A stretch of DNA of 64,000 nucleotides from Dyella sp. OK004 (GTDB taxonomy: Bacteria > Pseudomonadota > Gammaproteobacteria > Xanthomonadales > Rhodanobacteraceae), in assembly GCF_900114495.1 (NCBI RefSeq), contig NZ_FOZI01000004.1, positions 62,001 to 126,000 of the forward strand. Direction: 5' to 3'. Under the pieces are notes generated by a model. The model did not search any database and had not been told where the DNA came from. It worked only from the letters and a program-made list of their open reading frames with translations. This document shows, piece after piece, positions 1 to 64,000 of the stretch. The first letter of the stretch is position 1. Each line of letters begins with the position of its first letter. The position numbers were made by a program, and so were the translations under genes.

Positions 1-49
1 ACATCGCAACAGACACTGCGGCACAGTGCCGCTGGCGTTGCTGGGCCGG

Positions 50-1615
50 TCAGGCGCCGAGCAGCAGCCGATAGGCTGGGCTATCGCTCTCATCCCAGTG
101 CGGATAGCCCAGCGTGCGCAGGAACGACTGGAACATCGCGCGCTCATCCGCGGGTACCTGGATGCCGACCAGGATGCGGCCGTAATCGGCACCGTGGTTG
201 CGGTAGTGGAACAGGCTGATGTTCCAGTCCGGGTGCATATGACCGAGGAAGCGGGTGAGGGCGCCGGGGCGTTCGGGAAATTCGAAGCGGTAGAGCAGTT
301 CGTCGTGCGCCAGCAGCGAGCGGCCGCCGATCATGTGGCGCAGGTGCAGTTTGGCCAGCTCGTCGTCGGTAAGGTCGAGTACGCCGAAGCCTTGCGCGTG
401 GAACGCGGCGGTCAGCGCTTCGCGTTCGCCGCGGCTGTGGATCTGGATGCCGACGAAGATATGCGCCTGCGTGGCATCGCCGATGCGGTAGTTGAATTCG
501 GTGATGGCGCGCTGGCCCAGCGCGGTGCAGAAGCGGCGGAAGCTGCCGCGTTCTTCCGGGATGGTCACAGCGAACACGGCTTCGCGCTGCTCGCCGACTT
601 CGGCGCGCTCGGCGACGAAGCGCAGGCGATCGAAGTTCATGTTGGCGCCGGAAACGATGGCGACCAGGGTTTCATCGCGCAGGCCATGTTCCGCCGCGTA
701 GTGCTTGAGGCCGGCCACAGCCAGTGCGCCGGAGGGTTCCGGCACGCTGCGCGTTTCCTGGAACACATCGCGGATCGCCGCGCAGATGGCATCGGTATCC
801 ACTCGCACCATCGCATCCACGTGGCGCTGACACACCGCAAAGGTTTCCGCGCCGACCTGTTTCACCGCGGTGCCGTCGGCGAACAGGCCGACTTCGTCCA
901 GTGCGACGCGTGTGCCGGTTTCCAGGGAACGTGCCATCGCGTCCGAATCGGCCGTTTGCACGCCGATCACCTTGATCTCCGGGCGCAGCGCCTTGACGTA
1001 TGCCGCCACGCCGGCCAGCAGGCCGCCGCCACCGACCGGAACGAAGATCGCATGCAACGGCCCCGGATGCTGGCGCAGGATTTCCATGCCAACAGTGGCC
1101 TGGCCGGCGATCACGTCGGGGTCGTCGAAGGGATGCACAAAGCAGTAGCTGTGCTGCGCTTGCCGTCGTGCCGCTTCGGCCTGCGCGTCGCTATAGGAAT
1201 CGCCAGCCAGCACCACCTCGACCCAGCGGCCGCCGAAGCGGCGTACCGCGTCGATCTTTACCTGCGGCGCGGTCACCGGCATCACGATCACCGCATGCAG
1301 GCCGAGTCTCGCGGCGGCGAGCGCTACGCCCTGCGCATGATTGCCGGCGGAGGCGGCGATCACGCCACGCGCACGCTGCGCCGCGTCGAGACCCACCATC
1401 TTGTTGTAAGCACCGCGCAGCTTGAACGAGAACACTGGCTGCTGGTCTTCGCGCTTGAGCAATACGTTCTGGCCCAGGCGAGCGGATAGCAGTGGCGCCG
1501 GTTCCAATGGCGATTCACGTGCTACGTCGTAGACACGTGCGGCCAGCGTGCGGCGCAGAAGGTCATGATCCGTGTCGTCGCCGTCTTCCTGTCGTTCGGT
1601 GACCGCCGCGTTCAC
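50..1615 (-). CDS. ilvA: Threonine dehydratase (threonine ammonia-lyase), biosynthetic
   Basis: Deaminates threonine to 2-oxobutanoate, the committed step to isoleucine, in the cytoplasm with PLP. The 521-residue product has the PLP lysine motif FSFKLRGAYNK (Lys about 65), SGNHAQG near residue 92 and the glycine loop GGGGLLAG near 195. About 180 further residues match the paired ACT-like regulatory domains of the long, isoleucine-inhibited form rather than the short catabolic TdcB. The length is close to E. coli IlvA (514). It is the last gene of the leu-ilv operon and its ATG overlaps the ilvN stop by four bases, which suggests translational coupling. Feedback inhibition by Ile is inferred from the domain, not seen. 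Confidence 0.96.
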   Translation of the reverse strand: MNAAVTERQEDGDDTDHDLLRRTLAARVYDVARESPLEPAPLLSARLGQNVLLKREDQQPVFSFKLRGAYNKMVGLDAAQRARGVIAASAGNHAQGVALAAARLGLHAVIVMPVTAPQVKIDAVRRFGGRWVEVVLAGDSYSDAQAEAARRQAQHSYCFVHPFDDPDVIAGQATVGMEILRQHPGPLHAIFVPVGGGGLLAGVAAYVKALRPEIKVIGVQTADSDAMARSLETGTRVALDEVGLFADGTAVKQVGAETFAVCQRHVDAMVRVDTDAICAAIRDVFQETRSVPEPSGALAVAGLKHYAAEHGLRDETLVAIVSGANMNFDRLRFVAERAEVGEQREAVFAVTIPEERGSFRRFCTALGQRAITEFNYRIGDATQAHIFVGIQIHSRGEREALTAAFHAQGFGVLDLTDDELAKLHLRHMIGGRSLLAHDELLYRFEFPERPGALTRFLGHMHPDWNISLFHYRNHGADYGRILVGIQVPADERAMFQSFLRTLGYPHWDESDSPAYRLLLGA

Positions 1616-1860
1616 GGCATCGCGTCCACAGCCGGATGGCTGACCTCGATCACGTCAACCAACTTGCGTGTCTGCTTGATGAGCTGATCGACTGACGCGT
1701 CGGCACCATGCATGACCAAAGTGAGCTGGGAGACGGCGGGGTCCTGCGTCGCCGCGACCGTCAGCGAGTCGATGTTGTAGCCACGAGCCGAAAACAGGCC
1801 GGCGACCCGGACCAGCGCGCCAGCTTCGTTCTGCAACAGGATGGAAAGCGTGTGTTTCAT
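1612..1860 (-). CDS. ilvN: Acetolactate synthase small (regulatory) subunit
   Basis: Short ACT-domain protein of 82 residues that should bind the catalytic subunit encoded just upstream and confer valine feedback control. The ACT signature LLQNEAGALVRVAGLFSARG is near the N-terminus. It is only one ACT domain long, like E. coli IlvM/IlvN and unlike the longer IlvH (about 160 residues). I chose the ATG at 1860 because a GAG-containing ribosome site lies before it; a TTG at 1878 overlapping the ilvB stop would add six residues but lacks a site. It lies 14 bases after ilvB and overlaps ilvA by four bases. The symbol ilvM or ilvH could equally be used. Confidence 0.88.
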   Translation of the reverse strand: MKHTLSILLQNEAGALVRVAGLFSARGYNIDSLTVAATQDPAVSQLTLVMHGADASVDQLIKQTRKLVDVIEVSHPAVDAMP

Positions 1861-1874
1861 GTCGGTCTCGGGGT

Positions 1875-3755
1875 TCAAAACATGTCGCTCGCGGGATCAT
1901 TCGTTTTTGCTGGCGCTTGCCGCGAAGCGATGTGGTCGCCGGTGATCATCTGCGCATAAGTCGCGCCAGGACCGACCATCGGGTACACACCGGCGTCGGG
2001 ATCGATCATCACTTCCAGGAAGGCCGGGCCGGGATGGGCGAGGAAGGCGGCGATGGTGTGCGCCAGGTCTTCATTGCGCTCCAGCCGCTCGGCCCATTCG
2101 AAGCCGTCGGCCTGCGCAGCCTTGATGAAGTCCTTGCGATGCAGGCTCTTGTCGGACGAGGCGAAACGGCCTCGGAAGAACAGCTTCTGCCACTGCCGCA
2201 CCATGCCGTCGCCGATGTTGTTGAGCACCACCACCTTCACCGGCAGGCCATAAGTGGTGACGGTTTCCAGCTCGCCCAGGTTCATGCGGATGCTGGCGTC
2301 GCCGTCGATATCGATCACCATTGCATCGCGCCGCGCGAACTGCGCGCCGATCGCGGCCGGCAACCCGAAACCCATCGTGCCCATCGAGCCGGAGCTGAGC
2401 CAATGGCGCGGCTCGCGGAAATCGAAGTACTGCGCCGCCCACATCTGATGCTGGCCCACGCCCGTGCTGATGATGGCGCGGCCCTGCGTGTGACGGTTGA
2501 TCTCCTGGATCACCGCATAGGGCTGGATCAGCGGACTGGTGCGGTCATAGTCCAACGCATGCGTGCGCTTGAGCGCGGCGATGTGCTGGTGCCACGTTGA
2601 GTATTGCTGGGCCAGTCGCTGCCGGTAGCCGTGCTGCTCACCCCAGCGGCGCAGCTGCGCCAGGGTGCGCGAGAGATCGCCAGTATGGTGCCAGTCGACC
2701 TTTTTCACCTTGCCGATCTCGGCGGGATCGATGTCGATCTGTGCGATGAACTTCGCGCCGGGTGCGAAACGGTCCGGCACACCAGCGACGCGGTCGTCGA
2801 AGCGTGCGCCCAGTGCGAACAGGAAATCGCAGTCATCCACCGCGTAGTTGGCGTACGCCGTGCCGTGCATGCCGAGCATGTGCAGCGCCAGCGGTTCGGT
2901 GGTGTCGTAGGCGCCCAGGCCCATCAGGGTGGTGGTGACTGGCAAACCGAAGTCGGCCACGAAGGCACGCAGCTGGTCGGCGGCGCCGGAGGCGATGACG
3001 CCACCGCCTGCATAGATCAGCGGCCGGCGCGACTGTGCGAGCGCTTCGAAGAAAGCCGCGCAATCGGCTTCGGCCAAGGTGGCCTGTTCGAGCTTCTGCA
3101 ACCGCGCACGATAGCCGGGCATGGGTAGCAGGCCTTCGCCGCGAAACTCCAGCGGCGTGTTCTGCACGTCCTTGGGGATGTCCACCACCACCGGGCCAGG
3201 GCGACCGCTGCGCGCAATCTCGAACGCGGTGCGCAAGGTGTCTTCCAGCTTTTCGGCATCGGTGACCAGGAACACATGCTTGGCGCAGGCACTCATGATG
3301 TTGCTGATCGGCGCTTCCTGGAACGCATCGCTGCCGATGGCCGTCGTCGGCACCTGGCCGCAGATTACCACCATCGGAATCGAATCGGCCATCGAGTCGC
3401 GCACCGGCGTAACCATGTTGGTGGCGCCCGGGCCGGAAGTGACGATGGCCACGCCCACCTTGCCCGAAGCACGCGCATAACCGGCCGCCATGAAACCCGC
3501 GCCCTGCTCATTGGCCGGCACGATCAGCGGCATCGGTTCGCCGCCGTTCGGCGCGAGGTGCGTGGCGTTGTAGCGGAACACCGCGTCGTACACCGGCAGG
3601 ATGGCGCCGCCGGAATAGCCGAACAGTACGTCGACGCCTTCGTCGGCGAGCACCTGCACCACGACCTCGGCGCCGCTCATGCGCAGCGCGTTGAGGGGGT
3701 GGGTGGCGTCGCTTTCAGAGGCGGCGTCGAGAATGTCCGGCAGAAGCGCATTCAT
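1875..3755 (-). CDS. ilvB: Acetolactate synthase large (catalytic) subunit
   Basis: TPP-dependent enzyme that condenses two pyruvates to acetolactate, or pyruvate with 2-oxobutanoate, in valine/leucine and isoleucine synthesis. The 626 residues hold an N-terminal TPP domain (FGYSGGAILPVYD with the expected Glu just upstream), a central FAD-binding type domain, and a C-terminal TPP/Mg motif (GDASIRMNLGELETV). The N-terminus is about 30 residues longer than E. coli IlvG. The start MNALLPDIL was chosen because AAAGGA lies about 10 bases upstream; a longer in-frame start would run into the repeat after ilvC. Also called ilvG in xanthomonads. The small subunit follows 14 bases later. Confidence 0.95.
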   Translation of the reverse strand: MNALLPDILDAASESDATHPLNALRMSGAEVVVQVLADEGVDVLFGYSGGAILPVYDAVFRYNATHLAPNGGEPMPLIVPANEQGAGFMAAGYARASGKVGVAIVTSGPGATNMVTPVRDSMADSIPMVVICGQVPTTAIGSDAFQEAPISNIMSACAKHVFLVTDAEKLEDTLRTAFEIARSGRPGPVVVDIPKDVQNTPLEFRGEGLLPMPGYRARLQKLEQATLAEADCAAFFEALAQSRRPLIYAGGGVIASGAADQLRAFVADFGLPVTTTLMGLGAYDTTEPLALHMLGMHGTAYANYAVDDCDFLFALGARFDDRVAGVPDRFAPGAKFIAQIDIDPAEIGKVKKVDWHHTGDLSRTLAQLRRWGEQHGYRQRLAQQYSTWHQHIAALKRTHALDYDRTSPLIQPYAVIQEINRHTQGRAIISTGVGQHQMWAAQYFDFREPRHWLSSGSMGTMGFGLPAAIGAQFARRDAMVIDIDGDASIRMNLGELETVTTYGLPVKVVVLNNIGDGMVRQWQKLFFRGRFASSDKSLHRKDFIKAAQADGFEWAERLERNEDLAHTIAAFLAHPGPAFLEVMIDPDAGVYPMVGPGATYAQMITGDHIASRQAPAKTNDPASDMF

Positions 3756-3825
3756 GGTGAAGCGGGTCCTTTGGTGGTGGATCTTTTGCGTTGCTGAAAA
3801 ATGGAGCGGTGTCGCAAGAGCTTTA

Positions 3826-3973
3826 CCCCTCCCCAACCCTCCCCTGTCCCACGGGACTAGCTGCGCGTCGCAAGCAGGGGAGGGAGCAGGTTGCGCAGGC
3901 TCTGAGCTCTTGCCCCTCCCCCTGCTTGCGACGCGCAGCTAGTCCCGTGGGACAGGGGGAGGTTGGGAGGGGG
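3826..3973. repeat. GC-rich inverted repeat (family 1, copy A) between ilvC and ilvB
   Basis: Two arms of about 59 bases (3826-3884 and 3913-3973) are near-perfect reverse complements separated by about 28 bases. Each arm begins CCCCTCCC and is itself folded (CCCTG ... CAGGGG). Compared with copies D and F, each arm carries an extra segment of about 25 bases (GGGACTAGCTGCGCGTCG core) at the hairpin tip, which also occurs in copy E. It fills most of the only large gap in this half of the operon. Resembles REP/BIME elements; no ORF. Confidence 0.85.
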
Positions 3974-4009
3974 TGAACCTTGCGATGACCTCGCAAGGCT
4001 CGCGAGCTC

Positions 4010-5026
4010 TTACCCCACCTTCTTCAACGGCTCAGCCGCCGGCTTCGCCGCACCCGCCTGCAACCATGGCATGCGCGCGCGCAGCTTCGCGCCAACCTGC
4101 TCGATCGGATGCTCGAGGTCCGCCTGCTTGAAGCGCTTGTAGTTCGGCAGGCCGGCTTTGTGCTCGGCGATCCAGTTGCGCGCGAAGGTGCCGTCCTGGA
4201 TGTCGGTGAGTACGGCCTTCATCCGCTCCTTGGTGCCGGCGTCGATCACGCGCGGGCCGCTCACATAGTCGCCGTACTGCGCGGTCTCGGAGACGAACTC
4301 CAGCATGCGGGCAATGCCGCCTTCGTAGAACAGATCCACGATCAGCTTCAGCTCGTGCAGCACTTCGTAATAGGCGATCTCCGGCTGATAACCGGCTTCC
4401 ACCAGCGTCTCGAAGCCGGCCTGCACCAGCGAGCTGGCGCCGCCGCACAGCACGGCCTGTTCACCGAACAGATCGGTCTCGGTCTCTTCCTTGAAATCGG
4501 TCTTGATCAGCAGTGCGCGACCGCCGCCGATGCCGTCGGCATACGCTTTGGCCTTGGCTTCGGCCTGGCCGCTGACGTCCTGGTGCACGGCCCAGATGCA
4601 TGGCACGCCACGGCCGATTTCATACTCGCGGCGCACCAGCGCGCCCGGGCCCTTTGGCGCGACCAGGATCACGTCGATGTCGGCGCGCGGTTCGATCTGC
4701 TTGAAGTGCACGTTGAAGCCATGCGCGAACAGCAGCGCGGCGCCCGGCTTGATGTTCGGTTCGATCGACTCGTGATACAGCGCGGGCTGCACCATGTCAG
4801 GCGTGAGCACGGCGACCAGATCAGCGCCGCGCACGGCGTCGGCCGGCTCAGCCACGTTGAAGCCTTCGGCGCGGGCTTTCTCCCACGACGGGCCGCCCTT
4901 GCGCAGACCGACCACGACATCGAGGCCGGAGTCGCGCAGGTTGAGAGCGTGGGCGCGGCCCTGGCTGCCATAGCCGAGCACAGCGATGCGGGCTTGGGCC
5001 AGCGTGGAATGTGAGGTGGTGCTCAT
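4010..5026 (-). CDS. ilvC: Ketol-acid reductoisomerase (NADP+)
   Basis: Converts acetolactate to 2,3-dihydroxyisovalerate (and the Ile analogue) by alkyl migration and NADPH reduction. The 338-residue product is a class I short enzyme. It has an N-terminal Rossmann motif ([15 protein letters not shown]), then the C-terminal KARI domain with catalytic acidic motif [14 protein letters not shown] and a later E-rich helix. The start MSTTSHST was chosen because its ATG overlaps the ilvD stop as ATGA; the frame stays open far upstream but that part is antisense-like shadow of ilvD. A C-terminal Ala/Pro/Lys tail follows the conserved domain. Confidence 0.96.
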
Positions 5027-6729
5027 GCGGTGACTCCTTCGGTAGCGGTGACTTGGACGTGTTTGGGTGTGGAGACAGCAGTGTCGGGATGCGTGGTGGC
5101 GCCGTCGGAAGCTGAGCCGACCAGGCGCGCGTACTTGGCAAGCGCGCCGGTGGTGACCTTGGGTGCGGGTGGCTTCCAGTGCTGGCGGCGTTCGACCAAG
5201 TCGGCGTCGGTTTCGATGTCGCGCAGACCGGCGTCGATGCGGATCAGGTCGCCGTCGCGCAGCAGTGCGATGGGGCCGCCGCGCGCCGCTTCGGGTGCGA
5301 TGTGGCCCACCATGAAGCCGTGCGTGGCGCCGGAGAAACGGCCGTCGGTGATCAGCGCGACGTCGTCGCCCAGGCCGCGTCCGATCAGTGCGGCGGTGAC
5401 GCCGAGCATCTCGCGCATGCCGGGGCCGCCGGCCGGGCCCTCGTTGCGGATCACGATCACATCGCCCTTGGCGATGCGTCCGGACTGCACGGCGGCGAAA
5501 GCCTGTTCCTCGCTTTCGAACACACGCGCGGTGCCTTCGAAATGGCTGGCGCCCTTGCCGGCCAACTTCAGAATGCAGCCTTCCGGTGCGAGATTGCCGT
5601 ACAGAATCGAATAGCCACCGCGCGGCTTCAGCGGCTTGCTGACGGGAAGCACGACATCCTGTTGTTCCGCGCGCGGTGCGGCGGCGGCTTCTTCGAACAG
5701 GCTGTGGCCGGTGACGGTGGGGGCGTCTTCGAGCATGCCGGCCGCGATCAGTTCCTGCGCCACTCTTGCGCTGCCACCGGCGCCGAACATCTCGACGGCG
5801 GTGTAGCGGCCGCCCGGCAGCAGGTCGGCGATCACGGGTGTGTGCTTCGACGCGGGTTCGAAATCTTCCAGCGTCCAGGTTGCGCCGGCTTCGCGGGCAA
5901 TGGCCAGCAGATGCAGCACCGCATTGGTGGAACCAGCGGTGGCGGCGACCATGCGCGCGGCATTGCGCAGCGAAGTGCGATTGATCAGTGCGCGCGGCGA
6001 GCGCTGCTCGCGCAGGCAATCCATCACCAGCTCGCCGCAGCGACGTGCGGCGGCAGCCTTGGCGGGATGCGTGGCGGGAATGTCGTTGAAGCCCATCGGC
6101 GACAGGCCCAGCGTGGTCAGCACCATCGCCATGGTGTTGGCGGTGAACTGGCCGCCGCAGGCGCCAGCGCCGGGGCAGGCATCGCGCTCAACAGATGCGA
6201 GTTCGGCATCGTCGATCTTGCCCGCGCCATGTGCGCCGACCGCTTCGAACACCTGCTGGATGGTGATCGGATGGTTGTCGTGCGTGCCGTGTGCGATGGT
6301 GCCGCCGTAGAGCGCGACCGCCGGAATATCCAGGCGCGCCATCGCCATCGCGGCGGCGGGGATGGTTTTGTCGCAACCGCACAGCACCACCATCGCGTCG
6401 AGGCAGTGGCCATCCACGGCCAGCTCGATCGAATCGGTGATCACCTCGCGGCTGATCAGCGAGGCGCGCATGCCCGGCGTGCCCATCGCGATGCCGTCGG
6501 TCACGGCAATCGTGTTGAACTCGATCGGCGTGCCGCCCGCCGCGCGAATGCCTTCGGCGACGTGTTCGGCCAGCTCGCGCAGGTTGAGGTTGCATGGGCT
6601 GACGTTGGACCAGGTATGCACCACCGCCACTAGCGGCTTGGCGATGGCGGCATCGTCCAGCCCGGTGGCACGCAGCATCGCGCGCGCGGGTGCGCGGTCG
6701 GCGCCGGTCTTGATGAGATCACTACGCAT
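5023..6729 (-). CDS. ilvD: Dihydroxy-acid dehydratase
   Basis: Iron-sulfur dehydratase of the IlvD/Edd family; dehydrates 2,3-dihydroxyisovalerate to 2-oxoisovalerate and the Ile analogue. The 568 residues include the cysteine motifs [24 protein letters not shown] and [16 protein letters not shown], and the C-terminal [15 protein letters not shown] motif. The length matches the family (about 560-615). Its stop overlaps the ilvC start by four bases. Upstream, a 186-base gap with a palindromic element separates it from leuB. Start ATG at 6729 gives the expected N-terminus. Confidence 0.96.
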
Positions 6730-6763
6730 GAAGGGTCTCGTTGGCGGAACAGTGGAAGGTGCT

Positions 6764-6861
6764 CTCCCTGCGTGCAGGGGTTTCGCGGGACAGGGCGCGG
6801 GGAGTGGCGGACACCCGGGGCAAGGTGTGCAGCGCCCTCGTTGCCCGCTGCACGCAGGGAG
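6764..6861. repeat. Inverted repeat between leuB and ilvD (copy B)
   Basis: A 14-base arm CTCCCTGCGTGCAG at 6764-6777 is repeated exactly inverted at 6848-6861, enclosing about 70 GC-rich bases that also contain GGGACAGGG. It occupies the leuB-ilvD gap of the operon. Related in base composition and in the CCCTGC/GCAGGG arms to family 1 but not clearly the same unit. Confidence 0.65.
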
Positions 6862-6915
6862 GAGCAGAGGGTGCGAAGGCCGTACGGCCTCCGCGTGGAT
6901 TCATGGCGGCCTTGC

Positions 6916-8013
6916 TCAGCCGCATGCGCGCGCTCCAGCGAAGAACGCTTCGGAAGCGGCGGCATGTTCTTCGAACGCGACCAACACGGCATCGCGAACC
7001 GCGTCGGTGCCGGCCTGCCCGCCGATGTCGCGGGTGTGCGGACCACGCTCCAGCACATCCGCTACGGCCGCTTCGATGGCGACGGCCTCGTGTTCCAGGC
7101 CTAGTGAATGACGCAGCAGCATGGCGACCGACAGGATCGCGCCCACCGGATTTGCCACGCCCTTGCCGGCGATATCCGGCGCGGAACCGTGGATGGGTTC
7201 GTACAGGCCGGCCTTGCCTTCGCCCAGCGAGGCGGAAGGCAGCAGACCCAGCGAGCCGGCCAGCGCGGCGGCTTCGTCGGTGAGGATGTCGCCGAACAGG
7301 TTCTCGGTGACCACCACGTCGTAGTGCGACGGCTGGGTCAGCAGCAGCATCGCCATCGAGTCGACCAGTTGGTGTTCCAGCTTCACGTCCGGGTACTCGG
7401 CGGCGATGCGCTGCACCGTGCTGCGCCACAGGCGCGAGGTTTCCAGCACGTTGGCCTTGTCCACCGAGGTGACCTTGTGGCGACGGCCGCGCGCCAGCTC
7501 GAAGGCCCGGCGGGTGACGCGCTCCACTTCGGCGACGGTGTACTTGCACTCGTCGATGGCGGTGTCGGTGGTGCGCGTCTTGGCACCGAAATAGGCGCCG
7601 CCAGTCAGTTCGCGCACGAACAGCACGTCGACGTTCTTCAGCTTCTCGTTCTTCAGCGGCGACAGTGCGGCCAGCGCGGGGTGTACCTGCAGAGGACGCA
7701 GGTTGGCGTACACGCCGAGCGCGGCGCGCAAGGCGAGCAGGCCTTGCTCAGGACGCACCGGCGCATGCGGATCGGACCACTTCGGTCCGCCCACTGCGCC
7801 CAGCAACACGGCATCGGCGCTCTTGCAGGCTTCCAGCGACGCGGCGGGCAGCGGTTCGCCGGTGGCATCGATGGCACAGCCGCCGATCAGGTGTTCCTCG
7901 TAGCTGAACTCGTGGCCGAAGTGTTCGGCGACGGCGTCGAGTACGGCTACGGCGGCGGCAGTGACTTCCGGGCCGACACCATCGCCGGGCAGGGTGACGA
8001 TGCGAGCTTTCAT
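6916..8013 (-). CDS. leuB: 3-Isopropylmalate dehydrogenase
   Basis: NAD-dependent oxidative decarboxylation of 3-isopropylmalate to 2-oxoisocaproate in leucine synthesis. The 365-residue product shows the N-terminal [19 protein letters not shown], the substrate-loop motif [12 protein letters not shown] and the metal/NAD motif [19 protein letters not shown] with [14 protein letters not shown] further on. The length is that of the family. ATG chosen because it overlaps the leuD stop as ATGA and the conserved N-terminus starts exactly there. Confidence 0.96.
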
Positions 8014-8594
8014 GCGGCGTGCTCCAGTTGCTGTTCGTAGGTGGTGATGGCGTCGGCGTGCTGCAGCAGGTAACCCAGCTGATCGACGCCGTTGAGCAGA
8101 CAGTGGCGGGCGAAGGCTTCGAGCTTGAACGGCACGTGGCCACCATCCGCCAGCGCGATGAATTGCCCGCGCACGTCGATGGTCAGTTCGAGGCCGGGGT
8201 GCGAAAGCAGCCAGTTGTGCTCGGCATCGGAGATCACGATGGCGAGCAGGCCGTTCTTCAGCGCGTTGTTGCGGAAGATGTCCGCGATCTCGCTGCAGAT
8301 CACCGCCTTGATGCCGTAATCCAGCAGCGCCCACGGCGCGTGCTCACGCGATGAGCCACAGCCGAAATTGCGGCCGGCGACCAGGATCGAGCAACCCTTG
8401 GCTTCCGGCTTGTTCAACGGGAACGCCGGGTTGTCGCTGCCATCCGGCTGATAGCGCCAGTCGTGGAAACACAGCTTGCCCAGGCCAGCGCGCTCGGTGG
8501 TAGTGAGGAAGCGCGCAGGGATGATGCGGTCGGTGTCGATGTTCTCGTCGGCCAGCACGGCGGTGCGGGAGTGGATGCGGGTGATGGGCTTCAT
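8010..8594 (-). CDS. leuD: 3-Isopropylmalate dehydratase small subunit
   Basis: Swivel-domain subunit of isopropylmalate isomerase, partner of LeuC. The 194 residues start [20 protein letters not shown] and contain [11 protein letters not shown] and the [17 protein letters not shown] motif of the aconitase swivel domain. The start follows the known N-terminus; the open frame upstream enters repeat C and is not coding. It overlaps leuB by four bases and lies 169 bases after leuC, a gap filled by repeat C. Confidence 0.95.
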
Positions 8595-8626
8595 GCGGCA
8601 CTCCGATGAGCGAAGACGAGATCTGC

Positions 8627-8743
8627 TCCCTCTCCTGCGTGTAGCAGGGGAGGGTTGGGGAGGGGTGAAGCCCCGCAAGTCATGCGGCGTTTGTCGCAAG
8701 GGCTTACCCCCTCCCAACCTCCCCCTGCGAGCAGGGGGAGGAG
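8627..8743. repeat. GC-rich inverted repeat (family 1, copy C) between leuC and leuD
   Basis: Left half has CTCCTGCG ... GCAGGGGAGGGTTGGGG (8627-8672). Right half is TGTCGCAAGGGCTTACCCCC followed by TCCCAACCTCCCCCTGCG ... GCAGGGGGAGGAG (8692-8743). The two halves are reverse complements of one another and each half contains a small hairpin. The GTCGCAAGGGCTTACCCC edge recurs in copies D and F. Non-coding. Confidence 0.8.
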
Positions 8744-8763
8744 CTGTCGATGTCGCTGCGTAC

Positions 8764-10176
8764 TCATGCGGCAGCCTCCGTCAAGTACTCACGCGGATCG
8801 GCGATCACGCCGGCCAGCGCGGAAGCGGCCGCAGTGGCCGGGCTTGCCAGCACCGTGCGCGCGCCCTTGCCTTGGCGGCCTTCGAAGTTGCGGTTGGAGG
8901 TGCTCACCACCAGCTGCCCCGGCTGTGCCAGGTCGCCGTTCATGGCGATGCACATCGAGCAGCCAGGCACGCGCCACTCGGCGCCGGCTTCGGTGAACAC
9001 CTGATGCAGGCCTTCGCGCTCCGCATCGCGGCGCACCGCTTCGGAGCCTGGTACCACCAGCATGCGCACACCGCTGGCGACGCGGTGGCCGCGCAGGATG
9101 TTGGCCGCTTCGCGCAGATCGGAGAGGCGTGAGTTGGTGCAGCTGCCGACAAACACCACATCCACCGGCATGCCTTGCATCGGCTTGCCCGGTTCGCTGT
9201 GCATATAGGCAAGTGCGCGGGTCTCCTGCGCTGAGCGCGCGGCCGGCACGGGCTTGTCCATCGCGATCGCCATGCCCGGATGGGTGCCGTAGGTGACGGT
9301 GGGTTTGACCTTGCTGGCGTCGATGCGCACTTCGCGGTCGTATGCCGCGCCCGCATCGGTGCGCAGCGCGCGCCACTTCGCCACAGCGGTCTCCCAGGCC
9401 TCACCTTGCGGTGCGCGCGGGCGGCCCTTCAGCCAGTTGAACGTGGTGTCGTCTGGCGCGATCAGGCCCGCACGCGCGCCGGCTTCGATCGACATGTTGC
9501 ACACGGTCATGCGCTCATCCATCGACAACGCCTCGATGGCATCGCCGCGGTATTCGATGACGTAGCCGGTGCCACCGTCCACGCCGATCTCGCCGATGAT
9601 GTGCAGGATCAGATCCTTGGCGCCGACGCCTTTCGGCAGATGACCGTCTACGTAGATGGCCAGCGTCTTGGGCTTGCGTTGCAGTAGGCACTGCGTCGCC
9701 ATCACATGACCGACTTCGGTGGTGCCGATGCCGAACGCCAATGCGCCGAATGCACCGTGAGTGGAGGTGTGACTGTCGCCGCAGACGATGGTCATGCCCG
9801 GTTGTGTGGCCCCCAGCTCCGGGCCGATCACGTGCACGATGCCGCGATCGTTACTGTCCCAACCGTGCAGCTCCACGCCGAACTCGCGGCAGTTTGCTTC
9901 CAGCTGCGCGACCTGCGCTTTCGCCTCGTCGTTGGCGTAGGGGCGTTCGCCATTGGCGGCCGCGGGCAGCGTTGGCGTGGAGTGATCCAGCGTTGCCAGT
10001 ATGCGATCCGGGCGGCGCAGTTTCAGGCCGCGCTCGCGCAGTTCGGTGAAGGCCTGCGGCGAGGTGACTTCATGCACCAGGTGCAGGTCGATGTAGAGGA
10101 TTGCCGGGGTATCGGCGGTTTCGGGCGCGACGACGTGCGCATCCCACACTTTCTCGAACAGGGTCTTGGCGCTCAT
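8764..10176 (-). CDS. leuC: 3-Isopropylmalate dehydratase large subunit
   Basis: [4Fe-4S] aconitase-family subunit that with LeuD interconverts 2- and 3-isopropylmalate. The 470 residues (family about 466) hold the cluster cysteines in [15 protein letters not shown] and [12 protein letters not shown], and the motif [20 protein letters not shown]. The start [12 protein letters not shown] was chosen because it overlaps the ilvE stop as ATGA and has the family N-terminus; upstream in-frame extension lies inside ilvE. Confidence 0.96.
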
Positions 10177-11114
10177 GCGGCCTCCTGCGCCGTAGCGTCG
10201 GAATGCACGGGCGTCAACCAACCCCAGCGGTCTTCAGTCGTTCCATCGAACAAACCGAAGAAAGCCTGCTGCAGCGCGCGTGTCACCTGGCCCGGCTTGC
10301 CGGTGCCCACTGCCTTGCGATCAACCGAGCGCACGGGCGTGATCTCGGCGGCGGTGCCGGTCATGAATACTTCGTCGGCGCTATACAGCGCTTCGCGCGG
10401 CAGGTCGCGCTCTTCGATCTTGATGCCCAGGTCTTCGGCCAGGGTCATCACCGTGTCGCGGGTGATGCCGGCGAGGATACCGGCGCTGGTCGGCGGCGTG
10501 AGCAACTTGCCGTTCTTCACCACGAACACGTTCTCGCCGGCACCTTCGCTCAACAGACCGTTGTGGCCCAGCGCGATGCCTTCGGCGTAACCACCGCGAC
10601 GTGCTTCCAGCCCGATCAGCTGACTGCTCAGGTAATTGCCGCCGGCCTTGGCCCAGCTCGGCACGGTGTTCGGCGCAGGACGCTGCCATGAAGAGACGCA
10701 TACATCCGCGCCATGCTCGCGCGCGTCGCCGAGATAGGCACCCCATTCCAGCGCCATGATCGCCACGTCCACCGGTGCGCCATCTTTCGGCAGCACGCCC
10801 AGGCCGCCCGCGCCGCGGAACACGATCGGGCGCACATAGGCCGAGCCCATGCGGTTTGCGCGGATCACTTCCATGCAGGCGGCGTTGATCTGGTCTTCGG
10901 TGTAGCCGATCTCGATCTCGTATACGCGGGCCGACTCGAACAGGCGGCGCGTGTGATCGGCCAGGCGGAAGTAGGCCGGGCCCTGCGGTGTGGCATACAC
11001 GCGCTCGCCCTCGAACACCGAGGAACCGTAGTGCAGCGCGTGGGTGCTGACGTGGACGGTGGCTTCCGTCCACGGCTTGATGTGGCCGTTGTGCCAAAGA
11101 AATGGCGTGGTCAT
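10173..11114 (-). CDS. ilvE: Branched-chain amino acid aminotransferase
   Basis: Fold-type IV PLP aminotransferase, last step to Leu, Ile and Val. The 313-residue product begins [15 protein letters not shown] and has the PLP-lysine region [18 protein letters not shown] and the motif [10 protein letters not shown], with [16 protein letters not shown] near residue 265, as in IlvE. It overlaps both leuA (11111-11114) and leuC (10173-10176) by four bases, so leuA-ilvE-leuC is one translationally coupled block. Confidence 0.95.
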
Positions 11115-12721
11115 GCGGAGGCTCCTTGGGCTTGCGGGACGGCGACGGCGGCTTGCGGTGCCTGTCGCTCGATACGGTTGACGATCGCGAGCGCGGCCAG
11201 CGCGGTCGCTTCGACGATGTCGGTGCTGACAGCATTGCCGCGCCAGTCGCGCGCGGCATGGCGGGCGGTGAGCTGGGCCTGGCCCTGGGCGTCGCCGCCT
11301 TCGCTCACCGCGCGTACCTGGAACTGAGTGAGTTCGAGTGCGGTGCCGGTGGCGCGCTGGAACGCGCGCAACACCGCATCGACCGGACCATCGCCGATGG
11401 CGGCTTCGCCGATCTCGCGGCCGTCGTCATGGGACAGCTTCACCGAGGCCGACGCGCTGCCGCCGAGATGCGAGGCGGTGTTGAGTTGCACCAGATGCCA
11501 CGGACCGGCGGCGTCGGGGTCCTGGCCCAGAGCCAACGCTTCCAGATCCTCGTCGTGGATTTCCTGTTTCTTGTCGGCCAGCGTCTTGAAGCGGGCGAAC
11601 ACATCGTCCATCGCGCTGTCGTCCAGCGCGTGGCCCAGTGCCTGCAGGCGTTGACGCAGCGCGTGGCGACCCGAGTGCTTGCCCAGTACCAGTTTGGTCT
11701 CGGCAATGCCGACATCTTGCGGGCGCATGATTTCGTAGGTGCCGCGATGCTTAAGCATGCCGTGCTGGTGGATGCCGGATTCATGCGCGAATGCGTTCTC
11801 GCCCACGATGGCCTTATTGCGCGGTACTGCCTGGCCGGTGAGCTGTGTCAGCAGGCGCGAGGTGGGATACAACTTGCGGCTGTCGATGCGCGTGCCCACG
11901 CCGAAGTGCGGCGCACGCACGCGCAGCGCCATCACGATTTCTTCCAGCGATGCATTGCCGGCGCGTTCGCCGATACCGTTGATGGTGCATTCCACCTGGC
12001 GTGCACCGGCGCTTACCGCGGCGAGGCTGTTGGCGACCGCCATGCCCAGGTCGTCATGGCAATGCGTGGAAAACACCACGCGCTCGGCGCCCTTCACGTG
12101 CTGGCGCAGGTAGGCGAACAGTTCAGCCATTTCGGCGGGCGTGGTGTAGCCGACGGTGTCCGGCGCGTTGAGTGTGGTGGCGCCGGCGGCGATGGCGGCG
12201 CTGAACACTTCCGCCAGATATTCCGGCTCGGTGCGCAGCGCGTCCTCGGCGGAGAATTCGACTTCGTGGCACAGGCCGCGCGCGCGTTCGATGGCGGCGA
12301 CGGCGGTATCGATCACCTGTGCCTTGCTCATGCCCAGCTTGTGTTCGCGATGCAGCGGGCTGGTGGAGAGAAATACGTGGATGCGTGAGTGGTGTGCCGC
12401 TTCCAGTGCACGGCCGGTGGTGTCGATATCGCCGGGCTGACATCGCGCCAGGCCGCAGATGGTGGAGTGGCGCACGATCCTGGCGATCTCTGCCACGGCC
12501 GCGAAATCGTCCGGCGATGCCTGCGGAAAACCTGCTTCGATGATGTCCACGCCAAGCGCTTCGAGCGCATGCGCCATGCGCAATTTGGCGCGTCGATCCA
12601 TCGCAAAACCGGGCGCCTGCTCGCCATCACGCAAGGTGGTGTCGAAGATGCGCACACGCTCGGCAGCTACGTCACTCACGTCGCTGCTCTCGCTGCTGGG
12701 TTGATCCTGGGTCTTCATCAT
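11111..12721 (-). CDS. leuA: 2-Isopropylmalate synthase
   Basis: Condenses acetyl-CoA with 2-oxoisovalerate, first step of leucine synthesis. The 536 residues carry the HMGL-like TIM barrel (DTTLRDGEQAPGFAM near residue 28 and the metal-binding FSTHCHDDLGMAVANSL), and a C-terminal LeuA allosteric domain from about residue 400. The length fits the regulated family (about 520). First structural gene of the operon; the ATG is 30 bases after the attenuator hairpin, with GGAG just upstream. A second ATG directly follows the first. Confidence 0.96.
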   Translation of the reverse strand: MMKTQDQPSSESSDVSDVAAERVRIFDTTLRDGEQAPGFAMDRRAKLRMAHALEALGVDIIEAGFPQASPDDFAAVAEIARIVRHSTICGLARCQPGDIDTTGRALEAAHHSRIHVFLSTSPLHREHKLGMSKAQVIDTAVAAIERARGLCHEVEFSAEDALRTEPEYLAEVFSAAIAAGATTLNAPDTVGYTTPAEMAELFAYLRQHVKGAERVVFSTHCHDDLGMAVANSLAAVSAGARQVECTINGIGERAGNASLEEIVMALRVRAPHFGVGTRIDSRKLYPTSRLLTQLTGQAVPRNKAIVGENAFAHESGIHQHGMLKHRGTYEIMRPQDVGIAETKLVLGKHSGRHALRQRLQALGHALDDSAMDDVFARFKTLADKKQEIHDEDLEALALGQDPDAAGPWHLVQLNTASHLGGSASASVKLSHDDGREIGEAAIGDGPVDAVLRAFQRATGTALELTQFQVRAVSEGGDAQGQAQLTARHAARDWRGNAVSTDIVEATALAALAIVNRIERQAPQAAVAVPQAQGASA

Positions 12722-12750
12722 TGGCTCCGCTGAGGCGTCGCGGAGGGCAA

Positions 12751-12786
12751 TAAAAAACCCCGCATCCGTTTCCGGGTGCGGGGTTC
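12751..12786 (-). terminator. Attenuator-type intrinsic terminator before leuA
   Basis: On the minus strand CCCCGCACCCGG, a short AAA loop and CGGATGCGGGGT form a stem of about 12 bp followed by TTTTTTA. It sits between the leader peptide and leuA, which is where the terminator of an amino acid attenuator belongs. Confidence 0.88.
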
Positions 12787-12830
12787 TTTGGGGTATCTAG
12801 GTTAGTTTTGCTTTACCTGGACACAAGCCC

Positions 12831-12968
12831 TCAGCCCGCACCTCCGTTAGTAATAAGGAGTACGAGTACGAGGGTAAGAAGGAGGTTGCCGCGCAGTCGC
12901 AGCAGGCCGTAGAGCGTCGGAGGACGACTCTTTTCGGCGGTGCTGAGGTGGTTGTTGCGCTGCGACAT
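12831..12968 (-). CDS. Leader peptide of the leu-ilv operon
   Basis: A 45-codon ORF starting MSQRNNHLSTAEK. Near its end 10 of 12 consecutive codons encode Leu, Val or Ile, with two Thr (LLLTLVLVLLIT, using CTC, CTT, GTA, ATT, ACC and ACT), then NGGAG and TGA. It is followed after 44 bases by a U-tailed hairpin and then leuA. This is the classic layout of ribosome-mediated attenuation: scarce charged tRNA-Leu/Val/Ile/Thr would stall the ribosome and prevent the terminator. No Shine-Dalgarno is visible, and the promoter places transcription start at or one base before the ATG, so the peptide may be translated from a leaderless mRNA. The alternative antiterminator fold was not computed. Confidence 0.88.
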   Translation of the reverse strand: MSQRNNHLSTAEKSRPPTLYGLLRLRGNLLLTLVLVLLITNGGAG

Positions 12969-12975
12969 GTGATCG

Positions 12976-13004
12976 AACGTAACGGCCGTGGAAGGGGCTG
13001 TCAA
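12976..13004 (-). promoter_or_regulatory. Sigma-70 type promoter of the leu-ilv operon
   Basis: Minus-strand TTGACA (12999-13004), a 17-base spacer and TACGTT (12976-12981). Only seven bases separate the -10 box from the leader ATG. A 10-base palindrome TGGACGTCCA lies upstream at 13049-13058. Confidence 0.8.
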
Positions 13005-13215
13005 CAGTTTCTTGTGAAATAGTTTGAAAAAGTTCGCCCGATCACATTTGGACGTCCAGATGGCTGGATGGAAATGCAGGATGCGGCCTCCGCGCCATCT
13101 GAAACCATTCTGTGGCGAATGGAACGTCCGCCTCTCCCGGCTTTCGCTAGTGTTCCAGGTGCTAGCGCGCTCCCTATCTCTGCTCACAGGGAGTATCTAT
13201 GGGTGGAAGGCCGAC

Positions 13216-13498
13216 TAGACGCCTGACACTGGAAAAGGCGTAGCTACAAAGCCCGCCGCCTGCTCTTCAGGCCATTTCTCTTTGGTTACTTTCTCTTGAC
13301 TCCGGGCATCCATGCCCTCCGCCCTTCGGGCCAGCTGCGCTGTTCGCACTCGCTCCTGCGGCTGCGTGGGCCAGCAAAGAGAAAGTGACCCGAGCCGCGG
13401 CAGCGGTTCGGAAGCCCGCGGCAGGCGAGCCAGGGCACGCAGACGCGACAACCAAGCGATAACGCCACTGGATCCCTGCCTGCGCAGGGATGACGAGT
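13216..13498 (-). repeat. Dispersed hairpin element (family 2, copy I), with internal insertion
   Basis: Runs from CGCCTGACACTGGAAAAGGC through GGCCATTTCTCTTTGGTTAC and GCAAAGAGAAAGTGACC to GGATCCCTGCCTGCGCAGGG. The other copies have a short loop between TTACTTTCTCTT and AAAGAGAAAGT. Here about 70 extra GC-rich bases (about 13299-13368) sit at the hairpin tip. It fills the gap between the thr operon end and the leu-ilv promoter. The rest of 13499-13563 holds only a degenerate family 1 fragment (CTCCCCTGCAAGCAGGG). Confidence 0.8.
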
Positions 13499-13563
13499 AG
13501 GTGGGGATATCGCAAGGGCCGAACCCTCAACACAGTTTCTCCCCTGCAAGCAGGGACGGGAGT

Positions 13564-14889
13564 TCAGGCTGTGCGTCGCGTTCTAGCCTGGGACTGAAGT
13601 AGCCAAAGCTTCAAAGCCTCATCGCTGGCCTCCAGCGGCTCCGCCTGCGCCGACCGATCCAGCATCGCCGCCAGAGCCGGCGGCACCGGCACGGAGCGGC
13701 CGATCAACGGCTCGACCACACTTTCGAACTTGGCCGGATGCGCGGTGGCGACCACGGCCCAGTCTTGCCGCTCACTGCGCTGGTCGAGCCGGTGCATGGC
13801 GGTTGCGGTGTGCGGGCAGAACACTTCGCCATGCTTGGCAGCGTGGAGTAGCACGGTGTCGCGGATGGTGCTGTCGCTGACGCTGTGTGCGTTGACCAGG
13901 GCGCGCAGTTCGTCGTCGTGCGGGAAGGTCCAGTGCAGTCGTTCGAAATTGCTGGGCGCGCCGACATCCATCGCATTGGCCAGGGTGGCGACGGCCGCGC
14001 GCGGTGTGTACGGCGCGCCGTCGAAGTAGTCGCTGAGGGTCTCGTTAGCATTGCAAGCCAGTTCGACCTCGCCGATGGGCAGGCCCATCTCGCGCGCCCA
14101 CAGACAGGCAAGGGCGTTGCCGAGGTTGCCGGTAGGCACGATGAAGTTGAGCGGGCGACCGTGATCGTGGTGCCAGCGCAGCGCGGCGTGCGCGTAGTAG
14201 GCCATCTGCGGCAGCAGGCGGCCGAGGCTGATGCTGTTGGCGGAGGACAGCGGGCGTTGCGCTTGCAGCGCGGCGTCGTTGAGCGCGGCCTTCACCATGC
14301 GCTGGCAGTCGTCGAAACGGCCGGCCACGCGCAGCGCCTGCACGTTATTGCCGAAGCAACCGAGCTGATGCGCCTGGCGCGGCGAGACCAGGCCATCGGG
14401 ATAAAGAATCACCACCTGCACGCCGGGTTGCCGGTGGAAGGCGGCGGCTACCGCGGCACCAGTGTCGCCAGAGGTGGCGACCAGGATGGTCAGCGGTGGC
14501 TCGCCCGTCTTGCGCAGGCGGCGGAAACAGCTGGCGAGGAAGCGCGCGCCGAAATCCTTGAATGCCGCGCTGGGCCCATGGAACAACTCCAGCATCGATG
14601 CGCCGGGATGGGACGGCAGCGGCCGCAGCGGTGCCTCGAAGTTGAACGCCTCCGCGCAGATGGCTGGCAGGACCTCGGCCAGCGGGTGGCCGGCGAAGAA
14701 CGGCATCAACAGGCGGGTAGCGGTGTCGGCCAGTTTGCCGTGCGGATCGAAGGTGGCCGGATCGAGTCGAGGCAGGGCCTCGGGAACATAGAGTCCGCCA
14801 TCCGGCGCGAGGCCGGCGGCAATCACCTGATCGATGCGCGCGCCGTCTCGCGCGCCGCGTGTGCTGTGATAAAGCAGGGGTTCGCTCAT
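13564..14889 (-). CDS. thrC: Threonine synthase
   Basis: PLP enzyme converting O-phosphohomoserine to threonine. The 441 residues start [12 protein letters not shown], with the PLP lysine motif [19 protein letters not shown] near residue 105, the phosphate loop [15 protein letters not shown] near 147 and the conserved [10 protein letters not shown] near 255. The length suits the shorter bacterial form (E. coli 428). Its ATG overlaps the thrB stop by four bases; the open frame further upstream lies in thrB. Last gene of the thr operon. Confidence 0.95.
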
Positions 14890-15866
14890 GCCTTCCTCGT
14901 GGCGTCGACTAGCGTGGCGGCGGGGCCGTTGATGGGCGAGACGAGCACATCGCTGTCCAGGCCGGCTTCGGCAAACGCGGCCGACATCGCGGCGGATGCC
15001 TTCAGGGCGTCCTCGCGCTGCTCGAACCAGCCGAACACGCTGGGGCCGGCGCCGGAGATGCTGGCGCCGAGTGCGTGGTGATCCATCGCCGCCTGCTTGA
15101 CGCGGTTGAAGCCGGGAATCAGCGGCGCGCGGCGCGGTTCCACCAGCACATCTTTCAGGCCGTCGCGGACCAGCGCGGCTTCGCCGCGATAGCAGCCGGC
15201 CAGCACCAGCGCAAGATTGGCGCTTTGCGCGACGAATTCGCCGAGTTGATAGTCGCCGGCCAAGGCCGCGCGGGCTTTGCGTGTCTCGAGCACCATGTGC
15301 GGATGGACCAGCGCGCAATGCCAATGTTCCGGCACCGGCACACGCACCAGGCGATCGCGGGTAGCGAGTACCAGGCCGCCCAGCAGCATCGGGCCCACGT
15401 TGTCGCCGTGGCGGCCGCCGCTGGCGACGGCTTCGCCTTCCAGCGCGAAGCCGTAGAGCGATTCGGCGGGTAGCGGGCGTTCCAGCAAGGCGTTGGCGGC
15501 GACCAGCGCGGCCACGCAGGAGGCGGCCGAGCCGCCCATGCCGGAGCCGAGCGCTATGCCTTTGTGCAGCACCACTTCGAAACCGTGTCGCAGGCCCAGC
15601 GCCTTGCGCAGCGCCATTAGCGCCATGCCGGCGGTGTTCTTCACGGCGTCCATCGGCAGCGCATCGACACAGCCATCAATCGCAGCGATGCGTACTACCG
15701 GTTCATCGATTCGGCGCACTTCGGCGCGATCACCAGCGCCCGCCACGCTATGGCCGAGGATGTCGAAGCCGATGCCGACATTGCCGACGCTGGCGGGCGA
15801 TTCGGCGTGAGCGGAGAGGGCGCGTTGCGGCAAGACAGACATCGATTCCACCAGTTGTGCGTTCAT
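14886..15866 (-). CDS. thrB: Homoserine kinase
   Basis: GHMP-family kinase that phosphorylates homoserine with ATP. The 326 residues have the substrate region [17 protein letters not shown] near residue 25, the ATP loop [19 protein letters not shown] near 105 (usual form GLGSSAAS), and the C-terminal motif [15 protein letters not shown]. Overlaps both thrC and the upstream homoserine dehydrogenase gene by four bases. Confidence 0.95.
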
Positions 15867-17026
15867 GCGCGCGCCTCCAGCGATTCGGCGATGCGCAGCA
15901 AGTCGCCGAACACTCCGGCCGCCGTCACTTCCGGCCCGGCGCCCGGTCCCTGCACCAACAGCGGATTGTCGTGGTAACGACGCGTGGTGAATTGGACCAC
16001 GTTGTCGGTCAACCGCGTATGGGCGAACGGATGAGATGAGGGCAGTACGGCCAATTTCACGCTGGCGCGGCCGTTGCGGTCGAGGCTGGCGACGTGGCGC
16101 AGCACGCCGTTGTGCGCGCGGGCCATCGCCAACTGCGCGGCCATCGGGGCGTCGAGCTCATCGAGCCGCGCCATGAAGTCGTCGACGGAGAGTGCGGCCA
16201 GTTCGGCGGGCACCAGGCTTTGTACTTCCACATCGTCCAGCGAAAGCGCCCAGCCGGCCTCGCGAGCGAGGATCACTAGCTTGCGCGCCACGTCCATGCC
16301 GGAGAGATCGTCGCGCGGATCCGGTTCGGTATAACCCAGCGCGTGCGCCTCGCGCACCAGCGCGGAGAACGGTTGCTGCCCGTCGTAACGGTTGCACAGC
16401 CAGGCCAGCGTGCCAGAGAACATGCCATCCACCGCGAGCAATTCGTCGCCGGTATCGAGCAGGTCGCGCAGCGTCTGCACCACCGGCAGACCCGCGCAGA
16501 CAGTGGCTTCGTAGCGGAAACGCATGCCGGCGCGACAGGCTGCGCGAATCGCTTCCCAACGCGATAGCGGGCCGCTGCCGGCGAGCTTGTTCGGGGTTAC
16601 TACATGCACGCCTTCGGCGAGCCAGTCGGCGTAGTGTGAGGCGACGACATCGTTGGCGCTGCAATCGATCAGCAGGGCGTGACGGCTGTCGTCGCCGCGA
16701 ATATGCGTTGCGAATTGCTGCAGGTCGGTAGGGCGCCAGATCTGCGCGCGGTCGCAGCGGTAATTGAGGTCCGGGTCGTCGCAGTCCAGCCACATGCGCT
16801 TGCTGGCGGCGACGCCGCACAGTCTCAGCTCAAGTCCCGCTTCGGACAGACGTCCCTGCGCCGCACGCAGTTGGGTGAGCAGGGCGCTGCCGACACGACC
16901 GGGGCCGATCAGACCCACGGCCAGCGTACGGCGGCGTGGAGTGGTCGTCGGCAGCGCACGTTGGAGCAGCGGTTGTTTAGGCGGCTCTTGATGAGCCTTG
17001 TCGAGTAGTGGTGCGAGAACGTTCAC
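15863..17026 (-). CDS. thrA: Homoserine dehydrogenase (ThrA-type domain without aspartokinase)
   Basis: Reduces aspartate semialdehyde to homoserine. The 387-residue product begins with about 35 non-conserved residues, then the NAD(P) motif [14 protein letters not shown]. It continues with [16 protein letters not shown] and the catalytic region [17 protein letters not shown] ... [17 protein letters not shown]. These match the C-terminal half of bifunctional ThrA, and there is no C-terminal ACT domain as in monofunctional Hom. In E. coli and described xanthomonads this half is fused to an aspartokinase; here the sequence upstream is leader and promoter, so the kinase must be encoded elsewhere. 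Start codon is GTG with AGGAG eight bases upstream. First gene of the thr operon. Confidence 0.9.
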
Positions 17027-17115
17027 GGTGGTCTCCTGGTTGGAGCCCCGTCTCGCTGGCGGTTCGGTGTGTGCCGGCCCGCCTCATCGAGGGCGGGGCC
17101 GTTGCGTGTGAGAGA

Positions 17116-17217
17116 TTACTCGCGCGCTGACACCCACCCGTGGCCGGTGGTACCGGTACCGGTGGTAATAGTCGTGGCGGAGATAGCTGCAGCGATGACG
17201 CCAGCGGACAACGTCAT
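17116..17217 (-). CDS. thrL: thr operon leader peptide
   Basis: A 33-codon ORF (MTLSAGVIAAAISATTITTG continuing TGTTGHGWVSARE). Between codons 12 and 25 it has seven Thr and two Ile codons, the same bias as E. coli ThrL. It lies 58 bases downstream of a predicted transcription start and about 90 bases before the homoserine dehydrogenase gene. A GC-rich hairpin (GGCCCCGCC ... GGCGGGCC, 17077-17101) follows the stop codon but has no U-run, so the terminator part is unclear. GGGAG lies only one base before the ATG; a TTG two codons later is better spaced. Confidence 0.78.
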   Translation of the reverse strand: MTLSAGVIAAAISATTITTGTGTTGHGWVSARE

Positions 17218-17281
17218 GCTCCCGGTGGAAGCCGGGTGGCGATACATGCGGGCTGGCGCGGATAGCGGCGACATGTGGCTG

Positions 17282-17311
17282 ACCATACGAGCCATGCTGC
17301 ACCGCAGTCAA
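17282..17311 (-). promoter_or_regulatory. Promoter of the thr operon
   Basis: Minus-strand TTGACT (17306-17311), an 18-base spacer and TATGGT (17282-17287), placing the start near 17275 and the thrL ATG 58 bases downstream. The remaining bases to 17463 hold the upstream region of the divergent gene; nothing else was recognised there. Confidence 0.7.
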
Positions 17312-17463
17312 CAGGTTCATCTGAAACTTTACGAGGGTGGGATGGCCCGGTCCGGGCTGCCTGGAATGGGTTCTGGCGACGGCAGCGAAACGAGGGCGAA
17401 TTCCGTCCTGTTACTTGCCTAACTTGATGCGGCACCGACACACCTTCCGCCCTGGAGCCCGCC

Positions 17464-18036
17464 ATGCCGATCAAGACGCGCCTTGCCGTTGCCGCCATAA
17501 CGCTTCTGTTGTCCGCCGTGACGCCGTGGGTAAGCCACGCCGCGCAGACGGATATGCCGGCAGCGGCGCGTGATAGCTCCCGGGATCTGGATTTCCTCCG
17601 CGGCAGCCCCTGGCACGTGCACAACCGGCAGTTGCCCAAGCGCCTGGCCGGCTCGCATGACTGGGTGGAGTTCGATGCCACTGACGAATTCATCGCCCTG
17701 CCGGGCAACCTCGGCAACGAAGAGCACTACCGCACCGACCACTGGAAGGATTTCGTCAGCGTCGCGTTCCAGCTCTACAACCCGAAGACCCGGCAATGGA
17801 ACGAGTACTTCGTGGAAAACCGCAGCGCACCCGGCGTGCTGCAGCCGCCGGTTACCGGTGGCTTCACGGGCGATGTCGGCCACTTCGAAGGCCAGGACAC
17901 CTACGCCGGCAAACCGATCACCGTGCGCACCACCTGGCGGCGGCTCGGGCCGAACCATGTGACCTGGGAGCAGGCGTTCTCGCCGGACGGCGGCAAGTCC
18001 TGGGAAACCAACTGGACCATGGACTTCACGCGCTGA
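17464..18036 (+). CDS. Exported DUF1579-like protein
   Basis: A 190-residue protein with a Sec signal peptide (about residues 1-26, hydrophobic core AVAAITLLLSAV, cleavage near SHA). The mature part starts DLDFLRGSPWHVHNRQLPKR and resembles DUF1579-type domains: a DFL..G.W.VHNR..K start, a LGN.EEY-like segment (LGNLGNEEHYR has the same spacing) and a C-terminal SPDGGKSWETNWTMDF. These are thought to form a lipocalin-like beta barrel; the role is unknown. GGAG lies seven bases before the ATG. The next gene follows after 30 bases and encodes another exported protein, so the two probably form an operon. Confidence 0.72.
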   Translation: MPIKTRLAVAAITLLLSAVTPWVSHAAQTDMPAAARDSSRDLDFLRGSPWHVHNRQLPKRLAGSHDWVEFDATDEFIALPGNLGNEEHYRTDHWKDFVSVAFQLYNPKTRQWNEYFVENRSAPGVLQPPVTGGFTGDVGHFEGQDTYAGKPITVRTTWRRLGPNHVTWEQAFSPDGGKSWETNWTMDFTR

Positions 18037-18066
18037 TCCGTCATGACACCACATCAAGGGCAAACC

Positions 18067-18921
18067 ATGAATCGCTTTGAACGTCTTCTGGCTGGCACGC
18101 TGGCCTCGGTCATCACCTGCGCCGCCGCCGCGCAAACCGCGCCCGCGGGCAACGCTGCGGCGCAGGCCGAAAGCGTGAAACACCTGTCCAGCTTCCAGAC
18201 CATCGAACTGCGCCGCTACACCACTAGCGATGGTGCGCGCGCACGCTTCGCCAAGTACTTCGATACCTATTTCCCGGAGGCCTTCGAACAACTGGGCGCG
18301 ATGGTGTTCGGGCAATTCCTCGAGCGCGGCAATCCCAATCACTTCACCTGGCTGCGCGGTTACAAGGATCTGTCCGCGCGCCCGGTGGTCTGCGCCGAGT
18401 TCTATTACGGTCCGCTATGGAAGGAGCATCGCAGCAAGGTCAACGCCATCCTGCCCGACAGCGACAACGTGATCCTGTTGCAGCCACTGCATCCCGAGCA
18501 TGGTTTGCTGGTGCTGCCGGCGGTCGATCCCGTAGAGGAGACCAAGGGGGCGCAAGGTGTGGCCGTGATGCAGATCTTCCCGGTGAAGAAGGGCAGCGAG
18601 GAAGCTTTCGCGAAGCAGACCGAGGCGGCGTTTGCGCGCTATCGCATCGACGGTGTGCGCGAAGCGGGCGTACTCATTTCGCTCGACGTGCCTAATAACT
18701 TTCCGCAATTGCCGATACGCACGGATGGTCCGTGGCTGGTCTGGGTGGGCGTGGTGAAAGACAACGCGACACTCGACGCGAAAGCCGCACCGGCGATGAA
18801 AGCCGCCGAGCAAGCGCTCGCCGCCACCGGGCTGCTGCGCGGTGAGATCGAACGCGTGGTGATGGACCCGACACCGCGCTCGCGACTGCGCTGGCTGGAA
18901 AGCGGCAACCCGTCGCCGTGA
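18067..18921 (+). CDS. Exported NIPSNAP-family protein
   Basis: A 284-residue protein with a signal peptide (LLAGTLASVITCAAAAQTA). It has two related halves, each like a NIPSNAP ferredoxin-like domain: the first begins TIELRRYTTSDGARARFAKY and has PEAFEQLGAMVFGQF, the second runs from about residue 160 (VAVMQIFPVKKGSEEAFAKQ). Such dimeric alpha-beta barrel folds occur in NIPSNAP and related monooxygenase-like proteins, usually cytoplasmic or mitochondrial; an exported one is less usual. The start was set at MNRFERLL rather than the ATG eight codons earlier because it precedes the signal peptide directly. Function unknown. Confidence 0.72.
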   Translation: MNRFERLLAGTLASVITCAAAAQTAPAGNAAAQAESVKHLSSFQTIELRRYTTSDGARARFAKYFDTYFPEAFEQLGAMVFGQFLERGNPNHFTWLRGYKDLSARPVVCAEFYYGPLWKEHRSKVNAILPDSDNVILLQPLHPEHGLLVLPAVDPVEETKGAQGVAVMQIFPVKKGSEEAFAKQTEAAFARYRIDGVREAGVLISLDVPNNFPQLPIRTDGPWLVWVGVVKDNATLDAKAAPAMKAAEQALAATGLLRGEIERVVMDPTPRSRLRWLESGNPSP

Positions 18922-18966
18922 GTTCGTGAGGCTACGAGTGGAAGAGTCCGCGGAGCGGCGGAGCCG

Positions 18967-19209
18967 TTATTTGCCTGTGCGCCAACGGGGCGGCTCACCT
19001 TTCCACCAGCAGATGGCAACCAGAAGTACGGTCCATAACGCGGTGCATACCAGGAAAGCGTTGCGTTGCTGCGGAAGCAGCAGCGCCGCGGATGCGGCCA
19101 TCACCCCGGCGTAGCCCAGCAGAACCGTCCAGCCTTGCCAGGTCGTCGGTACGCCCCATCCCCATCCGTAGCGCTTGGCGGGGAACCAGTAGCTTGGCTG
19201 TCGCGACAT
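18967..19209 (-). CDS. Small membrane protein, unknown function
   Basis: An 80-residue protein (MSRQPSYWFPAKRYGWGWGV start) with two predicted transmembrane helices (about residues 24-42 and 50-68) and a basic tail PPRWRTGK. AGGGA lies upstream of the ATG. Both ends are Trp-rich. No family recognised. It is divergent from the DUF2501 gene and convergent with the NIPSNAP gene. Confidence 0.6.
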   Translation of the reverse strand: MSRQPSYWFPAKRYGWGWGVPTTWQGWTVLLGYAGVMAASAALLLPQQRNAFLVCTALWTVLLVAICWWKGEPPRWRTGK

Positions 19210-19417
19210 GACTTGGCTTCCCTGAAGTGGCAGAACGATGAGCCTGCAAACCGAGCATTGCAGAAAGCTTCTGTTTGGGACTACCCCGACGCCGGAAATC
19301 CATATCCATTCACACACGATGGACCAAAGTGATCCGGCTGGGCCGCCTTCTTACGGTGACGCCGGCATAACAAAGCGCAGTGTTGAATGCGCTCACCTGA
19401 CGGACGGAGGGACGCAC

Positions 19418-19960
19418 ATGAAGAAGCGTATCGGCGGTATCGCAACAACGGGTCTGGCCATCGCGCTCGGTCTCGCATGCAGCACCAGTGGTGCGCAGGA
19501 TCTGGGCAAACTCGGCGGACTGCTTTCCGGCGGCGGCGGCTCGATGAGTTCCGGCAGCATGGGTAATGTGGCTGGCCTGCTGCAGTACTGTGTGAAGAAC
19601 AATTACCTCGGCGGCGATTCGGGCGCGTCCGGCATCAAGGATCAGCTGCTCGGCAAGCTGGGCGGTGGTTCCTCCGGCTCAAGCGGCAGCAGCGACAAAT
19701 CGTCGGGCACCAGCGACATGCTGGGTGGCTTGTTGGGCGGCAAGAAAAAGAAAGCCGCCGCGACCAGCGGTGATGCCACCAGCGATCCAGGCTACCTGAG
19801 CGGTGCCAAGGGCATCCTGCAGACCGGCAGCGGCAAGAGCATGGATCTGTCCAGCCTCGGTGGTGGTAGCAGTGGCGGCTCGAGCGACCTCAAGTCGCAG
19901 CTCACCCACAAGGTCTGCGACACCGTGCTGAAGCAGGGTAAATCCTTCATCGGTATGTAA
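19418..19960 (+). CDS. Exported DUF2501 (YjjA-like) protein
   Basis: A 180-residue protein with a signal peptide (IATTGLAIALGLACSTSGAQ). The mature part is dominated by Gly/Ser: GGLLSGGGGSMSSGSMGN, SSGSSGSSDKSSG and DLSSLGGGSSGGSSDLKSQL. Two cysteines are spaced as in the E. coli YjjA family (LLQYCVKNNYL near residue 50 and THKVCDTVL near 170). GGAGG lies eight bases before the chosen ATG. YjjA-type proteins have no established function. A strong inverted repeat follows the stop. Confidence 0.75.
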   Translation: MKKRIGGIATTGLAIALGLACSTSGAQDLGKLGGLLSGGGGSMSSGSMGNVAGLLQYCVKNNYLGGDSGASGIKDQLLGKLGGGSSGSSGSSDKSSGTSDMLGGLLGGKKKKAAATSGDATSDPGYLSGAKGILQTGSGKSMDLSSLGGGSSGGSSDLKSQLTHKVCDTVLKQGKSFIGM

Positions 19961-19971
19961 CCGGCAAAGGA

Positions 19972-20004
19972 GGACAGGGCGGCGCCGCGAGCGACGCCCT
20001 GTCC
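19972..20004. terminator. Hairpin between convergent DUF2501 gene and cpdB
   Basis: GGACAGGGCG and CGCCCTGTCC form a perfect 10-bp stem around a 13-base loop. It has no U-run on either strand. Its place between two convergent stops suggests a shared, possibly Rho-assisted, end. Confidence 0.6.
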
Positions 20005-20011
20005 ACGACAC

Positions 20012-21997
20012 TCATCGCGACAGATCGATGGCGTAAGTCGCCGTGCCATCGCCATGGTCTTTCACCTGGCGCACGTTCTTGATCCCCGCTGCCTGCGCCA
20101 CCGCCTGCTTGCCGGCGGCGCCTTTGAACACTACCGGTCCGCGCGTTTTCAGCGGCGCGAAATGCCATGACGTCGCCGGCAAGTCCTTCGCGGTGATGCT
20201 GCGGTGGCGTTCGATCCACTTGGCGAGAATCTCGCGCGTGCCATCGGGTGCGCTGAGCACGATGTTGTGGCCGTCGAGGCCAGGGAAGTTGCCGCCGCCG
20301 CTGGCGCGGTAGTTGTTGGTGACCACAATGAAGGCCTGCTTCGCGTCCACCGCCTTGCCCTTCCAGCGCAGGCTGGTGATGCGCTCGCCGACCGGTTTGG
20401 AGACGTCGATGGTGTAGGCGATATCGCCCTGGATCTGGTCGAAGTTGAAGCCGGGCAGGCGCTCGTTGATCAGCGGCTGTTCCGCGGTCTGCGCCGGATC
20501 GATCCGGTTGAAGCGCTCGGCGGATTTCTCCAGCCAGGCTTTGAGCCCGGCGCCGTCGATCTTCACCGCGGCCAGCGTGTTCGGATAGAAGTACAGGTCG
20601 GCGGCGCTGCGCAAGCTCAGCGGGCCGGCGGCGACGTCGGTGTAATCGTCCGGGCCGCCGAAGCCGGTACGGAACGCCGCGGCGGAGGCGACTACCGGCA
20701 CGTTGGCCAGCTCCGGGTGTGCCTTGGGCAGTTCCGTCATCACGTAATCGCGCTGCGCGGCATTCACCGCGGCCAGTGCGGTCATGTTGCCGACGTCGGC
20801 GAAGTAACTGCTCATATGCACGCGGCTCTGGCCGATCGGCGTGTTCACGTGCGCGAGGGCGGCCTGGTGCGCCTTCGCTACCAGCGGCGCGATGGCCGGA
20901 TCGGCGAGCACGCAGTCGTTCTTCTGCGGGCAGATCGGGCGCACTTCGCTATGCGTCTGCAGCTTGTCGATGGCCCACTTGCCGTCCTTGCGGGTCAGCG
21001 CCAGCTTGACCACGCCGAGATCTTTGCCGAAGAAACCGCCCATCACCGCTGGCGTGCCGCGCACAAAGCCGCGCTCGGCATCCACTTCCTTCATACCCTT
21101 GTAGTGCGGGCCGGGGAATTCGGTGTGCGAGTGGCCGAGCAGCAGTACATCGACGCCCGGCACCACGGCGAGATACCAGCCACCGTTTTCCATTTCGTGG
21201 GTATAGGTGTTGGTGTCGAGGCCGCCATGCAGCACGGCCACGATCAGGTCGGGATGCTGCGCCTGCAGTTCCGGCAGGTATTTCTTTGCCGCTTCGATCA
21301 CGCCGGTGACGGTGACCTTGCCTTCCAGGTTCTGCTTGTCCCACTCCATGATCGGCGGCGGGGTGAAGCCGATGATGCCGACCTTGAGCGGCACGCTCAT
21401 CTTGCTGCCGTCCGGCGTATAGGCCTCGACGTTCTTCTCCACCACCGCCCACGGTTTGAAGATCGGTGCACCGTCGCGCGCGCTGAATACGTTGGCCAGC
21501 ACCAGTGGAAAGTGCGGGCCGGCACAGCGGTCGCTGCGGCCGCCATCCACGTTCATGGGCGTGCCGGTGACTTGTGACAGGAAGGACAGGCCGTAGTTGA
21601 ACTCGTGGTTGCCGGCGGTGCCGCCGTCGTAGCCCAGGGCATCCATGGCGGTGTAGATCGCCAGCTCCTCATCGCAGGCCACCGGCTTCACCTGAGCCTG
21701 GTAGTCGGCCAGCACGCTGCCCTGGATGGTGTCGCCGCTATCGAACAGGAAGCTGTTGGGAAACTCCTGCCTGGCGCGGCGGATCAGGGTGGCGGTGCGC
21801 TCGTAGCCCAGCGAGCTGTCCGGCTTGAGCTTGTAATAGTCGTAGCTCAGCACGTTGGCGTGGATATCAGTGGTTTCCAGGATCGCCACATCGGCGCGCG
21901 CCCCCTCGGGCAGCTTGCCGGGCTTGAAGCTCTGGCTGGCGCAACCGGCCAGCAGTGCGGCGGTAAGGGCGGCGAGGGGTAGCAGGCGAGGCGTCAT
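20012..21997 (-). CDS. cpdB: 2',3'-cyclic-nucleotide 2'-phosphodiesterase / 3'-nucleotidase lipoprotein
   Basis: A 661-residue periplasmic nucleotidase that releases nucleosides and phosphate from 2',3'-cyclic and 3'-nucleotides. A lipobox LLAGC (Cys 19) predicts a lipoprotein, unlike soluble E. coli CpdB. The metallophosphatase domain shows ETTDIHANVLSYDYYK, FLFDSGDTIQGSVLADY, GGTAGNHEFNYGLSF and LLLGHSHTEFPG. The C-terminal 5'-nucleotidase domain contains NNYRASGGGNFPG. The start is at MTPRLLPLAAL, where the lipoprotein signal begins; the frame stays open upstream without coding character. Confidence 0.92.
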   Translation of the reverse strand: MTPRLLPLAALTAALLAGCASQSFKPGKLPEGARADVAILETTDIHANVLSYDYYKLKPDSSLGYERTATLIRRARQEFPNSFLFDSGDTIQGSVLADYQAQVKPVACDEELAIYTAMDALGYDGGTAGNHEFNYGLSFLSQVTGTPMNVDGGRSDRCAGPHFPLVLANVFSARDGAPIFKPWAVVEKNVEAYTPDGSKMSVPLKVGIIGFTPPPIMEWDKQNLEGKVTVTGVIEAAKKYLPELQAQHPDLIVAVLHGGLDTNTYTHEMENGGWYLAVVPGVDVLLLGHSHTEFPGPHYKGMKEVDAERGFVRGTPAVMGGFFGKDLGVVKLALTRKDGKWAIDKLQTHSEVRPICPQKNDCVLADPAIAPLVAKAHQAALAHVNTPIGQSRVHMSSYFADVGNMTALAAVNAAQRDYVMTELPKAHPELANVPVVASAAAFRTGFGGPDDYTDVAAGPLSLRSAADLYFYPNTLAAVKIDGAGLKAWLEKSAERFNRIDPAQTAEQPLINERLPGFNFDQIQGDIAYTIDVSKPVGERITSLRWKGKAVDAKQAFIVVTNNYRASGGGNFPGLDGHNIVLSAPDGTREILAKWIERHRSITAKDLPATSWHFAPLKTRGPVVFKGAAGKQAVAQAAGIKNVRQVKDHGDGTATYAIDLSR

Positions 21998-22193
21998 GGG
22001 ATTCCCTAAGAACTTGCGAGCCGCTGAAGCTAGCAGATCGTAATGACGGTTCGCGGGAAGAAAACGGGCCAACGCCGGCTGAACCCTTTTCTGGCGCCAT
22101 TTGGCCGTTACCTCCGGTTCTGTCTGTGACCGTGGCAAGACCGTAAGATGGCGCCCCGATGACACACCGGCCGGACAGGGGGCCTTGCGCAAC

Positions 22194-23912
22194 ATGCAGG
22201 AAAAACCGTTTCGCGTTACGCGGAACAGCGTCGTGTGGCTGTGTGCCCTGCTTTTCTTCGCCGGTTGCGTGCGCGCCACCGCGGGACAGGAGCCGGTGCT
22301 GCAGCAGCAAGGTTTCATATTTGCCCTGATGCTGTGCACCCTTGGGGTGCTGCTGTTCGCCTTTGCCCGCTCAGCCACCGCCATGGTGGTTACCGGCGTG
22401 CTGTTTCTCGGCCTCAGCTTTCTGTCCGTGCTCAAGCAGCGCTATCTCGATTCGCCGCTGATGCCCTCGGACTTCGTCTACTACCTGCGTTCCAGCTTGC
22501 TGGAGACGCTTGGGCATTACCCGCATCTGTGGGAGCTGACCCTGGGCATCGTGGTAGTGGTGCCGCTGGGCCTGTGGCTGGTGTGGCGCGGCGACCGGCG
22601 CTTGTTCTCCACGCTGGCACCGGCGAAGGCGTTCGCCGTGCGCGTGGGTGGTGCTGTGCTGTGCGCGCTGGCGTTCTGGGGGTGTCTGCTGCCGGTGGGG
22701 CCGTTCGCTCAGGTGCATGCCAAGGATGTGTGGCAGAAGCTGTCGGACGACGCGCAGCTCACCAACTTCTTCATCAACTTCCGCGACTCCGACGTCTCCC
22801 TGCCGGCGATGACCAGCGATACGCTGGCCGAGCAGGAGTGGAGCGCCACCGCGCAGGGCGGCCCCGGTTCGGTGCAGCCGCCGTACCCGGACATCGTGCA
22901 GGTGCTGGAAGAAAGCACCTTCGATCCCTCCAATTTCACCGCCTGCAATATCCCGCAGTGCAAGGTGCAGATGTTCAAGCCGGACGAGCACACGCTCTCG
23001 CACGGCCCGCTCCGCGTGCACACCTTCGGCGGCGGCACCTGGGTGAGCGAGTTCGCCGTGCTCACCGGCATGCCGCAGGACATCTTCGGCCCCGGCGGCA
23101 TGTATGCGCCCTATGTGCTGGCGCCGCACGTGCGTGATTCGCTGCCGCAGCAGCTGCAGCGCCTGGGTTATCTGACCATCGCGATCTACCCGACCAACGG
23201 CGCCTTCCTCAATGGCCGCAACGCCTACAAGGCCTACGGCTTCGATCATCTCTACGACGCCAAGGAACTGGGGCTGGACGAGTGGGAAGAGACCGATGCG
23301 CAGATGTTCGACGCGGCCAAGCGCACCTACGACAAGGTGAAGAAGCCAGGCCAGCCGGTCTTCATGATGATCCTGACCCTGGCTCAGCACGGTCCGCACG
23401 ATATGGACCCGCTGTCCACGCTGCCAGCGCCGTTCAACCGCGGCCTGATCAAAGGCGTGCCGGAGAAGCAGGCGCTGAACCTCAACACCTATCTATCCAA
23501 CCTGCACAACTCCGACGTGGCGATGAGCGGGCTGGAGAAGAACTTCCTGGCCCGCAAAGAACCGACGGTGATCGTGCACTTCGGTGACCACCAGCCTTCG
23601 TTCGGCGGCCTGATCCGCGACATGCCGCGCACCTGGCCCGCCGCGCTGCAGCCGTACAAGCACTACCTGACCTACTACATGATCAAGAGCAACGTGCCCG
23701 GCCGCAGCATGCCGAGCTACCCGATGCTCGACATTGCGCACCTGCCCAACATGGTGCTGCAGGCGGCGGGCCTGCCGGTGGATCCGTATTTCTCCGCCTC
23801 CACCGTGCTACGTACGCGCTGCAATGGCCTGTACAGCGACTGCATCGATCAGGATCTGGTGAAGTCCTACCACGCGTGGACTTTCAACCATCTGCACGTC
23901 TACGAGGAATAA
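22194..23912 (+). CDS. Membrane sulfatase-fold protein, LTA synthase/phosphoglycerol transferase-like
   Basis: A 572-residue protein with about five N-terminal transmembrane helices (to about residue 170) and a large periplasmic alkaline-phosphatase-fold domain. Metal and catalytic positions are visible: VLEESTFDPSNF near 239, FGGGTWVSEFAVLTGMP near 280 with the Thr expected as nucleophile, and HFGDHQPSFGG near 495. This layout is that of LtaS and MdoB/OpgB-type enzymes, which move phosphoglycerol or phosphoethanolamine from phospholipids to envelope glycans. The substrate cannot be read from sequence. Start chosen at MQEKPFRV, just before the first helix; upstream in-frame codons look non-coding. 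Confidence 0.78.
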   Translation: MQEKPFRVTRNSVVWLCALLFFAGCVRATAGQEPVLQQQGFIFALMLCTLGVLLFAFARSATAMVVTGVLFLGLSFLSVLKQRYLDSPLMPSDFVYYLRSSLLETLGHYPHLWELTLGIVVVVPLGLWLVWRGDRRLFSTLAPAKAFAVRVGGAVLCALAFWGCLLPVGPFAQVHAKDVWQKLSDDAQLTNFFINFRDSDVSLPAMTSDTLAEQEWSATAQGGPGSVQPPYPDIVQVLEESTFDPSNFTACNIPQCKVQMFKPDEHTLSHGPLRVHTFGGGTWVSEFAVLTGMPQDIFGPGGMYAPYVLAPHVRDSLPQQLQRLGYLTIAIYPTNGAFLNGRNAYKAYGFDHLYDAKELGLDEWEETDAQMFDAAKRTYDKVKKPGQPVFMMILTLAQHGPHDMDPLSTLPAPFNRGLIKGVPEKQALNLNTYLSNLHNSDVAMSGLEKNFLARKEPTVIVHFGDHQPSFGGLIRDMPRTWPAALQPYKHYLTYYMIKSNVPGRSMPSYPMLDIAHLPNMVLQAAGLPVDPYFSASTVLRTRCNGLYSDCIDQDLVKSYHAWTFNHLHVYEE

Positions 23913-23933
23913 GCGAGAGCTCTCGTGAGAGGG

Positions 23934-24055
23934 TGTCGCAAGAGCTTACCCCTCCCCAACCCTCCCCTGCGAGCAGGGGAGGGGGCAGAGTGTCGCGAGC
24001 TTTTAGCTCCTCCCCCTGCTTGCAGGGGGAGGTTGGGAGGGGGTAACGCTCTTGC
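23934..24055. repeat. GC-rich inverted repeat (family 1, copy D)
   Basis: GTCGCAAGAGCTTACCCC leads into CTCCCCAACCCTCCCCTGCG with a short hairpin, then a spacer, then the reverse-complement half CTCCCCCTGCTTGCAGGGGG ... GGTTGGGAGGGGGTAA ... CTCTTGCG. It separates two convergent genes. Closest match to copy F. Confidence 0.85.
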
Positions 24056-24077
24056 GATCACCCTTCCCGAGCACGAG

Positions 24078-26099
24078 CTACTTCCGCTCGGGTTTCGCCA
24101 GATCGAAATACGTATAGGTCTTGCCGTCGGTCTGCAGCTGCTTGAGCTGCACCACGAAGCTATAGCTGCTGCCCGGTGATGCGCTGCCGTCCACACGCTG
24201 CATGCTCAGACCGCTGGCGGATTGTGTGGGACGAAGTTCGGCCGGCTTGAGCTGATAGGCATCAAGCGGACGCGTGAGCGTGCCGCTCAGCGCTTCATGC
24301 AGTACGCGGCCTTGCGCCTGCGGCAGCTTCAGGCCGAGCAGGGCCGCGATGGTCGGCGCCACGTCCACATTGCCGCTGGGCAGTGAGTCGCGGAAACCGT
24401 TGCGGAAGTTGGGGCCAGCCGCGAGCAACGTGTTGTGCACATCGATCGGGCTGAAGCTGCCGTGCTCGCCACGCTCGCTGGGCAGGTCGGGAAAGACGGT
24501 GGAGTACTCGGTGCCGCGGAAACCCTGGATCACCGCATCGGCATCCCAGGCGTAGCTGACGATGATGTCCGGGCCGCGCTTGGCGTTCTCCAGATGCACG
24601 TTCTCCGCCGGCAGCGTGCCGGGCAGGTTGCCGTAGCGCTTGGCCACGAATACCGCCGCGACATAGTCGCGCGATTGCAGGAAGCGCACGGCGCGCTTCA
24701 CCACGTCCGCATTGTGTTCCGGCTGATAGAAGTATTCGGTACCGCCATTGGGCGCGGTGACCAGCGCACCTTTGGGTAGCGTATCCGGCACGACATAGCT
24801 TGGCGTGGTGTATGGGCCGGGCTTGCCGCACAGGCGGCCGTCATCATCGAAGTGCGTGGGCATCAGCTGGGTGCCATCGGCGCGGATGCCGCTCATCACC
24901 GGCGCGTAGACGCAACCCAGCCCATCAAAGGTGGGAATGTGGCCACGGGTCGTCAGCTCATGCGCCATGCGGATGCCGCCTGAGACGGAATAGCCCCAAT
25001 CGTTGTCGACGCCGGCCACGCGGCCGTCATTGATCTGGCGCAGCGGAAACAGCTCGCGCGCGCCGGCAATATTGCTGTGGCCATGATCGGACACCACGAT
25101 GATGTCGGTGTCCTGCGCCATGCCCAGTTCCTGCAGCTTCGCCTGCAGCTGGCCGAGCAGCGCGTCCTGCGCCTGCAGCGCGAGATGGAACTCCGGCGAG
25201 CCCACGCCGTAGATGTGCTGGGTGGTATCCGGATTACGCATCCACACCACGCTCAAATCGGGGCGATGCTTGGGCAGCACCTCTTCCAGATACACCTTCA
25301 TCATCCACGCGTTGGCCGCGGTCGGCGGCGTGTCGCCACCGGCGGTGGCATCGCTGGTGGTGCCGTCCTTGAGCAGCGCGGCCTTGGCGCGGTCGGTGGG
25401 GCCGTCGTTATCTTCGCGCAGCGTCAGTTCGCCGTCGGCGTAGGTGTTGGGTGTGGTTTTGGGCAGCGGGTAACCGGCCCTCTGCAGTTCCTGCGCGAAG
25501 GACAGCGGAAGTGCGGTCCTCTCATCCAGCAGCAGGCCGACGCGATCCGCATCGCCGTGATTGGGCAGGCGGTAGTTCTGCAGGAAGGCCGCGCCGGACT
25601 TGCCGATAGCGGCGGTTTTCAAACCGGCCTTCTGCGCGGCGGCGAACAGCGTGGGCAATTCCAGCAAGCCGTCGCCGTCGCTGGCTTTGTCGATCGCGCG
25701 CAGCACGAGGTCGTCCTCGACATAGACCGCGTTGCGGAAATTCACATCCTCGCCGCTGGTGCTGCGCGCCTTCGGCAGCGTCTTCAGTCCCGCCTGCGGC
25801 GTGGCCCAGAAACGGTTGCCGTAGAAGCCGATCGGGCCGGGGAAGGCGCCGGTGGCGAAGCTCGACGCATTCGCCATGGTGAAGGTGGGGTAGGTCGAGT
25901 GATTGTCCTCGAAGAAACTGCCGCGCTGGCCTAGCGCCAGCAGGTTCGGCGTATCTTCCGCGCTGATCGCGTCAGGGCGCATGCCATCCCACACGAACAG
26001 GATCACGCGATGCGGCGCCGCCAGGGCGGGGCTCACGGAAACGGCAGCCAACAGGGCGGCGGCCACGGCTTTCAGAGCGCAGCGATGGAGCGTGGACAT
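24078..26099 (-). CDS. Exported alkaline phosphatase-family (nucleotide pyrophosphatase/phosphodiesterase-like) protein
   Basis: A 673-residue protein with a signal peptide (residues 1-27, ending ALAAP). It has the type I phosphodiesterase/NPP fold: metal Asp in VILFVWDGMRPDAIS (Asp 38), nucleophile region STYPTFTMANASSFATG (Thr 74 probable), WMRNPDTTQHIYGVG, and VVSDHGHSNIAGA. The C-terminal part has DVAPTIAALLGL. It probably hydrolyses phosphodiester or pyrophosphate bonds of extracellular substrates; which ones is unknown. It is longer than the 440-residue relative at 51532. The start was chosen at the signal peptide. Confidence 0.85.
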   Translation of the reverse strand: MSTLHRCALKAVAAALLAAVSVSPALAAPHRVILFVWDGMRPDAISAEDTPNLLALGQRGSFFEDNHSTYPTFTMANASSFATGAFPGPIGFYGNRFWATPQAGLKTLPKARSTSGEDVNFRNAVYVEDDLVLRAIDKASDGDGLLELPTLFAAAQKAGLKTAAIGKSGAAFLQNYRLPNHGDADRVGLLLDERTALPLSFAQELQRAGYPLPKTTPNTYADGELTLREDNDGPTDRAKAALLKDGTTSDATAGGDTPPTAANAWMMKVYLEEVLPKHRPDLSVVWMRNPDTTQHIYGVGSPEFHLALQAQDALLGQLQAKLQELGMAQDTDIIVVSDHGHSNIAGARELFPLRQINDGRVAGVDNDWGYSVSGGIRMAHELTTRGHIPTFDGLGCVYAPVMSGIRADGTQLMPTHFDDDGRLCGKPGPYTTPSYVVPDTLPKGALVTAPNGGTEYFYQPEHNADVVKRAVRFLQSRDYVAAVFVAKRYGNLPGTLPAENVHLENAKRGPDIIVSYAWDADAVIQGFRGTEYSTVFPDLPSERGEHGSFSPIDVHNTLLAAGPNFRNGFRDSLPSGNVDVAPTIAALLGLKLPQAQGRVLHEALSGTLTRPLDAYQLKPAELRPTQSASGLSMQRVDGSASPGSSYSFVVQLKQLQTDGKTYTYFDLAKPERK

Positions 26100-26296
26100 C
26101 GGGACCTCGGCGGATAGGAATGAATCAAACCGGTCATGCTGGGCGAGGCGTGTTGCAGTTTGGTGTCGGCGCACGATCTGTGCTCACTTGACGCCGGTCG
26201 AGGCGGAAACTACCAATGGCCGCTTGGCAGACCTTTCACCCGATGGATCGCCACGGGCGAATCCGTGCGTACCTCACCGAGACGGATACCACGACC

Positions 26297-26821
26297 ATGA
26301 CGCAGGCAAGCCGCTATCGATATGCATGGCTCTTCATCGGATGCCTGCTGGCCTCCGCGGCACACGCCGCAGAGCCCGTGGCGACTCCGCCCGCAGCGAC
26401 CCTTCGTGTCGTGGTGGAAGGCAAGCCGGTCGTGTTCGACCGGGCCGCGCTGGCGGCCCTGCCGCACATCAGCGTCACGGCTGCCACGCACGACGAAAAG
26501 CCTGCGCTCTGGGCCGGCGTCGGTCTGGACGAACTGCTGCGCTGCGCCGGTGCGCTCGACAAGCCGTTGCGTGGGCGAGGCCTTGCGCGGTTCGTGCGCG
26601 TCACGGCCATGGACCACTATCAGGCGGTGTTCGCGCTGGCCGAACTGGACCCATCGATATCACGCACGACAGTGGTATTGGCCGATGTACGCGATGGCCA
26701 GCCCCTGACCAGTGATGGCCCGTTCCGATTGGTGGTGCCGAGCGACAAGCGTCCTGCGCGCTGGGTACGCGGCGTCACTACGATCGAGGTGGTGGACGCA
26801 GCCACTTCGGGTGGGCCCTGA
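26297..26821 (+). CDS. Exported small molybdopterin-binding-domain protein
   Basis: A 174-residue protein with a signal peptide (about residues 1-23, ASAAHAAE). The mature part resembles a stand-alone oxidoreductase molybdopterin-binding (SUOX-fold) domain: LRVVVEGKPVVFDRAALAAL, then ALWAGVGLDELLRCAG and the end PSDKRPARWVRGVTTIEVV. Full enzymes of this fold use a Cys to bind Mo; here the one Cys in the mature part (near residue 83) is not in a clearly canonical place. Many short family members may not carry the cofactor. The function is unknown. Start at the ATG before the signal peptide; an ATG at 26243 is possible. Confidence 0.62.
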   Translation: MTQASRYRYAWLFIGCLLASAAHAAEPVATPPAATLRVVVEGKPVVFDRAALAALPHISVTAATHDEKPALWAGVGLDELLRCAGALDKPLRGRGLARFVRVTAMDHYQAVFALAELDPSISRTTVVLADVRDGQPLTSDGPFRLVVPSDKRPARWVRGVTTIEVVDAATSGGP

Positions 26822-26926
26822 GGGCCTGTTCAAAGTCGCTGATTGATTCTGTATCGATCTGTTCGCCGCCTTTGCTCGCGGAGGTAAGCCTTTGGTTCGC
26901 GGCTTCGTACTTTTGATGTTGGGTTA

Positions 26927-27083
26927 TCGCGACCTGGCCGCTTATGCAGCGGGCATTCCGCCTCGCTGCCGCGAGCCGGGTAACTTTCTCTTTGCTGACC
27001 CAAAGAGAAAGTAACCAAAGAGAAATGGCCTGAAGAGCAGGCGGTGTGCTCTGTAGCTACGCCTTTTCCAGTGTCAGGCGTCG
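26927..27083 (+). repeat. Dispersed hairpin element (family 2, copy II)
   Basis: Contains GGTAACTTTCTCTTTGCTGA, CCCAAAGAGAAAGTAACC, AAAGAGAAATGGCCTGAAGA and ends GCCTTTTCCAGTGTCAGGCG. The head differs from copies IV and V (CGACCTGGCCGCTTATGCAG instead of the GTCATCCC module) but matches copy III. Copy III follows in opposite orientation after about 107 bases. Confidence 0.82.
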
Positions 27084-27190
27084 AGATGTTTTTCTCCGAC
27101 ATCGAGTACTACTGCTTTGGCCCCTCTCCACAGAGTGGGGAAGAGAAAAAGTGAGAGCACGAGTTTCTCGGTAACGCCATGCTTCCAACG

Positions 27191-27350
27191 TCTGACACTG
27201 GAAGACGCCTAACTACGAAGCACGCCGCGCTCTTCCAGACCATTTCTCTTTGGTTACTTTCTCTTTGGGTCAGCAAAGAGAAAGTGACTCGGGCGCCGGC
27301 AGGCGTCCGAAATGCCCGCTGCATAAGCGGCCAGGTCGCGATAGCGCCAC
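27191..27350 (-). repeat. Dispersed hairpin element (family 2, copy III)
   Basis: Reverse orientation of copy II: GTCTGACACTGGAAGACGCC, CCATTTCTCTTTGGTTACTT, CAGCAAAGAGAAAGTGACTC, then CTGCATAAGCGGCCAGGTCG. Copies II and III thus form an inverted pair with a unique core at 27084-27190. Together they account for most of the gap 26822-27391. Confidence 0.82.
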
Positions 27351-27391
27351 GATTAACGCAACCACAAAGGACAACCCAGGCACCTGCTCCA

Positions 27392-28555
27392 TCAAGCAGC
27401 GTACTGGACACCGCCGACCCAGGTTTCCCGCACATAAAGGTCGTCATCGAGCACAGCAAAGTCCGCACGCTGCCCGGCAACGATGCGCCCCTGCTCGCGA
27501 TCCAGCCCCAGCCACGCGGCGGGATAACTGCTCGCCATGCGCGACGCTTCGGCTAGCGGCAACCCAACCATGTTCACCAAATTGCGCACACCGGTCGCCA
27601 TATCCAACGCGGAGCCCGCGAGCACGCCTTCGTCGCTCTGACAGATGCCGTCGCGGGCGACGATGGTCTGGCCATTGAGTACGTAGCTGGGATCGTCGGA
27701 GCCGACCGGCGGCATCGCGTCGGTGACGAGCACGCTCTTGCCGCGCGCCTTGGCGGCGATGGCGATGCGCAGGCTGACCGGATTCACATGGTGGCCGTCG
27801 ACGATCAGGCCACACCAGCTGTGCGGATCGTCGAGCGCGGCGCCGACCACGCCGGGGTCGCGGCTGCCAAGCGGGGTCATGGCGTTGAACAGGTGGGTGA
27901 AGCCACGCACGCCGGCATCGAGTGCGGCGCGGGTGGTGTCGTAGTCGGCGGCGGTGTGGCCGGCCACGACGATCACGCCGGCTTCGGCGAGCTGGCTGAT
28001 GGTTTCCAGTTCGACGCGCTCGGGGGCCAGGGTCATCATCACCACGCCGCGATGTTTGGCGGCGAGGGCGGCGATGTCGCGGGCGTCCGGTGCGCGGAAC
28101 AGGTTCATGTCGTGGATCCCCTTGCGCGCGGGCGCGAGGAAGGGGCCTTCCAGGTGGATGCCGAGGATGCCCGGCACGCCTTCGGCCATGGCCGCATCTA
28201 CGGCGGCGAGCGCGGCGTACATCACGTCGGCGGTATCGGTGATCAGTGTCGGCAGCAGGCCGGTGGTACCGAACTTGCGATGCGCGGCCGCGATGCCGCG
28301 CAGTGTGTCGACGGTGGGTGCGGCGTTGAACAGCAGGCCGCCGCCACCGTTGACCTGCACATCGATAAAGCCAGGCAACAGCAGTTTGCCTTGCAGGTCG
28401 TGCTGCTGTGCCGTGGTGACGCGCTTGTCGGCGGCAAGGGCGACGGCTTCGATGCGCTCGCCGCGCACCAGTACCGCCAGGTCGTCCTGCACACCGTGAT
28501 CGGTGAGGACGCGACCGTTGACCAGGGCAAGCGAGGGCTGTTCGGCATTCATCAC
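27392..28555 (-). CDS. nagA: N-acetylglucosamine-6-phosphate deacetylase
   Basis: Removes acetate from GlcNAc-6-P to give GlcN-6-P in the cytoplasm. The 387-residue amidohydrolase starts MMNAEQPSLALVNGRVLTD and shows LPGFIDVQVNGGGGLLFNA, LGIHLEGPFLAPARKGIHD, VAGHTAADYDTT, GFTHLFNAMTPL and the catalytic-Asp region VLVTDAMPPVGS. The length fits the family (about 380). Its start overlaps the nagB-II stop as ATGA. It is last in the minus-strand arm of the GlcNAc locus. Confidence 0.95.
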   Translation of the reverse strand: MMNAEQPSLALVNGRVLTDHGVQDDLAVLVRGERIEAVALAADKRVTTAQQHDLQGKLLLPGFIDVQVNGGGGLLFNAAPTVDTLRGIAAAHRKFGTTGLLPTLITDTADVMYAALAAVDAAMAEGVPGILGIHLEGPFLAPARKGIHDMNLFRAPDARDIAALAAKHRGVVMMTLAPERVELETISQLAEAGVIVVAGHTAADYDTTRAALDAGVRGFTHLFNAMTPLGSRDPGVVGAALDDPHSWCGLIVDGHHVNPVSLRIAIAAKARGKSVLVTDAMPPVGSDDPSYVLNGQTIVARDGICQSDEGVLAGSALDMATGVRNLVNMVGLPLAEASRMASSYPAAWLGLDREQGRIVAGQRADFAVLDDDLYVRETWVGGVQYAA

Positions 28556-29586
28556 ATGGTCTCCGTCACCTTGCGCAGATGCGGCGGCACGTCCGGGTCG
28601 TAGCCGCGCGCGAGCGCGAGCGCACTGGCGGCGCGATAGAAACTCTGCACGGCGAGCAGTGGCGTCACGATCGGATCGATGCCCGCCGGCAGCGGCAACG
28701 TGTCGGGCACGTCGACGCCCGGCGCGGCCACGAACACGCGGGCGCCGCGCGCGCGGAACTCGTTGGCGACGGCGATGGTGTTGTCGAGCGTGCCGTCGTC
28801 CTGGGCGAAGAACAGCACCGGGAAACCGTCACCGACCAGCGCCATCGGGCCGTGCTTTACTTCCGCGGCGCTGAATGCCTCGGCATGCAGGCCGCAGGTT
28901 TCCTTGAGCTTGAGTGCGACTTCCAGCGCGGCACCGAAGCCGTAGCCACGGCCCACCACGAACAGATTTTGCGTGTCGTAAAGGCCATCGACCAGCGCGC
29001 TCCAATCGCCGCCCCAACTCTTGCGCAGGTCGGCTGGCAGGCGCGCGACGGTGGCGTGCAGCGAGGCATCGTCGCTCCAGTGCGCGGTGAGCTGCAGGAT
29101 CGCGGCGAGGGTGGCGAGGTAACTCTTGGTCGCGGCCACGCTCATTTCCGGGCCGGCTTTCAGCGGGATCACCGTATCGGCCAGCGCGGCCAGCGGCGAG
29201 TCCTCCACATTGACCATCGCCAGCACCAGCGCGCCTGCGTCTTTCGCGGCCTGTGCGCTGCGCAGCAGATCGGGGCTCTTGCCCGACTGCGAGATGGCGA
29301 TGAACAGCGCGCCGTCGAGCTTGAGGTCGGCGTCGTAGATCGACGAGATCGATGGCGAGGCCGACGCGGTGATCAGGCCCAGCCGAGTCTCGAACACGTA
29401 CTTGGCATAAGCCGCCGCATGATCGGAACTGCCGCGCGCACAAGTGACGATGAATCGCGGCGGGTTGGCGCGCAGCCGTTCGCCGAGCGCTTTCAGCACG
29501 GCGTCGTTGTCGCGGAGCTGGCGCTCGACGACGTCGGCGGTCTCGTGGGCCTCGCGGAACATCAGGGTGTCACTGGCTTGCTTCAT
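28552..29586 (-). CDS. nagB-II: Glucosamine-6-phosphate deaminase, SIS-domain type (NagB-II)
   Basis: Converts GlcN-6-P to fructose-6-P and ammonia. The 344 residues are two SIS domains without the N-terminal glutaminase of GlmS: TCARGSSDHAAAYAKYVFET and AISQSGKSPDLLRSAQ in the first, GRGYGFGAALEVALKLKET and EVKHGPMALVGDGFPVLFF in the second, with the C-terminal HLRKVTETM. This replaces classical NagB in xanthomonads and Shewanella. Operon position between nagR and nagA supports the assignment over GlmS. Confidence 0.92.
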   Translation of the reverse strand: MKQASDTLMFREAHETADVVERQLRDNDAVLKALGERLRANPPRFIVTCARGSSDHAAAYAKYVFETRLGLITASASPSISSIYDADLKLDGALFIAISQSGKSPDLLRSAQAAKDAGALVLAMVNVEDSPLAALADTVIPLKAGPEMSVAATKSYLATLAAILQLTAHWSDDASLHATVARLPADLRKSWGGDWSALVDGLYDTQNLFVVGRGYGFGAALEVALKLKETCGLHAEAFSAAEVKHGPMALVGDGFPVLFFAQDDGTLDNTIAVANEFRARGARVFVAAPGVDVPDTLPLPAGIDPIVTPLLAVQSFYRAASALALARGYDPDVPPHLRKVTETM

Positions 29587-29628
29587 ATGTAGCGTTCTCG
29601 ATGCATGCGTGCCGCGGGGCGTGTGCCC

Positions 29629-30684
29629 TCAAGTTTTGCGCGGCGGAGTGTTGTTCTGCGGTGGGGCGGTAGAACCGCGCACCACCAGTTCGGGGATAAA
29701 ACATTCATTGGACGGCGCACCGTTCGGCTCGCTGCCCTCGCGCTGCAGGTCGGCCATTAGATGCAGCGCGGCATGGCGGCCGATCTCGCTGGTCGACTGG
29801 CGGGCGGTGGTCAGCGCCGGCCACGCCTGCTTGGAGAACGGGCTGTCCTCGAAGCCGGCAATGGAAAGATCCCACGGCACATCCAGTCCGCTGGAGCGCG
29901 CCGCGGCTAGCACGCCGGCCGCGATTTCGTCGTTGCTGCCGAAGATCGCGGTGGGCGGATCCTTCAGTGCGAGCAATTTGCGCGCGCCGCGGAAACCGTC
30001 GTCGAACGCGTAGCGGCCCGGCAGCACCAGCTTCTTGTCGAGCGCAATGCCGTAATCCTTCAGCGCATTGGCATAACCCTGATAGCGCTCAGGACTCGAA
30101 CGGTGATGCGGTTCGCCCCACAGGAAACCAATGCGCTTGTGGCCGAGCTGGATCAGATGTTCGGTGATCGCATAGGCCGCGCTGCGGTCATCCACGTAGA
30201 CGCAGGGCGAGCCGTCATGTGGATCCTCGCGCGAAGAAATGATGCGCACGAAGCTGATGCCTTCCTTCATCAGCGTAGCCACCAGATCCGCCTGTTCCGA
30301 CATCGGCGGCGCCAGCACCAGGCCAGCGAGACGGTTGCGCTCCACCAGCGAGCACAGCTCGTTGGCGAGGCCGGGCGACGTGGCGTCGCAAGGGTGGATC
30401 TGCAAACCGAAGCCACGCTCGCGGCATGCCGACAGCACACCGTCTTGCATGCTGATCACGTAATGCGCGTTCGGGTTGTCGTAGACCAGGCCGATGGCGT
30501 AGGCGTGCGTGCTGCGCAGGCCGCGCGCGGAGGGGTTGGGCTGGTAGCCCAGTGCCTCAATCGCACGCTCCACTTTTTCGCGCGTGTCGGTACGCACCGA
30601 GGCTTCCCGGTTGATCACGCGGGAGACCGTTTTCAGCGAGACGCCGGACGACTTGGCGACGTCCTTGATGGTGGGGTTGCGCAA
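29629..30684 (-). CDS. nagR: LacI-family repressor of GlcNAc utilisation
   Basis: A 351-residue LacI/GalR regulator. The N-terminal helix-turn-helix (TIKDVAKSSGVSLKTVSR) is followed by the hinge helix NPSARGLRS and a periplasmic-binding-type sensor domain with FGSNDEIAAGVLAAARSSGL. I chose the TTG start at 30684 (reads LRNPTIKDVAK) because GGAG lies nine bases upstream and the helix-turn-helix then starts at residue 4; an ATG at 30753 would add 23 unusual residues. The probable ligand is GlcNAc-6-P or a related sugar phosphate, inferred from the neighbours. Probable targets are the two palindromes in the nagP-nagK control region. Confidence 0.88.
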   Translation of the reverse strand: MRNPTIKDVAKSSGVSLKTVSRVINREASVRTDTREKVERAIEALGYQPNPSARGLRSTHAYAIGLVYDNPNAHYVISMQDGVLSACRERGFGLQIHPCDATSPGLANELCSLVERNRLAGLVLAPPMSEQADLVATLMKEGISFVRIISSREDPHDGSPCVYVDDRSAAYAITEHLIQLGHKRIGFLWGEPHHRSSPERYQGYANALKDYGIALDKKLVLPGRYAFDDGFRGARKLLALKDPPTAIFGSNDEIAAGVLAAARSSGLDVPWDLSIAGFEDSPFSKQAWPALTTARQSTSEIGRHAALHLMADLQREGSEPNGAPSNECFIPELVVRGSTAPPQNNTPPRKT

Positions 30685-30756
30685 CGCGGGAAACTCCGGA
30701 GAAACGGTAGGCCATCGTAGCCCAGCGGATCGGGCGGGTGGTTGCGGGGCCATGAC

Positions 30757-30782
30757 GCGGGGCCATAACGATCAGGCCCCGC
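30757..30782 (-). terminator. Hairpin after nagP
   Basis: GCGGGGCC and GGCCCCGC form a perfect 8-bp stem with a 10-base loop directly after the nagP stop and before nagR. It has no U-run. It may protect the nagP message or reduce read-through into nagR. Confidence 0.5.
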
Positions 30783-30793
30783 CAAAGCCCCTA

Positions 30794-32083
30794 TCAATGA
30801 GCGTGCTGGCCCACCCGATGGCCGCGCAGTCCGTAGAAAAGGATGTACAGGTAACAAGGAATCATCAGCGCCATGAAGACCAGCTGGAAATCGAAGTACT
30901 GCTTCAGGTGCACGAAGGCTTGCGGAATCAGCGCGCCGCCGGCGATGCCCATGATCAGCAAGGCCGAACCCGCTTCGGTGTGACGGCCCAGGCCCTTGAT
31001 CGCGAGCGGGAAGATCGCCGGCCACATCATCGCGTTGGCGAAACCGAGTGCCGCCACAAAAGCCACCGAGGCATAGCCGTGGGTGACGTAGGCGCCGAGC
31101 GTAAACAGCACGCCGAGCACCGCCGACACCGCCAGGTAGGCCTGCTGCGAAATCACTTTGGGGATCAGCACCAGCCCGGCCACGTAGCCGGCGAGCATGG
31201 CGATCAGCGTGTAGGAGGTGAAATGCTTGGTCGCGTCTAGCGGTAGGTCGAAGCCGCGGCCGTAGGTGCCGATCGCATCGCCCGCCATCACCTCGACCCC
31301 GACGTAGACGAACAGGCAGACCACGCCCAGCCACAGGTGAGGAAAGCTGAAGATGCTGCCGTCGCCATGGCCGATCTCGGCTTCTGCATTGGCGCCGGAG
31401 GGCTTCACTTCTGGCAGCGCCGAGCGAACCACCCACACCGCCAGCAGCACCAGCAGGCCGGCCATGACCATGTACGGCATATGCACCTTGGCGGCGAAGG
31501 TATTGAGCAGCGCATCGCGCGCTTCGGCGCTCGGTGCTGCTTTCACTTGCTGGTCGAAGGTGTCGATGCCGTTGAGCACCAGCCAACCGAACACCACTGG
31601 TGCCAGCGCACCGGCCACCTTGTTGCAGATACCCATGAAAGCGATGCGCTGCGCCGCGCTGTCGATCGGGCCAAGAATACTGATGTATGGATTGGAGGCG
31701 GTCTGCAGCAGCGAAAGGCCGGCGCCGATCACGAACAGCCCGGTGAGCGCACCCGGATACACGCGCATGGTCACGAACTGCCCGAACAGCACCGCACCCA
31801 GCGCCATCACAAACAGCCCGAGCGCCATGCCTTTCTTCATGCCAGTGCGGCGCAGTACCCAGGACGAGGGCAGGGCCAGGAAGAAGTAGGAGAGATAGAA
31901 CGCCATCGGCACTAGGAAGGCGTTGACGTCATCCAGGTCGAAAGCCAGCTTGACGAAGGTGATCAGCGGCCCGTTGAGCCAGGTGACAAAACCGAAAATG
32001 AAAAACAGCACGCCGATGATCAGCATCGGCAGCATGCTGCTCGACGTTGGCGTCTCGCCGGCGGCAAGCGTTGTGGACGACAT
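30794..32083 (-). CDS. nagP: N-acetylglucosamine inner membrane transporter (MFS, FucP-like)
   Basis: A 429-residue permease with about 12 transmembrane helices, of the FucP/glucose-galactose MFS subfamily. Features are FGFVTWLNGPLITFVK in helix 1, LLQTASNPYISILGP between helices, and GFANAMMWPAIFPLAIKGLG in the C-terminal half. It would move GlcNAc across the inner membrane by proton symport; phosphorylation then falls to the kinase encoded divergently. The start MSSTTLAAGE has GGGGAG eight bases upstream; an ATG 15 codons earlier lacks such a site. First gene of the minus arm. Confidence 0.88.
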   Translation of the reverse strand: MSSTTLAAGETPTSSSMLPMLIIGVLFFIFGFVTWLNGPLITFVKLAFDLDDVNAFLVPMAFYLSYFFLALPSSWVLRRTGMKKGMALGLFVMALGAVLFGQFVTMRVYPGALTGLFVIGAGLSLLQTASNPYISILGPIDSAAQRIAFMGICNKVAGALAPVVFGWLVLNGIDTFDQQVKAAPSAEARDALLNTFAAKVHMPYMVMAGLLVLLAVWVVRSALPEVKPSGANAEAEIGHGDGSIFSFPHLWLGVVCLFVYVGVEVMAGDAIGTYGRGFDLPLDATKHFTSYTLIAMLAGYVAGLVLIPKVISQQAYLAVSAVLGVLFTLGAYVTHGYASVAFVAALGFANAMMWPAIFPLAIKGLGRHTEAGSALLIMGIAGGALIPQAFVHLKQYFDFQLVFMALMIPCYLYILFYGLRGHRVGQHAH

Positions 32084-32195
32084 ACCTAACTCCCCGAGTG
32101 TTCTTGTGGGCTGCCCCGAAGTGGCCATTCTGGCGCTGTTTTCGTGGTGCCTGTTGCCGACGAACGGCCCGCTGGCCGCGTCGCCCCCGGATCGA

Positions 32196-32225
32196 TTTAT
32201 CCGCGCTAACTAGCAACGTTGTCAA
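32196..32225 (-). promoter_or_regulatory. nagP promoter with LacI-type operator over the -35 box
   Basis: Minus-strand TTGACA (32220-32225), an 18-base spacer and GATAAA (32196-32201). A palindrome-like operator (TGACAACGTTGCTA on this strand, 32211-32224) overlaps the -35 box; it matches the perfect operator at 32457 except in the outer bases of one arm. Confidence 0.75.
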
Positions 32226-32455
32226 TTGCCATGACCCATTGGACATTCCGGGACCCATGCCTTTCGACACGGTCCGGCCCATCCTGTGGGTACCCGTGGC
32301 GCAGCGCGGCAAACCCGCATTGAAGCTGGCAAAAACCGTGCTAACCGGCTTTCCAGCGGGCTTTGACGAGGTTTTCACAAACGCAGCTTCTTGCCCTCTA
32401 GGGAGGGTTTGCTGCGCTGCGAAAAGTCCGGGCAGCGACTAGGAAATTTGACCAG

Positions 32456-32484
32456 TTGACAACGTTGTCATCCGTTACCAGACT
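32456..32484 (+). promoter_or_regulatory. nagK promoter with perfect LacI-type operator over the -35 box
   Basis: TTGACA (32456-32461), a 17-base spacer and CAGACT (32479-32484, weak). The perfect 14-base palindrome TGACAACGTTGTCA (32457-32470) overlaps the -35 box, with the central CG typical of LacI/GalR operators. With the nagP operator 246 bases away it frames the divergent control region 32084-32559, in which nothing else was recognised. Confidence 0.78.
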
Positions 32485-32559
32485 CCGGCCGAAATCGGGG
32501 GCTGTTTGACAACAGCATGACGTCCGCATGACGGCGTCCACATTGAGAGGGGAGAGGTT

Positions 32560-33606
32560 GTGGCGGAACTGGCCAACCACGGCAGCGTGCAGAAGGGCGC
32601 ATTAGAGCCTTTCCTGGCGGCGGACGTCGGCGGCACCCACGCGCGCATCGGGCTGGTAAGCCAGCACCCGGACGGCGCGCGCCCGGTCACGGTGCTGCAG
32701 TACCACCGCTATGCCTGCGCGGAATGGCCCAGCCTCACTGCGGTCCTCAAGGATTTCGTCAGCCAGCTCGGCAACGCGGTGCATGTGGATCGCTGCGCCG
32801 TCGCCAGCGCCGGCTATGTGCTGGGCGACGCTATCGTCAACGACAACCTGCCCTGGCCGGTGTCGATCCGCGATATTCGCGACAGCCTCGGCATCCATCA
32901 GCTGGCGGTGATCAACGACTTCGAAGCGGTGGCTTATGCCACCCAGTTCCTGGCCCAGGCTGACACCGCGCCGGTGATCGAGGCCGAAGGCCCGGCCGCG
33001 AACGGTCCGGTGCTGGTGATGGGGCCGGGTACTGGCCTGGGTTCGGCGGTGCTGTTGCCGGGCAAGCCGCACGCCACCGTGCTGGCCACCGAAGCGGGCC
33101 AGATCGCACTGTCGCCCGGCAACGAGCGCGAGATCGCGATCCTGCGCGAGCTGGCGAAAGAGCGTGCCTATGTGTCTTTCGAGCACGCGCTGTCTGGCCC
33201 GGGTCTGCTCAATCTCTATCGCGCCATCAGCACCCTGCGCGGTAGCGCGGCAACGCTGGCGCGTCCGAGCGATGTGACGCGCGCCGCGCTGGAGCGCAGC
33301 GACGAGGCCGCGGTCGAGGCGCTCGAGGTGTTCTGCGGTCTGCTCGGCAGTTTCGTCGGCGATCTCACTTTGCTGTACGGCGCGCGCGGCGGCGTGTTTC
33401 TCGCCGGCGGCATCCTGCCGCAGATCCGCGACGTGCTGATCACCAGTTCGTTCAAACAGCGCTTTTTCAACAAGGGGGTGATGCGTGCCTTCTTGCAGCA
33501 GGTTCCCGTTCGCCTGATGGAGCACGGCCAGCTCGGCGTGATCGGCGCGGCCGGCATGTATCTGGACGGGTACAGCACCCCGCCGGGAGACAGCACCACG
33601 CAGTAG
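32560..33606 (+). CDS. nagK: Glucokinase-family N-acetylglucosamine kinase
   Basis: A 348-residue sugar kinase of the glucokinase (Glk) family, expected to phosphorylate GlcNAc, possibly also glucose, at C6 after NagP uptake. Motifs: AADVGGTHARIGLV (phosphate 1), VINDFEAVAYATQFL with catalytic Asp, GPGTGLGSAVLLP, TEAGQIALSPGN and GGVFLAGGILPQI. Start codon GTG, preceded by GAGAGGGGAGAGG. No cytoplasmic kinase other than this is in the locus. In Xanthomonas the same position holds NagK type II genes of this family; the substrate is inferred from context. Confidence 0.85.
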   Translation: MAELANHGSVQKGALEPFLAADVGGTHARIGLVSQHPDGARPVTVLQYHRYACAEWPSLTAVLKDFVSQLGNAVHVDRCAVASAGYVLGDAIVNDNLPWPVSIRDIRDSLGIHQLAVINDFEAVAYATQFLAQADTAPVIEAEGPAANGPVLVMGPGTGLGSAVLLPGKPHATVLATEAGQIALSPGNEREIAILRELAKERAYVSFEHALSGPGLLNLYRAISTLRGSAATLARPSDVTRAALERSDEAAVEALEVFCGLLGSFVGDLTLLYGARGGVFLAGGILPQIRDVLITSSFKQRFFNKGVMRAFLQQVPVRLMEHGQLGVIGAAGMYLDGYSTPPGDSTTQ

Positions 33607-33718
33607 TCATCGATGGACTCAGCAGCATCCAGGAGCAGGGCCCCCGCCCCGCCAGTCACGCCGCCATGGATCCCCCACGAGGTTCCCCGGCGGTCAAGCC
33701 TTTTGAGGGAGTAAGCAC

Positions 33719-36436
33719 ATGTCACATCGCAGAACTTTGCTCGCCGCGAGCATCATCGCCAGCCTCTGTATGGTCGGGGCGGTGCATGCACAGGACAGCA
33801 CACAGAACACCAAGCCGAAGAGCGCGGAAGAGGCCAAGGCCACCGAGCTGCAGGCCGTCACCGTCACCGGCATCCGCGCCAGCTTGCAGCAGTCGCTCGA
33901 CACCAAGCGCAACGCCGACGCCGTGATCGAAGCGGTTACCGCTGAAGACATCGGCAAGTTCCCCAACACCAATGTCGCGGAAGCCATGGCCCTGATCCCG
34001 GGCGTGACCATCGACCGCCAGTTCGGCCAGGGCGACCGCGTCAGCATCGACGGCACCGATCCCAGCCTCAACCTGACCTTCCTCAACGGCCAGCCGATTT
34101 CGCAGACCCCGTGGCAGTACGGAGCACAGCCGAACCGCGGCTTCGACTTCACCATGCTGGCGCCGGAAGTGGTCGGCCGCCTCGAGGTGTACAAGAGCCC
34201 CGAAGCCCGCCTGCCGGAAGGCAGCCTGGGCGGCACCATTTTGCTGCACACCTTGCAGCCGCTCGACCTGCCGGCCAACACGCTGCGCGGTTCGTTCGGC
34301 ATTAACTACAACGATCAGGCCAGCAAGCAGCGTCCGTCCGCCTCGGTGCTGTACAGCTGGAGAAATGATGCCAAGACCTTCGGCATCATCGCTTCGGCGC
34401 AGCACTTCGAAGAGAAGATCGACCGTCAAGGCATCGAGATCTTCGGCTATCACCCGGTCTCCGACTACGCCAGCAGCCCCGCGGTTGCCGCCGGCATCGC
34501 CAACGGTTCGCTCAACCCGAACGCGAAGGTGCCGGACGAAATCAACTCGGCCTACTTCCAGCAGACCCGCAAGCGCGACACCGTCACGCTGGGCGCACAG
34601 TTCAAGCCGAACGAGCATTGGGACATCGATTTCAACAGCCTGTTCGTTCGCGAGAACTTCAACAACTGGAATCAGTCGCTGTATCCGTTCACGCACGCCA
34701 CGCCGGGACAGATCACCAGCTTCAACCAGGGCGGCAACGGCATCGTGACCGGCGGCCACGTCTGCGGCAAAACCGACGACCCGACCTGCCCGGACATCGC
34801 GCAGGGCACCTTCGACAGCAACATCCGCAAGTCGGTGGTGAAGACCACGGCGTTCGATCTCAAGTCCACCTACCACGGTGACGGCTGGAGCATCGGCGGC
34901 GCGGCTGGCTACAGCAAGGCAGACAACAACGACATGTCGCAGGTGGCAATGGAGCCGGTGTACGGCGGCGGCTACACCTGGGATATCCGCAAGGGCTTCT
35001 CGTTCGACAGCCCGGCGGCGGCCCGCAATCCGGCTAACTGGCACATGGGCGACACCCCGGGACTCGGCGGCTGGCCGGGCAACTATGGTGTGTTCAAGGC
35101 CAGCGCGAAGGATGAGTACGCGCAGCTCGACTTCACCAAGGACTTCGACGGCTTCGTCAACACCTTGCTCATCGGTGCGCGCTACAACCGCCACGAAGAG
35201 AGCATGGAGCAGCACGTCTACGGCCCCAACGGAACCATCTCGCTGGCCAACCTCGGCACCCTGGGCTACACCAATACGCTCAGCGACTTCTCCGGCATGA
35301 TGGATGGCGCCAAGAACCACGTGCAGCCCGATCCGGCCAAGGAATGGGCGTGGGTGCGTGCCACCAACGGCGGCAACAACGATCCGGGTTCGTTCGTCAA
35401 CGGCACCTGGAAGATCGTCGAGAAGACCACCGCGGCCTATGCGCAGATCGACTTCGGCTCGGGTCCGTTCCGCGGCAACCTCGGCGGCCGTTACGTGCAC
35501 ACCGTTGACGACGCCAGCGGCTACAACTACAGCGGCGTGCCGATTTACCCGCCGCCGTCCAGCTGGTACCAGACGGTTTCGACCACGCACAACGATTTCC
35601 TGCCGTCGCTGAATCTGTCGTATGACGTGACTGACTCCATCGTGCTGCGTTTCGCCGCTGCCAAGGTGATCTCCCGCGCGCCGTACAACATGCAGGTAAA
35701 CAATCTGTTCCTCAACGACTCGGTGCTGACCGGCTCGGGCGGCAACGCCAAGCTCAATCCGTACAAGTCGAACAACTACTCGGTGTCCGCGGAGTGGTAC
35801 TTCGCGCCGCAGTCGGTGCTGGCCTTGACCGGTTTCTACAAGGACATCAGCAACTACATCTTCATCAACTCCGCGATCGAGCAGCACTACAACTCGGCCA
35901 AGGACAACGATCCGGCCACCTTCGCCAAGCAGGTCACGCAGGGTCTGTGCACGGCCGACGGTTTCTGCGGCTACTCGGTGAGCCGTCCGCGCGACACCGG
36001 TGCGGGCAAGGTGAAGGGTTTCAGCGTGAGCTATCAGCAGCCGCTGTTCGACACCGGTTTCGGCCTGGTGGCCAACTACACCTATGCCGACGCCACGCTC
36101 GCCAGCGGCGGCGCGCTGCCGTACAGCTCGAAGAACTCGTACTCGCTGAGTCCGTACTACGAGAAGGGTCCGTTCAGCGCACGCCTCACTTACAACTGGC
36201 GCAGCAGCTACCTCGCCGGTGGCTACATCGCCGGCGCGCCGCCGGCCACCACTGGCAGCTACAAGGATCTGGGTGGATCGCTCGGCTACAAGCTGACCGA
36301 CAACATTTCGTTGTCGCTGGACGCAATGAATCTGCTCAATTCCAAGTACACCCAGTACCTGGGGACCAAGGATCTGCCGGTTGCCGAATACACGACGGGC
36401 CGCCGCTACATGGCCACCGTCCACGTGAATCTGTAA
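33719..36436 (+). CDS. TonB-dependent receptor, Xanthomonas/Caulobacter type
   Basis: A 905-residue outer membrane receptor for energised uptake, probably of chitooligosaccharides or GlcNAc. Signal peptide at residues 1-25 (ending VHAQ), a TonB-box-like VTVTGIRASLQQSL near 47, a plug domain with ITAEDIG-like VTAEDIGKFPNTNVAEAM and GGTILLHTLQPLDLP, then a beta-barrel ending YMATVHVNL. It ends in Leu rather than the common Phe. GAGGGAG precedes the ATG. The plug contains the ILLHT...-type segment seen in the TonB-Xanth-Caul family. Substrate assigned only by position between nagK and a GH20 gene. Confidence 0.87.
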   Translation: MSHRRTLLAASIIASLCMVGAVHAQDSTQNTKPKSAEEAKATELQAVTVTGIRASLQQSLDTKRNADAVIEAVTAEDIGKFPNTNVAEAMALIPGVTIDRQFGQGDRVSIDGTDPSLNLTFLNGQPISQTPWQYGAQPNRGFDFTMLAPEVVGRLEVYKSPEARLPEGSLGGTILLHTLQPLDLPANTLRGSFGINYNDQASKQRPSASVLYSWRNDAKTFGIIASAQHFEEKIDRQGIEIFGYHPVSDYASSPAVAAGIANGSLNPNAKVPDEINSAYFQQTRKRDTVTLGAQFKPNEHWDIDFNSLFVRENFNNWNQSLYPFTHATPGQITSFNQGGNGIVTGGHVCGKTDDPTCPDIAQGTFDSNIRKSVVKTTAFDLKSTYHGDGWSIGGAAGYSKADNNDMSQVAMEPVYGGGYTWDIRKGFSFDSPAAARNPANWHMGDTPGLGGWPGNYGVFKASAKDEYAQLDFTKDFDGFVNTLLIGARYNRHEESMEQHVYGPNGTISLANLGTLGYTNTLSDFSGMMDGAKNHVQPDPAKEWAWVRATNGGNNDPGSFVNGTWKIVEKTTAAYAQIDFGSGPFRGNLGGRYVHTVDDASGYNYSGVPIYPPPSSWYQTVSTTHNDFLPSLNLSYDVTDSIVLRFAAAKVISRAPYNMQVNNLFLNDSVLTGSGGNAKLNPYKSNNYSVSAEWYFAPQSVLALTGFYKDISNYIFINSAIEQHYNSAKDNDPATFAKQVTQGLCTADGFCGYSVSRPRDTGAGKVKGFSVSYQQPLFDTGFGLVANYTYADATLASGGALPYSSKNSYSLSPYYEKGPFSARLTYNWRSSYLAGGYIAGAPPATTGSYKDLGGSLGYKLTDNISLSLDAMNLLNSKYTQYLGTKDLPVAEYTTGRRYMATVHVNL

Positions 36437-36705
36437 GCGCAGGTACTGAAAAACGCGCGAGGCCAGGGACGGCCTTGCGTGATTCGAGAGGGGGCGGGCG
36501 GTAAGGCTTCCGACGAGTCTGGAGCGGTTGCACGGAAGGTTCGGCTAGGCATCACCGCGTTCCGTCGTGTGTCCTTGGGAGGGGAGCGGCGGACATGCAA
36601 AAACCCGTCATCGGAGATCGAAGGCGGGCGGCAATACGGTCAGAGCAAGACAGGCAGGACGCCCAACCATCCGCCATTCCAACGCGCCTCTGAGGGGGGG
36701 ACACC

Positions 36706-39477
36706 ATGTCGTATCGCAGATCGCTACTCGCAGCCAGCATCATCGCCAGCTTCTGTATCACCGGCACGGCCTACGGCCAGGACGCCGGCACTACCAGCAC
36801 CACGCAGCAGACCAAGGCGGATCGCGCCAAGGCCAAAGAACTGGGTCAGGTCACCGTCGTCGGCATCCGCGACAGCGAAGCCGAATCGCTGAACCTGAAG
36901 AAAGAAGCCAACTCACACGTTGAAGTGATCACTGCCGAAGACATCGGCAAGCTGCCCGCCAAGAACGTCGCCGACACCTTGCAGCGTCTGCCGGGCGTCA
37001 ACATCAGCTCGTCCAGCGCTACCGAAGGCGGTTTCGACGAAAGCGACCGCGTGAGTCTGCGCGGCACCAACCCCAGCATGACGCAGACCCTGGTCAACGG
37101 TCACACCGTGGGCACCGGCGACTGGTTCGTGCTGAGCCAGGTGCAGACCGTGGGCCGCAGCGTGAGCTACAGCCTGTTGCCGTCGGAAATCGTGAGCGAA
37201 GTGGTCGTGCACAAATCGTCCGAGGCCAAGCTGCAGGAAGGCGGCAGCGCCGGCACGGTCGACATCATCACGCGCAAGCCGCTGGAGTTCGCCAAGCCGA
37301 TCACCGCGGAAGCCTCGATCGGTGGCGTTTACGCCGACCTGCCGGGCGATACCAAGCCGCAGTTCAGCGGCATGTTCAACTGGAAAAACAACGACAACAC
37401 CTTCGGCGCGATGGTGCAGGCCTTCTATGAGAAGCGCAGCCTGCAGCGCAACGGCCAGGAAATTGTCGGTGGTTATAACCAGATCGGTGCCAAGGATCCC
37501 ATCGCCGTCGCTCATCCCGATCTGGCGGGCGTCTACTACCCGAACGAAACCGGCCAGACGTTCTTCACCCAGACGCGTGAGCGCAAGGGTGGCACGATCG
37601 ATCTGCAGTGGAAGCCACTCGACAACCTGACCCTGAACCTCAGCAGCTTCTACTCCAAGCTCAAGGCCGACAACTACAACCGCAACTACATGATGTGGGC
37701 GAGCCAGTTTGTGCCGAGCGGCGCAGGCCTGCAGCCGGGCTACACGGTATCGGGCAACGTGCTCAAGAATGCGACCTTTGCCAAGCCCGGCCCGACCGAC
37801 ATGTGCGGCGCGAACCTGTGCAGTGCCACGGCTTACGGTGTGTACGACCAGATCTCGCGTCCGAAGGCCTCCTCATCGTCTGCCTACACCACGCTGGACG
37901 CCGAATGGCGCGCCACCGACCACCTGACCTTCACCGGCCAGGTCGGCACGACGCAAGGCAAGGGCGATAGCCCGACTCAGGACGTGAGCGAACTCGGTTT
38001 CGGCGCTGGCGCCGGCGCCAATTGGGCCATGCGTGGCACAGGCAACCCGATCAACTGGGGCATGGGCGGTGACAACAGTTCGCCATCCGGCATCATTCCT
38101 TCCGCTGGCTGGATCTTCGGTGGACAGGACATCCACGTGAAGGACAAGGAGAACTTCTTCCAGAGTGACGGTTCGCTTGCCTTCGACGACTCCAAATTCT
38201 TCCTGTCCTCGCTGGACTTCGGCGTCCGCTACTCCGATCACACGCGCGAAAACAAGAGCGAAATCGCGCAGGGTCCGACCGGCGACTGGCAGAATCCCGC
38301 TAACTACCCGCAGTCGTTCCAGCATTACCCCAGCGGCTTCAACAGCGATCTGGGCGTCAATGCTCCGAGCCCCGTTTGGTTCTATAGCCCGGGCGCGCTG
38401 GCTGCGTTCGATGCCAAGTACGCCAACCGTAATCCGGTGACGCGCTTCTACTGGCAGGATCTCTACAAGGTCAACGAGAAGGACGCGGCGGCCTACCTGC
38501 AGGCCAACTTCTCGGGCGATCGCTGGAGTGGCAACTTCGGTATCCGCTACGTCGACACCAAGGAAGACATCACCTACAACACTCCGGCGGTATCCCAGTA
38601 CACCACCGCAGGTCCGATCACGGGCTCGGCGTTCGGTGACTACTACAAGAACACCTATAAGCACAGCTATGACCGGTTCCTGCCTAGCCTCAACTTCAAG
38701 TTCAACCTGACTGACGATCTGCTGGCACGTTTCGCCGCCTCGCAGACCATGACCCGCCCGGATTACTCAGCGCTGGCCGGTTCGTTCTCGCTGGACGATC
38801 TGACTCACACCGGCAGCGGCGGTAACCCGCAGTTGAAGCCGCTGATCGCGACCAACTTCGACGCAGGCCTGGAGTGGTATTTCGCTCCGCGTGGCCTGGT
38901 GTCTGCCGGCGTGTACAACATGCAGCTCAGCGACTATGTGACCTTCGGCAACAAGAACATCCTGTTCAAGGACCAGCAGGCCAGCAGCCAGCAGGGACAC
39001 GATGTCTTCTCCAACTACCAGGTCAGCGTGCCGACCAACACCAATGGCAACGTCAAGGGTGTGGAGCTGAACTACATCCAGCCGATCGGCGATAACTTCG
39101 GTGTGCAGACGAACTACACCTATGCCAGCGGTCACGCCGATGGTGGCAAGCCGCTGCAAGGTACCTCGAAGAACACCTACAACATCTCGGGCTACTTCGA
39201 GAACCAGTTGTTCAATGCGCGTCTGAGCTACACCTACCGCTCGTCGTTCTTTGACGGTGTGAACCGTACCGATATTTTCTACCAGGCAGGTATTGGCAAC
39301 CTCGCATTCTCGCTGGGCTACAACATCAACGAGTGGATGGCGGTCTCGTTCGACGCCATGAACCTCAATAATCCGAAGCTCAAGTACTACACGGTCAATC
39401 CGGCGTATGGCCGCCAGCCGTCGGCGTTCTACGTCAATGGCCGCCAGTACTACGTGAATCTGCGTTTCAAGCTGTAA
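36706..39477 (+). CDS. TonB-dependent receptor, Xanthomonas/Caulobacter type (second)
   Basis: A 923-residue receptor related to the preceding one (shared start MSxRRxLLAASIIAS and GQVTVVGIRDSEAESL box). The signal peptide ends TAYGQ, and the plug has ITAEDIGKLPAKNVADTLQR and AGTVDIITRKPLEF. The barrel ends YYVNLRFKL. Two receptors in tandem may import chitooligosaccharides of different size or bring in GlcNAc released by the hexosaminidase encoded next. GAGGGGGG lies just before the ATG. A strong terminator follows. The gap 36437-36705 shows one imperfect hairpin (GCGAGGCC ... GGCCTTGCG) and no clear promoter. Confidence 0.87.
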   Translation: MSYRRSLLAASIIASFCITGTAYGQDAGTTSTTQQTKADRAKAKELGQVTVVGIRDSEAESLNLKKEANSHVEVITAEDIGKLPAKNVADTLQRLPGVNISSSSATEGGFDESDRVSLRGTNPSMTQTLVNGHTVGTGDWFVLSQVQTVGRSVSYSLLPSEIVSEVVVHKSSEAKLQEGGSAGTVDIITRKPLEFAKPITAEASIGGVYADLPGDTKPQFSGMFNWKNNDNTFGAMVQAFYEKRSLQRNGQEIVGGYNQIGAKDPIAVAHPDLAGVYYPNETGQTFFTQTRERKGGTIDLQWKPLDNLTLNLSSFYSKLKADNYNRNYMMWASQFVPSGAGLQPGYTVSGNVLKNATFAKPGPTDMCGANLCSATAYGVYDQISRPKASSSSAYTTLDAEWRATDHLTFTGQVGTTQGKGDSPTQDVSELGFGAGAGANWAMRGTGNPINWGMGGDNSSPSGIIPSAGWIFGGQDIHVKDKENFFQSDGSLAFDDSKFFLSSLDFGVRYSDHTRENKSEIAQGPTGDWQNPANYPQSFQHYPSGFNSDLGVNAPSPVWFYSPGALAAFDAKYANRNPVTRFYWQDLYKVNEKDAAAYLQANFSGDRWSGNFGIRYVDTKEDITYNTPAVSQYTTAGPITGSAFGDYYKNTYKHSYDRFLPSLNFKFNLTDDLLARFAASQTMTRPDYSALAGSFSLDDLTHTGSGGNPQLKPLIATNFDAGLEWYFAPRGLVSAGVYNMQLSDYVTFGNKNILFKDQQASSQQGHDVFSNYQVSVPTNTNGNVKGVELNYIQPIGDNFGVQTNYTYASGHADGGKPLQGTSKNTYNISGYFENQLFNARLSYTYRSSFFDGVNRTDIFYQAGIGNLAFSLGYNINEWMAVSFDAMNLNNPKLKYYTVNPAYGRQPSAFYVNGRQYYVNLRFKL

Positions 39478-39508
39478 GTGGCAAACTGAGCAACAAACCT
39501 CCCCAATT

Positions 39509-39538
39509 GGGCCCGGACTTTGTCCGGGCCCCTCTTTA
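39509..39538 (+). terminator. Intrinsic terminator after the second TonB receptor
   Basis: GGGCCCGGAC, TTT loop, GTCCGGGCCC (10-bp perfect stem), then CTCTTT. The hexosaminidase gene starts 41 bases later, so it depends on read-through or on a promoter not seen. Confidence 0.75.
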
Positions 39539-39578
39539 AGATGGGGCGGTGATTCGATCAAAGGAAGGATGTCCGGTG

Positions 39579-41903
39579 ATGCTTGTAACCCGTTTCAGCA
39601 GAACGCTACTGCTCGCCGCTTTGGCACTCCTCTCCACTACGGCCCTTGCGGCCGGCGACGGCGCCACATCGGCGCCGTTATCACTTATCCCGATGCCGGC
39701 GAAGCTATCGCAGTCGCCGGGATCGCTGACCATCGATGCCGACACCGTCATCGTGGTCGACCGCAACGACGCGGCAACCAAAAGTATCGCGACCTATCTG
39801 GCAACGCAGCTCAAGCAGAGCCGCGGCCTCGATCTGCGCGTTACCGACAGCGCGGGCACGGCGAAGGCCATCGTGCTCAAGCGCGACGCCAAGGCCAGCT
39901 CGCCGGCCGAAGGTTACATACTCGACGTGGATGCCCAGGGTGTACGCATTCGTGCGCGCGATGACGCGGGGCTGTTCCACGGCGCCGTCACGCTGTGGCA
40001 GCTGCTGACACAGAACGAAATGCACGGGCCGGTCGAACTGACTGCCGTGCATATCGAAGATGCGCCGCGTTTCAGCTGGCGCGGTTTGATGCTGGATTCT
40101 GCGCGCCACTTCCAGAGCACCGACGAGATCCGCGTGTTGCTCGATCAGATGGCGCTGCACAAACTCAACGTGCTGCACTGGCATTTGACCGACGACCAGG
40201 GCTGGCGCATCGAGATCAAGCGCTACCCCGAACTGACCCGCATCGGTGCGTGGCGCACGCCGCCCGATGCCAGTCGCGACAGCGAGCCGGCGCGTTACGG
40301 TGGCTTCTATACGCAGGACGATATCCGCGCCATCGTGGCCTATGCCGCCGAGCGCCACATCACAGTAGTACCCGAGCTGGACATGCCAGGCCATGCGCAG
40401 GCTGCTGTGGCGGCGTATCCGGAGCTGGGCGTTACCGGCAAGCGTCCGCCGGTCTCGCCGGACTGGGGCGTGAATACCTATCTCTACAACGTCGACGATG
40501 CCACCTTCACTTTCATTGACCATGTGCTCGATGAAGTGATGACGCTGTTCCCGTCGCGCTATATCCATCTCGGTGGCGACGAGGCGGTGAAAGATCAGTG
40601 GCAGGCTTCGCCCGCGGTGCAGGCAAAGATGCGCGCGCTGGGGTTGAAGGACGAGGATGCGTTGCAAGGCTGGTTCATCGCCCGTGTTGGCCGCTATCTG
40701 CAGGCCCATGGCCGGCGCCTGATCGGCTGGGATGAAATCCTTGAGGGCGGCGTGCCGTCAAGCGCCACCGTAATGTCGTGGCGCGGCATCAAGGGTGCCG
40801 TCGAGGCGGCGAAGAAAGGACATGATGTGGTGTCTTCACCGGCACCCGATCTGTACTTCGATCAGCTGCAGAGTGACCGTGCCGACGAAACCACCGGCCG
40901 CACTCCGGTGCGCGACCTTGCCAGCATCTATGCCTTCGAGCCGGTACCAAAGGAACTCTCAGCGGCACAGGCCGCGCACGTCCTCGGCGCGCAGGCCAAT
41001 GTATGGACCGAGCACATGCCGAGCGCGGCACATATGCAGCATGCCGTGTTCCCGCGTCTGGATGCGTTGTCGGAAGTGCAGTGGTCGCCGGCATCCGCAC
41101 GTGACTGGTCCGGTTTCCTTGCGCGTATGCCGGCGCAGCTGGCGCGTTACCGTGCGCAAGGCGTGGCTTATGCCGATAGCGCGTTTGCGCCCTCCATCGA
41201 GGTGGGCCGCAACGCCGCGCTCGTCAGCGGCAAGACCACCGTAACGCTGGCCAACCAGGCGGCTTACGGCCAGTTGCACTACACGCTCGACAACAGCACG
41301 CCGACCGCACAGTCACCGCTGTATCAGGGTCCGTTCGAGGTGAAGCTGCCGTCGACCGTGCGCGCCGTGGCAGTGGACTCACAAGGCCAGCCGCTGGCTG
41401 CGCCGCGCAGCCGCGTACTCGACGGGGTCAGCCTGCTCAGCCGCGATAGCGCCGAGCTGCTGAACTGCCCGGGCAGCGATTTCCGACTGCGCATCCAACC
41501 CACCCCCGATGCCACCAGTCTGGCGCCGGCGTACAGCATCAACATCTTCGACACCTGCCAGCGCTATCCCGCTGCACGCCTGGATGGTGTGACCTCGATC
41601 CATGTCGAAGCGGCGCGGCTGGAGCGCAACTATCAGCTGGCCCACGAAGCCAAGCTGGTGGTGTCGCGCCCCGCCAAGACTGCCTTCGGTGAGCTCGTAG
41701 TGCATCTGAACAACTGCGACGGCGAAACTCTTGCGTCCATGCCATTGCCCGATCCGGCAATGGGACCACGCCGTTTCACTCTGGCGGCGGCTTTGCCGGA
41801 TCACACCGGTGTGCATGATCTCTGCCTTATCTTCACCGCACCGACTACTGGCCCGCTGTACGGCATCGAACGCATCGGCCTGACGCCGGCCAGCGCACGA
41901 TGA
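39579..41903 (+). CDS. Beta-N-acetylhexosaminidase (GH20)
   Basis: A 774-residue exported glycosidase that releases GlcNAc from chitooligosaccharides or glycans. Signal peptide at 1-25 (LLLAALALLSTTALAA); GH20b domain about 30-160; catalytic barrel from about 163 (FSWRGLMLDSARHFQS, LHWHLTDDQGWRIEIK, VPELDMPGHAQAA) with the acid-base pair in IHLGGDEA (Asp 334-Glu 335), and WTEHMPSAAHMQ later. Residues about 565-610 look like the chitobiase C-terminal domain (LHYTLDNSTPTAQSPLY); the last 150 form a further, probably beta-sandwich, module. The start ATG has AAGGAAGG 12 bases upstream. Overlaps nagX by four bases. Confidence 0.93.
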   Translation: MLVTRFSRTLLLAALALLSTTALAAGDGATSAPLSLIPMPAKLSQSPGSLTIDADTVIVVDRNDAATKSIATYLATQLKQSRGLDLRVTDSAGTAKAIVLKRDAKASSPAEGYILDVDAQGVRIRARDDAGLFHGAVTLWQLLTQNEMHGPVELTAVHIEDAPRFSWRGLMLDSARHFQSTDEIRVLLDQMALHKLNVLHWHLTDDQGWRIEIKRYPELTRIGAWRTPPDASRDSEPARYGGFYTQDDIRAIVAYAAERHITVVPELDMPGHAQAAVAAYPELGVTGKRPPVSPDWGVNTYLYNVDDATFTFIDHVLDEVMTLFPSRYIHLGGDEAVKDQWQASPAVQAKMRALGLKDEDALQGWFIARVGRYLQAHGRRLIGWDEILEGGVPSSATVMSWRGIKGAVEAAKKGHDVVSSPAPDLYFDQLQSDRADETTGRTPVRDLASIYAFEPVPKELSAAQAAHVLGAQANVWTEHMPSAAHMQHAVFPRLDALSEVQWSPASARDWSGFLARMPAQLARYRAQGVAYADSAFAPSIEVGRNAALVSGKTTVTLANQAAYGQLHYTLDNSTPTAQSPLYQGPFEVKLPSTVRAVAVDSQGQPLAAPRSRVLDGVSLLSRDSAELLNCPGSDFRLRIQPTPDATSLAPAYSINIFDTCQRYPAARLDGVTSIHVEAARLERNYQLAHEAKLVVSRPAKTAFGELVVHLNNCDGETLASMPLPDPAMGPRRFTLAAALPDHTGVHDLCLIFTAPTTGPLYGIERIGLTPASAR

Positions 41904-42970
41904 GTGCACCGCGCCGTCTCGCTTCGGTCGACGCACTGCGCGGCTGCACCGTGGCGGCGATGTTGCTGGTGAACGACCCAGGCGATTGGGGCCACGTCTT
42001 CGCGCCGCTCGAGCATTCGGAGTGGAACGGCTGCACCCCGACCGATCTGGTGTTTCCGTTCTTTCTGTTTGTGGTGGGGGTGTCGGTGGCGCTGGCGATC
42101 GGGCCGCGGCTGGAGCAGGGGGCGGATCGCGCATCACTGATGCGCGCGGCATGGGTGCGTGCGCTGCGCATCGTAGTGCTTGGCCTGCTGATCAATGTGC
42201 TGGCGTGGCTGATCATGCCCGGCGCGCATCTACGCCTTCCCGGAGTACTGCAGCGGATCGGCGTGTGCTTCGCGGCGGTAGCGGCGTTCGAGATCTATAC
42301 GAGCCCGCGCACGCAATGGGCTTCGCTGGTGGCGATTCTGCTGGGGTATTGGGGATTGTTGGTACTGGGCGGTTCGCTGGAGCCGTGGAGCAATGTGGTC
42401 AGTCGCTTTGATAGCGCGGTGTTCGGCCGCTTCGTGTATCAGATCGATGCAGCGAGCGGGCGTGGCCACGATCCGGAAGGCTTGCTTGGCGTGTTGCCTT
42501 CCATTGCCACCTGTTTGCTCGGTTTGCGCGCCGGAGACTGGTTGCGCCGGGAACAGGTCAGGACGTTGCTGCTCGGCGGTGTAGTGGCTTTGGCGCTGGG
42601 TGCGCTGTGGTCGCTGGTGTTTCCGCTCAACAAGAATCTGTGGACGTCGTCGTTTGTGTTGTGGACCGGTGGGTGGGCCATGTTGGCGCTGGCGCTGTTT
42701 CATGCGCTGGTTGATCGGCGTGGGTGGCCAGCCTGGGGGCGGCGTTTCGGGGTGAATGCGGTGGCGGCGTATGCGGGGTCGGAGTTGATGCAGATTCTGT
42801 TGCCGGGGTTGGGTGTACAGGAGCCGCTTTATCGGGGGGTGTTTGCTTCTTGGATTACGCCGGTGGCGGGGGCTTATGTGGCGTCGCTGGCGTTTGCGGT
42901 GGTGTTTGTTTTTGTGTGGTGGGTGATTGTTTGGAGGATGGATAGGCAGCGCTGGTATTTGAAGTTGTGA
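41900..42970 (+). CDS. nagX: NagX-like membrane protein (DUF5009 / heparan-alpha-glucosaminide acetyltransferase-like)
   Basis: A 356-residue membrane protein with about ten helices, starting RLASVDALRGCTVAAMLLVN and with the family motif TPTDLVFPFFLFVVGVS near residue 50 and RLPGVLQRIGVCF near 110. Relatives include human HGSNAT and bacterial NagX, found in many GlcNAc loci; a transacetylase or transport role is suspected but not established. ATGA overlap with the GH20 gene implies coupled expression. Codon use near the 3' end shifts to T-ending and G-rich codons compared with neighbours. Confidence 0.82.
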   Translation: MSAPRRLASVDALRGCTVAAMLLVNDPGDWGHVFAPLEHSEWNGCTPTDLVFPFFLFVVGVSVALAIGPRLEQGADRASLMRAAWVRALRIVVLGLLINVLAWLIMPGAHLRLPGVLQRIGVCFAAVAAFEIYTSPRTQWASLVAILLGYWGLLVLGGSLEPWSNVVSRFDSAVFGRFVYQIDAASGRGHDPEGLLGVLPSIATCLLGLRAGDWLRREQVRTLLLGGVVALALGALWSLVFPLNKNLWTSSFVLWTGGWAMLALALFHALVDRRGWPAWGRRFGVNAVAAYAGSELMQILLPGLGVQEPLYRGVFASWITPVAGAYVASLAFAVVFVFVWWVIVWRMDRQRWYLKL

Positions 42971-42984
42971 CGCGCCCTCTTACT

Positions 42985-43194
42985 TCGTCATCCCTGCGCA
43001 GGCAGGGATCCAGTGGCGTTATCGCTCGGTCTTAGCGTCTGGGTGCCCTGGCTCGCCTGCCGCGGGCTTTCGAACCGCTGCCGCGGTCCGGGTCACTTTC
43101 TCTTTGCTGGCCCAAAGAGAAAGTAACCAAAGAGAAATGGCCTGAGAGCAGGCGGTGTGCTCTGTAGCTGCGCCTTTTCCAGTGTCAGGCGTCG
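42985..43194 (+). repeat. Dispersed hairpin element (family 2, copy IV)
   Basis: Complete copy of about 210 bases. Head GTCATCCCTGCGCAGGCAGG ending ATCCAGTGGCG, middle CGGGCTTTCGAACCGCTGCC, central hairpin TCACTTTCTCTTTG / CCAAAGAGAAAGTAAC, AAAGAGAAATGGCCTGAGAG, tail GCGCCTTTTCCAGTGTCAGG. Lies directly after nagX and is most similar to copy V. Confidence 0.87.
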
Positions 43195-43250
43195 GGATGG
43201 TTTTCTTCATGCCTGATCGCTTGGCACCCATCGCCGCATCGAGCCATTGC

Positions 43251-43313
43251 TCCCTCCCCCGCCTGCGACGCGCAGCTAGTCCCGTGGGACAGGGGAGAGC
43301 TGGGGAGGGGTGA
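43251..43313. repeat. Half copy of GC-rich repeat (family 1, copy E)
   Basis: CCCTCCCCCGCCTGCGACGC GCAGCTAGTCCCGTGGGACA (written in two parts) then GGGGAGAGCTGGGGAGGGG. It matches the right arm of copy A including the tip insertion, but the second arm is missing. The gap 42971-43423 holds only this, copy IV and the phosphatase upstream region. Confidence 0.78.
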
Positions 43314-43423
43314 GTACTTGAGATAGCGCCTCCATTAGCTCTCCCGCATGAAGTCACGAAGTGACATTTGCCTGGGCTATCATCGCCCGCTTGCTGACAT
43401 CAAGCTGACGAAAGGGCTCTCTG

Positions 43424-45169
43424 ATGAATCATCTTCCACGGCTCGCGCGTTGCGGGCTGATGCTGGCTGTGACGGCTTTGTTGAGTGCTTGTGCGAGTCA
43501 GGCGGTGACGGCACCGCAGGCTTCGAGTGCTGTGGCGATCGAGGTGCCTTCGATCAAGCGGCCGGATGGGGAGACGCCGCAGTGGTGGTTCCGCAGTGGC
43601 GCGGCGCAGGCGGATCAGGCTTCGGCGCAGGCGAATGCGCGGGGGCAGAAGGCGAAGAATGTCATTGTGTTTTTGGGCGATGGCATGAGCATTCCTACGA
43701 TTGCGGCGGCGCATGTGTATGCGGGGCAGCGCAAGGGTGTGGATGGCGAGAGTTATCGGTTGAGTTTTGAGCAGTTGTCGTTCAGTGCGTTGAGCCGCAC
43801 GTACGAGACGGATCAGCAGACGCCGGATTCGGCGGGCACCATGACGGCGATCATGACCGGTGTGAAGACGCGCGCGGGTTTCATCGGCACGTCGCAGGTG
43901 CCGCGCCGGCAGGATTGCGCGGCGAGCAAGGGGCAGGAGCTGGTGACGACGCTGGAGCTGGCGGCCGCGGCCGGCATGAGCACCGGCGCCATCACCACCA
44001 CGCGCGTCACCCACGCCACGCCGGCGGCGACATACGGCCATCTGCCGGAGCGCAACTGGGAAGTGGATGCGGAGCTGACGCCGGAAGCGAAGGCGCAGGG
44101 CTGCAAGGATTTCGCGGCGCAGCTGGTGGATTTTCCCGCCATCGACGGCCTCACTGTCGCGATGGGCGGCGGCCGCACGGAGTTCATGCCGGCGGGCGAG
44201 ACCGACCCGGAGTATGCGAACAAGGTCGGTCAGCGCCTCGACGGCCGCGATCTGATCGCCGAGTGGAAGGCGAAGCACCCGGGCGGTGCGTATGTGTGGA
44301 ACGACAAGCAGCTGAAGGCGCTGGATCTCGCCCATACGCCGCGCCTGCTCGGCTTGTTTGAGCCGTCGCACATGAACTACGAGCATGAGCGCGCCAAGGA
44401 CAAGGCTGGCGAGCCGAGCCTGGCGGAAATGACTGCCAGCGCGATCGAGGTGCTGAAGCAGAATCCGAACGGCTTCTTCCTGATGGTGGAAGGTGGCCGT
44501 ATCGATCACGCCCTGCACGCGGGCAACGCGTATCGCGCGCTGGACGAAACAGTGGCATTCGCGGACGCGGTTTCCGCGGCGCTGGCGCATGCCGACCCGG
44601 CCGACACCTTGATCGTGGTCACCGCCGACCATTCGCATACGATGACCTTTGCCGGCTATCCCAAGCGTGGCAACGGCATCCTCGATGTGGTCAAGGGCCA
44701 CACCGACAGCTACGACGAAGAAGGCGGCGCGGGCATCGCGCGCGATGCGGCGGGCAAGCCGTACACCACGCTCGGCTTCGCCAACGGCCCTGGCTACACC
44801 GGCGCCACCAACCGCCAGCCGGAAGGTTCCAAGCACTATCCGCACAACCCGGGTGAGTACGAGCACATCAGCAAGGGGCGTCCGGATCTGAGCAAGGTCG
44901 ACACCACCGATCCCGATTACATGCAGGAATCCATCGTGCCGATGAAGGCGGAAACGCATGGCGGCGAGGACGTGGCGATCTTCGCCAGCGGTCCGGGCGC
45001 GGCCGCGTTCCATGGCGAGCTGGAACAGAACGCCATCTTCCACATCATCGTGCAGCACGCGCCGCTGATCCGCGCCGAGCTGTGCAGGCTCGGCAGCTGC
45101 AATGCGGACGGGGTGCCGGTCGACCGGCCCACGTACCAGGCGTGGCTGAAGCAGCTGGGCCCGAAGTAG
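43424..45169 (+). CDS. Alkaline phosphatase (PhoA family), predicted lipoprotein
   Basis: A 581-residue phosphomonoesterase of the alkaline phosphatase family. A lipobox ALLSAC (Cys 23) predicts a lipoprotein. Metal-binding Asp in VIVFLGDGMSIPT (Asp 85), nucleophile Ser 136 in TPDSAGTMTAIMTG, ITTTRVTHATPAATYGH, MVEGGRIDHALHAGNAYRALDE and TADHSHTMTFAGY are all in place, with ETHGGEDVAIFASGP near the C-terminus. Longer than E. coli PhoA (471). The gene would release phosphate outside the inner membrane. A weak Pho-box-like repeat lies just before the ATG. Confidence 0.93.
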   Translation: MNHLPRLARCGLMLAVTALLSACASQAVTAPQASSAVAIEVPSIKRPDGETPQWWFRSGAAQADQASAQANARGQKAKNVIVFLGDGMSIPTIAAAHVYAGQRKGVDGESYRLSFEQLSFSALSRTYETDQQTPDSAGTMTAIMTGVKTRAGFIGTSQVPRRQDCAASKGQELVTTLELAAAAGMSTGAITTTRVTHATPAATYGHLPERNWEVDAELTPEAKAQGCKDFAAQLVDFPAIDGLTVAMGGGRTEFMPAGETDPEYANKVGQRLDGRDLIAEWKAKHPGGAYVWNDKQLKALDLAHTPRLLGLFEPSHMNYEHERAKDKAGEPSLAEMTASAIEVLKQNPNGFFLMVEGGRIDHALHAGNAYRALDETVAFADAVSAALAHADPADTLIVVTADHSHTMTFAGYPKRGNGILDVVKGHTDSYDEEGGAGIARDAAGKPYTTLGFANGPGYTGATNRQPEGSKHYPHNPGEYEHISKGRPDLSKVDTTDPDYMQESIVPMKAETHGGEDVAIFASGPGAAAFHGELEQNAIFHIIVQHAPLIRAELCRLGSCNADGVPVDRPTYQAWLKQLGPK

Positions 45170-45434
45170 GGCGCAGGGTGGCCATGGGGGCTGGGGCGAC
45201 CGGGGGGCGAGTCCCGGCCACCCGGCTGGCTGAGCCGCTATACCCCTGGATTCGCACGGTTTCAGCCCACGATTCACCGGTCTTTGACAAGTCCAGTGGA
45301 TAGTAGTGATGCTCTGCACCAGCGGCTGCTGGCGCAAGCAGGGCCGCTAGATGTCATACTTATGTGTCGAGCCACGCTATATCCCGATATGCGTGACTGT
45401 GATTCGCATTACCACGCAAACCGAGGAAATTGTC

Positions 45435-45638
45435 ATGGCAACAGGTACCGTCAAATGGTTTAACGCCGAAAAGGGTTTCGGCTTTATCACTCCTGACGAT
45501 GGAAGCGCTGATCTTTTTGCGCACTTTTCAGAGATCAAGATGGATGGCTTTAAAGAGCTGAAAGAAGGCCAGAAGGTTAAGTTTGAAGTCACCCAGGGCA
45601 AGAAGGGTCTGCAGGCATCGAACATTCAGTCTGCCTGA
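45435..45638 (+). CDS. cspA: Cold shock protein (CspA family)
   Basis: A 67-residue single cold-shock domain, nucleic acid chaperone. Starts [20 protein letters not shown], with RNP1 KGFGFI and RNP2 LFAHFS. GAGGAAA lies eight bases upstream of the ATG; the open frame continues 28 codons upstream but matches no family. TTGACA at 45284-45289 may be part of its promoter, which would leave a 5' UTR over 100 bases, as in cold-regulated csp mRNAs. Which paralogue this is cannot be told. Confidence 0.95.
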
Positions 45639-45727
45639 TTGATGGGTATGGGAAAGGCCAGATGCTGCTTGCGCTGATGCCAATGTTGCGCCCCTGCGCC
45701 TACCCAGTATCGAGCTAAAGACGTGTG

Positions 45728-45786
45728 ACGGCTCCAGGATATTGCGATGCCTGTCTTGGACAGGTGCCCCAATCCCCTGGAGCCGT
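45728..45786. repeat. Nested inverted repeat after cspA
   Basis: Outer arms ACGGCTCCAGG (45728-45738) and CCTGGAGCCGT (45776-45786) are perfect 11-base complements; inside, CCTGTC-TTG-GACAGG (45750-45764) is a perfect 6-bp hairpin. There is no U-run. It sits between the convergent cspA and DUF1501 genes. Confidence 0.7.
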
Positions 45787-45804
45787 TCACGATAAAGAAG
45801 AACC

Positions 45805-46869
45805 TCATCCGGATCCCAGCAGCCGTTCGGGGTAGGGGTTGGCGCCGAAAGGCGCGAGTTCGCCGAGGCGCAATGCCGCGGCGACATACGCCCACAGTCC
45901 ATCAGGCTTGGACGCATCCTCGGGCGGTGAACCGTCCGGGTGCTGGCGCCCCGCACTGCCAGTCTTGATGTACTTCCCGATAACCGTCGCCGTGCCCCCT
46001 TTTGCGTGGTCCGACTCGGGAAGCGTGCGGCTGAACTCACCAGTCAGCAGCGTCACCACATTGCGCCCGGGCAACGTCATGACGCGACTGAGGAAGGCGG
46101 TCAGCGACGGCGTGATCGGCGCCATGACCTCGCGCGCCACTTTCCCCACGTCGTCCTTGTGCGTATCGAACTGACGATCCTGTCGCCCGGTATAGGCAGG
46201 TTGCGCGAAAATCACGCTGGCCCCTGCATGGATCAGCGCCTCGACACCGGCAAAGGTCGAGCGCTGCTCGTCGATGGCGATGCTTCCCGAGGGGACACCG
46301 TAGACATGACGGATAGCGTCGAACTCCGACATGGAAAAGGAGCGGCGTGCATCGTCGAGCTTCTCGATATGCTCGAAGGCGACGTGGCCCTCGGCGGCGG
46401 GATTTGCAGAGACGCCGACTGGCAGGCCGAGATTGTTGACGATGGCGCAAGGGATCGCGCTATCCGGCATGGCTGCCGCCATGCGCAACAGCTGGCTACG
46501 TGAGCCCATCTCCAATACCGCGGCACGTGCATCATTGTGGGAATAGAGCCCGTGCCTGAACGGGATCGCTGCCATACGCGCGAGCGTGGATGAGGGCAGC
46601 GTGCCCAGTGACCCGGCGTCGACATAAAGCCCGTTGCCCAAGGCGCGAACATTGTCTTGAGTAACACCGAAAGCGCCGTTGGCGAGAAAGGAATCCGCAC
46701 TGTTGAACAGACCGGCGGGCCCACCGTTCAACCAGAACACCACCAGGGTCGGCCGTTCGCCGGCGCGAGGGGTTTTCGCCTGGAGACCCAGCTCGCCGAA
46801 TGCCAGCGTTCCGGCCAGGGCCACGCCTGCCCTGAGCACGGTGCGCCGCGTGATCATGTATGCGCTCAT
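45805..46869 (-). CDS. Tat-exported DUF1501 protein
   Basis: A 354-residue protein with a twin-arginine signal (MITRRTVLRAGVALAGTLAF) and a DUF1501 domain, a group related in fold to sulfatases and alkaline phosphatases. Visible segments are LVVFWLNGGPAGLFNSADSF near residue 42, FRHGLYSHNDARAAVLEMGS, and LLTGEFSRTLPESDHAKGG near 285, close to the usual EFGRT...DH motif. No biochemical function is established for the family. GGAGG precedes the ATG. It is divergent from an AraC-type gene, with 87 bases between the starts, so the regulator probably controls it. Confidence 0.8.
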   Translation of the reverse strand: MSAYMITRRTVLRAGVALAGTLAFGELGLQAKTPRAGERPTLVVFWLNGGPAGLFNSADSFLANGAFGVTQDNVRALGNGLYVDAGSLGTLPSSTLARMAAIPFRHGLYSHNDARAAVLEMGSRSQLLRMAAAMPDSAIPCAIVNNLGLPVGVSANPAAEGHVAFEHIEKLDDARRSFSMSEFDAIRHVYGVPSGSIAIDEQRSTFAGVEALIHAGASVIFAQPAYTGRQDRQFDTHKDDVGKVAREVMAPITPSLTAFLSRVMTLPGRNVVTLLTGEFSRTLPESDHAKGGTATVIGKYIKTGSAGRQHPDGSPPEDASKPDGLWAYVAAALRLGELAPFGANPYPERLLGSG

Positions 46870-46956
46870 GGGATGCCTCCGCCAGCCGTTGTTGCGGTCG
46901 CCCCGCAGGTCCAGACTTAGCCTAGCCCTGTCCGTATAGAGAGATGGAGTCATCCT

Positions 46957-47754
46957 ATGTCGCGTTTCAGACACTACGCCCGGCGCGTGTCTTCGTGGCC
47001 GATGACGGCGCTTGCCAAGGATTACCCGCGGGGGTGCCATATTCCGAAACATCGGCATCGGCGCGGACAACTCATCTATGCCGCGTCCGGTGTGATGCAG
47101 GTAACGACGCGCGAAGGCATCTGGATCGTGCCGCCGCAACGCTCGCTGTGGGTGCCGATCGGCATGTCGCACGAGATCCATATGGAAGGGCAGGTCGCCG
47201 TACGCATGCTTTATCTGGATCGCGAGACCAGCGCGCTGCTTGGAACGCATTGCAGAGTGCTCGCGGTATCGAACCTGCTTCGGGAACTCATCCTTGCAAC
47301 GGTGCAGGCGCATGGAGAGAAGAACGCCGAGCACATGGAAGTCATGGCGCCACTGTTGCTGCACGAATTGCAGGAGGCGGACGAAACGGCCTTCCATATC
47401 CCCGTGCCGTCGGATCCACGCCTGAAGAAAGTCTGCCAACGGCTGCTGGATGAAACCTCACGCGTGGAGTCATTGGAACAACTGGCTCAGCATGCGGGCG
47501 CCAGCAGCCGGACCCTGGCGCGATTGTTCGAGAGTGAATTGAATATGTCGTTCGTACGCTGGCGGCAGCATGTGCGCCTGGCCAGGGCACTCAGCCAGAT
47601 GAGCCTGGGTCATCCCATCAAGATAGTCGCGCGCGATGCGGGCTATGCCAGCAGCAGTGCTTTCTGCAGCATGTTCCATCGCATCATGGGAGCCACGCCT
47701 ACCGATTATCTGAGCCAATCGGCGGGCTCCTTCGGTACGCGTTCGGGGTCGTAG
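46957..47754 (+). CDS. AraC-family transcriptional regulator
   Basis: A 265-residue regulator with an N-terminal cupin sensor (HIPKHRHRRGQLIYAASGVM, metal-cupin-like histidines, then TTREGIWIVPPQRSLWVPIG) and a C-terminal AraC double helix-turn-helix (LAQHAGASSRTLARLFESEL and AGYASSSAFCSMFHRIMGAT). It resembles the cupin-AraC type near genes for transport or detoxification. Ligand unknown. Divergent from the DUF1501 gene. Confidence 0.9.
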   Translation: MSRFRHYARRVSSWPMTALAKDYPRGCHIPKHRHRRGQLIYAASGVMQVTTREGIWIVPPQRSLWVPIGMSHEIHMEGQVAVRMLYLDRETSALLGTHCRVLAVSNLLRELILATVQAHGEKNAEHMEVMAPLLLHELQEADETAFHIPVPSDPRLKKVCQRLLDETSRVESLEQLAQHAGASSRTLARLFESELNMSFVRWRQHVRLARALSQMSLGHPIKIVARDAGYASSSAFCSMFHRIMGATPTDYLSQSAGSFGTRSGS

Positions 47755-47763
47755 CGCACGGGT

Positions 47764-47783
47764 ACGTCATCACAATGTCAAAG
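47764..47783 (+). promoter_or_regulatory. Putative Pho box upstream of TonB receptor 3
   Basis: ACGTCATCACAATGTCAAAG matches the E. coli PhoB box consensus (two GTCA cores 10-11 bases apart) at 13 of 20 positions, about 75 bases before the receptor ATG. A motif match by eye only. Confidence 0.45.
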
Positions 47784-47857
47784 AACGTACACGTAACAAC
47801 TCCACGATAAGCGGTCCCCGCGCTCCACCGGCGCCGCTTCAACTGGAGTTTCCCCAC

Positions 47858-50197
47858 ATGCAGAAGAATCTGCTGGCTGCCGCTGTAGCCATCATCCTTG
47901 CCGGTTTCGTTCCCGCCGTTTTCGCGAATGATGCCGATCAGCCCGCCGCTGACGCTGCTGCCGTAAAGCCGGATGCCGCGAAGAACCTGGAGGGCGTTTC
48001 CGTGATTGGCCAGGGCGAAACCCGCCAGGTGCAGCGCGTGACCCCGGCGGATACCACGGTGCTGCCGGCTGGTACCAGCATCCAGAAGGTGCTGAACCGC
48101 ATGCCGGGCGTGAACGTGCAGTCCAACGATGCGTTCGGTGCGAATGAGGAATCGCAGACCATCAGCCTGCGCGGCTTCAACGGCCAGCGCCTGGGCTACA
48201 CGCTGGATGGCGTGCCGCTCGGCGACAACGCCTATGGCAACTACAACGGCCTCAATATCAGCCGCGCGCTGATTTCCGAGAACGCCGTGGGCGCGGAACT
48301 GGCGGAAGGCATCGGCAGTCTCGGCATCGCCTCCACCAGCAATCTCGGCGGTGCGATCCAGTATTTCTCGGCCGATCCGGAAGCCAAGTTCGGCGGCCGC
48401 TTCGGGCAGACCTTCGGCAGCGACCAGAACCGCCGCACCTATCTGCGTCTGGACACCGGTGACTATCACGGCTTCTCGATGTATCTCTCGGGTATCCGCG
48501 CCACCGCCGACATGTGGGCGCCGCCGAGTTCGCCGACTACCACCAAACAGTTCAACGCCAAGGCGGTGTATCAGTTCGAAGGCGGCCGTATCACCGCGTT
48601 CGCCGATACCTCGCGCACCTCGCAGGCTGACTACGCTTATCTCTCCAAGAGCGGCATGGGGCGCGGCCTCGGTTGGGACTGGAATCTGTACGCGCCGGAC
48701 TGGAAGCGCGCACTGGCCGCGGCGTATTGCGCGCCGGCTTACACCATCAAGGGCGCGAAGGATGCGCGCTGCGGATTCTCTGGCGGCGTCGACAATATCG
48801 ATGACGCTTACTACCAGAGCCGCGCGCTGCGCCGCGACGATCTCTACTACCTTGCCGGCGATTTCAATCCGAGCGAGAGCGTGACCCTGCATGGCCAGGT
48901 CTATCACCACGAGAACGCCGGCCAGGGCCACTGGTGGTCGCCAGGCCAGAAGTCGAACCCGGGCACGGCGCAGGAGCTGCCGATCTCGATCCGCAGCACC
49001 AACTACAAGATCAACCGCACCGGCGCCATCGCCTCGCTGGGCTGGGATATCGGCGAGCATCATCTGGAAGGCGGCGTGTGGTACGAGCAGAACCACCACA
49101 ACGTCGAGCGCAACTTCTACTACCTTCCTTTTTCGAGCAGCACCGCGCCGATCAACGACGACAGCTACCTCAGCAACCCGGACCGCCGCCTGTTCAGTCA
49201 GGCCTATGTGATCACCACACGCCAGGCCTATGTGCAGGACAGCTTCAAGCTGCTGGACGACAGGCTCAGCGTGGACGTGGGCGTAAAGAGCCCGCACACC
49301 ACCATGACCGCGAAGCAGGCCACCGGCAATTTCGAGGCGCCGGTCGCCAACGGCACCTTGAAGGCAGAGAAGAACCTGCTGCCGCAGATTGGCCTGGGCT
49401 ACAAGATCGACGCGAACCAGGAGCTGTTCCTCTCCTACGCGAAGAACATTGCCGCGTTCCAGGGCGGCGGCGCCAGCGGTCCGCTGCTGGTGACGCAGTC
49501 CTCGTTCAATGCCACGCAGGGCAATCTCAAGCCGGAGCAGTCGCGCACCATCGAAGGCGGCTATCGCTATGTGCAGCGCGAATTTGAAGCGTCGGCCGCG
49601 CTGTACGACGTGAAGTTCGACAACCGCCTGCTCTCGCTCAACCCCTGCCCGAGCATTCAGCAGGGCACCACGGCGGCATGTACCACGCGCTTCTATAACG
49701 TGGGTTCGGTGAGCAGCAAGGGTGCGGAATTCACCTTTATCTGGAAGCCGTTCGAACATTTCCAGTGGTACAACTCGGCGTCGTTCAACCGCTCCACCTA
49801 CGACAACGACTACGTGCAGAACGGCGTGACTGTGCCGACCAAGGGCAAGATCACGGTCGACACGCCCAAGCGCATGTTCGCCAGCGAAATCAGCTGGGTC
49901 TATGGCCCGTGGAACGTGAGCCTGCGCGGCAAGTACACCGGCACGCGCTACTACACCTACACCAATGATCAGGGCTTCGGCGGCTACACCTCGTTCGACT
50001 TCGGTGCGGGTTACGACTTCGGTGCGGCGTGGTTTGCGCAGGACATTCGCCTGTCGCTCAACGTCACCAACCTGACTGACAAGCGCTACGCTTCCAACCT
50101 CACGGCGTTTGCCAACACCGATCCGAACGGGCGGCAGCTGGCATTCCACGCGAGTGCGCCGCGGCAGAGTTTCCTGACGTTGGATGTGAAGTTCTGA
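47858..50197 (+). CDS. TonB-dependent receptor (organophosphate-cluster paralogue 1)
   Basis: A 779-residue outer membrane receptor. Signal peptide at 1-24 (VPAVFAN), a box VSVIGQGETRQVQRV near 50, plug with MPGVNVQSNDAFGANEE and LRGFNGQRLGYTLDGVPLGD, then a barrel ending FLTLDVKF. It is smaller than and unlike the two GlcNAc-locus receptors but clearly paralogous to the one at 53108. The genes between the two paralogues encode GlpQ and an NPP-like enzyme, so a phosphorylated substrate is plausible; not proven. The substrate could also be a metal chelate. Confidence 0.85.
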   Translation: MQKNLLAAAVAIILAGFVPAVFANDADQPAADAAAVKPDAAKNLEGVSVIGQGETRQVQRVTPADTTVLPAGTSIQKVLNRMPGVNVQSNDAFGANEESQTISLRGFNGQRLGYTLDGVPLGDNAYGNYNGLNISRALISENAVGAELAEGIGSLGIASTSNLGGAIQYFSADPEAKFGGRFGQTFGSDQNRRTYLRLDTGDYHGFSMYLSGIRATADMWAPPSSPTTTKQFNAKAVYQFEGGRITAFADTSRTSQADYAYLSKSGMGRGLGWDWNLYAPDWKRALAAAYCAPAYTIKGAKDARCGFSGGVDNIDDAYYQSRALRRDDLYYLAGDFNPSESVTLHGQVYHHENAGQGHWWSPGQKSNPGTAQELPISIRSTNYKINRTGAIASLGWDIGEHHLEGGVWYEQNHHNVERNFYYLPFSSSTAPINDDSYLSNPDRRLFSQAYVITTRQAYVQDSFKLLDDRLSVDVGVKSPHTTMTAKQATGNFEAPVANGTLKAEKNLLPQIGLGYKIDANQELFLSYAKNIAAFQGGGASGPLLVTQSSFNATQGNLKPEQSRTIEGGYRYVQREFEASAALYDVKFDNRLLSLNPCPSIQQGTTAACTTRFYNVGSVSSKGAEFTFIWKPFEHFQWYNSASFNRSTYDNDYVQNGVTVPTKGKITVDTPKRMFASEISWVYGPWNVSLRGKYTGTRYYTYTNDQGFGGYTSFDFGAGYDFGAAWFAQDIRLSLNVTNLTDKRYASNLTAFANTDPNGRQLAFHASAPRQSFLTLDVKF

Positions 50198-50201
50198 TCG
50201 G

Positions 50202-50326
50202 GCGTCGCAAGGGTCTACCCCTCCCCAACCCTCCCCTGCCAGCAGGGGAGGGGGCTGATTGTCGCGAGCTTCTGCTCCTCCCCCTGCTTGCAGGGGGAGG
50301 CTGGGAGGGGGTAAGCCCTAGCGACA
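50202..50326. repeat. GC-rich inverted repeat (family 1, copy F)
   Basis: GCGTCGCAAGGGTCTACCCC then CTCCCCAACCCTCCCCTGCC with a short hairpin, spacer TGATTGTCGCGAGCTTCTGC, and the inverted half CTCCCCCTGCTTGCAGGGGG ... GGGAGGGGGTAAGCCC. Lies between TonB receptor 3 and glpQ. Confidence 0.85.
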
Positions 50327-50368
50327 CCGCCGCACTTCTCGCCCTAACCCATCACCTCGGATCCGCCC

Positions 50369-51463
50369 ATGAAACCGCTATGCTGGATCGCTCTCGCTAC
50401 CTTGGGCTTGGCCTTGCCTTACGCCGCTCACGCTGTTGAAAAACCCATCGCCGCCAAGGTGCTGGTGATCGGCCACCGCGGCGCTAGTGCGCTGCGTCCG
50501 GAACACACGCTCGCTTCCTACGGCAAAGCCATCGCCGACGGCGCCGATTTCATCGAGCCGGATCTGGTGATGACCAAGGACGGCGTGCCGGTGGCACGGC
50601 ACGAGAACGAGATCAGCGGCACCACTGACGTCGCCAGCCATGCGGAATTCGCCGGCCGCAAGACCACCAAGACCATCGACGGCCATCCGGTCACCGGCTG
50701 GTTCACCGAAGACTTCACGCTGGCCGAGCTGAAGACGCTGCGCGCGCGCGAACGTCTGCCGGAACTGCGCAGTACCAAATACGACGGTCAGTTCCAGATT
50801 CCCACGCTGGACGAGATCATCGATTTCGTTGCCACTGAATCAGCCACGCGCGAGCGCGTGATCGGCATCATTCCCGAGATCAAGCACGGCACCTATTTCC
50901 AGAAGGCCAAGCTGCCGATGGAAGACCGCGTGCTGGCGATCCTTGCCGCGCATGCGTACACGCGCACCGCGCCGGTGGAGATCCAGTCGTTCGAAATCGC
51001 CAACCTGCGCTACCTGCGCGGCAAGCTGGGCAAGGCGCATCCGAATATCCGTCTGCTGCAGTTGCTCGACGACGCCAAGGAGCAGCCTTATGACGTCGTC
51101 GCGGCCGGCGGCAAGCTGACCTACGGCGAGATGATGAAGCCGGCCGGCCTGCGTGAGATCGCCGGTTACGCCGATGCCATCGGTCCGAACATCCGCGCCA
51201 TCATTCCGCTGGCAAAGGACGGCACGCTGGGTCAGCCCACCGCGCTGGCGCACGATGCGCACGCGGTGAAGCTGGAACTGCATCCCTACACTTTCCGCCC
51301 GGAGAACCATTTCCAGGCGAAGAACTTCTGGCAGGGCAGCGACCCGAAGAGCTTCAACGAAGCGGGTTCAATTGCCGAGATGCGCGCTTATCTGGATGCC
51401 GGCGTGGATGCCTTCTTTACCGACGATCCGGCCATCGGTCGCAAAGCCGTCGATGGCAGGTAA
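50369..51463 (+). CDS. glpQ: Periplasmic glycerophosphodiester phosphodiesterase
   Basis: A 364-residue GDPD enzyme that splits glycerophosphodiesters into glycerol-3-phosphate and alcohol. Signal peptide at 1-22 (LALPYAAHA). The active-site motif VIGHRGASALRPEHTLASY has His 36 and Arg 37, then IEPDLVMTKDGVPVARHE with the metal-binding Glu/Asp. IGIIPEIKHGTYF supplies the further Glu, and FTDDP lies near the end. The length equals E. coli GlpQ (358). It probably supplies phosphate together with the neighbouring phosphatases. Confidence 0.93.
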   Translation: MKPLCWIALATLGLALPYAAHAVEKPIAAKVLVIGHRGASALRPEHTLASYGKAIADGADFIEPDLVMTKDGVPVARHENEISGTTDVASHAEFAGRKTTKTIDGHPVTGWFTEDFTLAELKTLRARERLPELRSTKYDGQFQIPTLDEIIDFVATESATRERVIGIIPEIKHGTYFQKAKLPMEDRVLAILAAHAYTRTAPVEIQSFEIANLRYLRGKLGKAHPNIRLLQLLDDAKEQPYDVVAAGGKLTYGEMMKPAGLREIAGYADAIGPNIRAIIPLAKDGTLGQPTALAHDAHAVKLELHPYTFRPENHFQAKNFWQGSDPKSFNEAGSIAEMRAYLDAGVDAFFTDDPAIGRKAVDGR

Positions 51464-51465
51464 GC

Positions 51466-51485
51466 CTGCCATCATGCTGTCACTG
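51466..51485 (+). promoter_or_regulatory. Putative Pho box upstream of the NPP-like gene
   Basis: CTGCCATCATGCTGTCACTG matches the PhoB box consensus at 14 of 20 positions, with half-sites 11 bases apart. It begins three bases after the glpQ stop and ends 46 bases before the next ATG. Eye match only. Confidence 0.45.
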
Positions 51486-51531
51486 GGATAGCGTTCACTC
51501 GCGGGCTTCCATCCGCTATCCCGGTTTCTTC

Positions 51532-52863
51532 ATGCGCATTGCTGCCCGTCGTTTCGCCGCAGGCTTGATTGGTCTTGCCCTCATTGCTTCGGCGCAGGCC
51601 GCGCCGGTCTTGCTGATCTCCATCGACGGTCTGCGGCCGGCCGACGTGCTCGAGGCGCAGCAGCGTGGATTGAAGCTGCCCAACCTGCAGCGTTTCCTGA
51701 GTCAGGGCAGCTACGCCAGTGATGTACGCGGCGTACTGCCCACGTTGACCTATCCCAGCCATACCACCTTGCTCACTGGCGTGTCGCCCGATACGCACGG
51801 CATCGGCGGCAATCTAACCTTCGATCCCAGCAACAAGAACCAGCAGGGCTGGGCCTGGTATGCCAGCGATATCCGTGTGCCGACCTTGTGGGATGCCGCG
51901 CATGCGGCGGGCCTCAGCACGGGTAACGTGCATTGGCCGGTGAGTGTCGGTGCCACGGTGGACTGGAACCTGCCGCAGATCTGGCGCACCGGCTTGCCGG
52001 ATGACCGCAAGCTGCTTGCCGCGCTGGCGACGCCTGGTCTGCTGCCCGCTCTGGAAAAGGATCTCGGGCCTTACGCCGACGGTATCGACGAAAGCCTGGC
52101 TGGTGACGAAAACCGTACGCGCTTTGCGGTAAAGCTGATGGAAGAGCGCAAGCCCGCTTTCATGACGACCTATCTCGCCTCGCTCGACCACGAGCAGCAC
52201 GCCAGCGGTCCGGATACGCCGCAGGCGAAGCGCACGCTGGAACGTATCGACAGCCTCGTCGGCGAGTTGGTCGCGGCGGCCAGGCATGTGCATCCCGATG
52301 GCGTGGTCGCGGTGGTCTCCGATCATGGTTTCCTGCCGGTGCAGCAGGATGTGAATCTCTACGCGCCCTTTATCCAGGCCGGTTTGATCACGATCAAGGA
52401 TGGCGCGGTAACGGGCTGGCAGGCGATGCCGTGGAACGACGGCGGCAGCGCGGCTATTGTGTTGCGCGAGCCGGGCAACGCTGCGACATCAGCGAAAGTA
52501 TCCGCCTTGTTGACGCAGTTGCAGGGCAATTCCGCTTACGGCATCCAGCGCGTACTCGATCACGCGCAGTTGGTGGAGCAGGGCGGCACGGCACAGGCCA
52601 CCTGGTTCGTGCTGTTCAAGCCGGGCTACGAAATGGCCATCAAGCCCGATGCACCACTGCCCGCGCCCAGCCACTATCGCGGCATGCATGGCTACGACCC
52701 GTCGCTGCCGGCGATGCGCTCCACCTTTCTCATCGAAGGCAAAGGCGTGCCGGCAGGAAAGAATCTTGGTGCGATCGACATGCGCGATATCGCACCGACG
52801 CTGGCGCGACTGCTTGGCGTAAGTCTACCGAAGGCTGAGGGCAAGGCATTGCTCACGCTTTGA
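51532..52863 (+). CDS. Exported nucleotide pyrophosphatase/phosphodiesterase-family protein
   Basis: A 443-residue alkaline-phosphatase-superfamily enzyme with a signal peptide (residues 1-23). Metal Asp in LLISIDGLRPADVL (Asp 31), nucleophile in LPTLTYPSHTTLLTG (Thr 73), YLASLDHEQHASGPDTP and VVSDHGFLPV match NPP-type enzymes that cleave phosphodiesters or pyrophosphates of nucleotides. The length is typical of the bacterial NPP group. It lies 68 bases after glpQ and probably shares its regulation or has its own Pho-type promoter. Confidence 0.9.
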   Translation: MRIAARRFAAGLIGLALIASAQAAPVLLISIDGLRPADVLEAQQRGLKLPNLQRFLSQGSYASDVRGVLPTLTYPSHTTLLTGVSPDTHGIGGNLTFDPSNKNQQGWAWYASDIRVPTLWDAAHAAGLSTGNVHWPVSVGATVDWNLPQIWRTGLPDDRKLLAALATPGLLPALEKDLGPYADGIDESLAGDENRTRFAVKLMEERKPAFMTTYLASLDHEQHASGPDTPQAKRTLERIDSLVGELVAAARHVHPDGVVAVVSDHGFLPVQQDVNLYAPFIQAGLITIKDGAVTGWQAMPWNDGGSAAIVLREPGNAATSAKVSALLTQLQGNSAYGIQRVLDHAQLVEQGGTAQATWFVLFKPGYEMAIKPDAPLPAPSHYRGMHGYDPSLPAMRSTFLIEGKGVPAGKNLGAIDMRDIAPTLARLLGVSLPKAEGKALLTL

Positions 52864-52909
52864 GCAAACGCCCGGAGATGCGCACGGATTTGCGAAGTTG
52901 TTGCATTTA

Positions 52910-52923
52910 TATGGACGTCCATA
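52910..52923. promoter_or_regulatory. Perfect 14-base palindrome upstream of TonB receptor 4
   Basis: TATGGACGTCCATA is its own reverse complement and lies about 185 bases before the receptor ATG. The central CG fits LacI/GalR-type or other dimeric repressors. Its inner TGGACGTCCA also occurs upstream of the leu-ilv promoter. The rest of 52864-53107 shows no other signal except the AAAGGA ribosome site. Confidence 0.5.
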
Positions 52924-53107
52924 GACTGCGTGACTTGCGAATGTAAATTCGCTTTAACAATCACGCTCCATGCTTGCGAGTACGGCTGCTGGGGGTGTGT
53001 CGCGCACAGCGCACACCGCTAGGGGGCAGCCTCCCGTTTCATCCATTCACTCATTTGAAGACGTGGCTTCCCGCCAAGGGGAACGGCTGCGCAAAGGAAA
53101 TGTACGC

Positions 53108-55378
53108 ATGTCAGTTCGCAAGAGTTCTATCCGCATGACGGGTCTCGCGCTGGCGTTGTTCGCGGCGCTGCATGGTGTAGCCGTTGCCGCCGATAACGAT
53201 GTGGCGCCGGCTGCTGCTGATGCCGCGGCCGACAAAGCCAAGACGCTGGATTCGGTGTCGGTGATTGGTCAGGGCGAGTCGCGCCAGGTGCAGCGCATCA
53301 CCGTCGAGGACGTGAAGGTCTTGCCGCCGGGCACCAGTCCGCTGAAGGTGCTGGCGAGCAAGCCGGGCGTGCATTTCGAGTCGTCCGATCCGTTCGGTGC
53401 GTACGAGTGGTCCACGCGTTTCAGCCTGCGCGGTTTCAATCAGAGCCGCCTTGGCTTCACGCTCGATGGCATTCCGCTTGGCGACATGAGCTACGGCAAT
53501 AACAACGGCCTGCATATCAGCCGTGCGCTGATTGCCGAGAATCTCGGCAGTGCGGAACTGGCGGAAGGCATCGGTTCGCTCGGCACGGCATCGACCAGCG
53601 ACCTGGGCGGCGCGGTGCAGTTCTTTTCCTCCGATCCCACGCCGAACTACGGCTTGACCTTTGCGCAGGGCATCGGCACCGACAGCGTGCGCCGCACCTA
53701 TGTGCGCCTGGATACGGGCAACAAGGACGGCTTCGCCATGTATCTGTCGGGCGCGTATTCCACCGTGGACAAGTGGAAAGGCGACGGCGCGCAGGAGCAG
53801 ATGCAGTTCAACGTCAAAGCCACCTACGATTTCGGCGACAGCCGCATCGGTGCGCTGCTGACCACCTCCGACCGCGACGAGACCGACTACCAGGATCTGT
53901 CGCTGGACATGCTGCATCGTCTGGGCTGGAACTGGGACAACTACGCGCCGGACTGGAACCGCGCGGTGAATGCGGCCAAGGGTGTTTACACCGGCGGTGT
54001 CAACAATCCGGACGACGCGTACTACGCCGGTCGCGGCGTGCGCAAGGACCGTATCGCCAGTGTGTTCGGTGACTTCGCGCTGGCCGAGGGCCTGCGCCTG
54101 AAGGCCACCGGTTACTACCACTACGATCGCGGCCAGGGTCACTGGTTCACGCCGTATCAGGCTTCGTTCCCGGGCACGCCGCAGGCTACGCCGATCTCGA
54201 TCCGCACCACCGAATACGGCATCGACCGCGCCGGCGCCACCGCCGCGCTGAACTGGGACATCGGTGCGCATCATCTGGAAGCGGGCGTGTGGTACGAGGA
54301 CAGCAACCACAACGTGCAGCGCAACTTCTACTACATCACCGGCCCGGTGGATGACCGCAAGTTCCTCAAGAACCCGGACCTGCGCCTGTTCTACCAGCAC
54401 TACGAAACCACCACGTACCAGTACTACATCCAGGACAGCATGCATCTGCTGGACGACCGCCTGGCGATCGACGTCGGCTTCAAGGCGCCGGACACCAAGG
54501 TCGAAGCGCGCAACATGCCGGGCACGATCAAGACCTACGCCACCGGCGACCTGACCGCCAAGAAGAACTTCCTGCCGCAGGTGGGCGCCAGCTACAAGCT
54601 GGGCGACGGTTTCGAAGTGTTCGCCTCGTACGCGAAGAACATCGCCGCGTTCCAGGCCGGTGTGACCGGTCCGCTAGCGACCACCCAGGTGGCGTTCGAC
54701 ACCTTCGGCAAGAAGCTGAAGCCGGAGCAGTCGCGCACCATCGAAGGTGGCCTGCGCAGCGTCACGGATTTCTACGAGGCCTCGCTGGCCCTGTACGACG
54801 TGAAGTTCGACAACCGCCTGCTGGTGATCTCGCAGTGCAGCGGCATCGTCGGTTGCCCCAGCGGCTATGCCAACGTCGGTTCGGCCACCAGCCGCGGCGC
54901 TGAGCTGGCCTTCAACCTCAAGCTGACCCCGGAACTGCGCTGGAACAACTCGCTGTCGTACAACCGCTCGCGCTACGACGACAACTATATGGACGGCAGC
55001 ACGCTGGTGCCGACCAAGGGCAAGACCGTAGTCGACAGCCCCAAGCAGCTGTTCTTCAGCGAGCTGGCCTGGGTCCATGGCCCGTGGGATCTGCGCGTGT
55101 CGGCCAACTACACCGGCAAGCGCTACTACACCTATACCAATGACGCCTCGGTGCCGTCGTACTGGCTGTTCAACCTGGGCGCCGGCTACGACGTGGGCAA
55201 GGTCGGCGTGGTGCAGGACCTGAAGTTCGCGCTCAACGTGACCAACCTGGCCGACAAGAAGTACTTCGGCTCCATCGGCACCAACGGCTTTATCGCCAAC
55301 GACCCGCAGGGCCAGTTCGCCACCCTGCAGGTGGGTGCCCCGCGTGCCGCGATGCTTACGGCAACCTTGCGTTTCTGA
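53108..55378 (+). CDS. TonB-dependent receptor (organophosphate-cluster paralogue 2)
   Basis: A 756-residue outer membrane receptor paralogous to the one at 47858: same box VSVIGQGESRQVQRI, plug LRGFNQSRLGFTLDGIPLGD and LAEGIGSLGTASTSDLGGA, and a barrel ending MLTATLRF. Signal peptide residues 1-28 (ALHGVAVAAD). The start at MSVRKSS was chosen over an ATG 46 codons upstream because AAAGGA is well placed before it and the signal peptide begins there. A strong terminator follows. No Pho-box-like site was seen upstream; a separate palindrome lies there instead. Confidence 0.85.
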   Translation: MSVRKSSIRMTGLALALFAALHGVAVAADNDVAPAAADAAADKAKTLDSVSVIGQGESRQVQRITVEDVKVLPPGTSPLKVLASKPGVHFESSDPFGAYEWSTRFSLRGFNQSRLGFTLDGIPLGDMSYGNNNGLHISRALIAENLGSAELAEGIGSLGTASTSDLGGAVQFFSSDPTPNYGLTFAQGIGTDSVRRTYVRLDTGNKDGFAMYLSGAYSTVDKWKGDGAQEQMQFNVKATYDFGDSRIGALLTTSDRDETDYQDLSLDMLHRLGWNWDNYAPDWNRAVNAAKGVYTGGVNNPDDAYYAGRGVRKDRIASVFGDFALAEGLRLKATGYYHYDRGQGHWFTPYQASFPGTPQATPISIRTTEYGIDRAGATAALNWDIGAHHLEAGVWYEDSNHNVQRNFYYITGPVDDRKFLKNPDLRLFYQHYETTTYQYYIQDSMHLLDDRLAIDVGFKAPDTKVEARNMPGTIKTYATGDLTAKKNFLPQVGASYKLGDGFEVFASYAKNIAAFQAGVTGPLATTQVAFDTFGKKLKPEQSRTIEGGLRSVTDFYEASLALYDVKFDNRLLVISQCSGIVGCPSGYANVGSATSRGAELAFNLKLTPELRWNNSLSYNRSRYDDNYMDGSTLVPTKGKTVVDSPKQLFFSELAWVHGPWDLRVSANYTGKRYYTYTNDASVPSYWLFNLGAGYDVGKVGVVQDLKFALNVTNLADKKYFGSIGTNGFIANDPQGQFATLQVGAPRAAMLTATLRF

Positions 55379-55387
55379 GCGAAAGAG

Positions 55388-55427
55388 GCCGCCTTTCGGG
55401 TTCTGTGAACCCGGAAGGCGGCTGTTT
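55388..55427 (+). terminator. Intrinsic terminator after TonB receptor 4
   Basis: GCCGCCTTTCGGGTTC and GAACCCGGAAGGCGGC form a 16-bp stem with one mismatch and a TGT loop, followed by TGTTT. Confidence 0.85.
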
Positions 55428-55494
55428 GCACGCCACTGCAGCCATGCGGTGGCGGCTTGGCTATGATCCGCCGGACCACCTACCGGTTGCATGC

Positions 55495-56232
55495 ATGGCC
55501 GTCCTATCTACCGCTGTACCGTCGTACGCAACATCGCGCTGGCTCAGTTTCGCCACCCTTTGCCTTGTCCTCGGCGCCATCGCCGGCGGACTGCTGGCGG
55601 AGGACACCTCGGACTGGTTGTGGCTGCATTGGGTGTGCAAACCCCTGGCCACCGCCATGGTGTTCTGGATCGCCTGGCGCACGCCGGCTCCCATCTCTCC
55701 GCGCTATCGCCAGTGGGTGCTCGGCGGCATCGGCCTGTCGCTGGTGGGCGACGTGTTGCTGATGCTCCCGCAAGATTTGTTCGTGGAAGGCCTGGTGGCT
55801 TTCCTGTTCGCGCATCTGTGCTTTCTGGTGGCACTGAGTACCGATGCGCGTTTTGGCGTGCGCCCGCTCGCCCTGCTGGGCAGCCTTGCCTACGGCGCGC
55901 TCACGCTCTGGTCGCTGTGGCCGTCGGTGCCGGAAGCATTGCAACTGCCGGTGGTGGTCTACACCGTGGTGCTGGCCACCATGGGTGGGCAGGCCATGGG
56001 GCGCGCCTGGCAACACGCCTTGCAGCGCGATGTGCTGGCGAACCCGGCATGGCTCGCCGCCTGCGGCGCCGTGCTGTTCATGGCCAGCGACACGTTGCTG
56101 GCGTGGAATCGCTTCCGCATCAACCTGCCCTGGGCAGTGTTGTGGGTGCTGGCGGCCTACTATGGTGCGTTGTGGCTGCTGGCGCGCTCCGTCGCCAGCG
56201 CCGAACCGGATGAGTTGAGCCCGCCTCTTTGA
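55495..56232 (+). CDS. Lysoplasmalogenase-like membrane protein (YhhN family)
   Basis: A 245-residue membrane protein with about eight helices and no signal peptide. It resembles YhhN/TMEM86: CKPLATAMVFWIAW near residue 50, GLSLVGDVLLMLP near 80, AFLFAHLCFLVAL, and FMASDTLLAWNRF near 200, which places the expected acidic residues in helices. Eukaryotic relatives hydrolyse vinyl-ether lysolipids; bacterial function is unproven. The start is ATG at 55495, another ATG lying four bases before. The sterol desaturase gene follows with three bases between. Confidence 0.78.
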   Translation: MAVLSTAVPSYATSRWLSFATLCLVLGAIAGGLLAEDTSDWLWLHWVCKPLATAMVFWIAWRTPAPISPRYRQWVLGGIGLSLVGDVLLMLPQDLFVEGLVAFLFAHLCFLVALSTDARFGVRPLALLGSLAYGALTLWSLWPSVPEALQLPVVVYTVVLATMGGQAMGRAWQHALQRDVLANPAWLAACGAVLFMASDTLLAWNRFRINLPWAVLWVLAAYYGALWLLARSVASAEPDELSPPL

Positions 56233-56234
56233 AC

Positions 56235-57506
56235 ATGCCGAGTTCGAGCACTCAGGAAGTCATCATCACCTGGGCGACGCCCGTGTTCTTCGCCTTGATC
56301 GCGCTGGAACTGCTGGTGGCGCGCTGGCGCGGCCGCCGTGTGTATCACGCCGGCGATGCGATCAACAGCCTCGGTTTGGGCGTGATCTCGCAGATTGCGG
56401 CGGTGTTTTCCAAATTGCTGACCCTGGGCATCTACGCCTGGTGCGTGGAACATCTGGCGCTATTCGCGTTGCCCGCCGATGCGTGGTGGGTGTGGGTGAG
56501 CGCGCTGGTGCTGTACGACTTCTTCTACTACTGGCTGCACCGCGCCGGGCATGAGGTGAACATCCTGTGGGCCGCGCATGTGGTGCATCACCAGAGCGAG
56601 GACTACAACCTGAGCACCGCGTTGCGCCAGACCGGCAGTGGCGTGTTGCTCAGCTGGATATTCTACCTGCCGATGGCGCTGCTGGGTTATCCGTTGCAGG
56701 TGTTCGTGGTGGTGGCGCTGATCGATCTGCTTTATCAGTTCTGGGTGCATACCGAACTGGTGGGGCGGCTGGGCTGGTTCGATCGTGTGTTCTGCTCACC
56801 CTCCAATCATCGCGCGCATCATGCGGTGAATGATCGTTACCTCGACAGGAACTACGGCGGCATCCTGATTTTGTGGGATCGCCTGTTCGGCAGCTTTGTG
56901 GAAGAGAGCGACGACGATCCGCCGATCTACGGCACACGTGCGCCGCTGCGTAGCTGGAATCCGCTATGGGCTAACGCCGAGGTGTATTGGGCAACGCTGA
57001 AGGATGCGTGGCACGCGCGGCGCTGGCGCGACAAGTTACTGGTGTGGATCAAGCCGCCGGGCTGGCGTCCGGTCGATGTGGCGGCGCGCTTTCCCAAGCC
57101 CGCCTTCGATATCCGGCGCGAGCGCTACCACCCGCCGCTGCCTGCCGCCCTCGTTATCTATGGTGTGGTGCAGTTCGCCTTGCTGCTGGGGATGGGTGTG
57201 CATTTCCTGGATCTGGCCAAGCGGTTGCCGGCGTCGGGGTTGCTGGCATACGCGGGATTTCTGCTGTTGAGCCTGGGTGCGCTGGGTGTGTTGCTGGAAG
57301 GGCGGCGCGCTGGGTTCTGGCTTGAGCTGCTGCGCCTGTTGGTGACGGCGATAGTGGCGCTGGCGATGGGTGGCTGGTTTGCCGTGGCGCAGCCGGGGGT
57401 TGGTTTTGCGATTGCGGCGGTTTATCTGCTGAGTGGGGTCGCGCTGGTGGGGTTGGCCCGGTGGCCCATGTCGCGTACATCAAATGAGATGCCGCGGGCG
57501 CTCTAG
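56235..57506 (+). CDS. Sterol desaturase / fatty acid hydroxylase family membrane protein
   Basis: A 423-residue di-iron membrane protein. Histidine clusters match the family: WLHRAGHEVNILWAAHVVHH (HxxxH ... HxxHH) near residue 100, and NHRAHHAVNDRYLDRNYGG near 195. Several helices precede and follow; the C-terminal 120 residues add four helices beyond the core domain. Family members hydroxylate or desaturate lipids; the substrate here is unknown. ATG at 56235 chosen; a TTG two codons earlier overlaps the upstream stop. Apparently co-transcribed with the YhhN-like gene, both lipid related. Confidence 0.85.
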   Translation: MPSSSTQEVIITWATPVFFALIALELLVARWRGRRVYHAGDAINSLGLGVISQIAAVFSKLLTLGIYAWCVEHLALFALPADAWWVWVSALVLYDFFYYWLHRAGHEVNILWAAHVVHHQSEDYNLSTALRQTGSGVLLSWIFYLPMALLGYPLQVFVVVALIDLLYQFWVHTELVGRLGWFDRVFCSPSNHRAHHAVNDRYLDRNYGGILILWDRLFGSFVEESDDDPPIYGTRAPLRSWNPLWANAEVYWATLKDAWHARRWRDKLLVWIKPPGWRPVDVAARFPKPAFDIRRERYHPPLPAALVIYGVVQFALLLGMGVHFLDLAKRLPASGLLAYAGFLLLSLGALGVLLEGRRAGFWLELLRLLVTAIVALAMGGWFAVAQPGVGFAIAAVYLLSGVALVGLARWPMSRTSNEMPRAL

Positions 57507-57508
57507 CT

Positions 57509-57550
57509 CGTCATTGACCAGCTTCACAACAGCGAAGCTGGTCAATGACG
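57509..57550. repeat. Perfect 17-base inverted repeat
   Basis: CGTCATTGACCAGCTTC and GAAGCTGGTCAATGACG are exact complements around the loop ACAACAGC. Begins two bases after the sterol desaturase stop. Without a U-run it is not a clear terminator on either strand. Confidence 0.75.
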
Positions 57551-57649
57551 GAGTAGGGAGGTCGTCAAACACCACGTCCGCGCACCCGCAGCATGGCGCC
57601 AGTGGACGCATTCGCTATGATCGCCGCTTCGTTGTCCGGGATCTTTGCG

Positions 57650-59086
57650 ATGAGCGTTGCTAGCAAGCTGTTGCGTCACAAGTCGGTCGAACAACTCCAG
57701 GCGGATGTCGGCAAGCGCGGGGATTTCCGCCGCGTGCTGGGCTTGTGGCAGCTCACCGCGATCGGTATCGGCGGCATCATCGGCGTCGGCGTGTTCGTGC
57801 TGGCCGGTCAGCAGGCGGCTTTGAACGCCGGTCCGGCAGTGGCCCTCTCGTTCCTGATCGCCGGCATTGCCAGCGCGGCAGCAGCGTTGTGTTACGCCGA
57901 ATTCGCCGGACTGATCCCGGTCACCGGCAGCGCCTACACCTACGGTTATGCGGTGCTTGGCGAGTTGCCGGCGTGGCTGATCGGTTGGGATCTGTTGCTG
58001 GAATACGCACTGATCGTGGCGGTGGTGGCGATCGGTTGGTCGGGCTATGTGCAATCCGCGCTAAGCAGCATCGGCGTCGATCTGCCGGTATGGGCCAAAG
58101 GGGCCATCGGCACTGGCGAAGGCCATGTATTCAACGTGATCGCTGCACTGGTGACGCTGGGGGTATCGGCGTTGCTGATCTTTCGCACGGAGTGGGGCGC
58201 GCGCTTCAATACGCTGGTGGTGGCGATCAAGGTCGCTGCGGTGATATTGGTGATCGGTATCGGTGCTTTTTACGTCAACCCGTCCAACTGGGTGCCGTTT
58301 ATCCCAGAGCGCGTCGTCGGTGCTGATGGCGTCGGCCATTTCGGCTTTCAAGGCGTGGCCTCTGCCGCCGCGGTCGTGTTCTTCGCGGTCTTCGGCTACG
58401 ACACGCTCACCACGGCTGCCGAGGAATCCAAGAATCCCCAGCGCGATTTGCCGCGAGCGGTGTTGTTGTCGCTTGGCATTTCCATGGCGATGTATCTGGC
58501 GGTGTCGCTGATCCTCACCGGCATCGCCCACTACAGCACGCTCAAGACCGACGCGCCGGTGGCTGATGCTTTCAAGGGTCTGGGCCTGCATTGGGTGGCG
58601 CTGACTGTTTCAGTGTCGGCTGTATTCGGACTGATAAGCGTGCTGTTCGCCTTCATGCTTGGCGCGACGCGCATCTGGTTCGCGCTTGCGCGCGATGGCC
58701 TGTTGCCGGGCTGGTTCGCGAAGGTGCACCCGCGCTATGGCACGCCGCACCGGCCGACCATTGTGCTGGGCGTGTTCACTTCGTTGGTGGCGGGCCTTTT
58801 GCCGATTGAGGAAGTGGCGAAGCTGGTGAATATCGGTGTGCTCTCTGCTTTCATCGTGATCTGTTCGTCGGTGATGCTGCTGCGCAAGCGCAAGCCGGAT
58901 TTGCATCGCTCGTTCCGCACGCCGTTGGTGCCGTTGATTCCGCTGGTCGGTATCGGGTTTTCGATCTGGTTGTTGGCGGAGTTGCCGTTGATCACCTGGA
59001 AGGTGTTTTTGATCTGGGTGAGCTTGGGGCTGGTTGTTTACTTTGCCTATGGCATCCGCCACAGCAAGTTGGAGAAGGGCGCGTAA
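57650..59086 (+). CDS. Amino acid permease (APC superfamily, CAT type)
   Basis: About 478 residues with 12 helices, starting MSVASKLLRHKSVEQLQADV and the helix 1 motif GIGGIIGVGVFVLAGQQA, followed by GLIPVTGSAYTYGYAVLGEL, FFAVFGYDTLTTAAEESKNP and MLGATRIWFALARDGLLPGW, as in the cationic amino acid transporter (YfnA-like) group. It imports amino acids by proton symport; the substrate is unknown. The start was set at the MSVAS methionine because family members begin with such RxKSxE tails, though the upstream ATG at 57593 in frame is possible and neither has a strong ribosome site. Confidence 0.85.
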   Translation: MSVASKLLRHKSVEQLQADVGKRGDFRRVLGLWQLTAIGIGGIIGVGVFVLAGQQAALNAGPAVALSFLIAGIASAAAALCYAEFAGLIPVTGSAYTYGYAVLGELPAWLIGWDLLLEYALIVAVVAIGWSGYVQSALSSIGVDLPVWAKGAIGTGEGHVFNVIAALVTLGVSALLIFRTEWGARFNTLVVAIKVAAVILVIGIGAFYVNPSNWVPFIPERVVGADGVGHFGFQGVASAAAVVFFAVFGYDTLTTAAEESKNPQRDLPRAVLLSLGISMAMYLAVSLILTGIAHYSTLKTDAPVADAFKGLGLHWVALTVSVSAVFGLISVLFAFMLGATRIWFALARDGLLPGWFAKVHPRYGTPHRPTIVLGVFTSLVAGLLPIEEVAKLVNIGVLSAFIVICSSVMLLRKRKPDLHRSFRTPLVPLIPLVGIGFSIWLLAELPLITWKVFLIWVSLGLVVYFAYGIRHSKLEKGA

Positions 59087-59100
59087 TCACGCGCACTTTG

Positions 59101-59125
59101 CACCCTCTCCCTTGGGGAGAGGGTG
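59101..59125. terminator. Perfect 11-bp hairpin after the permease gene
   Basis: CACCCTCTCCC, TTG loop, GGGAGAGGGTG, without a U-run. Similar CTCTCCC...GGGAGAG pieces recur at 59411-59440, so it may also be a degenerate family 1 fragment. Confidence 0.5.
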
Positions 59126-59151
59126 CGGCACTTGTGATATCCCCTTCTACT

Positions 59152-59360
59152 TCGTCATTCCGGCGAAGGCCGGAATCCAGTGCCTTATCGCCCGGGTTTA
59201 GCGTCTGCGTGCGCGGGCTCGCCTGCCGCGGGCTTTCGAACCGCTGCCGCGGTCCGAGTCACTTTCTCTTTGCTGGCCCAAAGAGAAAGTAACCAAAGAG
59301 AAATGGCCTGAGAGCAGGCGGTGCGCTCTGTAGCTGCGCCTTTTCCAGTGTCAGACGTCG
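59152..59360 (+). repeat. Dispersed hairpin element (family 2, copy V)
   Basis: Complete copy close to copy IV. Its head is the variant GTCATTCCGGCGAAGGCCGG AATCCAGTG (in two parts), then CGGGCTTTCGAACCGCTGCC, hairpin TCACTTTCTCTTTG / CCAAAGAGAAAGTAAC and tail GCGCCTTTTCCAGTGTCAGA. The rest of the gap 59087-59485 holds CTCTCCCC-type repeats only. Confidence 0.87.
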
Positions 59361-59485
59361 GGAAAGGTTTTTCCTTGGCCTGATCGTCTATCCGTCTCGA
59401 AGCGCCACATCTCCCTCTCCCCTCCGGGGAGAGGGTTGGGGTGAGGGGTGGGTGCTCGGGATCGCGTTGCTACTTGGTAGTGCGC

Positions 59486-59515
59486 AAAAAAAGAGGGCGC
59501 CGCTAGGCGCCCTCT
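59486..59515 (-). terminator. Intrinsic terminator of the outer membrane protein gene
   Basis: On the minus strand AGAGGGCGCC, loop TAGC, GGCGCCCTCT (10-bp perfect stem) followed by seven T. Confidence 0.9.
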
Positions 59516-59566
59516 CTGTCTTGCTTCTCACCACTCACTGCTAGCGCAGCGAGTTGCTTTCCGCTC

Positions 59567-60157
59567 TTAGAAGCGGTACTCGACGGAGGCCGAGTAAGCA
59601 GCCACGTTGGCGTTGGTCTGCGACTGGTTGCTGCCGCCGCGGCCGTACTTGACGTGGTAGTTGTCGTAGTTGATGGCGAGCGCGACGTTCTGGGTCACGT
59701 TGTAGCCCACACCCACGCCGCCGTACCAGCCGTTGTTCCAGCTGCGCTCGGTCGTGCGGGTGTCGCCGACGGTGACGCTGCCGACGCTGCGCGAACGCAG
59801 GTAGCCGGCGTGGCCGCTGACGAACCACGGGCCGTAGAAGTCGTACTTGGCGTTCACGCCGAGCAGGACGGCCTTCGGCTGCACGCCGATGGTGGCGTTG
59901 CCGATCTTGTCCTTGGCCTGGCCGAGCGAGGTGAAGCCGGCTTCGGCGCCGACGATGTTGTTCCAGCGCCAGCCGAAGCGGACGCTCTGGAACACGTCGC
60001 TCTTGTCGGAGATACCGCCGACGCGGTAGTTGCTCTGACCCAGGTTGCCGGTCACGAAGAAGTTGTTGAGCTGGTTGCTGCTGGCGTCATCGGCCTGGGC
60101 AGCAAACGGGGACAGGGCAGCGACGGCCAGCACGGCCGAAAGCAGAGTCTTGTTCAT
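59567..60157 (-). CDS. Small outer membrane beta-barrel protein
   Basis: A 196-residue protein with a signal peptide (residues 1-22, ending AAQAD) and an OmpA/OmpX-like beta-barrel: FFVTGNLGQSNYRV, VRFGWRWNNIVGAEAGFTSL, AKYDFYGPWFVSGHAGYL, GWYGGVGVGYNVTQNVALAI and the C-terminal ASVEYRF with terminal Phe. It has no OmpA peptidoglycan-binding domain. GGAG is nine bases before the ATG. Function unknown; such proteins serve as structural or adhesion barrels. Confidence 0.85.
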   Translation of the reverse strand: MNKTLLSAVLAVAALSPFAAQADDASSNQLNNFFVTGNLGQSNYRVGGISDKSDVFQSVRFGWRWNNIVGAEAGFTSLGQAKDKIGNATIGVQPKAVLLGVNAKYDFYGPWFVSGHAGYLRSRSVGSVTVGDTRTTERSWNNGWYGGVGVGYNVTQNVALAINYDNYHVKYGRGGSNQSQTNANVAAYSASVEYRF

Positions 60158-60480
60158 GGAGAACTCCATCTTCTTTTTTGTGGTTGCCCGGCGCGACGCA
60201 TAGGGGGAGTCGTCGCGGCGGCCCGCGCGGGGTTCGCGGGGACCGGAAGGATAAGGGCGTTTTTACATTTCAAAACCCCTGAGGGGGTTCCGAGATAGGC
60301 GAGGTTCAGTCTTGTGAATCCTGCCTCCAGACCCGCATGACCCGCGCTACAAGGGCTAAAGCGAGGCCTTTCATGACCTCTGGCATGGGGTGCGGCATGC
60401 CGTCGCGGTCTAGCATCGGACAGTCATATGCCGTTCAACGTCCGGTCACGGACGTGCGGGTTTTGCCACAGGAGACCGTT
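60158..60480. other. Divergent intergenic region between the outer membrane protein and M61 genes
   Basis: Holds the upstream regions of both genes. A short ACCCCTGAGGGGGT hairpin lies near 60275. No confident promoter was found. The frame of the M61 gene is open through its right half, but without family similarity, and the TTG at 60481 has the better ribosome site. Confidence 0.5.
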
Positions 60481-62379
60481 TTGAAAGCTTCGCGCCTTGC
60501 TTCCGCCATCCTCGCCACGGGCCTCGGCCTGGGCAGTTTCGCCGCCCTTGCCGACGTTCCCGCACCGCAGGACGTTCCGTTCAACGGCACCTTGAAGATC
60601 AATGTCGACGCCACCGACCTGGCGCACCGCGTGTTCCGCGTGCACGAAGTGGTGCCGGCGCAGGCGGGTCCGCTGACCCTGCTGTATCCGCAGTGGCTGC
60701 CGGGCAACCACGCGCCGAACGGTCCGATCGACAAGCTGGCCGGCCTCAAGGTGACGGCCAACGGCAAGGCGCTGAAGTGGACGCGCGATCCGCTCAATGT
60801 GTACGCCTTCCACGTCGACGTGCCGGACGGCGCGAGCAGCGTGGAGGTGGAGTTCCAATACCTCTCGCCGCAGGACACCCGCCAGGGTCGTGTGGTGATG
60901 ACGCCGGAAATGCTCAATCTGCAGTGGAACGCGGTGACCATGTACCCGGCCGGCTATTTCGCCAGCCGCATCAAGGCCGAAGCCAGCGTGAAATTCCCTG
61001 CTGGCTGGAAGTACGGCAGCGCGCTTGAGCTGGCCTCGCGCGATGGCGACACCGTGAACTTCAAGCCGCTCGACTACGACGACCTGGTTGATTCGCCGAT
61101 CTACGCCGGCAAGTACTTCAAGCGTGTGGATCTCGATCCGGGCTCGAAGACTCCGGTGTTCCTCAACATCGTGGCTGACGATCCGAAGTATCTGGAGATC
61201 AAGCCCGAGCAGTTGAAGGTGCATCAGAACCTGGTGCAGCAGATGTACAAGATGTACGGCGCGCACCACTACGACCACTACGATTTCCTGTTCTCGCTCA
61301 GCGACAAGATGAGCGGCAACGGCCTGGAGCATCACCGCTCCAGCGAAAACGGCATGCCGCCGGGCTACTTCACCGAGTGGGACAAGAGCATGCTTGGCCG
61401 CGATCTGCTGCCGCATGAGTTCAACCACTCGTGGGACGGCAAGTACCGTCGCGGTGCGGATCTGGCCACACCGAACTTCAACGTGCCGATGCAGGACAGC
61501 CTGCTGTGGGTGTACGAAGGCCAGACCCAGTTCTGGGGCTATGTGATGGCCGCGCGCTCGGGTCTGTGGAAGGAAGACGAAGCGCGCGACATGCTCGCGA
61601 TGGTCGCCGCCAATTACGACAAGGGCCGTCCGGGCCTGCAGCAGTGGCGCAACATCCAGGACACCACCAACGACCCGATCATCGCCCAGCGTCGTCCGCT
61701 GCCGTATCGCAACTATCAGATGAGCGAGGATTACTACTCGGGCGGCCAGATGATCTGGCTCGAGGTGGACAGTAAGCTGCGCGAGCTGTCGGGCAACAAA
61801 AAGTCCATCGACGATTTCGGCAAGGCGTTCTTCGGTATGAAGAACGGCGAATGGGACGTCAACCCCTACACCTTCGACGAAGTGGTGAAGACGCTCAATA
61901 CCATCCAGCCGTTCGACTGGGCGCCGTATCTGCGTGAGCGTCTGGACGGTCACGGTCCGATCACCGGCGGCATCGAAGCCAGCGGCTGGAAGGTGGTCTA
62001 CAACGACAAGCCGTCGGGTGCCGCCAAGGCTGCCGAGGCGCGTTTCGGCGGTGCCAACCTCACCTATTCGCTCGGCCTTTCGCTGGGTAAGAGCGGCGAG
62101 ATCTCCGACGTGCTGTGGGATGGTCCCGCGTTCAAGGCTGGCCTGTCTCCGGGCATGAAGCTGGTGGCCGTGAACGGCAAAGAGGTCTCCAGTGATGTAC
62201 TGAAGGATGCGGTCACCGCCGCGGCGAAGGACAAGAACCAGCCGATCGAATTGCTGGTGAAGAACTTCGACATCTACCAGACCCTGCGCATCGACTATCA
62301 CGATGGCCTGAAGTATCCGCACCTGGAGCGCATCGCCGGCAAGCCGGATCGCCTGGCGGAACTGCTCAAGGCGCGTTGA
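60481..62379 (+). CDS. Exported M61-family glycyl aminopeptidase
   Basis: A 632-residue zinc peptidase. Signal peptide at 1-25 (LASAILATGLGLGSFAALAD); N-terminal beta domain with LYPQWLPGNHAPNGPI; zinc site LLPHEFNHSWDGKYR (His 312, Glu 313, His 316) with third ligand in LWVYEGQTQFWG (Glu 346); a C-terminal PDZ domain from about 545 (DVLWDGPAFKAGLSPGMKLV). This is the M61 layout, enzymes that remove N-terminal Gly or Ala. Start codon is TTG with GGAG nine bases upstream. A strong terminator follows. Confidence 0.9.
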   Translation: MKASRLASAILATGLGLGSFAALADVPAPQDVPFNGTLKINVDATDLAHRVFRVHEVVPAQAGPLTLLYPQWLPGNHAPNGPIDKLAGLKVTANGKALKWTRDPLNVYAFHVDVPDGASSVEVEFQYLSPQDTRQGRVVMTPEMLNLQWNAVTMYPAGYFASRIKAEASVKFPAGWKYGSALELASRDGDTVNFKPLDYDDLVDSPIYAGKYFKRVDLDPGSKTPVFLNIVADDPKYLEIKPEQLKVHQNLVQQMYKMYGAHHYDHYDFLFSLSDKMSGNGLEHHRSSENGMPPGYFTEWDKSMLGRDLLPHEFNHSWDGKYRRGADLATPNFNVPMQDSLLWVYEGQTQFWGYVMAARSGLWKEDEARDMLAMVAANYDKGRPGLQQWRNIQDTTNDPIIAQRRPLPYRNYQMSEDYYSGGQMIWLEVDSKLRELSGNKKSIDDFGKAFFGMKNGEWDVNPYTFDEVVKTLNTIQPFDWAPYLRERLDGHGPITGGIEASGWKVVYNDKPSGAAKAAEARFGGANLTYSLGLSLGKSGEISDVLWDGPAFKAGLSPGMKLVAVNGKEVSSDVLKDAVTAAAKDKNQPIELLVKNFDIYQTLRIDYHDGLKYPHLERIAGKPDRLAELLKAR

Positions 62380-62425
62380 TCCACACGGGCGCCTTCTCCG
62401 CAATGGAAGGCGCCCACGTGTCCCG

Positions 62426-62456
62426 GCCCGCTGCATCGGCAGCGGGCTTTTCTTTT
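62426..62456 (+). terminator. Intrinsic terminator of the M61 gene
   Basis: GCCCGCTGC, loop ATCG, GCAGCGGGC, then TTTTCTTTT. A second hairpin (GGGCGCCTT ... AAGGCGCCC) lies just before it. Confidence 0.92.
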
Positions 62457-62570
62457 GGTGACGGCCACTTGGGTGGTCGGCGCGGCCCGTCCCATCGGCC
62501 CGCCCAAGTCCGCTATACTTCGCGTCCACCGCGCAATGGCTCACGCATTGCAGCGGTCCTGCCGCATCAC

Positions 62571-62647
62571 GCGCCCGTAGCTCAGCCGGATAGAGTAGTG
62601 GCTTCCGAAGCCATTGGTCGGGGGTTCGAATCCCTCCGGGCGCGCCA
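62571..62647 (+). tRNA. tRNA-Arg (anticodon CCG)
   Basis: A 77-base cloverleaf. The acceptor stem GCGCCCG pairs with CGGGCGC, followed by discriminator G and an encoded CCA. The D arm starts AGCTCAGCCGGATAGAGT, the anticodon stem GTGGC/GCCAT encloses loop TTCCGAA, and the T arm contains GGGTTCGAATCCC. A -10-like TATACT lies at 62514-62519. Reads CGG codons. Confidence 0.95.
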
Positions 62648-62712
62648 TTTCCTTTGTTCCGATGATGCTTCGAGCGGTCCGTTCGGATCGCCAATTCGCG
62701 CAAGGACGACGC

Positions 62713-63066
62713 ATGGCTACGGAAGGCAATACCGCAATCAACCCGCCGGTCGCTTCAAGACCACATCGCTTCAAATCGTTCATGGCAGGCATGGGCCTCG
62801 GCCTGCTGGGCTGGGTGTTGTGCCTGGGAACGATATTGCTCGTCGTGATACTCCAGGAAGAAAAAGATATCGACATGGAGCGGACGGCGGATCGCTTCCT
62901 CATCGCGCTGCTGTGGTTGCCGGGCGTTTCCTGGATTCTCTGGCGGCTAGTCAAGCAGCGCACGCAGGGCCTGGGCTATGTGATTACTGGCATGCTCGCG
63001 GGGCTCGCGGTTCCCTTGCTGCTCGTCCTCGCCTTCATACTGATCTTCGGCATTCCGCACGCATAA
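62713..63066 (+). CDS. Small membrane protein, unknown function
   Basis: A 117-residue protein with three predicted helices (about residues 22-47, 62-80 and 88-113) and a charged turn LQEEKDIDMERTADR between helices 1 and 2. AAGGA lies eight bases before the ATG. It begins 66 bases after tRNA-Arg. No family recognised. Confidence 0.62.
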   Translation: MATEGNTAINPPVASRPHRFKSFMAGMGLGLLGWVLCLGTILLVVILQEEKDIDMERTADRFLIALLWLPGVSWILWRLVKQRTQGLGYVITGMLAGLAVPLLLVLAFILIFGIPHA

Positions 63067-63120
63067 AGAGCCTGCTCGACGCAGCAGGTGAGGTAGGCGA
63101 TTCGCCCGATCGCCTGCCAC

Positions 63121-63534
63121 TTAGCGCCGGCCGATCTCCTCGCTCAGCACAGGCTTGATGTCGACGATGGGGGTGCCGTCGAGTGCTTCCATGTGACTCA
63201 CCCGCATTCTTGCGCCGTCGATGGCGATCACCGAGGTCTGATGCAGGCCGATGGGATTGGGGCGATGCGGTGCGCGTGTGCTGAAGACACCTTCGGCGGT
63301 GCGGGTCAGGTCTCCACGCGGATGCACGCTCAACACATCACGGCGTGCGCGGTCGAGCCAGGTGATGACGATGATGGTGTCGCCGGGCCGGATATTGCGA
63401 AGGCCCTCGAGTACCTCGGGTTCGAATACCAGCCAGGCCTCGGGAGCGTCCTCGTCGGGCTGGCGCGGGGCCGATCCAGGGTCGGTGAGGGGCGATTCAA
63501 TAGTGCCGATAGGCTTCAGCTCGAAACGCGGCAT
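63121..63534 (-). CDS. trmO: tRNA (N6-threonylcarbamoyladenosine(37)-N6)-methyltransferase TrmO (TsaA family)
   Basis: SAM-dependent enzyme that methylates t6A37 in threonine tRNA. The 137-residue protein starts MPRFELKPIGTIESPLTDPG and has LEGLRNIRPGDTIIVITWLD, GVFSTRAPHRPNPIGLHQTS (family signature) and a C-terminal LDGTPIVDIKPVL. It is a single-domain version, shorter than E. coli TrmO (235), which has an extra C-terminal part. Its action on tRNA is inferred from the family. Confidence 0.9.
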   Translation of the reverse strand: MPRFELKPIGTIESPLTDPGSAPRQPDEDAPEAWLVFEPEVLEGLRNIRPGDTIIVITWLDRARRDVLSVHPRGDLTRTAEGVFSTRAPHRPNPIGLHQTSVIAIDGARMRVSHMEALDGTPIVDIKPVLSEEIGRR

Positions 63535-63584
63535 GCGGCTCTCCTGGCTTGTTGCCGGAAAGCATAGAACACGCGATCACGCGA

Positions 63585-64000
63585 TCAGCTGCCAGCACTC
63601 GCCCGTTGCGCTGTTCCGTGCGTAAAGCGTCCGGCTGCATCGTCCATGCGCACTGACACCACGCGATTGCGACCGTCGCTCTTCGCGCGGTAGAGCGCGT
63701 GGTCGGCGTTGATCAGCAGGTCGCGCACTTCGTAGCCGCAGCGATGGGTGGTGGCCACGCCCAGGCTGGCGGAGATCACGACGTCGCTCTCTTCGTCGAT
63801 CAGCGGAGTGGCCGCTATCGCGGCGCGGATCAGCTCGGCGCGCGCCAGCGCCTGGTCGGCGCCACAGTCGTGCAACAGCACGGCGAATTCTTCGCCGCCG
63901 AGCCGGCCGAAAATATCGCGCGGGCGCAGGTGCGGTTGGCAAGCCGCCACGGCGCGCTTCAGTACCTGGTCGCCCACGGCGTGGCCGTAGGTATCGTTGA
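63585..64000 (-). CDS. GGDEF-domain diguanylate cyclase (5' part outside the window)
   Basis: The last 138 or so residues of a GGDEF protein; the reading frame runs off the window edge. Visible are NDTYGHAVGDQVLKR, the active-site GGEEF in GRLGGEEFAVLLHDCG, and ISASLGVATTHRCGY with ADHALYRAKSDGRNRV. The GGEEF motif is intact, so c-di-GMP synthesis is likely. There is no RxxD inhibitory motif just before GGEEF (the residues are RPRDIFGRLGGEEF; R-x-x-D is not five residues upstream as usual). N-terminal sensor unknown. Confidence 0.9.
   Translation of the reverse strand, partial: NDTYGHAVGDQVLKRAVAACQPHLRPRDIFGRLGGEEFAVLLHDCGADQALARAELIRAAIAATPLIDEESDVVISASLGVATTHRCGYEVRDLLINADHALYRAKSDGRNRVVSVRMDDAAGRFTHGTAQRASAGS

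Follow-up and report, generated by a model that had tools for sequence, protein, structure and literature searches.

A dispersed intergenic element of Dyella sp. OK004 with the sequence layout of a class II intrastrand triplex and a loop-to-tail pairing

The repeated intergenic element described here is probably a dispersed, non-coding structured DNA in which a hairpin (S1), a mirrored third strand and a pairing between hairpin loop and tail (S2) form a fold under selection. Comparison of its copies shows that four linked parts, S1, a near-invariant GTAACC turn, the purine third strand and S2, are kept while the sequence varies. The core runs from S1 (GTYACTTTnnn/nnnAAAGTAAC) through the turn to a purine strand whose sequence is the mirror image of the S1 purine arm, and then to S2, the pairing of bases 3′ of the third strand with the S1 loop. 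This is the class II (purine-motif) triplex order of 5′ pyrimidine arm, loop, purine arm, loop and purine third strand, and in sequence the third strand has the antiparallel (mirror) sense of that class. Linked changes in the three strands recur across many bacteria, which suggests that selection maintains the fold itself.

Copies in the window and their parts

The sequence-only reading had placed five copies in the window (the whole 64,000-nucleotide stretch analysed), and all lie at the coordinates that it gave; the core CAAAGAGAAAGTAACCAAAGAGAAATGG has five matches there at no more than three mismatches, with none expected from 100 dinucleotide shuffles. Copies II and III are the two arms of one inverted pair, with heads pointing outward and tails inward. 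Copy I (13216–13498, minus strand) has its head at 13468–13494, a hairpin P0 at 13390–13412, S1 with a long loop at 13285–13389, the third strand and S2b at 13270–13284 and the tail at 13220–13240. Its hairpin loop holds about 70 additional bases, a long-loop form also seen at loci L032 and L047. Copy II, the left arm of the pair (26927–27083, plus strand), comprises P0 (26956–26979), S1 (26980–27015), the third strand and S2b (27016–27030) and the tail (27060–27081); GTAAC opens its S1a and its S2 is imperfect (loop CTGACC against GGCC). Copy III, the right arm (27189–27350, minus strand), has P0 at 27289–27311, S1 at 27253–27288, the third strand and S2b at 27238–27252 (GACC/GGTC) and the tail at 27189–27208. 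Both remaining copies are on the plus strand: copy IV (42985–43194) with head 42987–43013, P0 43069–43091, S1 43092–43127, third strand and S2b 43128–43142 and tail 43170–43191, and copy V (59152–59360) with head 59154–59180, P0 59235–59257, S1 59258–59293, third strand and S2b 59294–59308 and tail 59336–59357. Copy V is preceded by a TM_ECO-like hairpin lacking a third strand (59103–59123, plus strand), and a G/C-rich class II triplex motif of the TM_ECO/BoxC type, identified by the consensus in the cited part of PMC4666352, lies at 59413–59447 on the plus strand, oriented like copy V.

Several details of the earlier description had to be adjusted. The central hairpin, given as 14 bp, spans 15 positions (GTCAC..GTAAC), with a C.A mismatch in the GTCAC copies and A.A in copy II. 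The GTCATYCC head reported for copies IV and V is borne out but is also carried by copy I, these three being the only ones. The supposedly constant CAAAGAGAAATGGCCTG is present but is more than a repeat, CAAAGAGAAA being the mirror of the hairpin purine arm, and its GGCC is able to pair with the hairpin loop. The placement between genes holds beyond the window too: with a rough gene caller, only two of the 68 distinct copies in the host genome overlap a gene. P0 forms at least six pairs in 93 of 124 upstream stretches, as against 38% of shuffles. The core geometry counts against a triplex in one respect: with a clamp of 5 bp and a linker of a single base (C), the turn is tight unless the clamp opens.

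Covariation of the third strand and the loop pairing

The comparison rests on an alignment of 58 rows, 40 of them distinct strings from 178 instances and 18 from later loci. Two of 180 instances had been removed as judged chance hairpins, hairpins of a length other than 34 nt were excluded, the row from L222 is probably a chance match, and the instances include locus L064, found with a pattern whose counts are not used here. Columns 1–8 and 27–34 were nearly fixed by the search patterns; third-strand columns 36–38 were fixed (M, A, A), and column 39 was limited to A or G, in the class and phylum searches. Over the 58 distinct instances, the third strand agrees with the mirror image of S1b at 443 of 464 cells (95.5%; shuffled 354±9), while the best of 21 alternative registers reaches 352/464 (76%); as the rows share descent, shuffles overstate significance here and below. 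When only the five third-strand columns open in the search pattern (39–43) are considered, the mirror holds in 271/290 cells (shuffled 182±9, maximum 213 in 2000 shuffles) and the best alternative register in 238/290. Informative positions among the 58 distinct purine-arm/third-strand types follow the mirror 125 times, a direct repeat nine times and neither 14 times. We therefore rejected the second CAAAGAGAAA as a direct repeat or alternative hairpin. Weighing against the favoured fold, the third strand of L114 (AAAAGATAA) also fits S1a directly.

S2 is paired in 179 of 232 cells (shuffled 123±6, maximum 145). At least four Watson-Crick pairs form in 57 of the 81 loop/S2b types, as against 14.4±2.9 in shuffles, and fewer than four in the other 24. 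Compensatory changes, proposed by the sequence-only reading as the test of its hairpin, are seen for S1 and S2 together, with both sides changed in 136 cells (shuffled 45.3±5.3; slid versions 9–45). Covariation of S1 alone is weak evidence, because 40 of the 58 rows had been admitted on S1 pairing (at least nine pairs). Among five measures taken over the whole structure, one stays near the shuffles, the number of pairs changed on both sides being 10 against 8.0±1.0, with 28 of 500 shuffles reaching 10. Slippage produces direct copies and strand switching inverted ones, and neither gives mirror images; selection on the fold is thus the simplest reading.

Distribution, mobility and rival readings

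A 30-base core occurs at 156 places in the host genome (66 forward, 90 reverse), with none for a reversed-pattern control, so that copies sought outside the window do exist. The element was found in 31 of 369 genomes of the Gammaproteobacteria, and a single Fusobacteriota replicon carries 20 occurrences. These retain S1, the third strand and S2, although the S2 letters are not the same and are rich in A/T. The earlier view of a structured, modular, high-copy and dispersed element was right and is now strongly supported. Among the exact-core matches listed (100 of the 156), the strand richer in G carries 60 of 69 copies on contigs C6, C7 and C8 (to 944 kb; p=2e-10), and 74 of 89 once C2 and C5, whose sampled skew has one sign, are added (p=1.5e-10; C1 and C3, with mixed skew, left out). 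Counted by stretch, single copies in the host are 30 leading to 11 lagging, and TM_ECO motifs 19 to 3. A second genome (G287) has five leading and 12 lagging (5/17), Ilyobacter single copies gave 6/8, and we do not claim leading-strand orientation, strong in the host, as a general property of the family.

Mobility, also suggested earlier, is supported by three relatives that lack copy V at the orthologous site and by the many copies in the Fusobacteriota replicon, but no mover was found. By eye, the genes that separate distant inverted copies (L231, L239) look like ordinary flanking genes and not like a mover, and no clean empty site was seen. Plasmid and phage searches gave no match for a 246-bp copy; the L238 composite matched two plasmid records and no phage. 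A miniature element (MITE) of a DDE insertion sequence, its internal hairpins being incidental, would fit the inverted pairs, which are about 320–750 bp apart and include one folded with a long internal inverted repeat; pairs resembling copies II/III, about 320–360 bp apart, lie in L002, L003, L021, L022, L023 and L029. We consider this origin improbable, as the element occurs both as inverted pairs and, commonly, as solitary arms, Ilyobacter arms have been exchanged between pairs (b/c, d/c, a/c), no target-site duplication was seen by eye in Ilyobacter flanks, and covariation of triplex and S2 would be left unexplained. High copy number, hairpins and the mixture of inverted pairs and singlets recall the REPIN/BIME elements, short and extragenic with inverted doublets and singlets in the cited part of PMC3116915, and would suit a REP/REPIN-type element for which a Y1 (RAYT) transposase is the mover. 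The host does have one Y1_Tnp gene, as do 18 of the 25 other genomes that bear the element, yet Y1_Tnp was not matched in the remaining seven, of which six are at least 99% complete, and none of 26 fetched Y1_Tnp loci (about 3.3 kb each) contains the element. With no RAYT link in these 25 genomes and 26 loci, a Y1 transposase as mover is not supported and we hold this reading to be quite doubtful. A third strand and a putative pseudoknot also set the element apart from REPINs.

A different question is whether the structure acts as RNA. A-rich L3 strands are common in RNA pseudoknots, and a structured non-coding RNA or 3′-UTR element, with an S1/S2 pseudoknot and an A-rich strand in the S1 minor groove, would explain why S1 and S2 covary. 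At copies II–V in the window the neighbouring gene reads toward the head, hinting at a terminator or 3′-UTR. This transcription-linked reading is not borne out over 54 own-genome copies with both genes within 900 bp, in which the genes on the head and tail sides are opposite/opposite in 19 cases, same/opposite in 13, same/same in 13 and opposite/same in nine. Nor does minor-groove packing predict that G should match G in mirror register. No Rfam family matched the core at 20 loci (E<=1); the six matches listed for these loci include TwoAYGGAY at L104 (above its gathering score) and RsmW at L114, both downstream of the core, and in the window no family reached its gathering score except one tRNA. 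The earlier suggestion of a structured RNA stands as to structure, while RNA is less likely than DNA given the mixed gene orientation and the conserved purine-motif geometry of the third strand, and we regard the RNA reading as unlikely. According to the cited part of PMC4666352, a purine-motif triplex cannot form in RNA. Double-stranded H-DNA, for which the mirror repeat R-GTAACC-R alone would matter, seems very improbable: the mirror repeat with its 6-base spacer is present, and viral-contig searches (two and zero stretches) returned L277 and L278 without S1a, one possibly by chance, yet duplex H-DNA requires neither the pyrimidine arm S1a nor S2, and S2 pairs and covaries.

The proposed fold and known triplex elements

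For the structured DNA that we favour, S1 would fold when the DNA becomes single-stranded at a replication fork, during repair or on uptake. The purine tail could then double back to occupy the major groove, where it would serve as the third strand in antiparallel reverse-Hoogsteen pairing (G.GC, A.AT); S2 would lock the triplex as a pseudoknot. Selection may act because something recognises the fold or because it stalls or redirects DNA synthesis, and the element might spread much as REPIN/BIME do, both singly and in inverted pairs, either by being moved in trans or through copying by the host. According to PMC4666352, it is G-G-C triplets that make the purine motif stable, and we count the mostly A composition of the core against a triplex.

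Judged from sequence, the layout is that of the class II intrastrand triplex known from BoxC/TM_ECO, with a pseudoknot lock, outer hairpins and inverted pairing in addition. BoxC (PIT, TM_ECO; Holder et al., 2015, PMC4666352) is likewise intergenic and dispersed in Proteobacteria and has the same pyrimidine-loop-purine-loop-purine (mirror) order. The sequences are unrelated, the core being A/G-rich and variable and TM_ECO CCCTCNCCC, and the TM_ECO consensus CCCTCNCCCN3-6GGGNGAGGGN3GGGNGAGGG is absent from the core; the S2 lock, the GTAACC turn and P0 are features of the present element and not of TM_ECO. In the cited part of that study, TM_ECO folds in vitro but DMS probing in vivo showed no triplex, which counts against the fold proposed here; the earlier case consisted of abundance and genome instability near TM_ECO, with no structural signal in vivo. 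The importance of intrastrand DNA triplexes in living bacteria has been an open question, to which scores of natural variants bring an argument from genetics: the letters of the third strand agree with the duplex when read in mirror register, and covariation extends to the pairing of loop with tail by which the fold would be locked. We suggest, more tentatively, that this could be a natural, selected purine-motif triplex closed by a pseudoknot, ranging from Gammaproteobacteria to Fusobacteriota and bound in single-stranded form by a host or mobile-element protein; BoxC/TM_ECO would then be of the same kind, only simpler and rich in G/C. The element offers ready variants for testing triplex formation, polymerase stalling and protein binding.

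The head GTCATTCC..GGAATCCAG resembles Neisseria dRS3-type palindromes, a likeness of the head module only, as the core differs. The name dRS3 is listed in the cited part of PMC2267715. Among the matches listed in open-licence PubMed Central there was no description of the element, and the ITxF database (PMC4666352) may hold its sequences unnamed. In E. coli K-12, the TM_ECO at 164.5 kb also forms an inverted pair, with third strands inward, and in 863 kb of the host genome all 27 of 27 TM_ECO motifs adjoin the element as a separate module.

Copies and anatomy of the element in Dyella

The sequence-only reading had reported a hairpin-bearing intergenic element in five copies, and all five were confirmed as real in the window, which spans positions 62001-126000 of host contig C7. 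Copies I to V lie at 13216-13498 on the minus strand, 26927-27083 plus, 27189-27350 minus, 42985-43194 plus and 59152-59360 plus. From the head, the element consists of an outer hairpin (P0), the main hairpin (S1), a C, a purine strand and then the complement of the S1 loop, the two forming the pairing S2. S1 is a hairpin of 10-15 bp made of a GTYAC-pyrimidine arm (S1a), a loop and a purine arm-GTAAC (S1b); copy IV is laid out as GTCACTTTCTCTTTG CTGGCC CAAAGAGAAAGTAAC, then CAAAGAGAAAT, then GGCC. A core of 30 bases has 156 occurrences in the 4.96-Mb host genome (reversed control, 0), and the exact core is also found in the named genomes Dyella subtropica RXD159 and Dyella sp. SG609. Among 64 own copies read with 600 bp on either side, 31 carry a GTCATYCC...GGRATCCAG head on their upstream side, at most 250 bp away and oriented alike; none has it reversed. 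Copies II and III form a single inverted pair, similar to pairs in six other loci read.

Several local peculiarities were observed. One copy (locus L018, 1485-1530; host contig C2, about 355360) carries the 15-base unit CAAAGAGAAAGTAAC in tandem duplicate. Long-loop copies (window 13285-13389; L032, L047 and L075) have in common an insert with its own hairpins within the S1 loop. On host contigs C1 (bases 21-50) and C5 (bases 152319-152348 of 152368), a copy lies no more than about 20 bases from the contig end; as these two contigs start or stop near copies, the repeat probably breaks the assembly. Window regions 47978-49968 and 53237-55143 share DNA blocks of 71-88% similarity and are probably duplicated genes.

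Mirror relation of the third strand and loop-to-tail pairing

Since the host purine strand AAAGAGAAA is the mirror of itself, it is the relatives that decide between a direct and a mirror copy of S1b. In variants, S1b CAAGAAAAG is followed by its mirror AAAAGAA in L119, CAAAAGAGAAG by the mirror AAGAGAAAAC in L084 and L093, and GAGAAAAG by the mirror AAAAGAG in L108. The 178 instances that were kept fall into 58 distinct types, 47 of which are informative. Here, informative third-strand positions followed the mirror in 125 cases, the direct order in 9 and neither in 14, and mirror matches totalled 409/449, as compared with 313±8 when third strands were shuffled among types; counts of this kind, here and in the mirror tests below, are inflated by sequence kinship, but the variants come from many genera. 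In a gap-free alignment (A1) built from 58 distinct instances, each having a hairpin of 34 nt, mirror identity reached 443/464, against 352/464 for the best alternative register. The five columns that the search pattern does not fix to one letter gave 271/290 for the mirror versus 182±9 after shuffling (maximum 213 in 2000 shuffles) and 238/290 for the best alternative register, a direct one. Mutual information for third-strand columns 39-42 peaks in each case at the exact mirror column; column 43 has no mirror peak, its best column being 21.

With S1 and S2 taken together, 91.6% of A1 cells are paired (79.2% when shuffled); 40 of the 58 rows had been admitted on the condition that S1 pairs, while S2 pairing was not required. 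Cells changed on both sides number 136 versus 45.3 after shuffling, pairs with both-side change 10 versus 8.0 after shuffling, and sliding the pairing by 1-3 columns lowers the paired fraction to 41-52%. Six of the 14 S1 pairs change on both sides and seven are invariant; pair 3-32 is C.A in 26/58 rows. All four S2 pairs change on both sides, with 179/232 cells paired versus 123±6 after shuffling of entire rows. In free register, at least four Watson-Crick S2 pairs exist in 57 of 81 types of loop and S2b (its tail side), as compared with 14.4±2.9 in 2000 shuffles (maximum 28). Compensated swaps occur inside the host genome (GGCC/GGCC to GACC/GGTC), in L129 (TGTCC/GGACA to TATCC/GGATA) and in L083 (GTGGCC/GGCCAC to GTGGTC/GACCAC); S2 is imperfect in copy II and L023, where GACC stands opposite GGCC.

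Relation to triplex motifs and proposed folding

The core has the pyrimidine-purine-purine(mirror) order by which the relevant passages of PMC4666352 define class II intrastrand triplexes. According to these passages, the G/C-rich TM_ECO motif (BoxC, PIT) forms a triplex in the isolated strand, gives no DMS signal in vivo and lies in surroundings of higher genome instability, and purine-motif triplexes cannot form in RNA. In contrast to the G/C-rich TM_ECO, our family is A/G-rich and has a loop-to-tail pairing that would act as a lock; neither such a family nor such a lock is among what those passages describe. In 863 kb of the host genome, picked partly for the presence of copies, all 27 TM_ECO motifs lie at most 264 bp from an element and are oriented like the nearest one; within 600 bp of 64 copies, 24 had the same orientation as the element and 2 the opposite. 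TM_ECO was also present in 26 of 178 other loci (two of the 178 own-genome), and none was found in 20 stretches of 20 kb from genome G287.

The mirror relation, the S2 covariation, the S1 and P0 hairpins, the inverted pairs and the dispersal of the element are established. The core probably folds while the DNA is single-stranded, and S2 would lock the folded core. The near-invariant GTAACC would provide the triplex turn, and the C.A pair in GTCAC/GTAAC (26/58) fits an openable clamp. The selected effect may be recognition or stalling, and the element might be moved in trans.

Placement and distribution

No fixed orientation relative to neighbouring genes was seen with a rough gene caller. On five host contigs, 74 of 89 copies are oriented with GC skew, a count resting on 100 of the 156 places (among the matches listed); in G287, only 5 of 17 copies follow it. 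The site orthologous to that of copy V is without the element in G189, G287 and G125, holds other subtypes in unchanged orientation in G277 and G279, and gave no match to the element patterns in G278; G189 and G277 belong to the host's genus, Dyella. Place and orientation are likewise common, with a different subtype, in window IV/L057, L024/L073 and L005/L210, which therefore points to site reuse or to within-species homogenisation of copies. At the copy V orthologous site in L204 (2879-3068), a different repeat-like stretch, GTAGGAGC...GCTCCTAC, is present instead. The sole Y1_Tnp (RAYT-like transposase) gene of the host lies at L063 1462-2157 (contig C6, about 866300), with no element within this 3.3-kb locus.

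Own-type cores with at most 3 mismatches were found in 50 of 233 genomes at the family level. With the clamp fixed (GTYACTTTN{14,30}AAAGTAACCMAAR), matches are present in 31 of 369 genomes from the class Gammaproteobacteria (28 genera), and the reversed control gave one, in G516. A phylum draw yielded 33 matching genomes out of 398, with no match in its rows outside the class.

A query of 651 bp taken from L238 (G805, family f171), a genome which we take to be Pseudomonas, matches plasmid pILYOP01 of Ilyobacter polytropus (Fusobacteriota). Pattern search of this plasmid (961,624 bp) revealed 20 copies (reversed control, 0) flanked by AT-rich DNA; their S2 letters differ yet pair (CTTGAA/TTCAAG, CTTGAT/ATCAAG), and P0 is replaced by an outer hairpin such as ATAAATTACTGAATTTAT. 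The plasmid has six inverted pairs with an S1-S1 spacing of about 340-425 bp and arms combined as b/c, d/c and a/c. Comparable pairs, with inner inverted repeats judged by eye, exist in G805, G1112, G1068, G031, G032 and G023. Folded as single-strand DNA, the pair at L238:540-1240 gave z=-17.7 (20 shuffles); copy IV alone gave z=-4.5 (200 shuffles). In L231 (G1064), small ORFs, one of them PAAR-type-like by eye, lie between inverted copies 3.1 kb apart.
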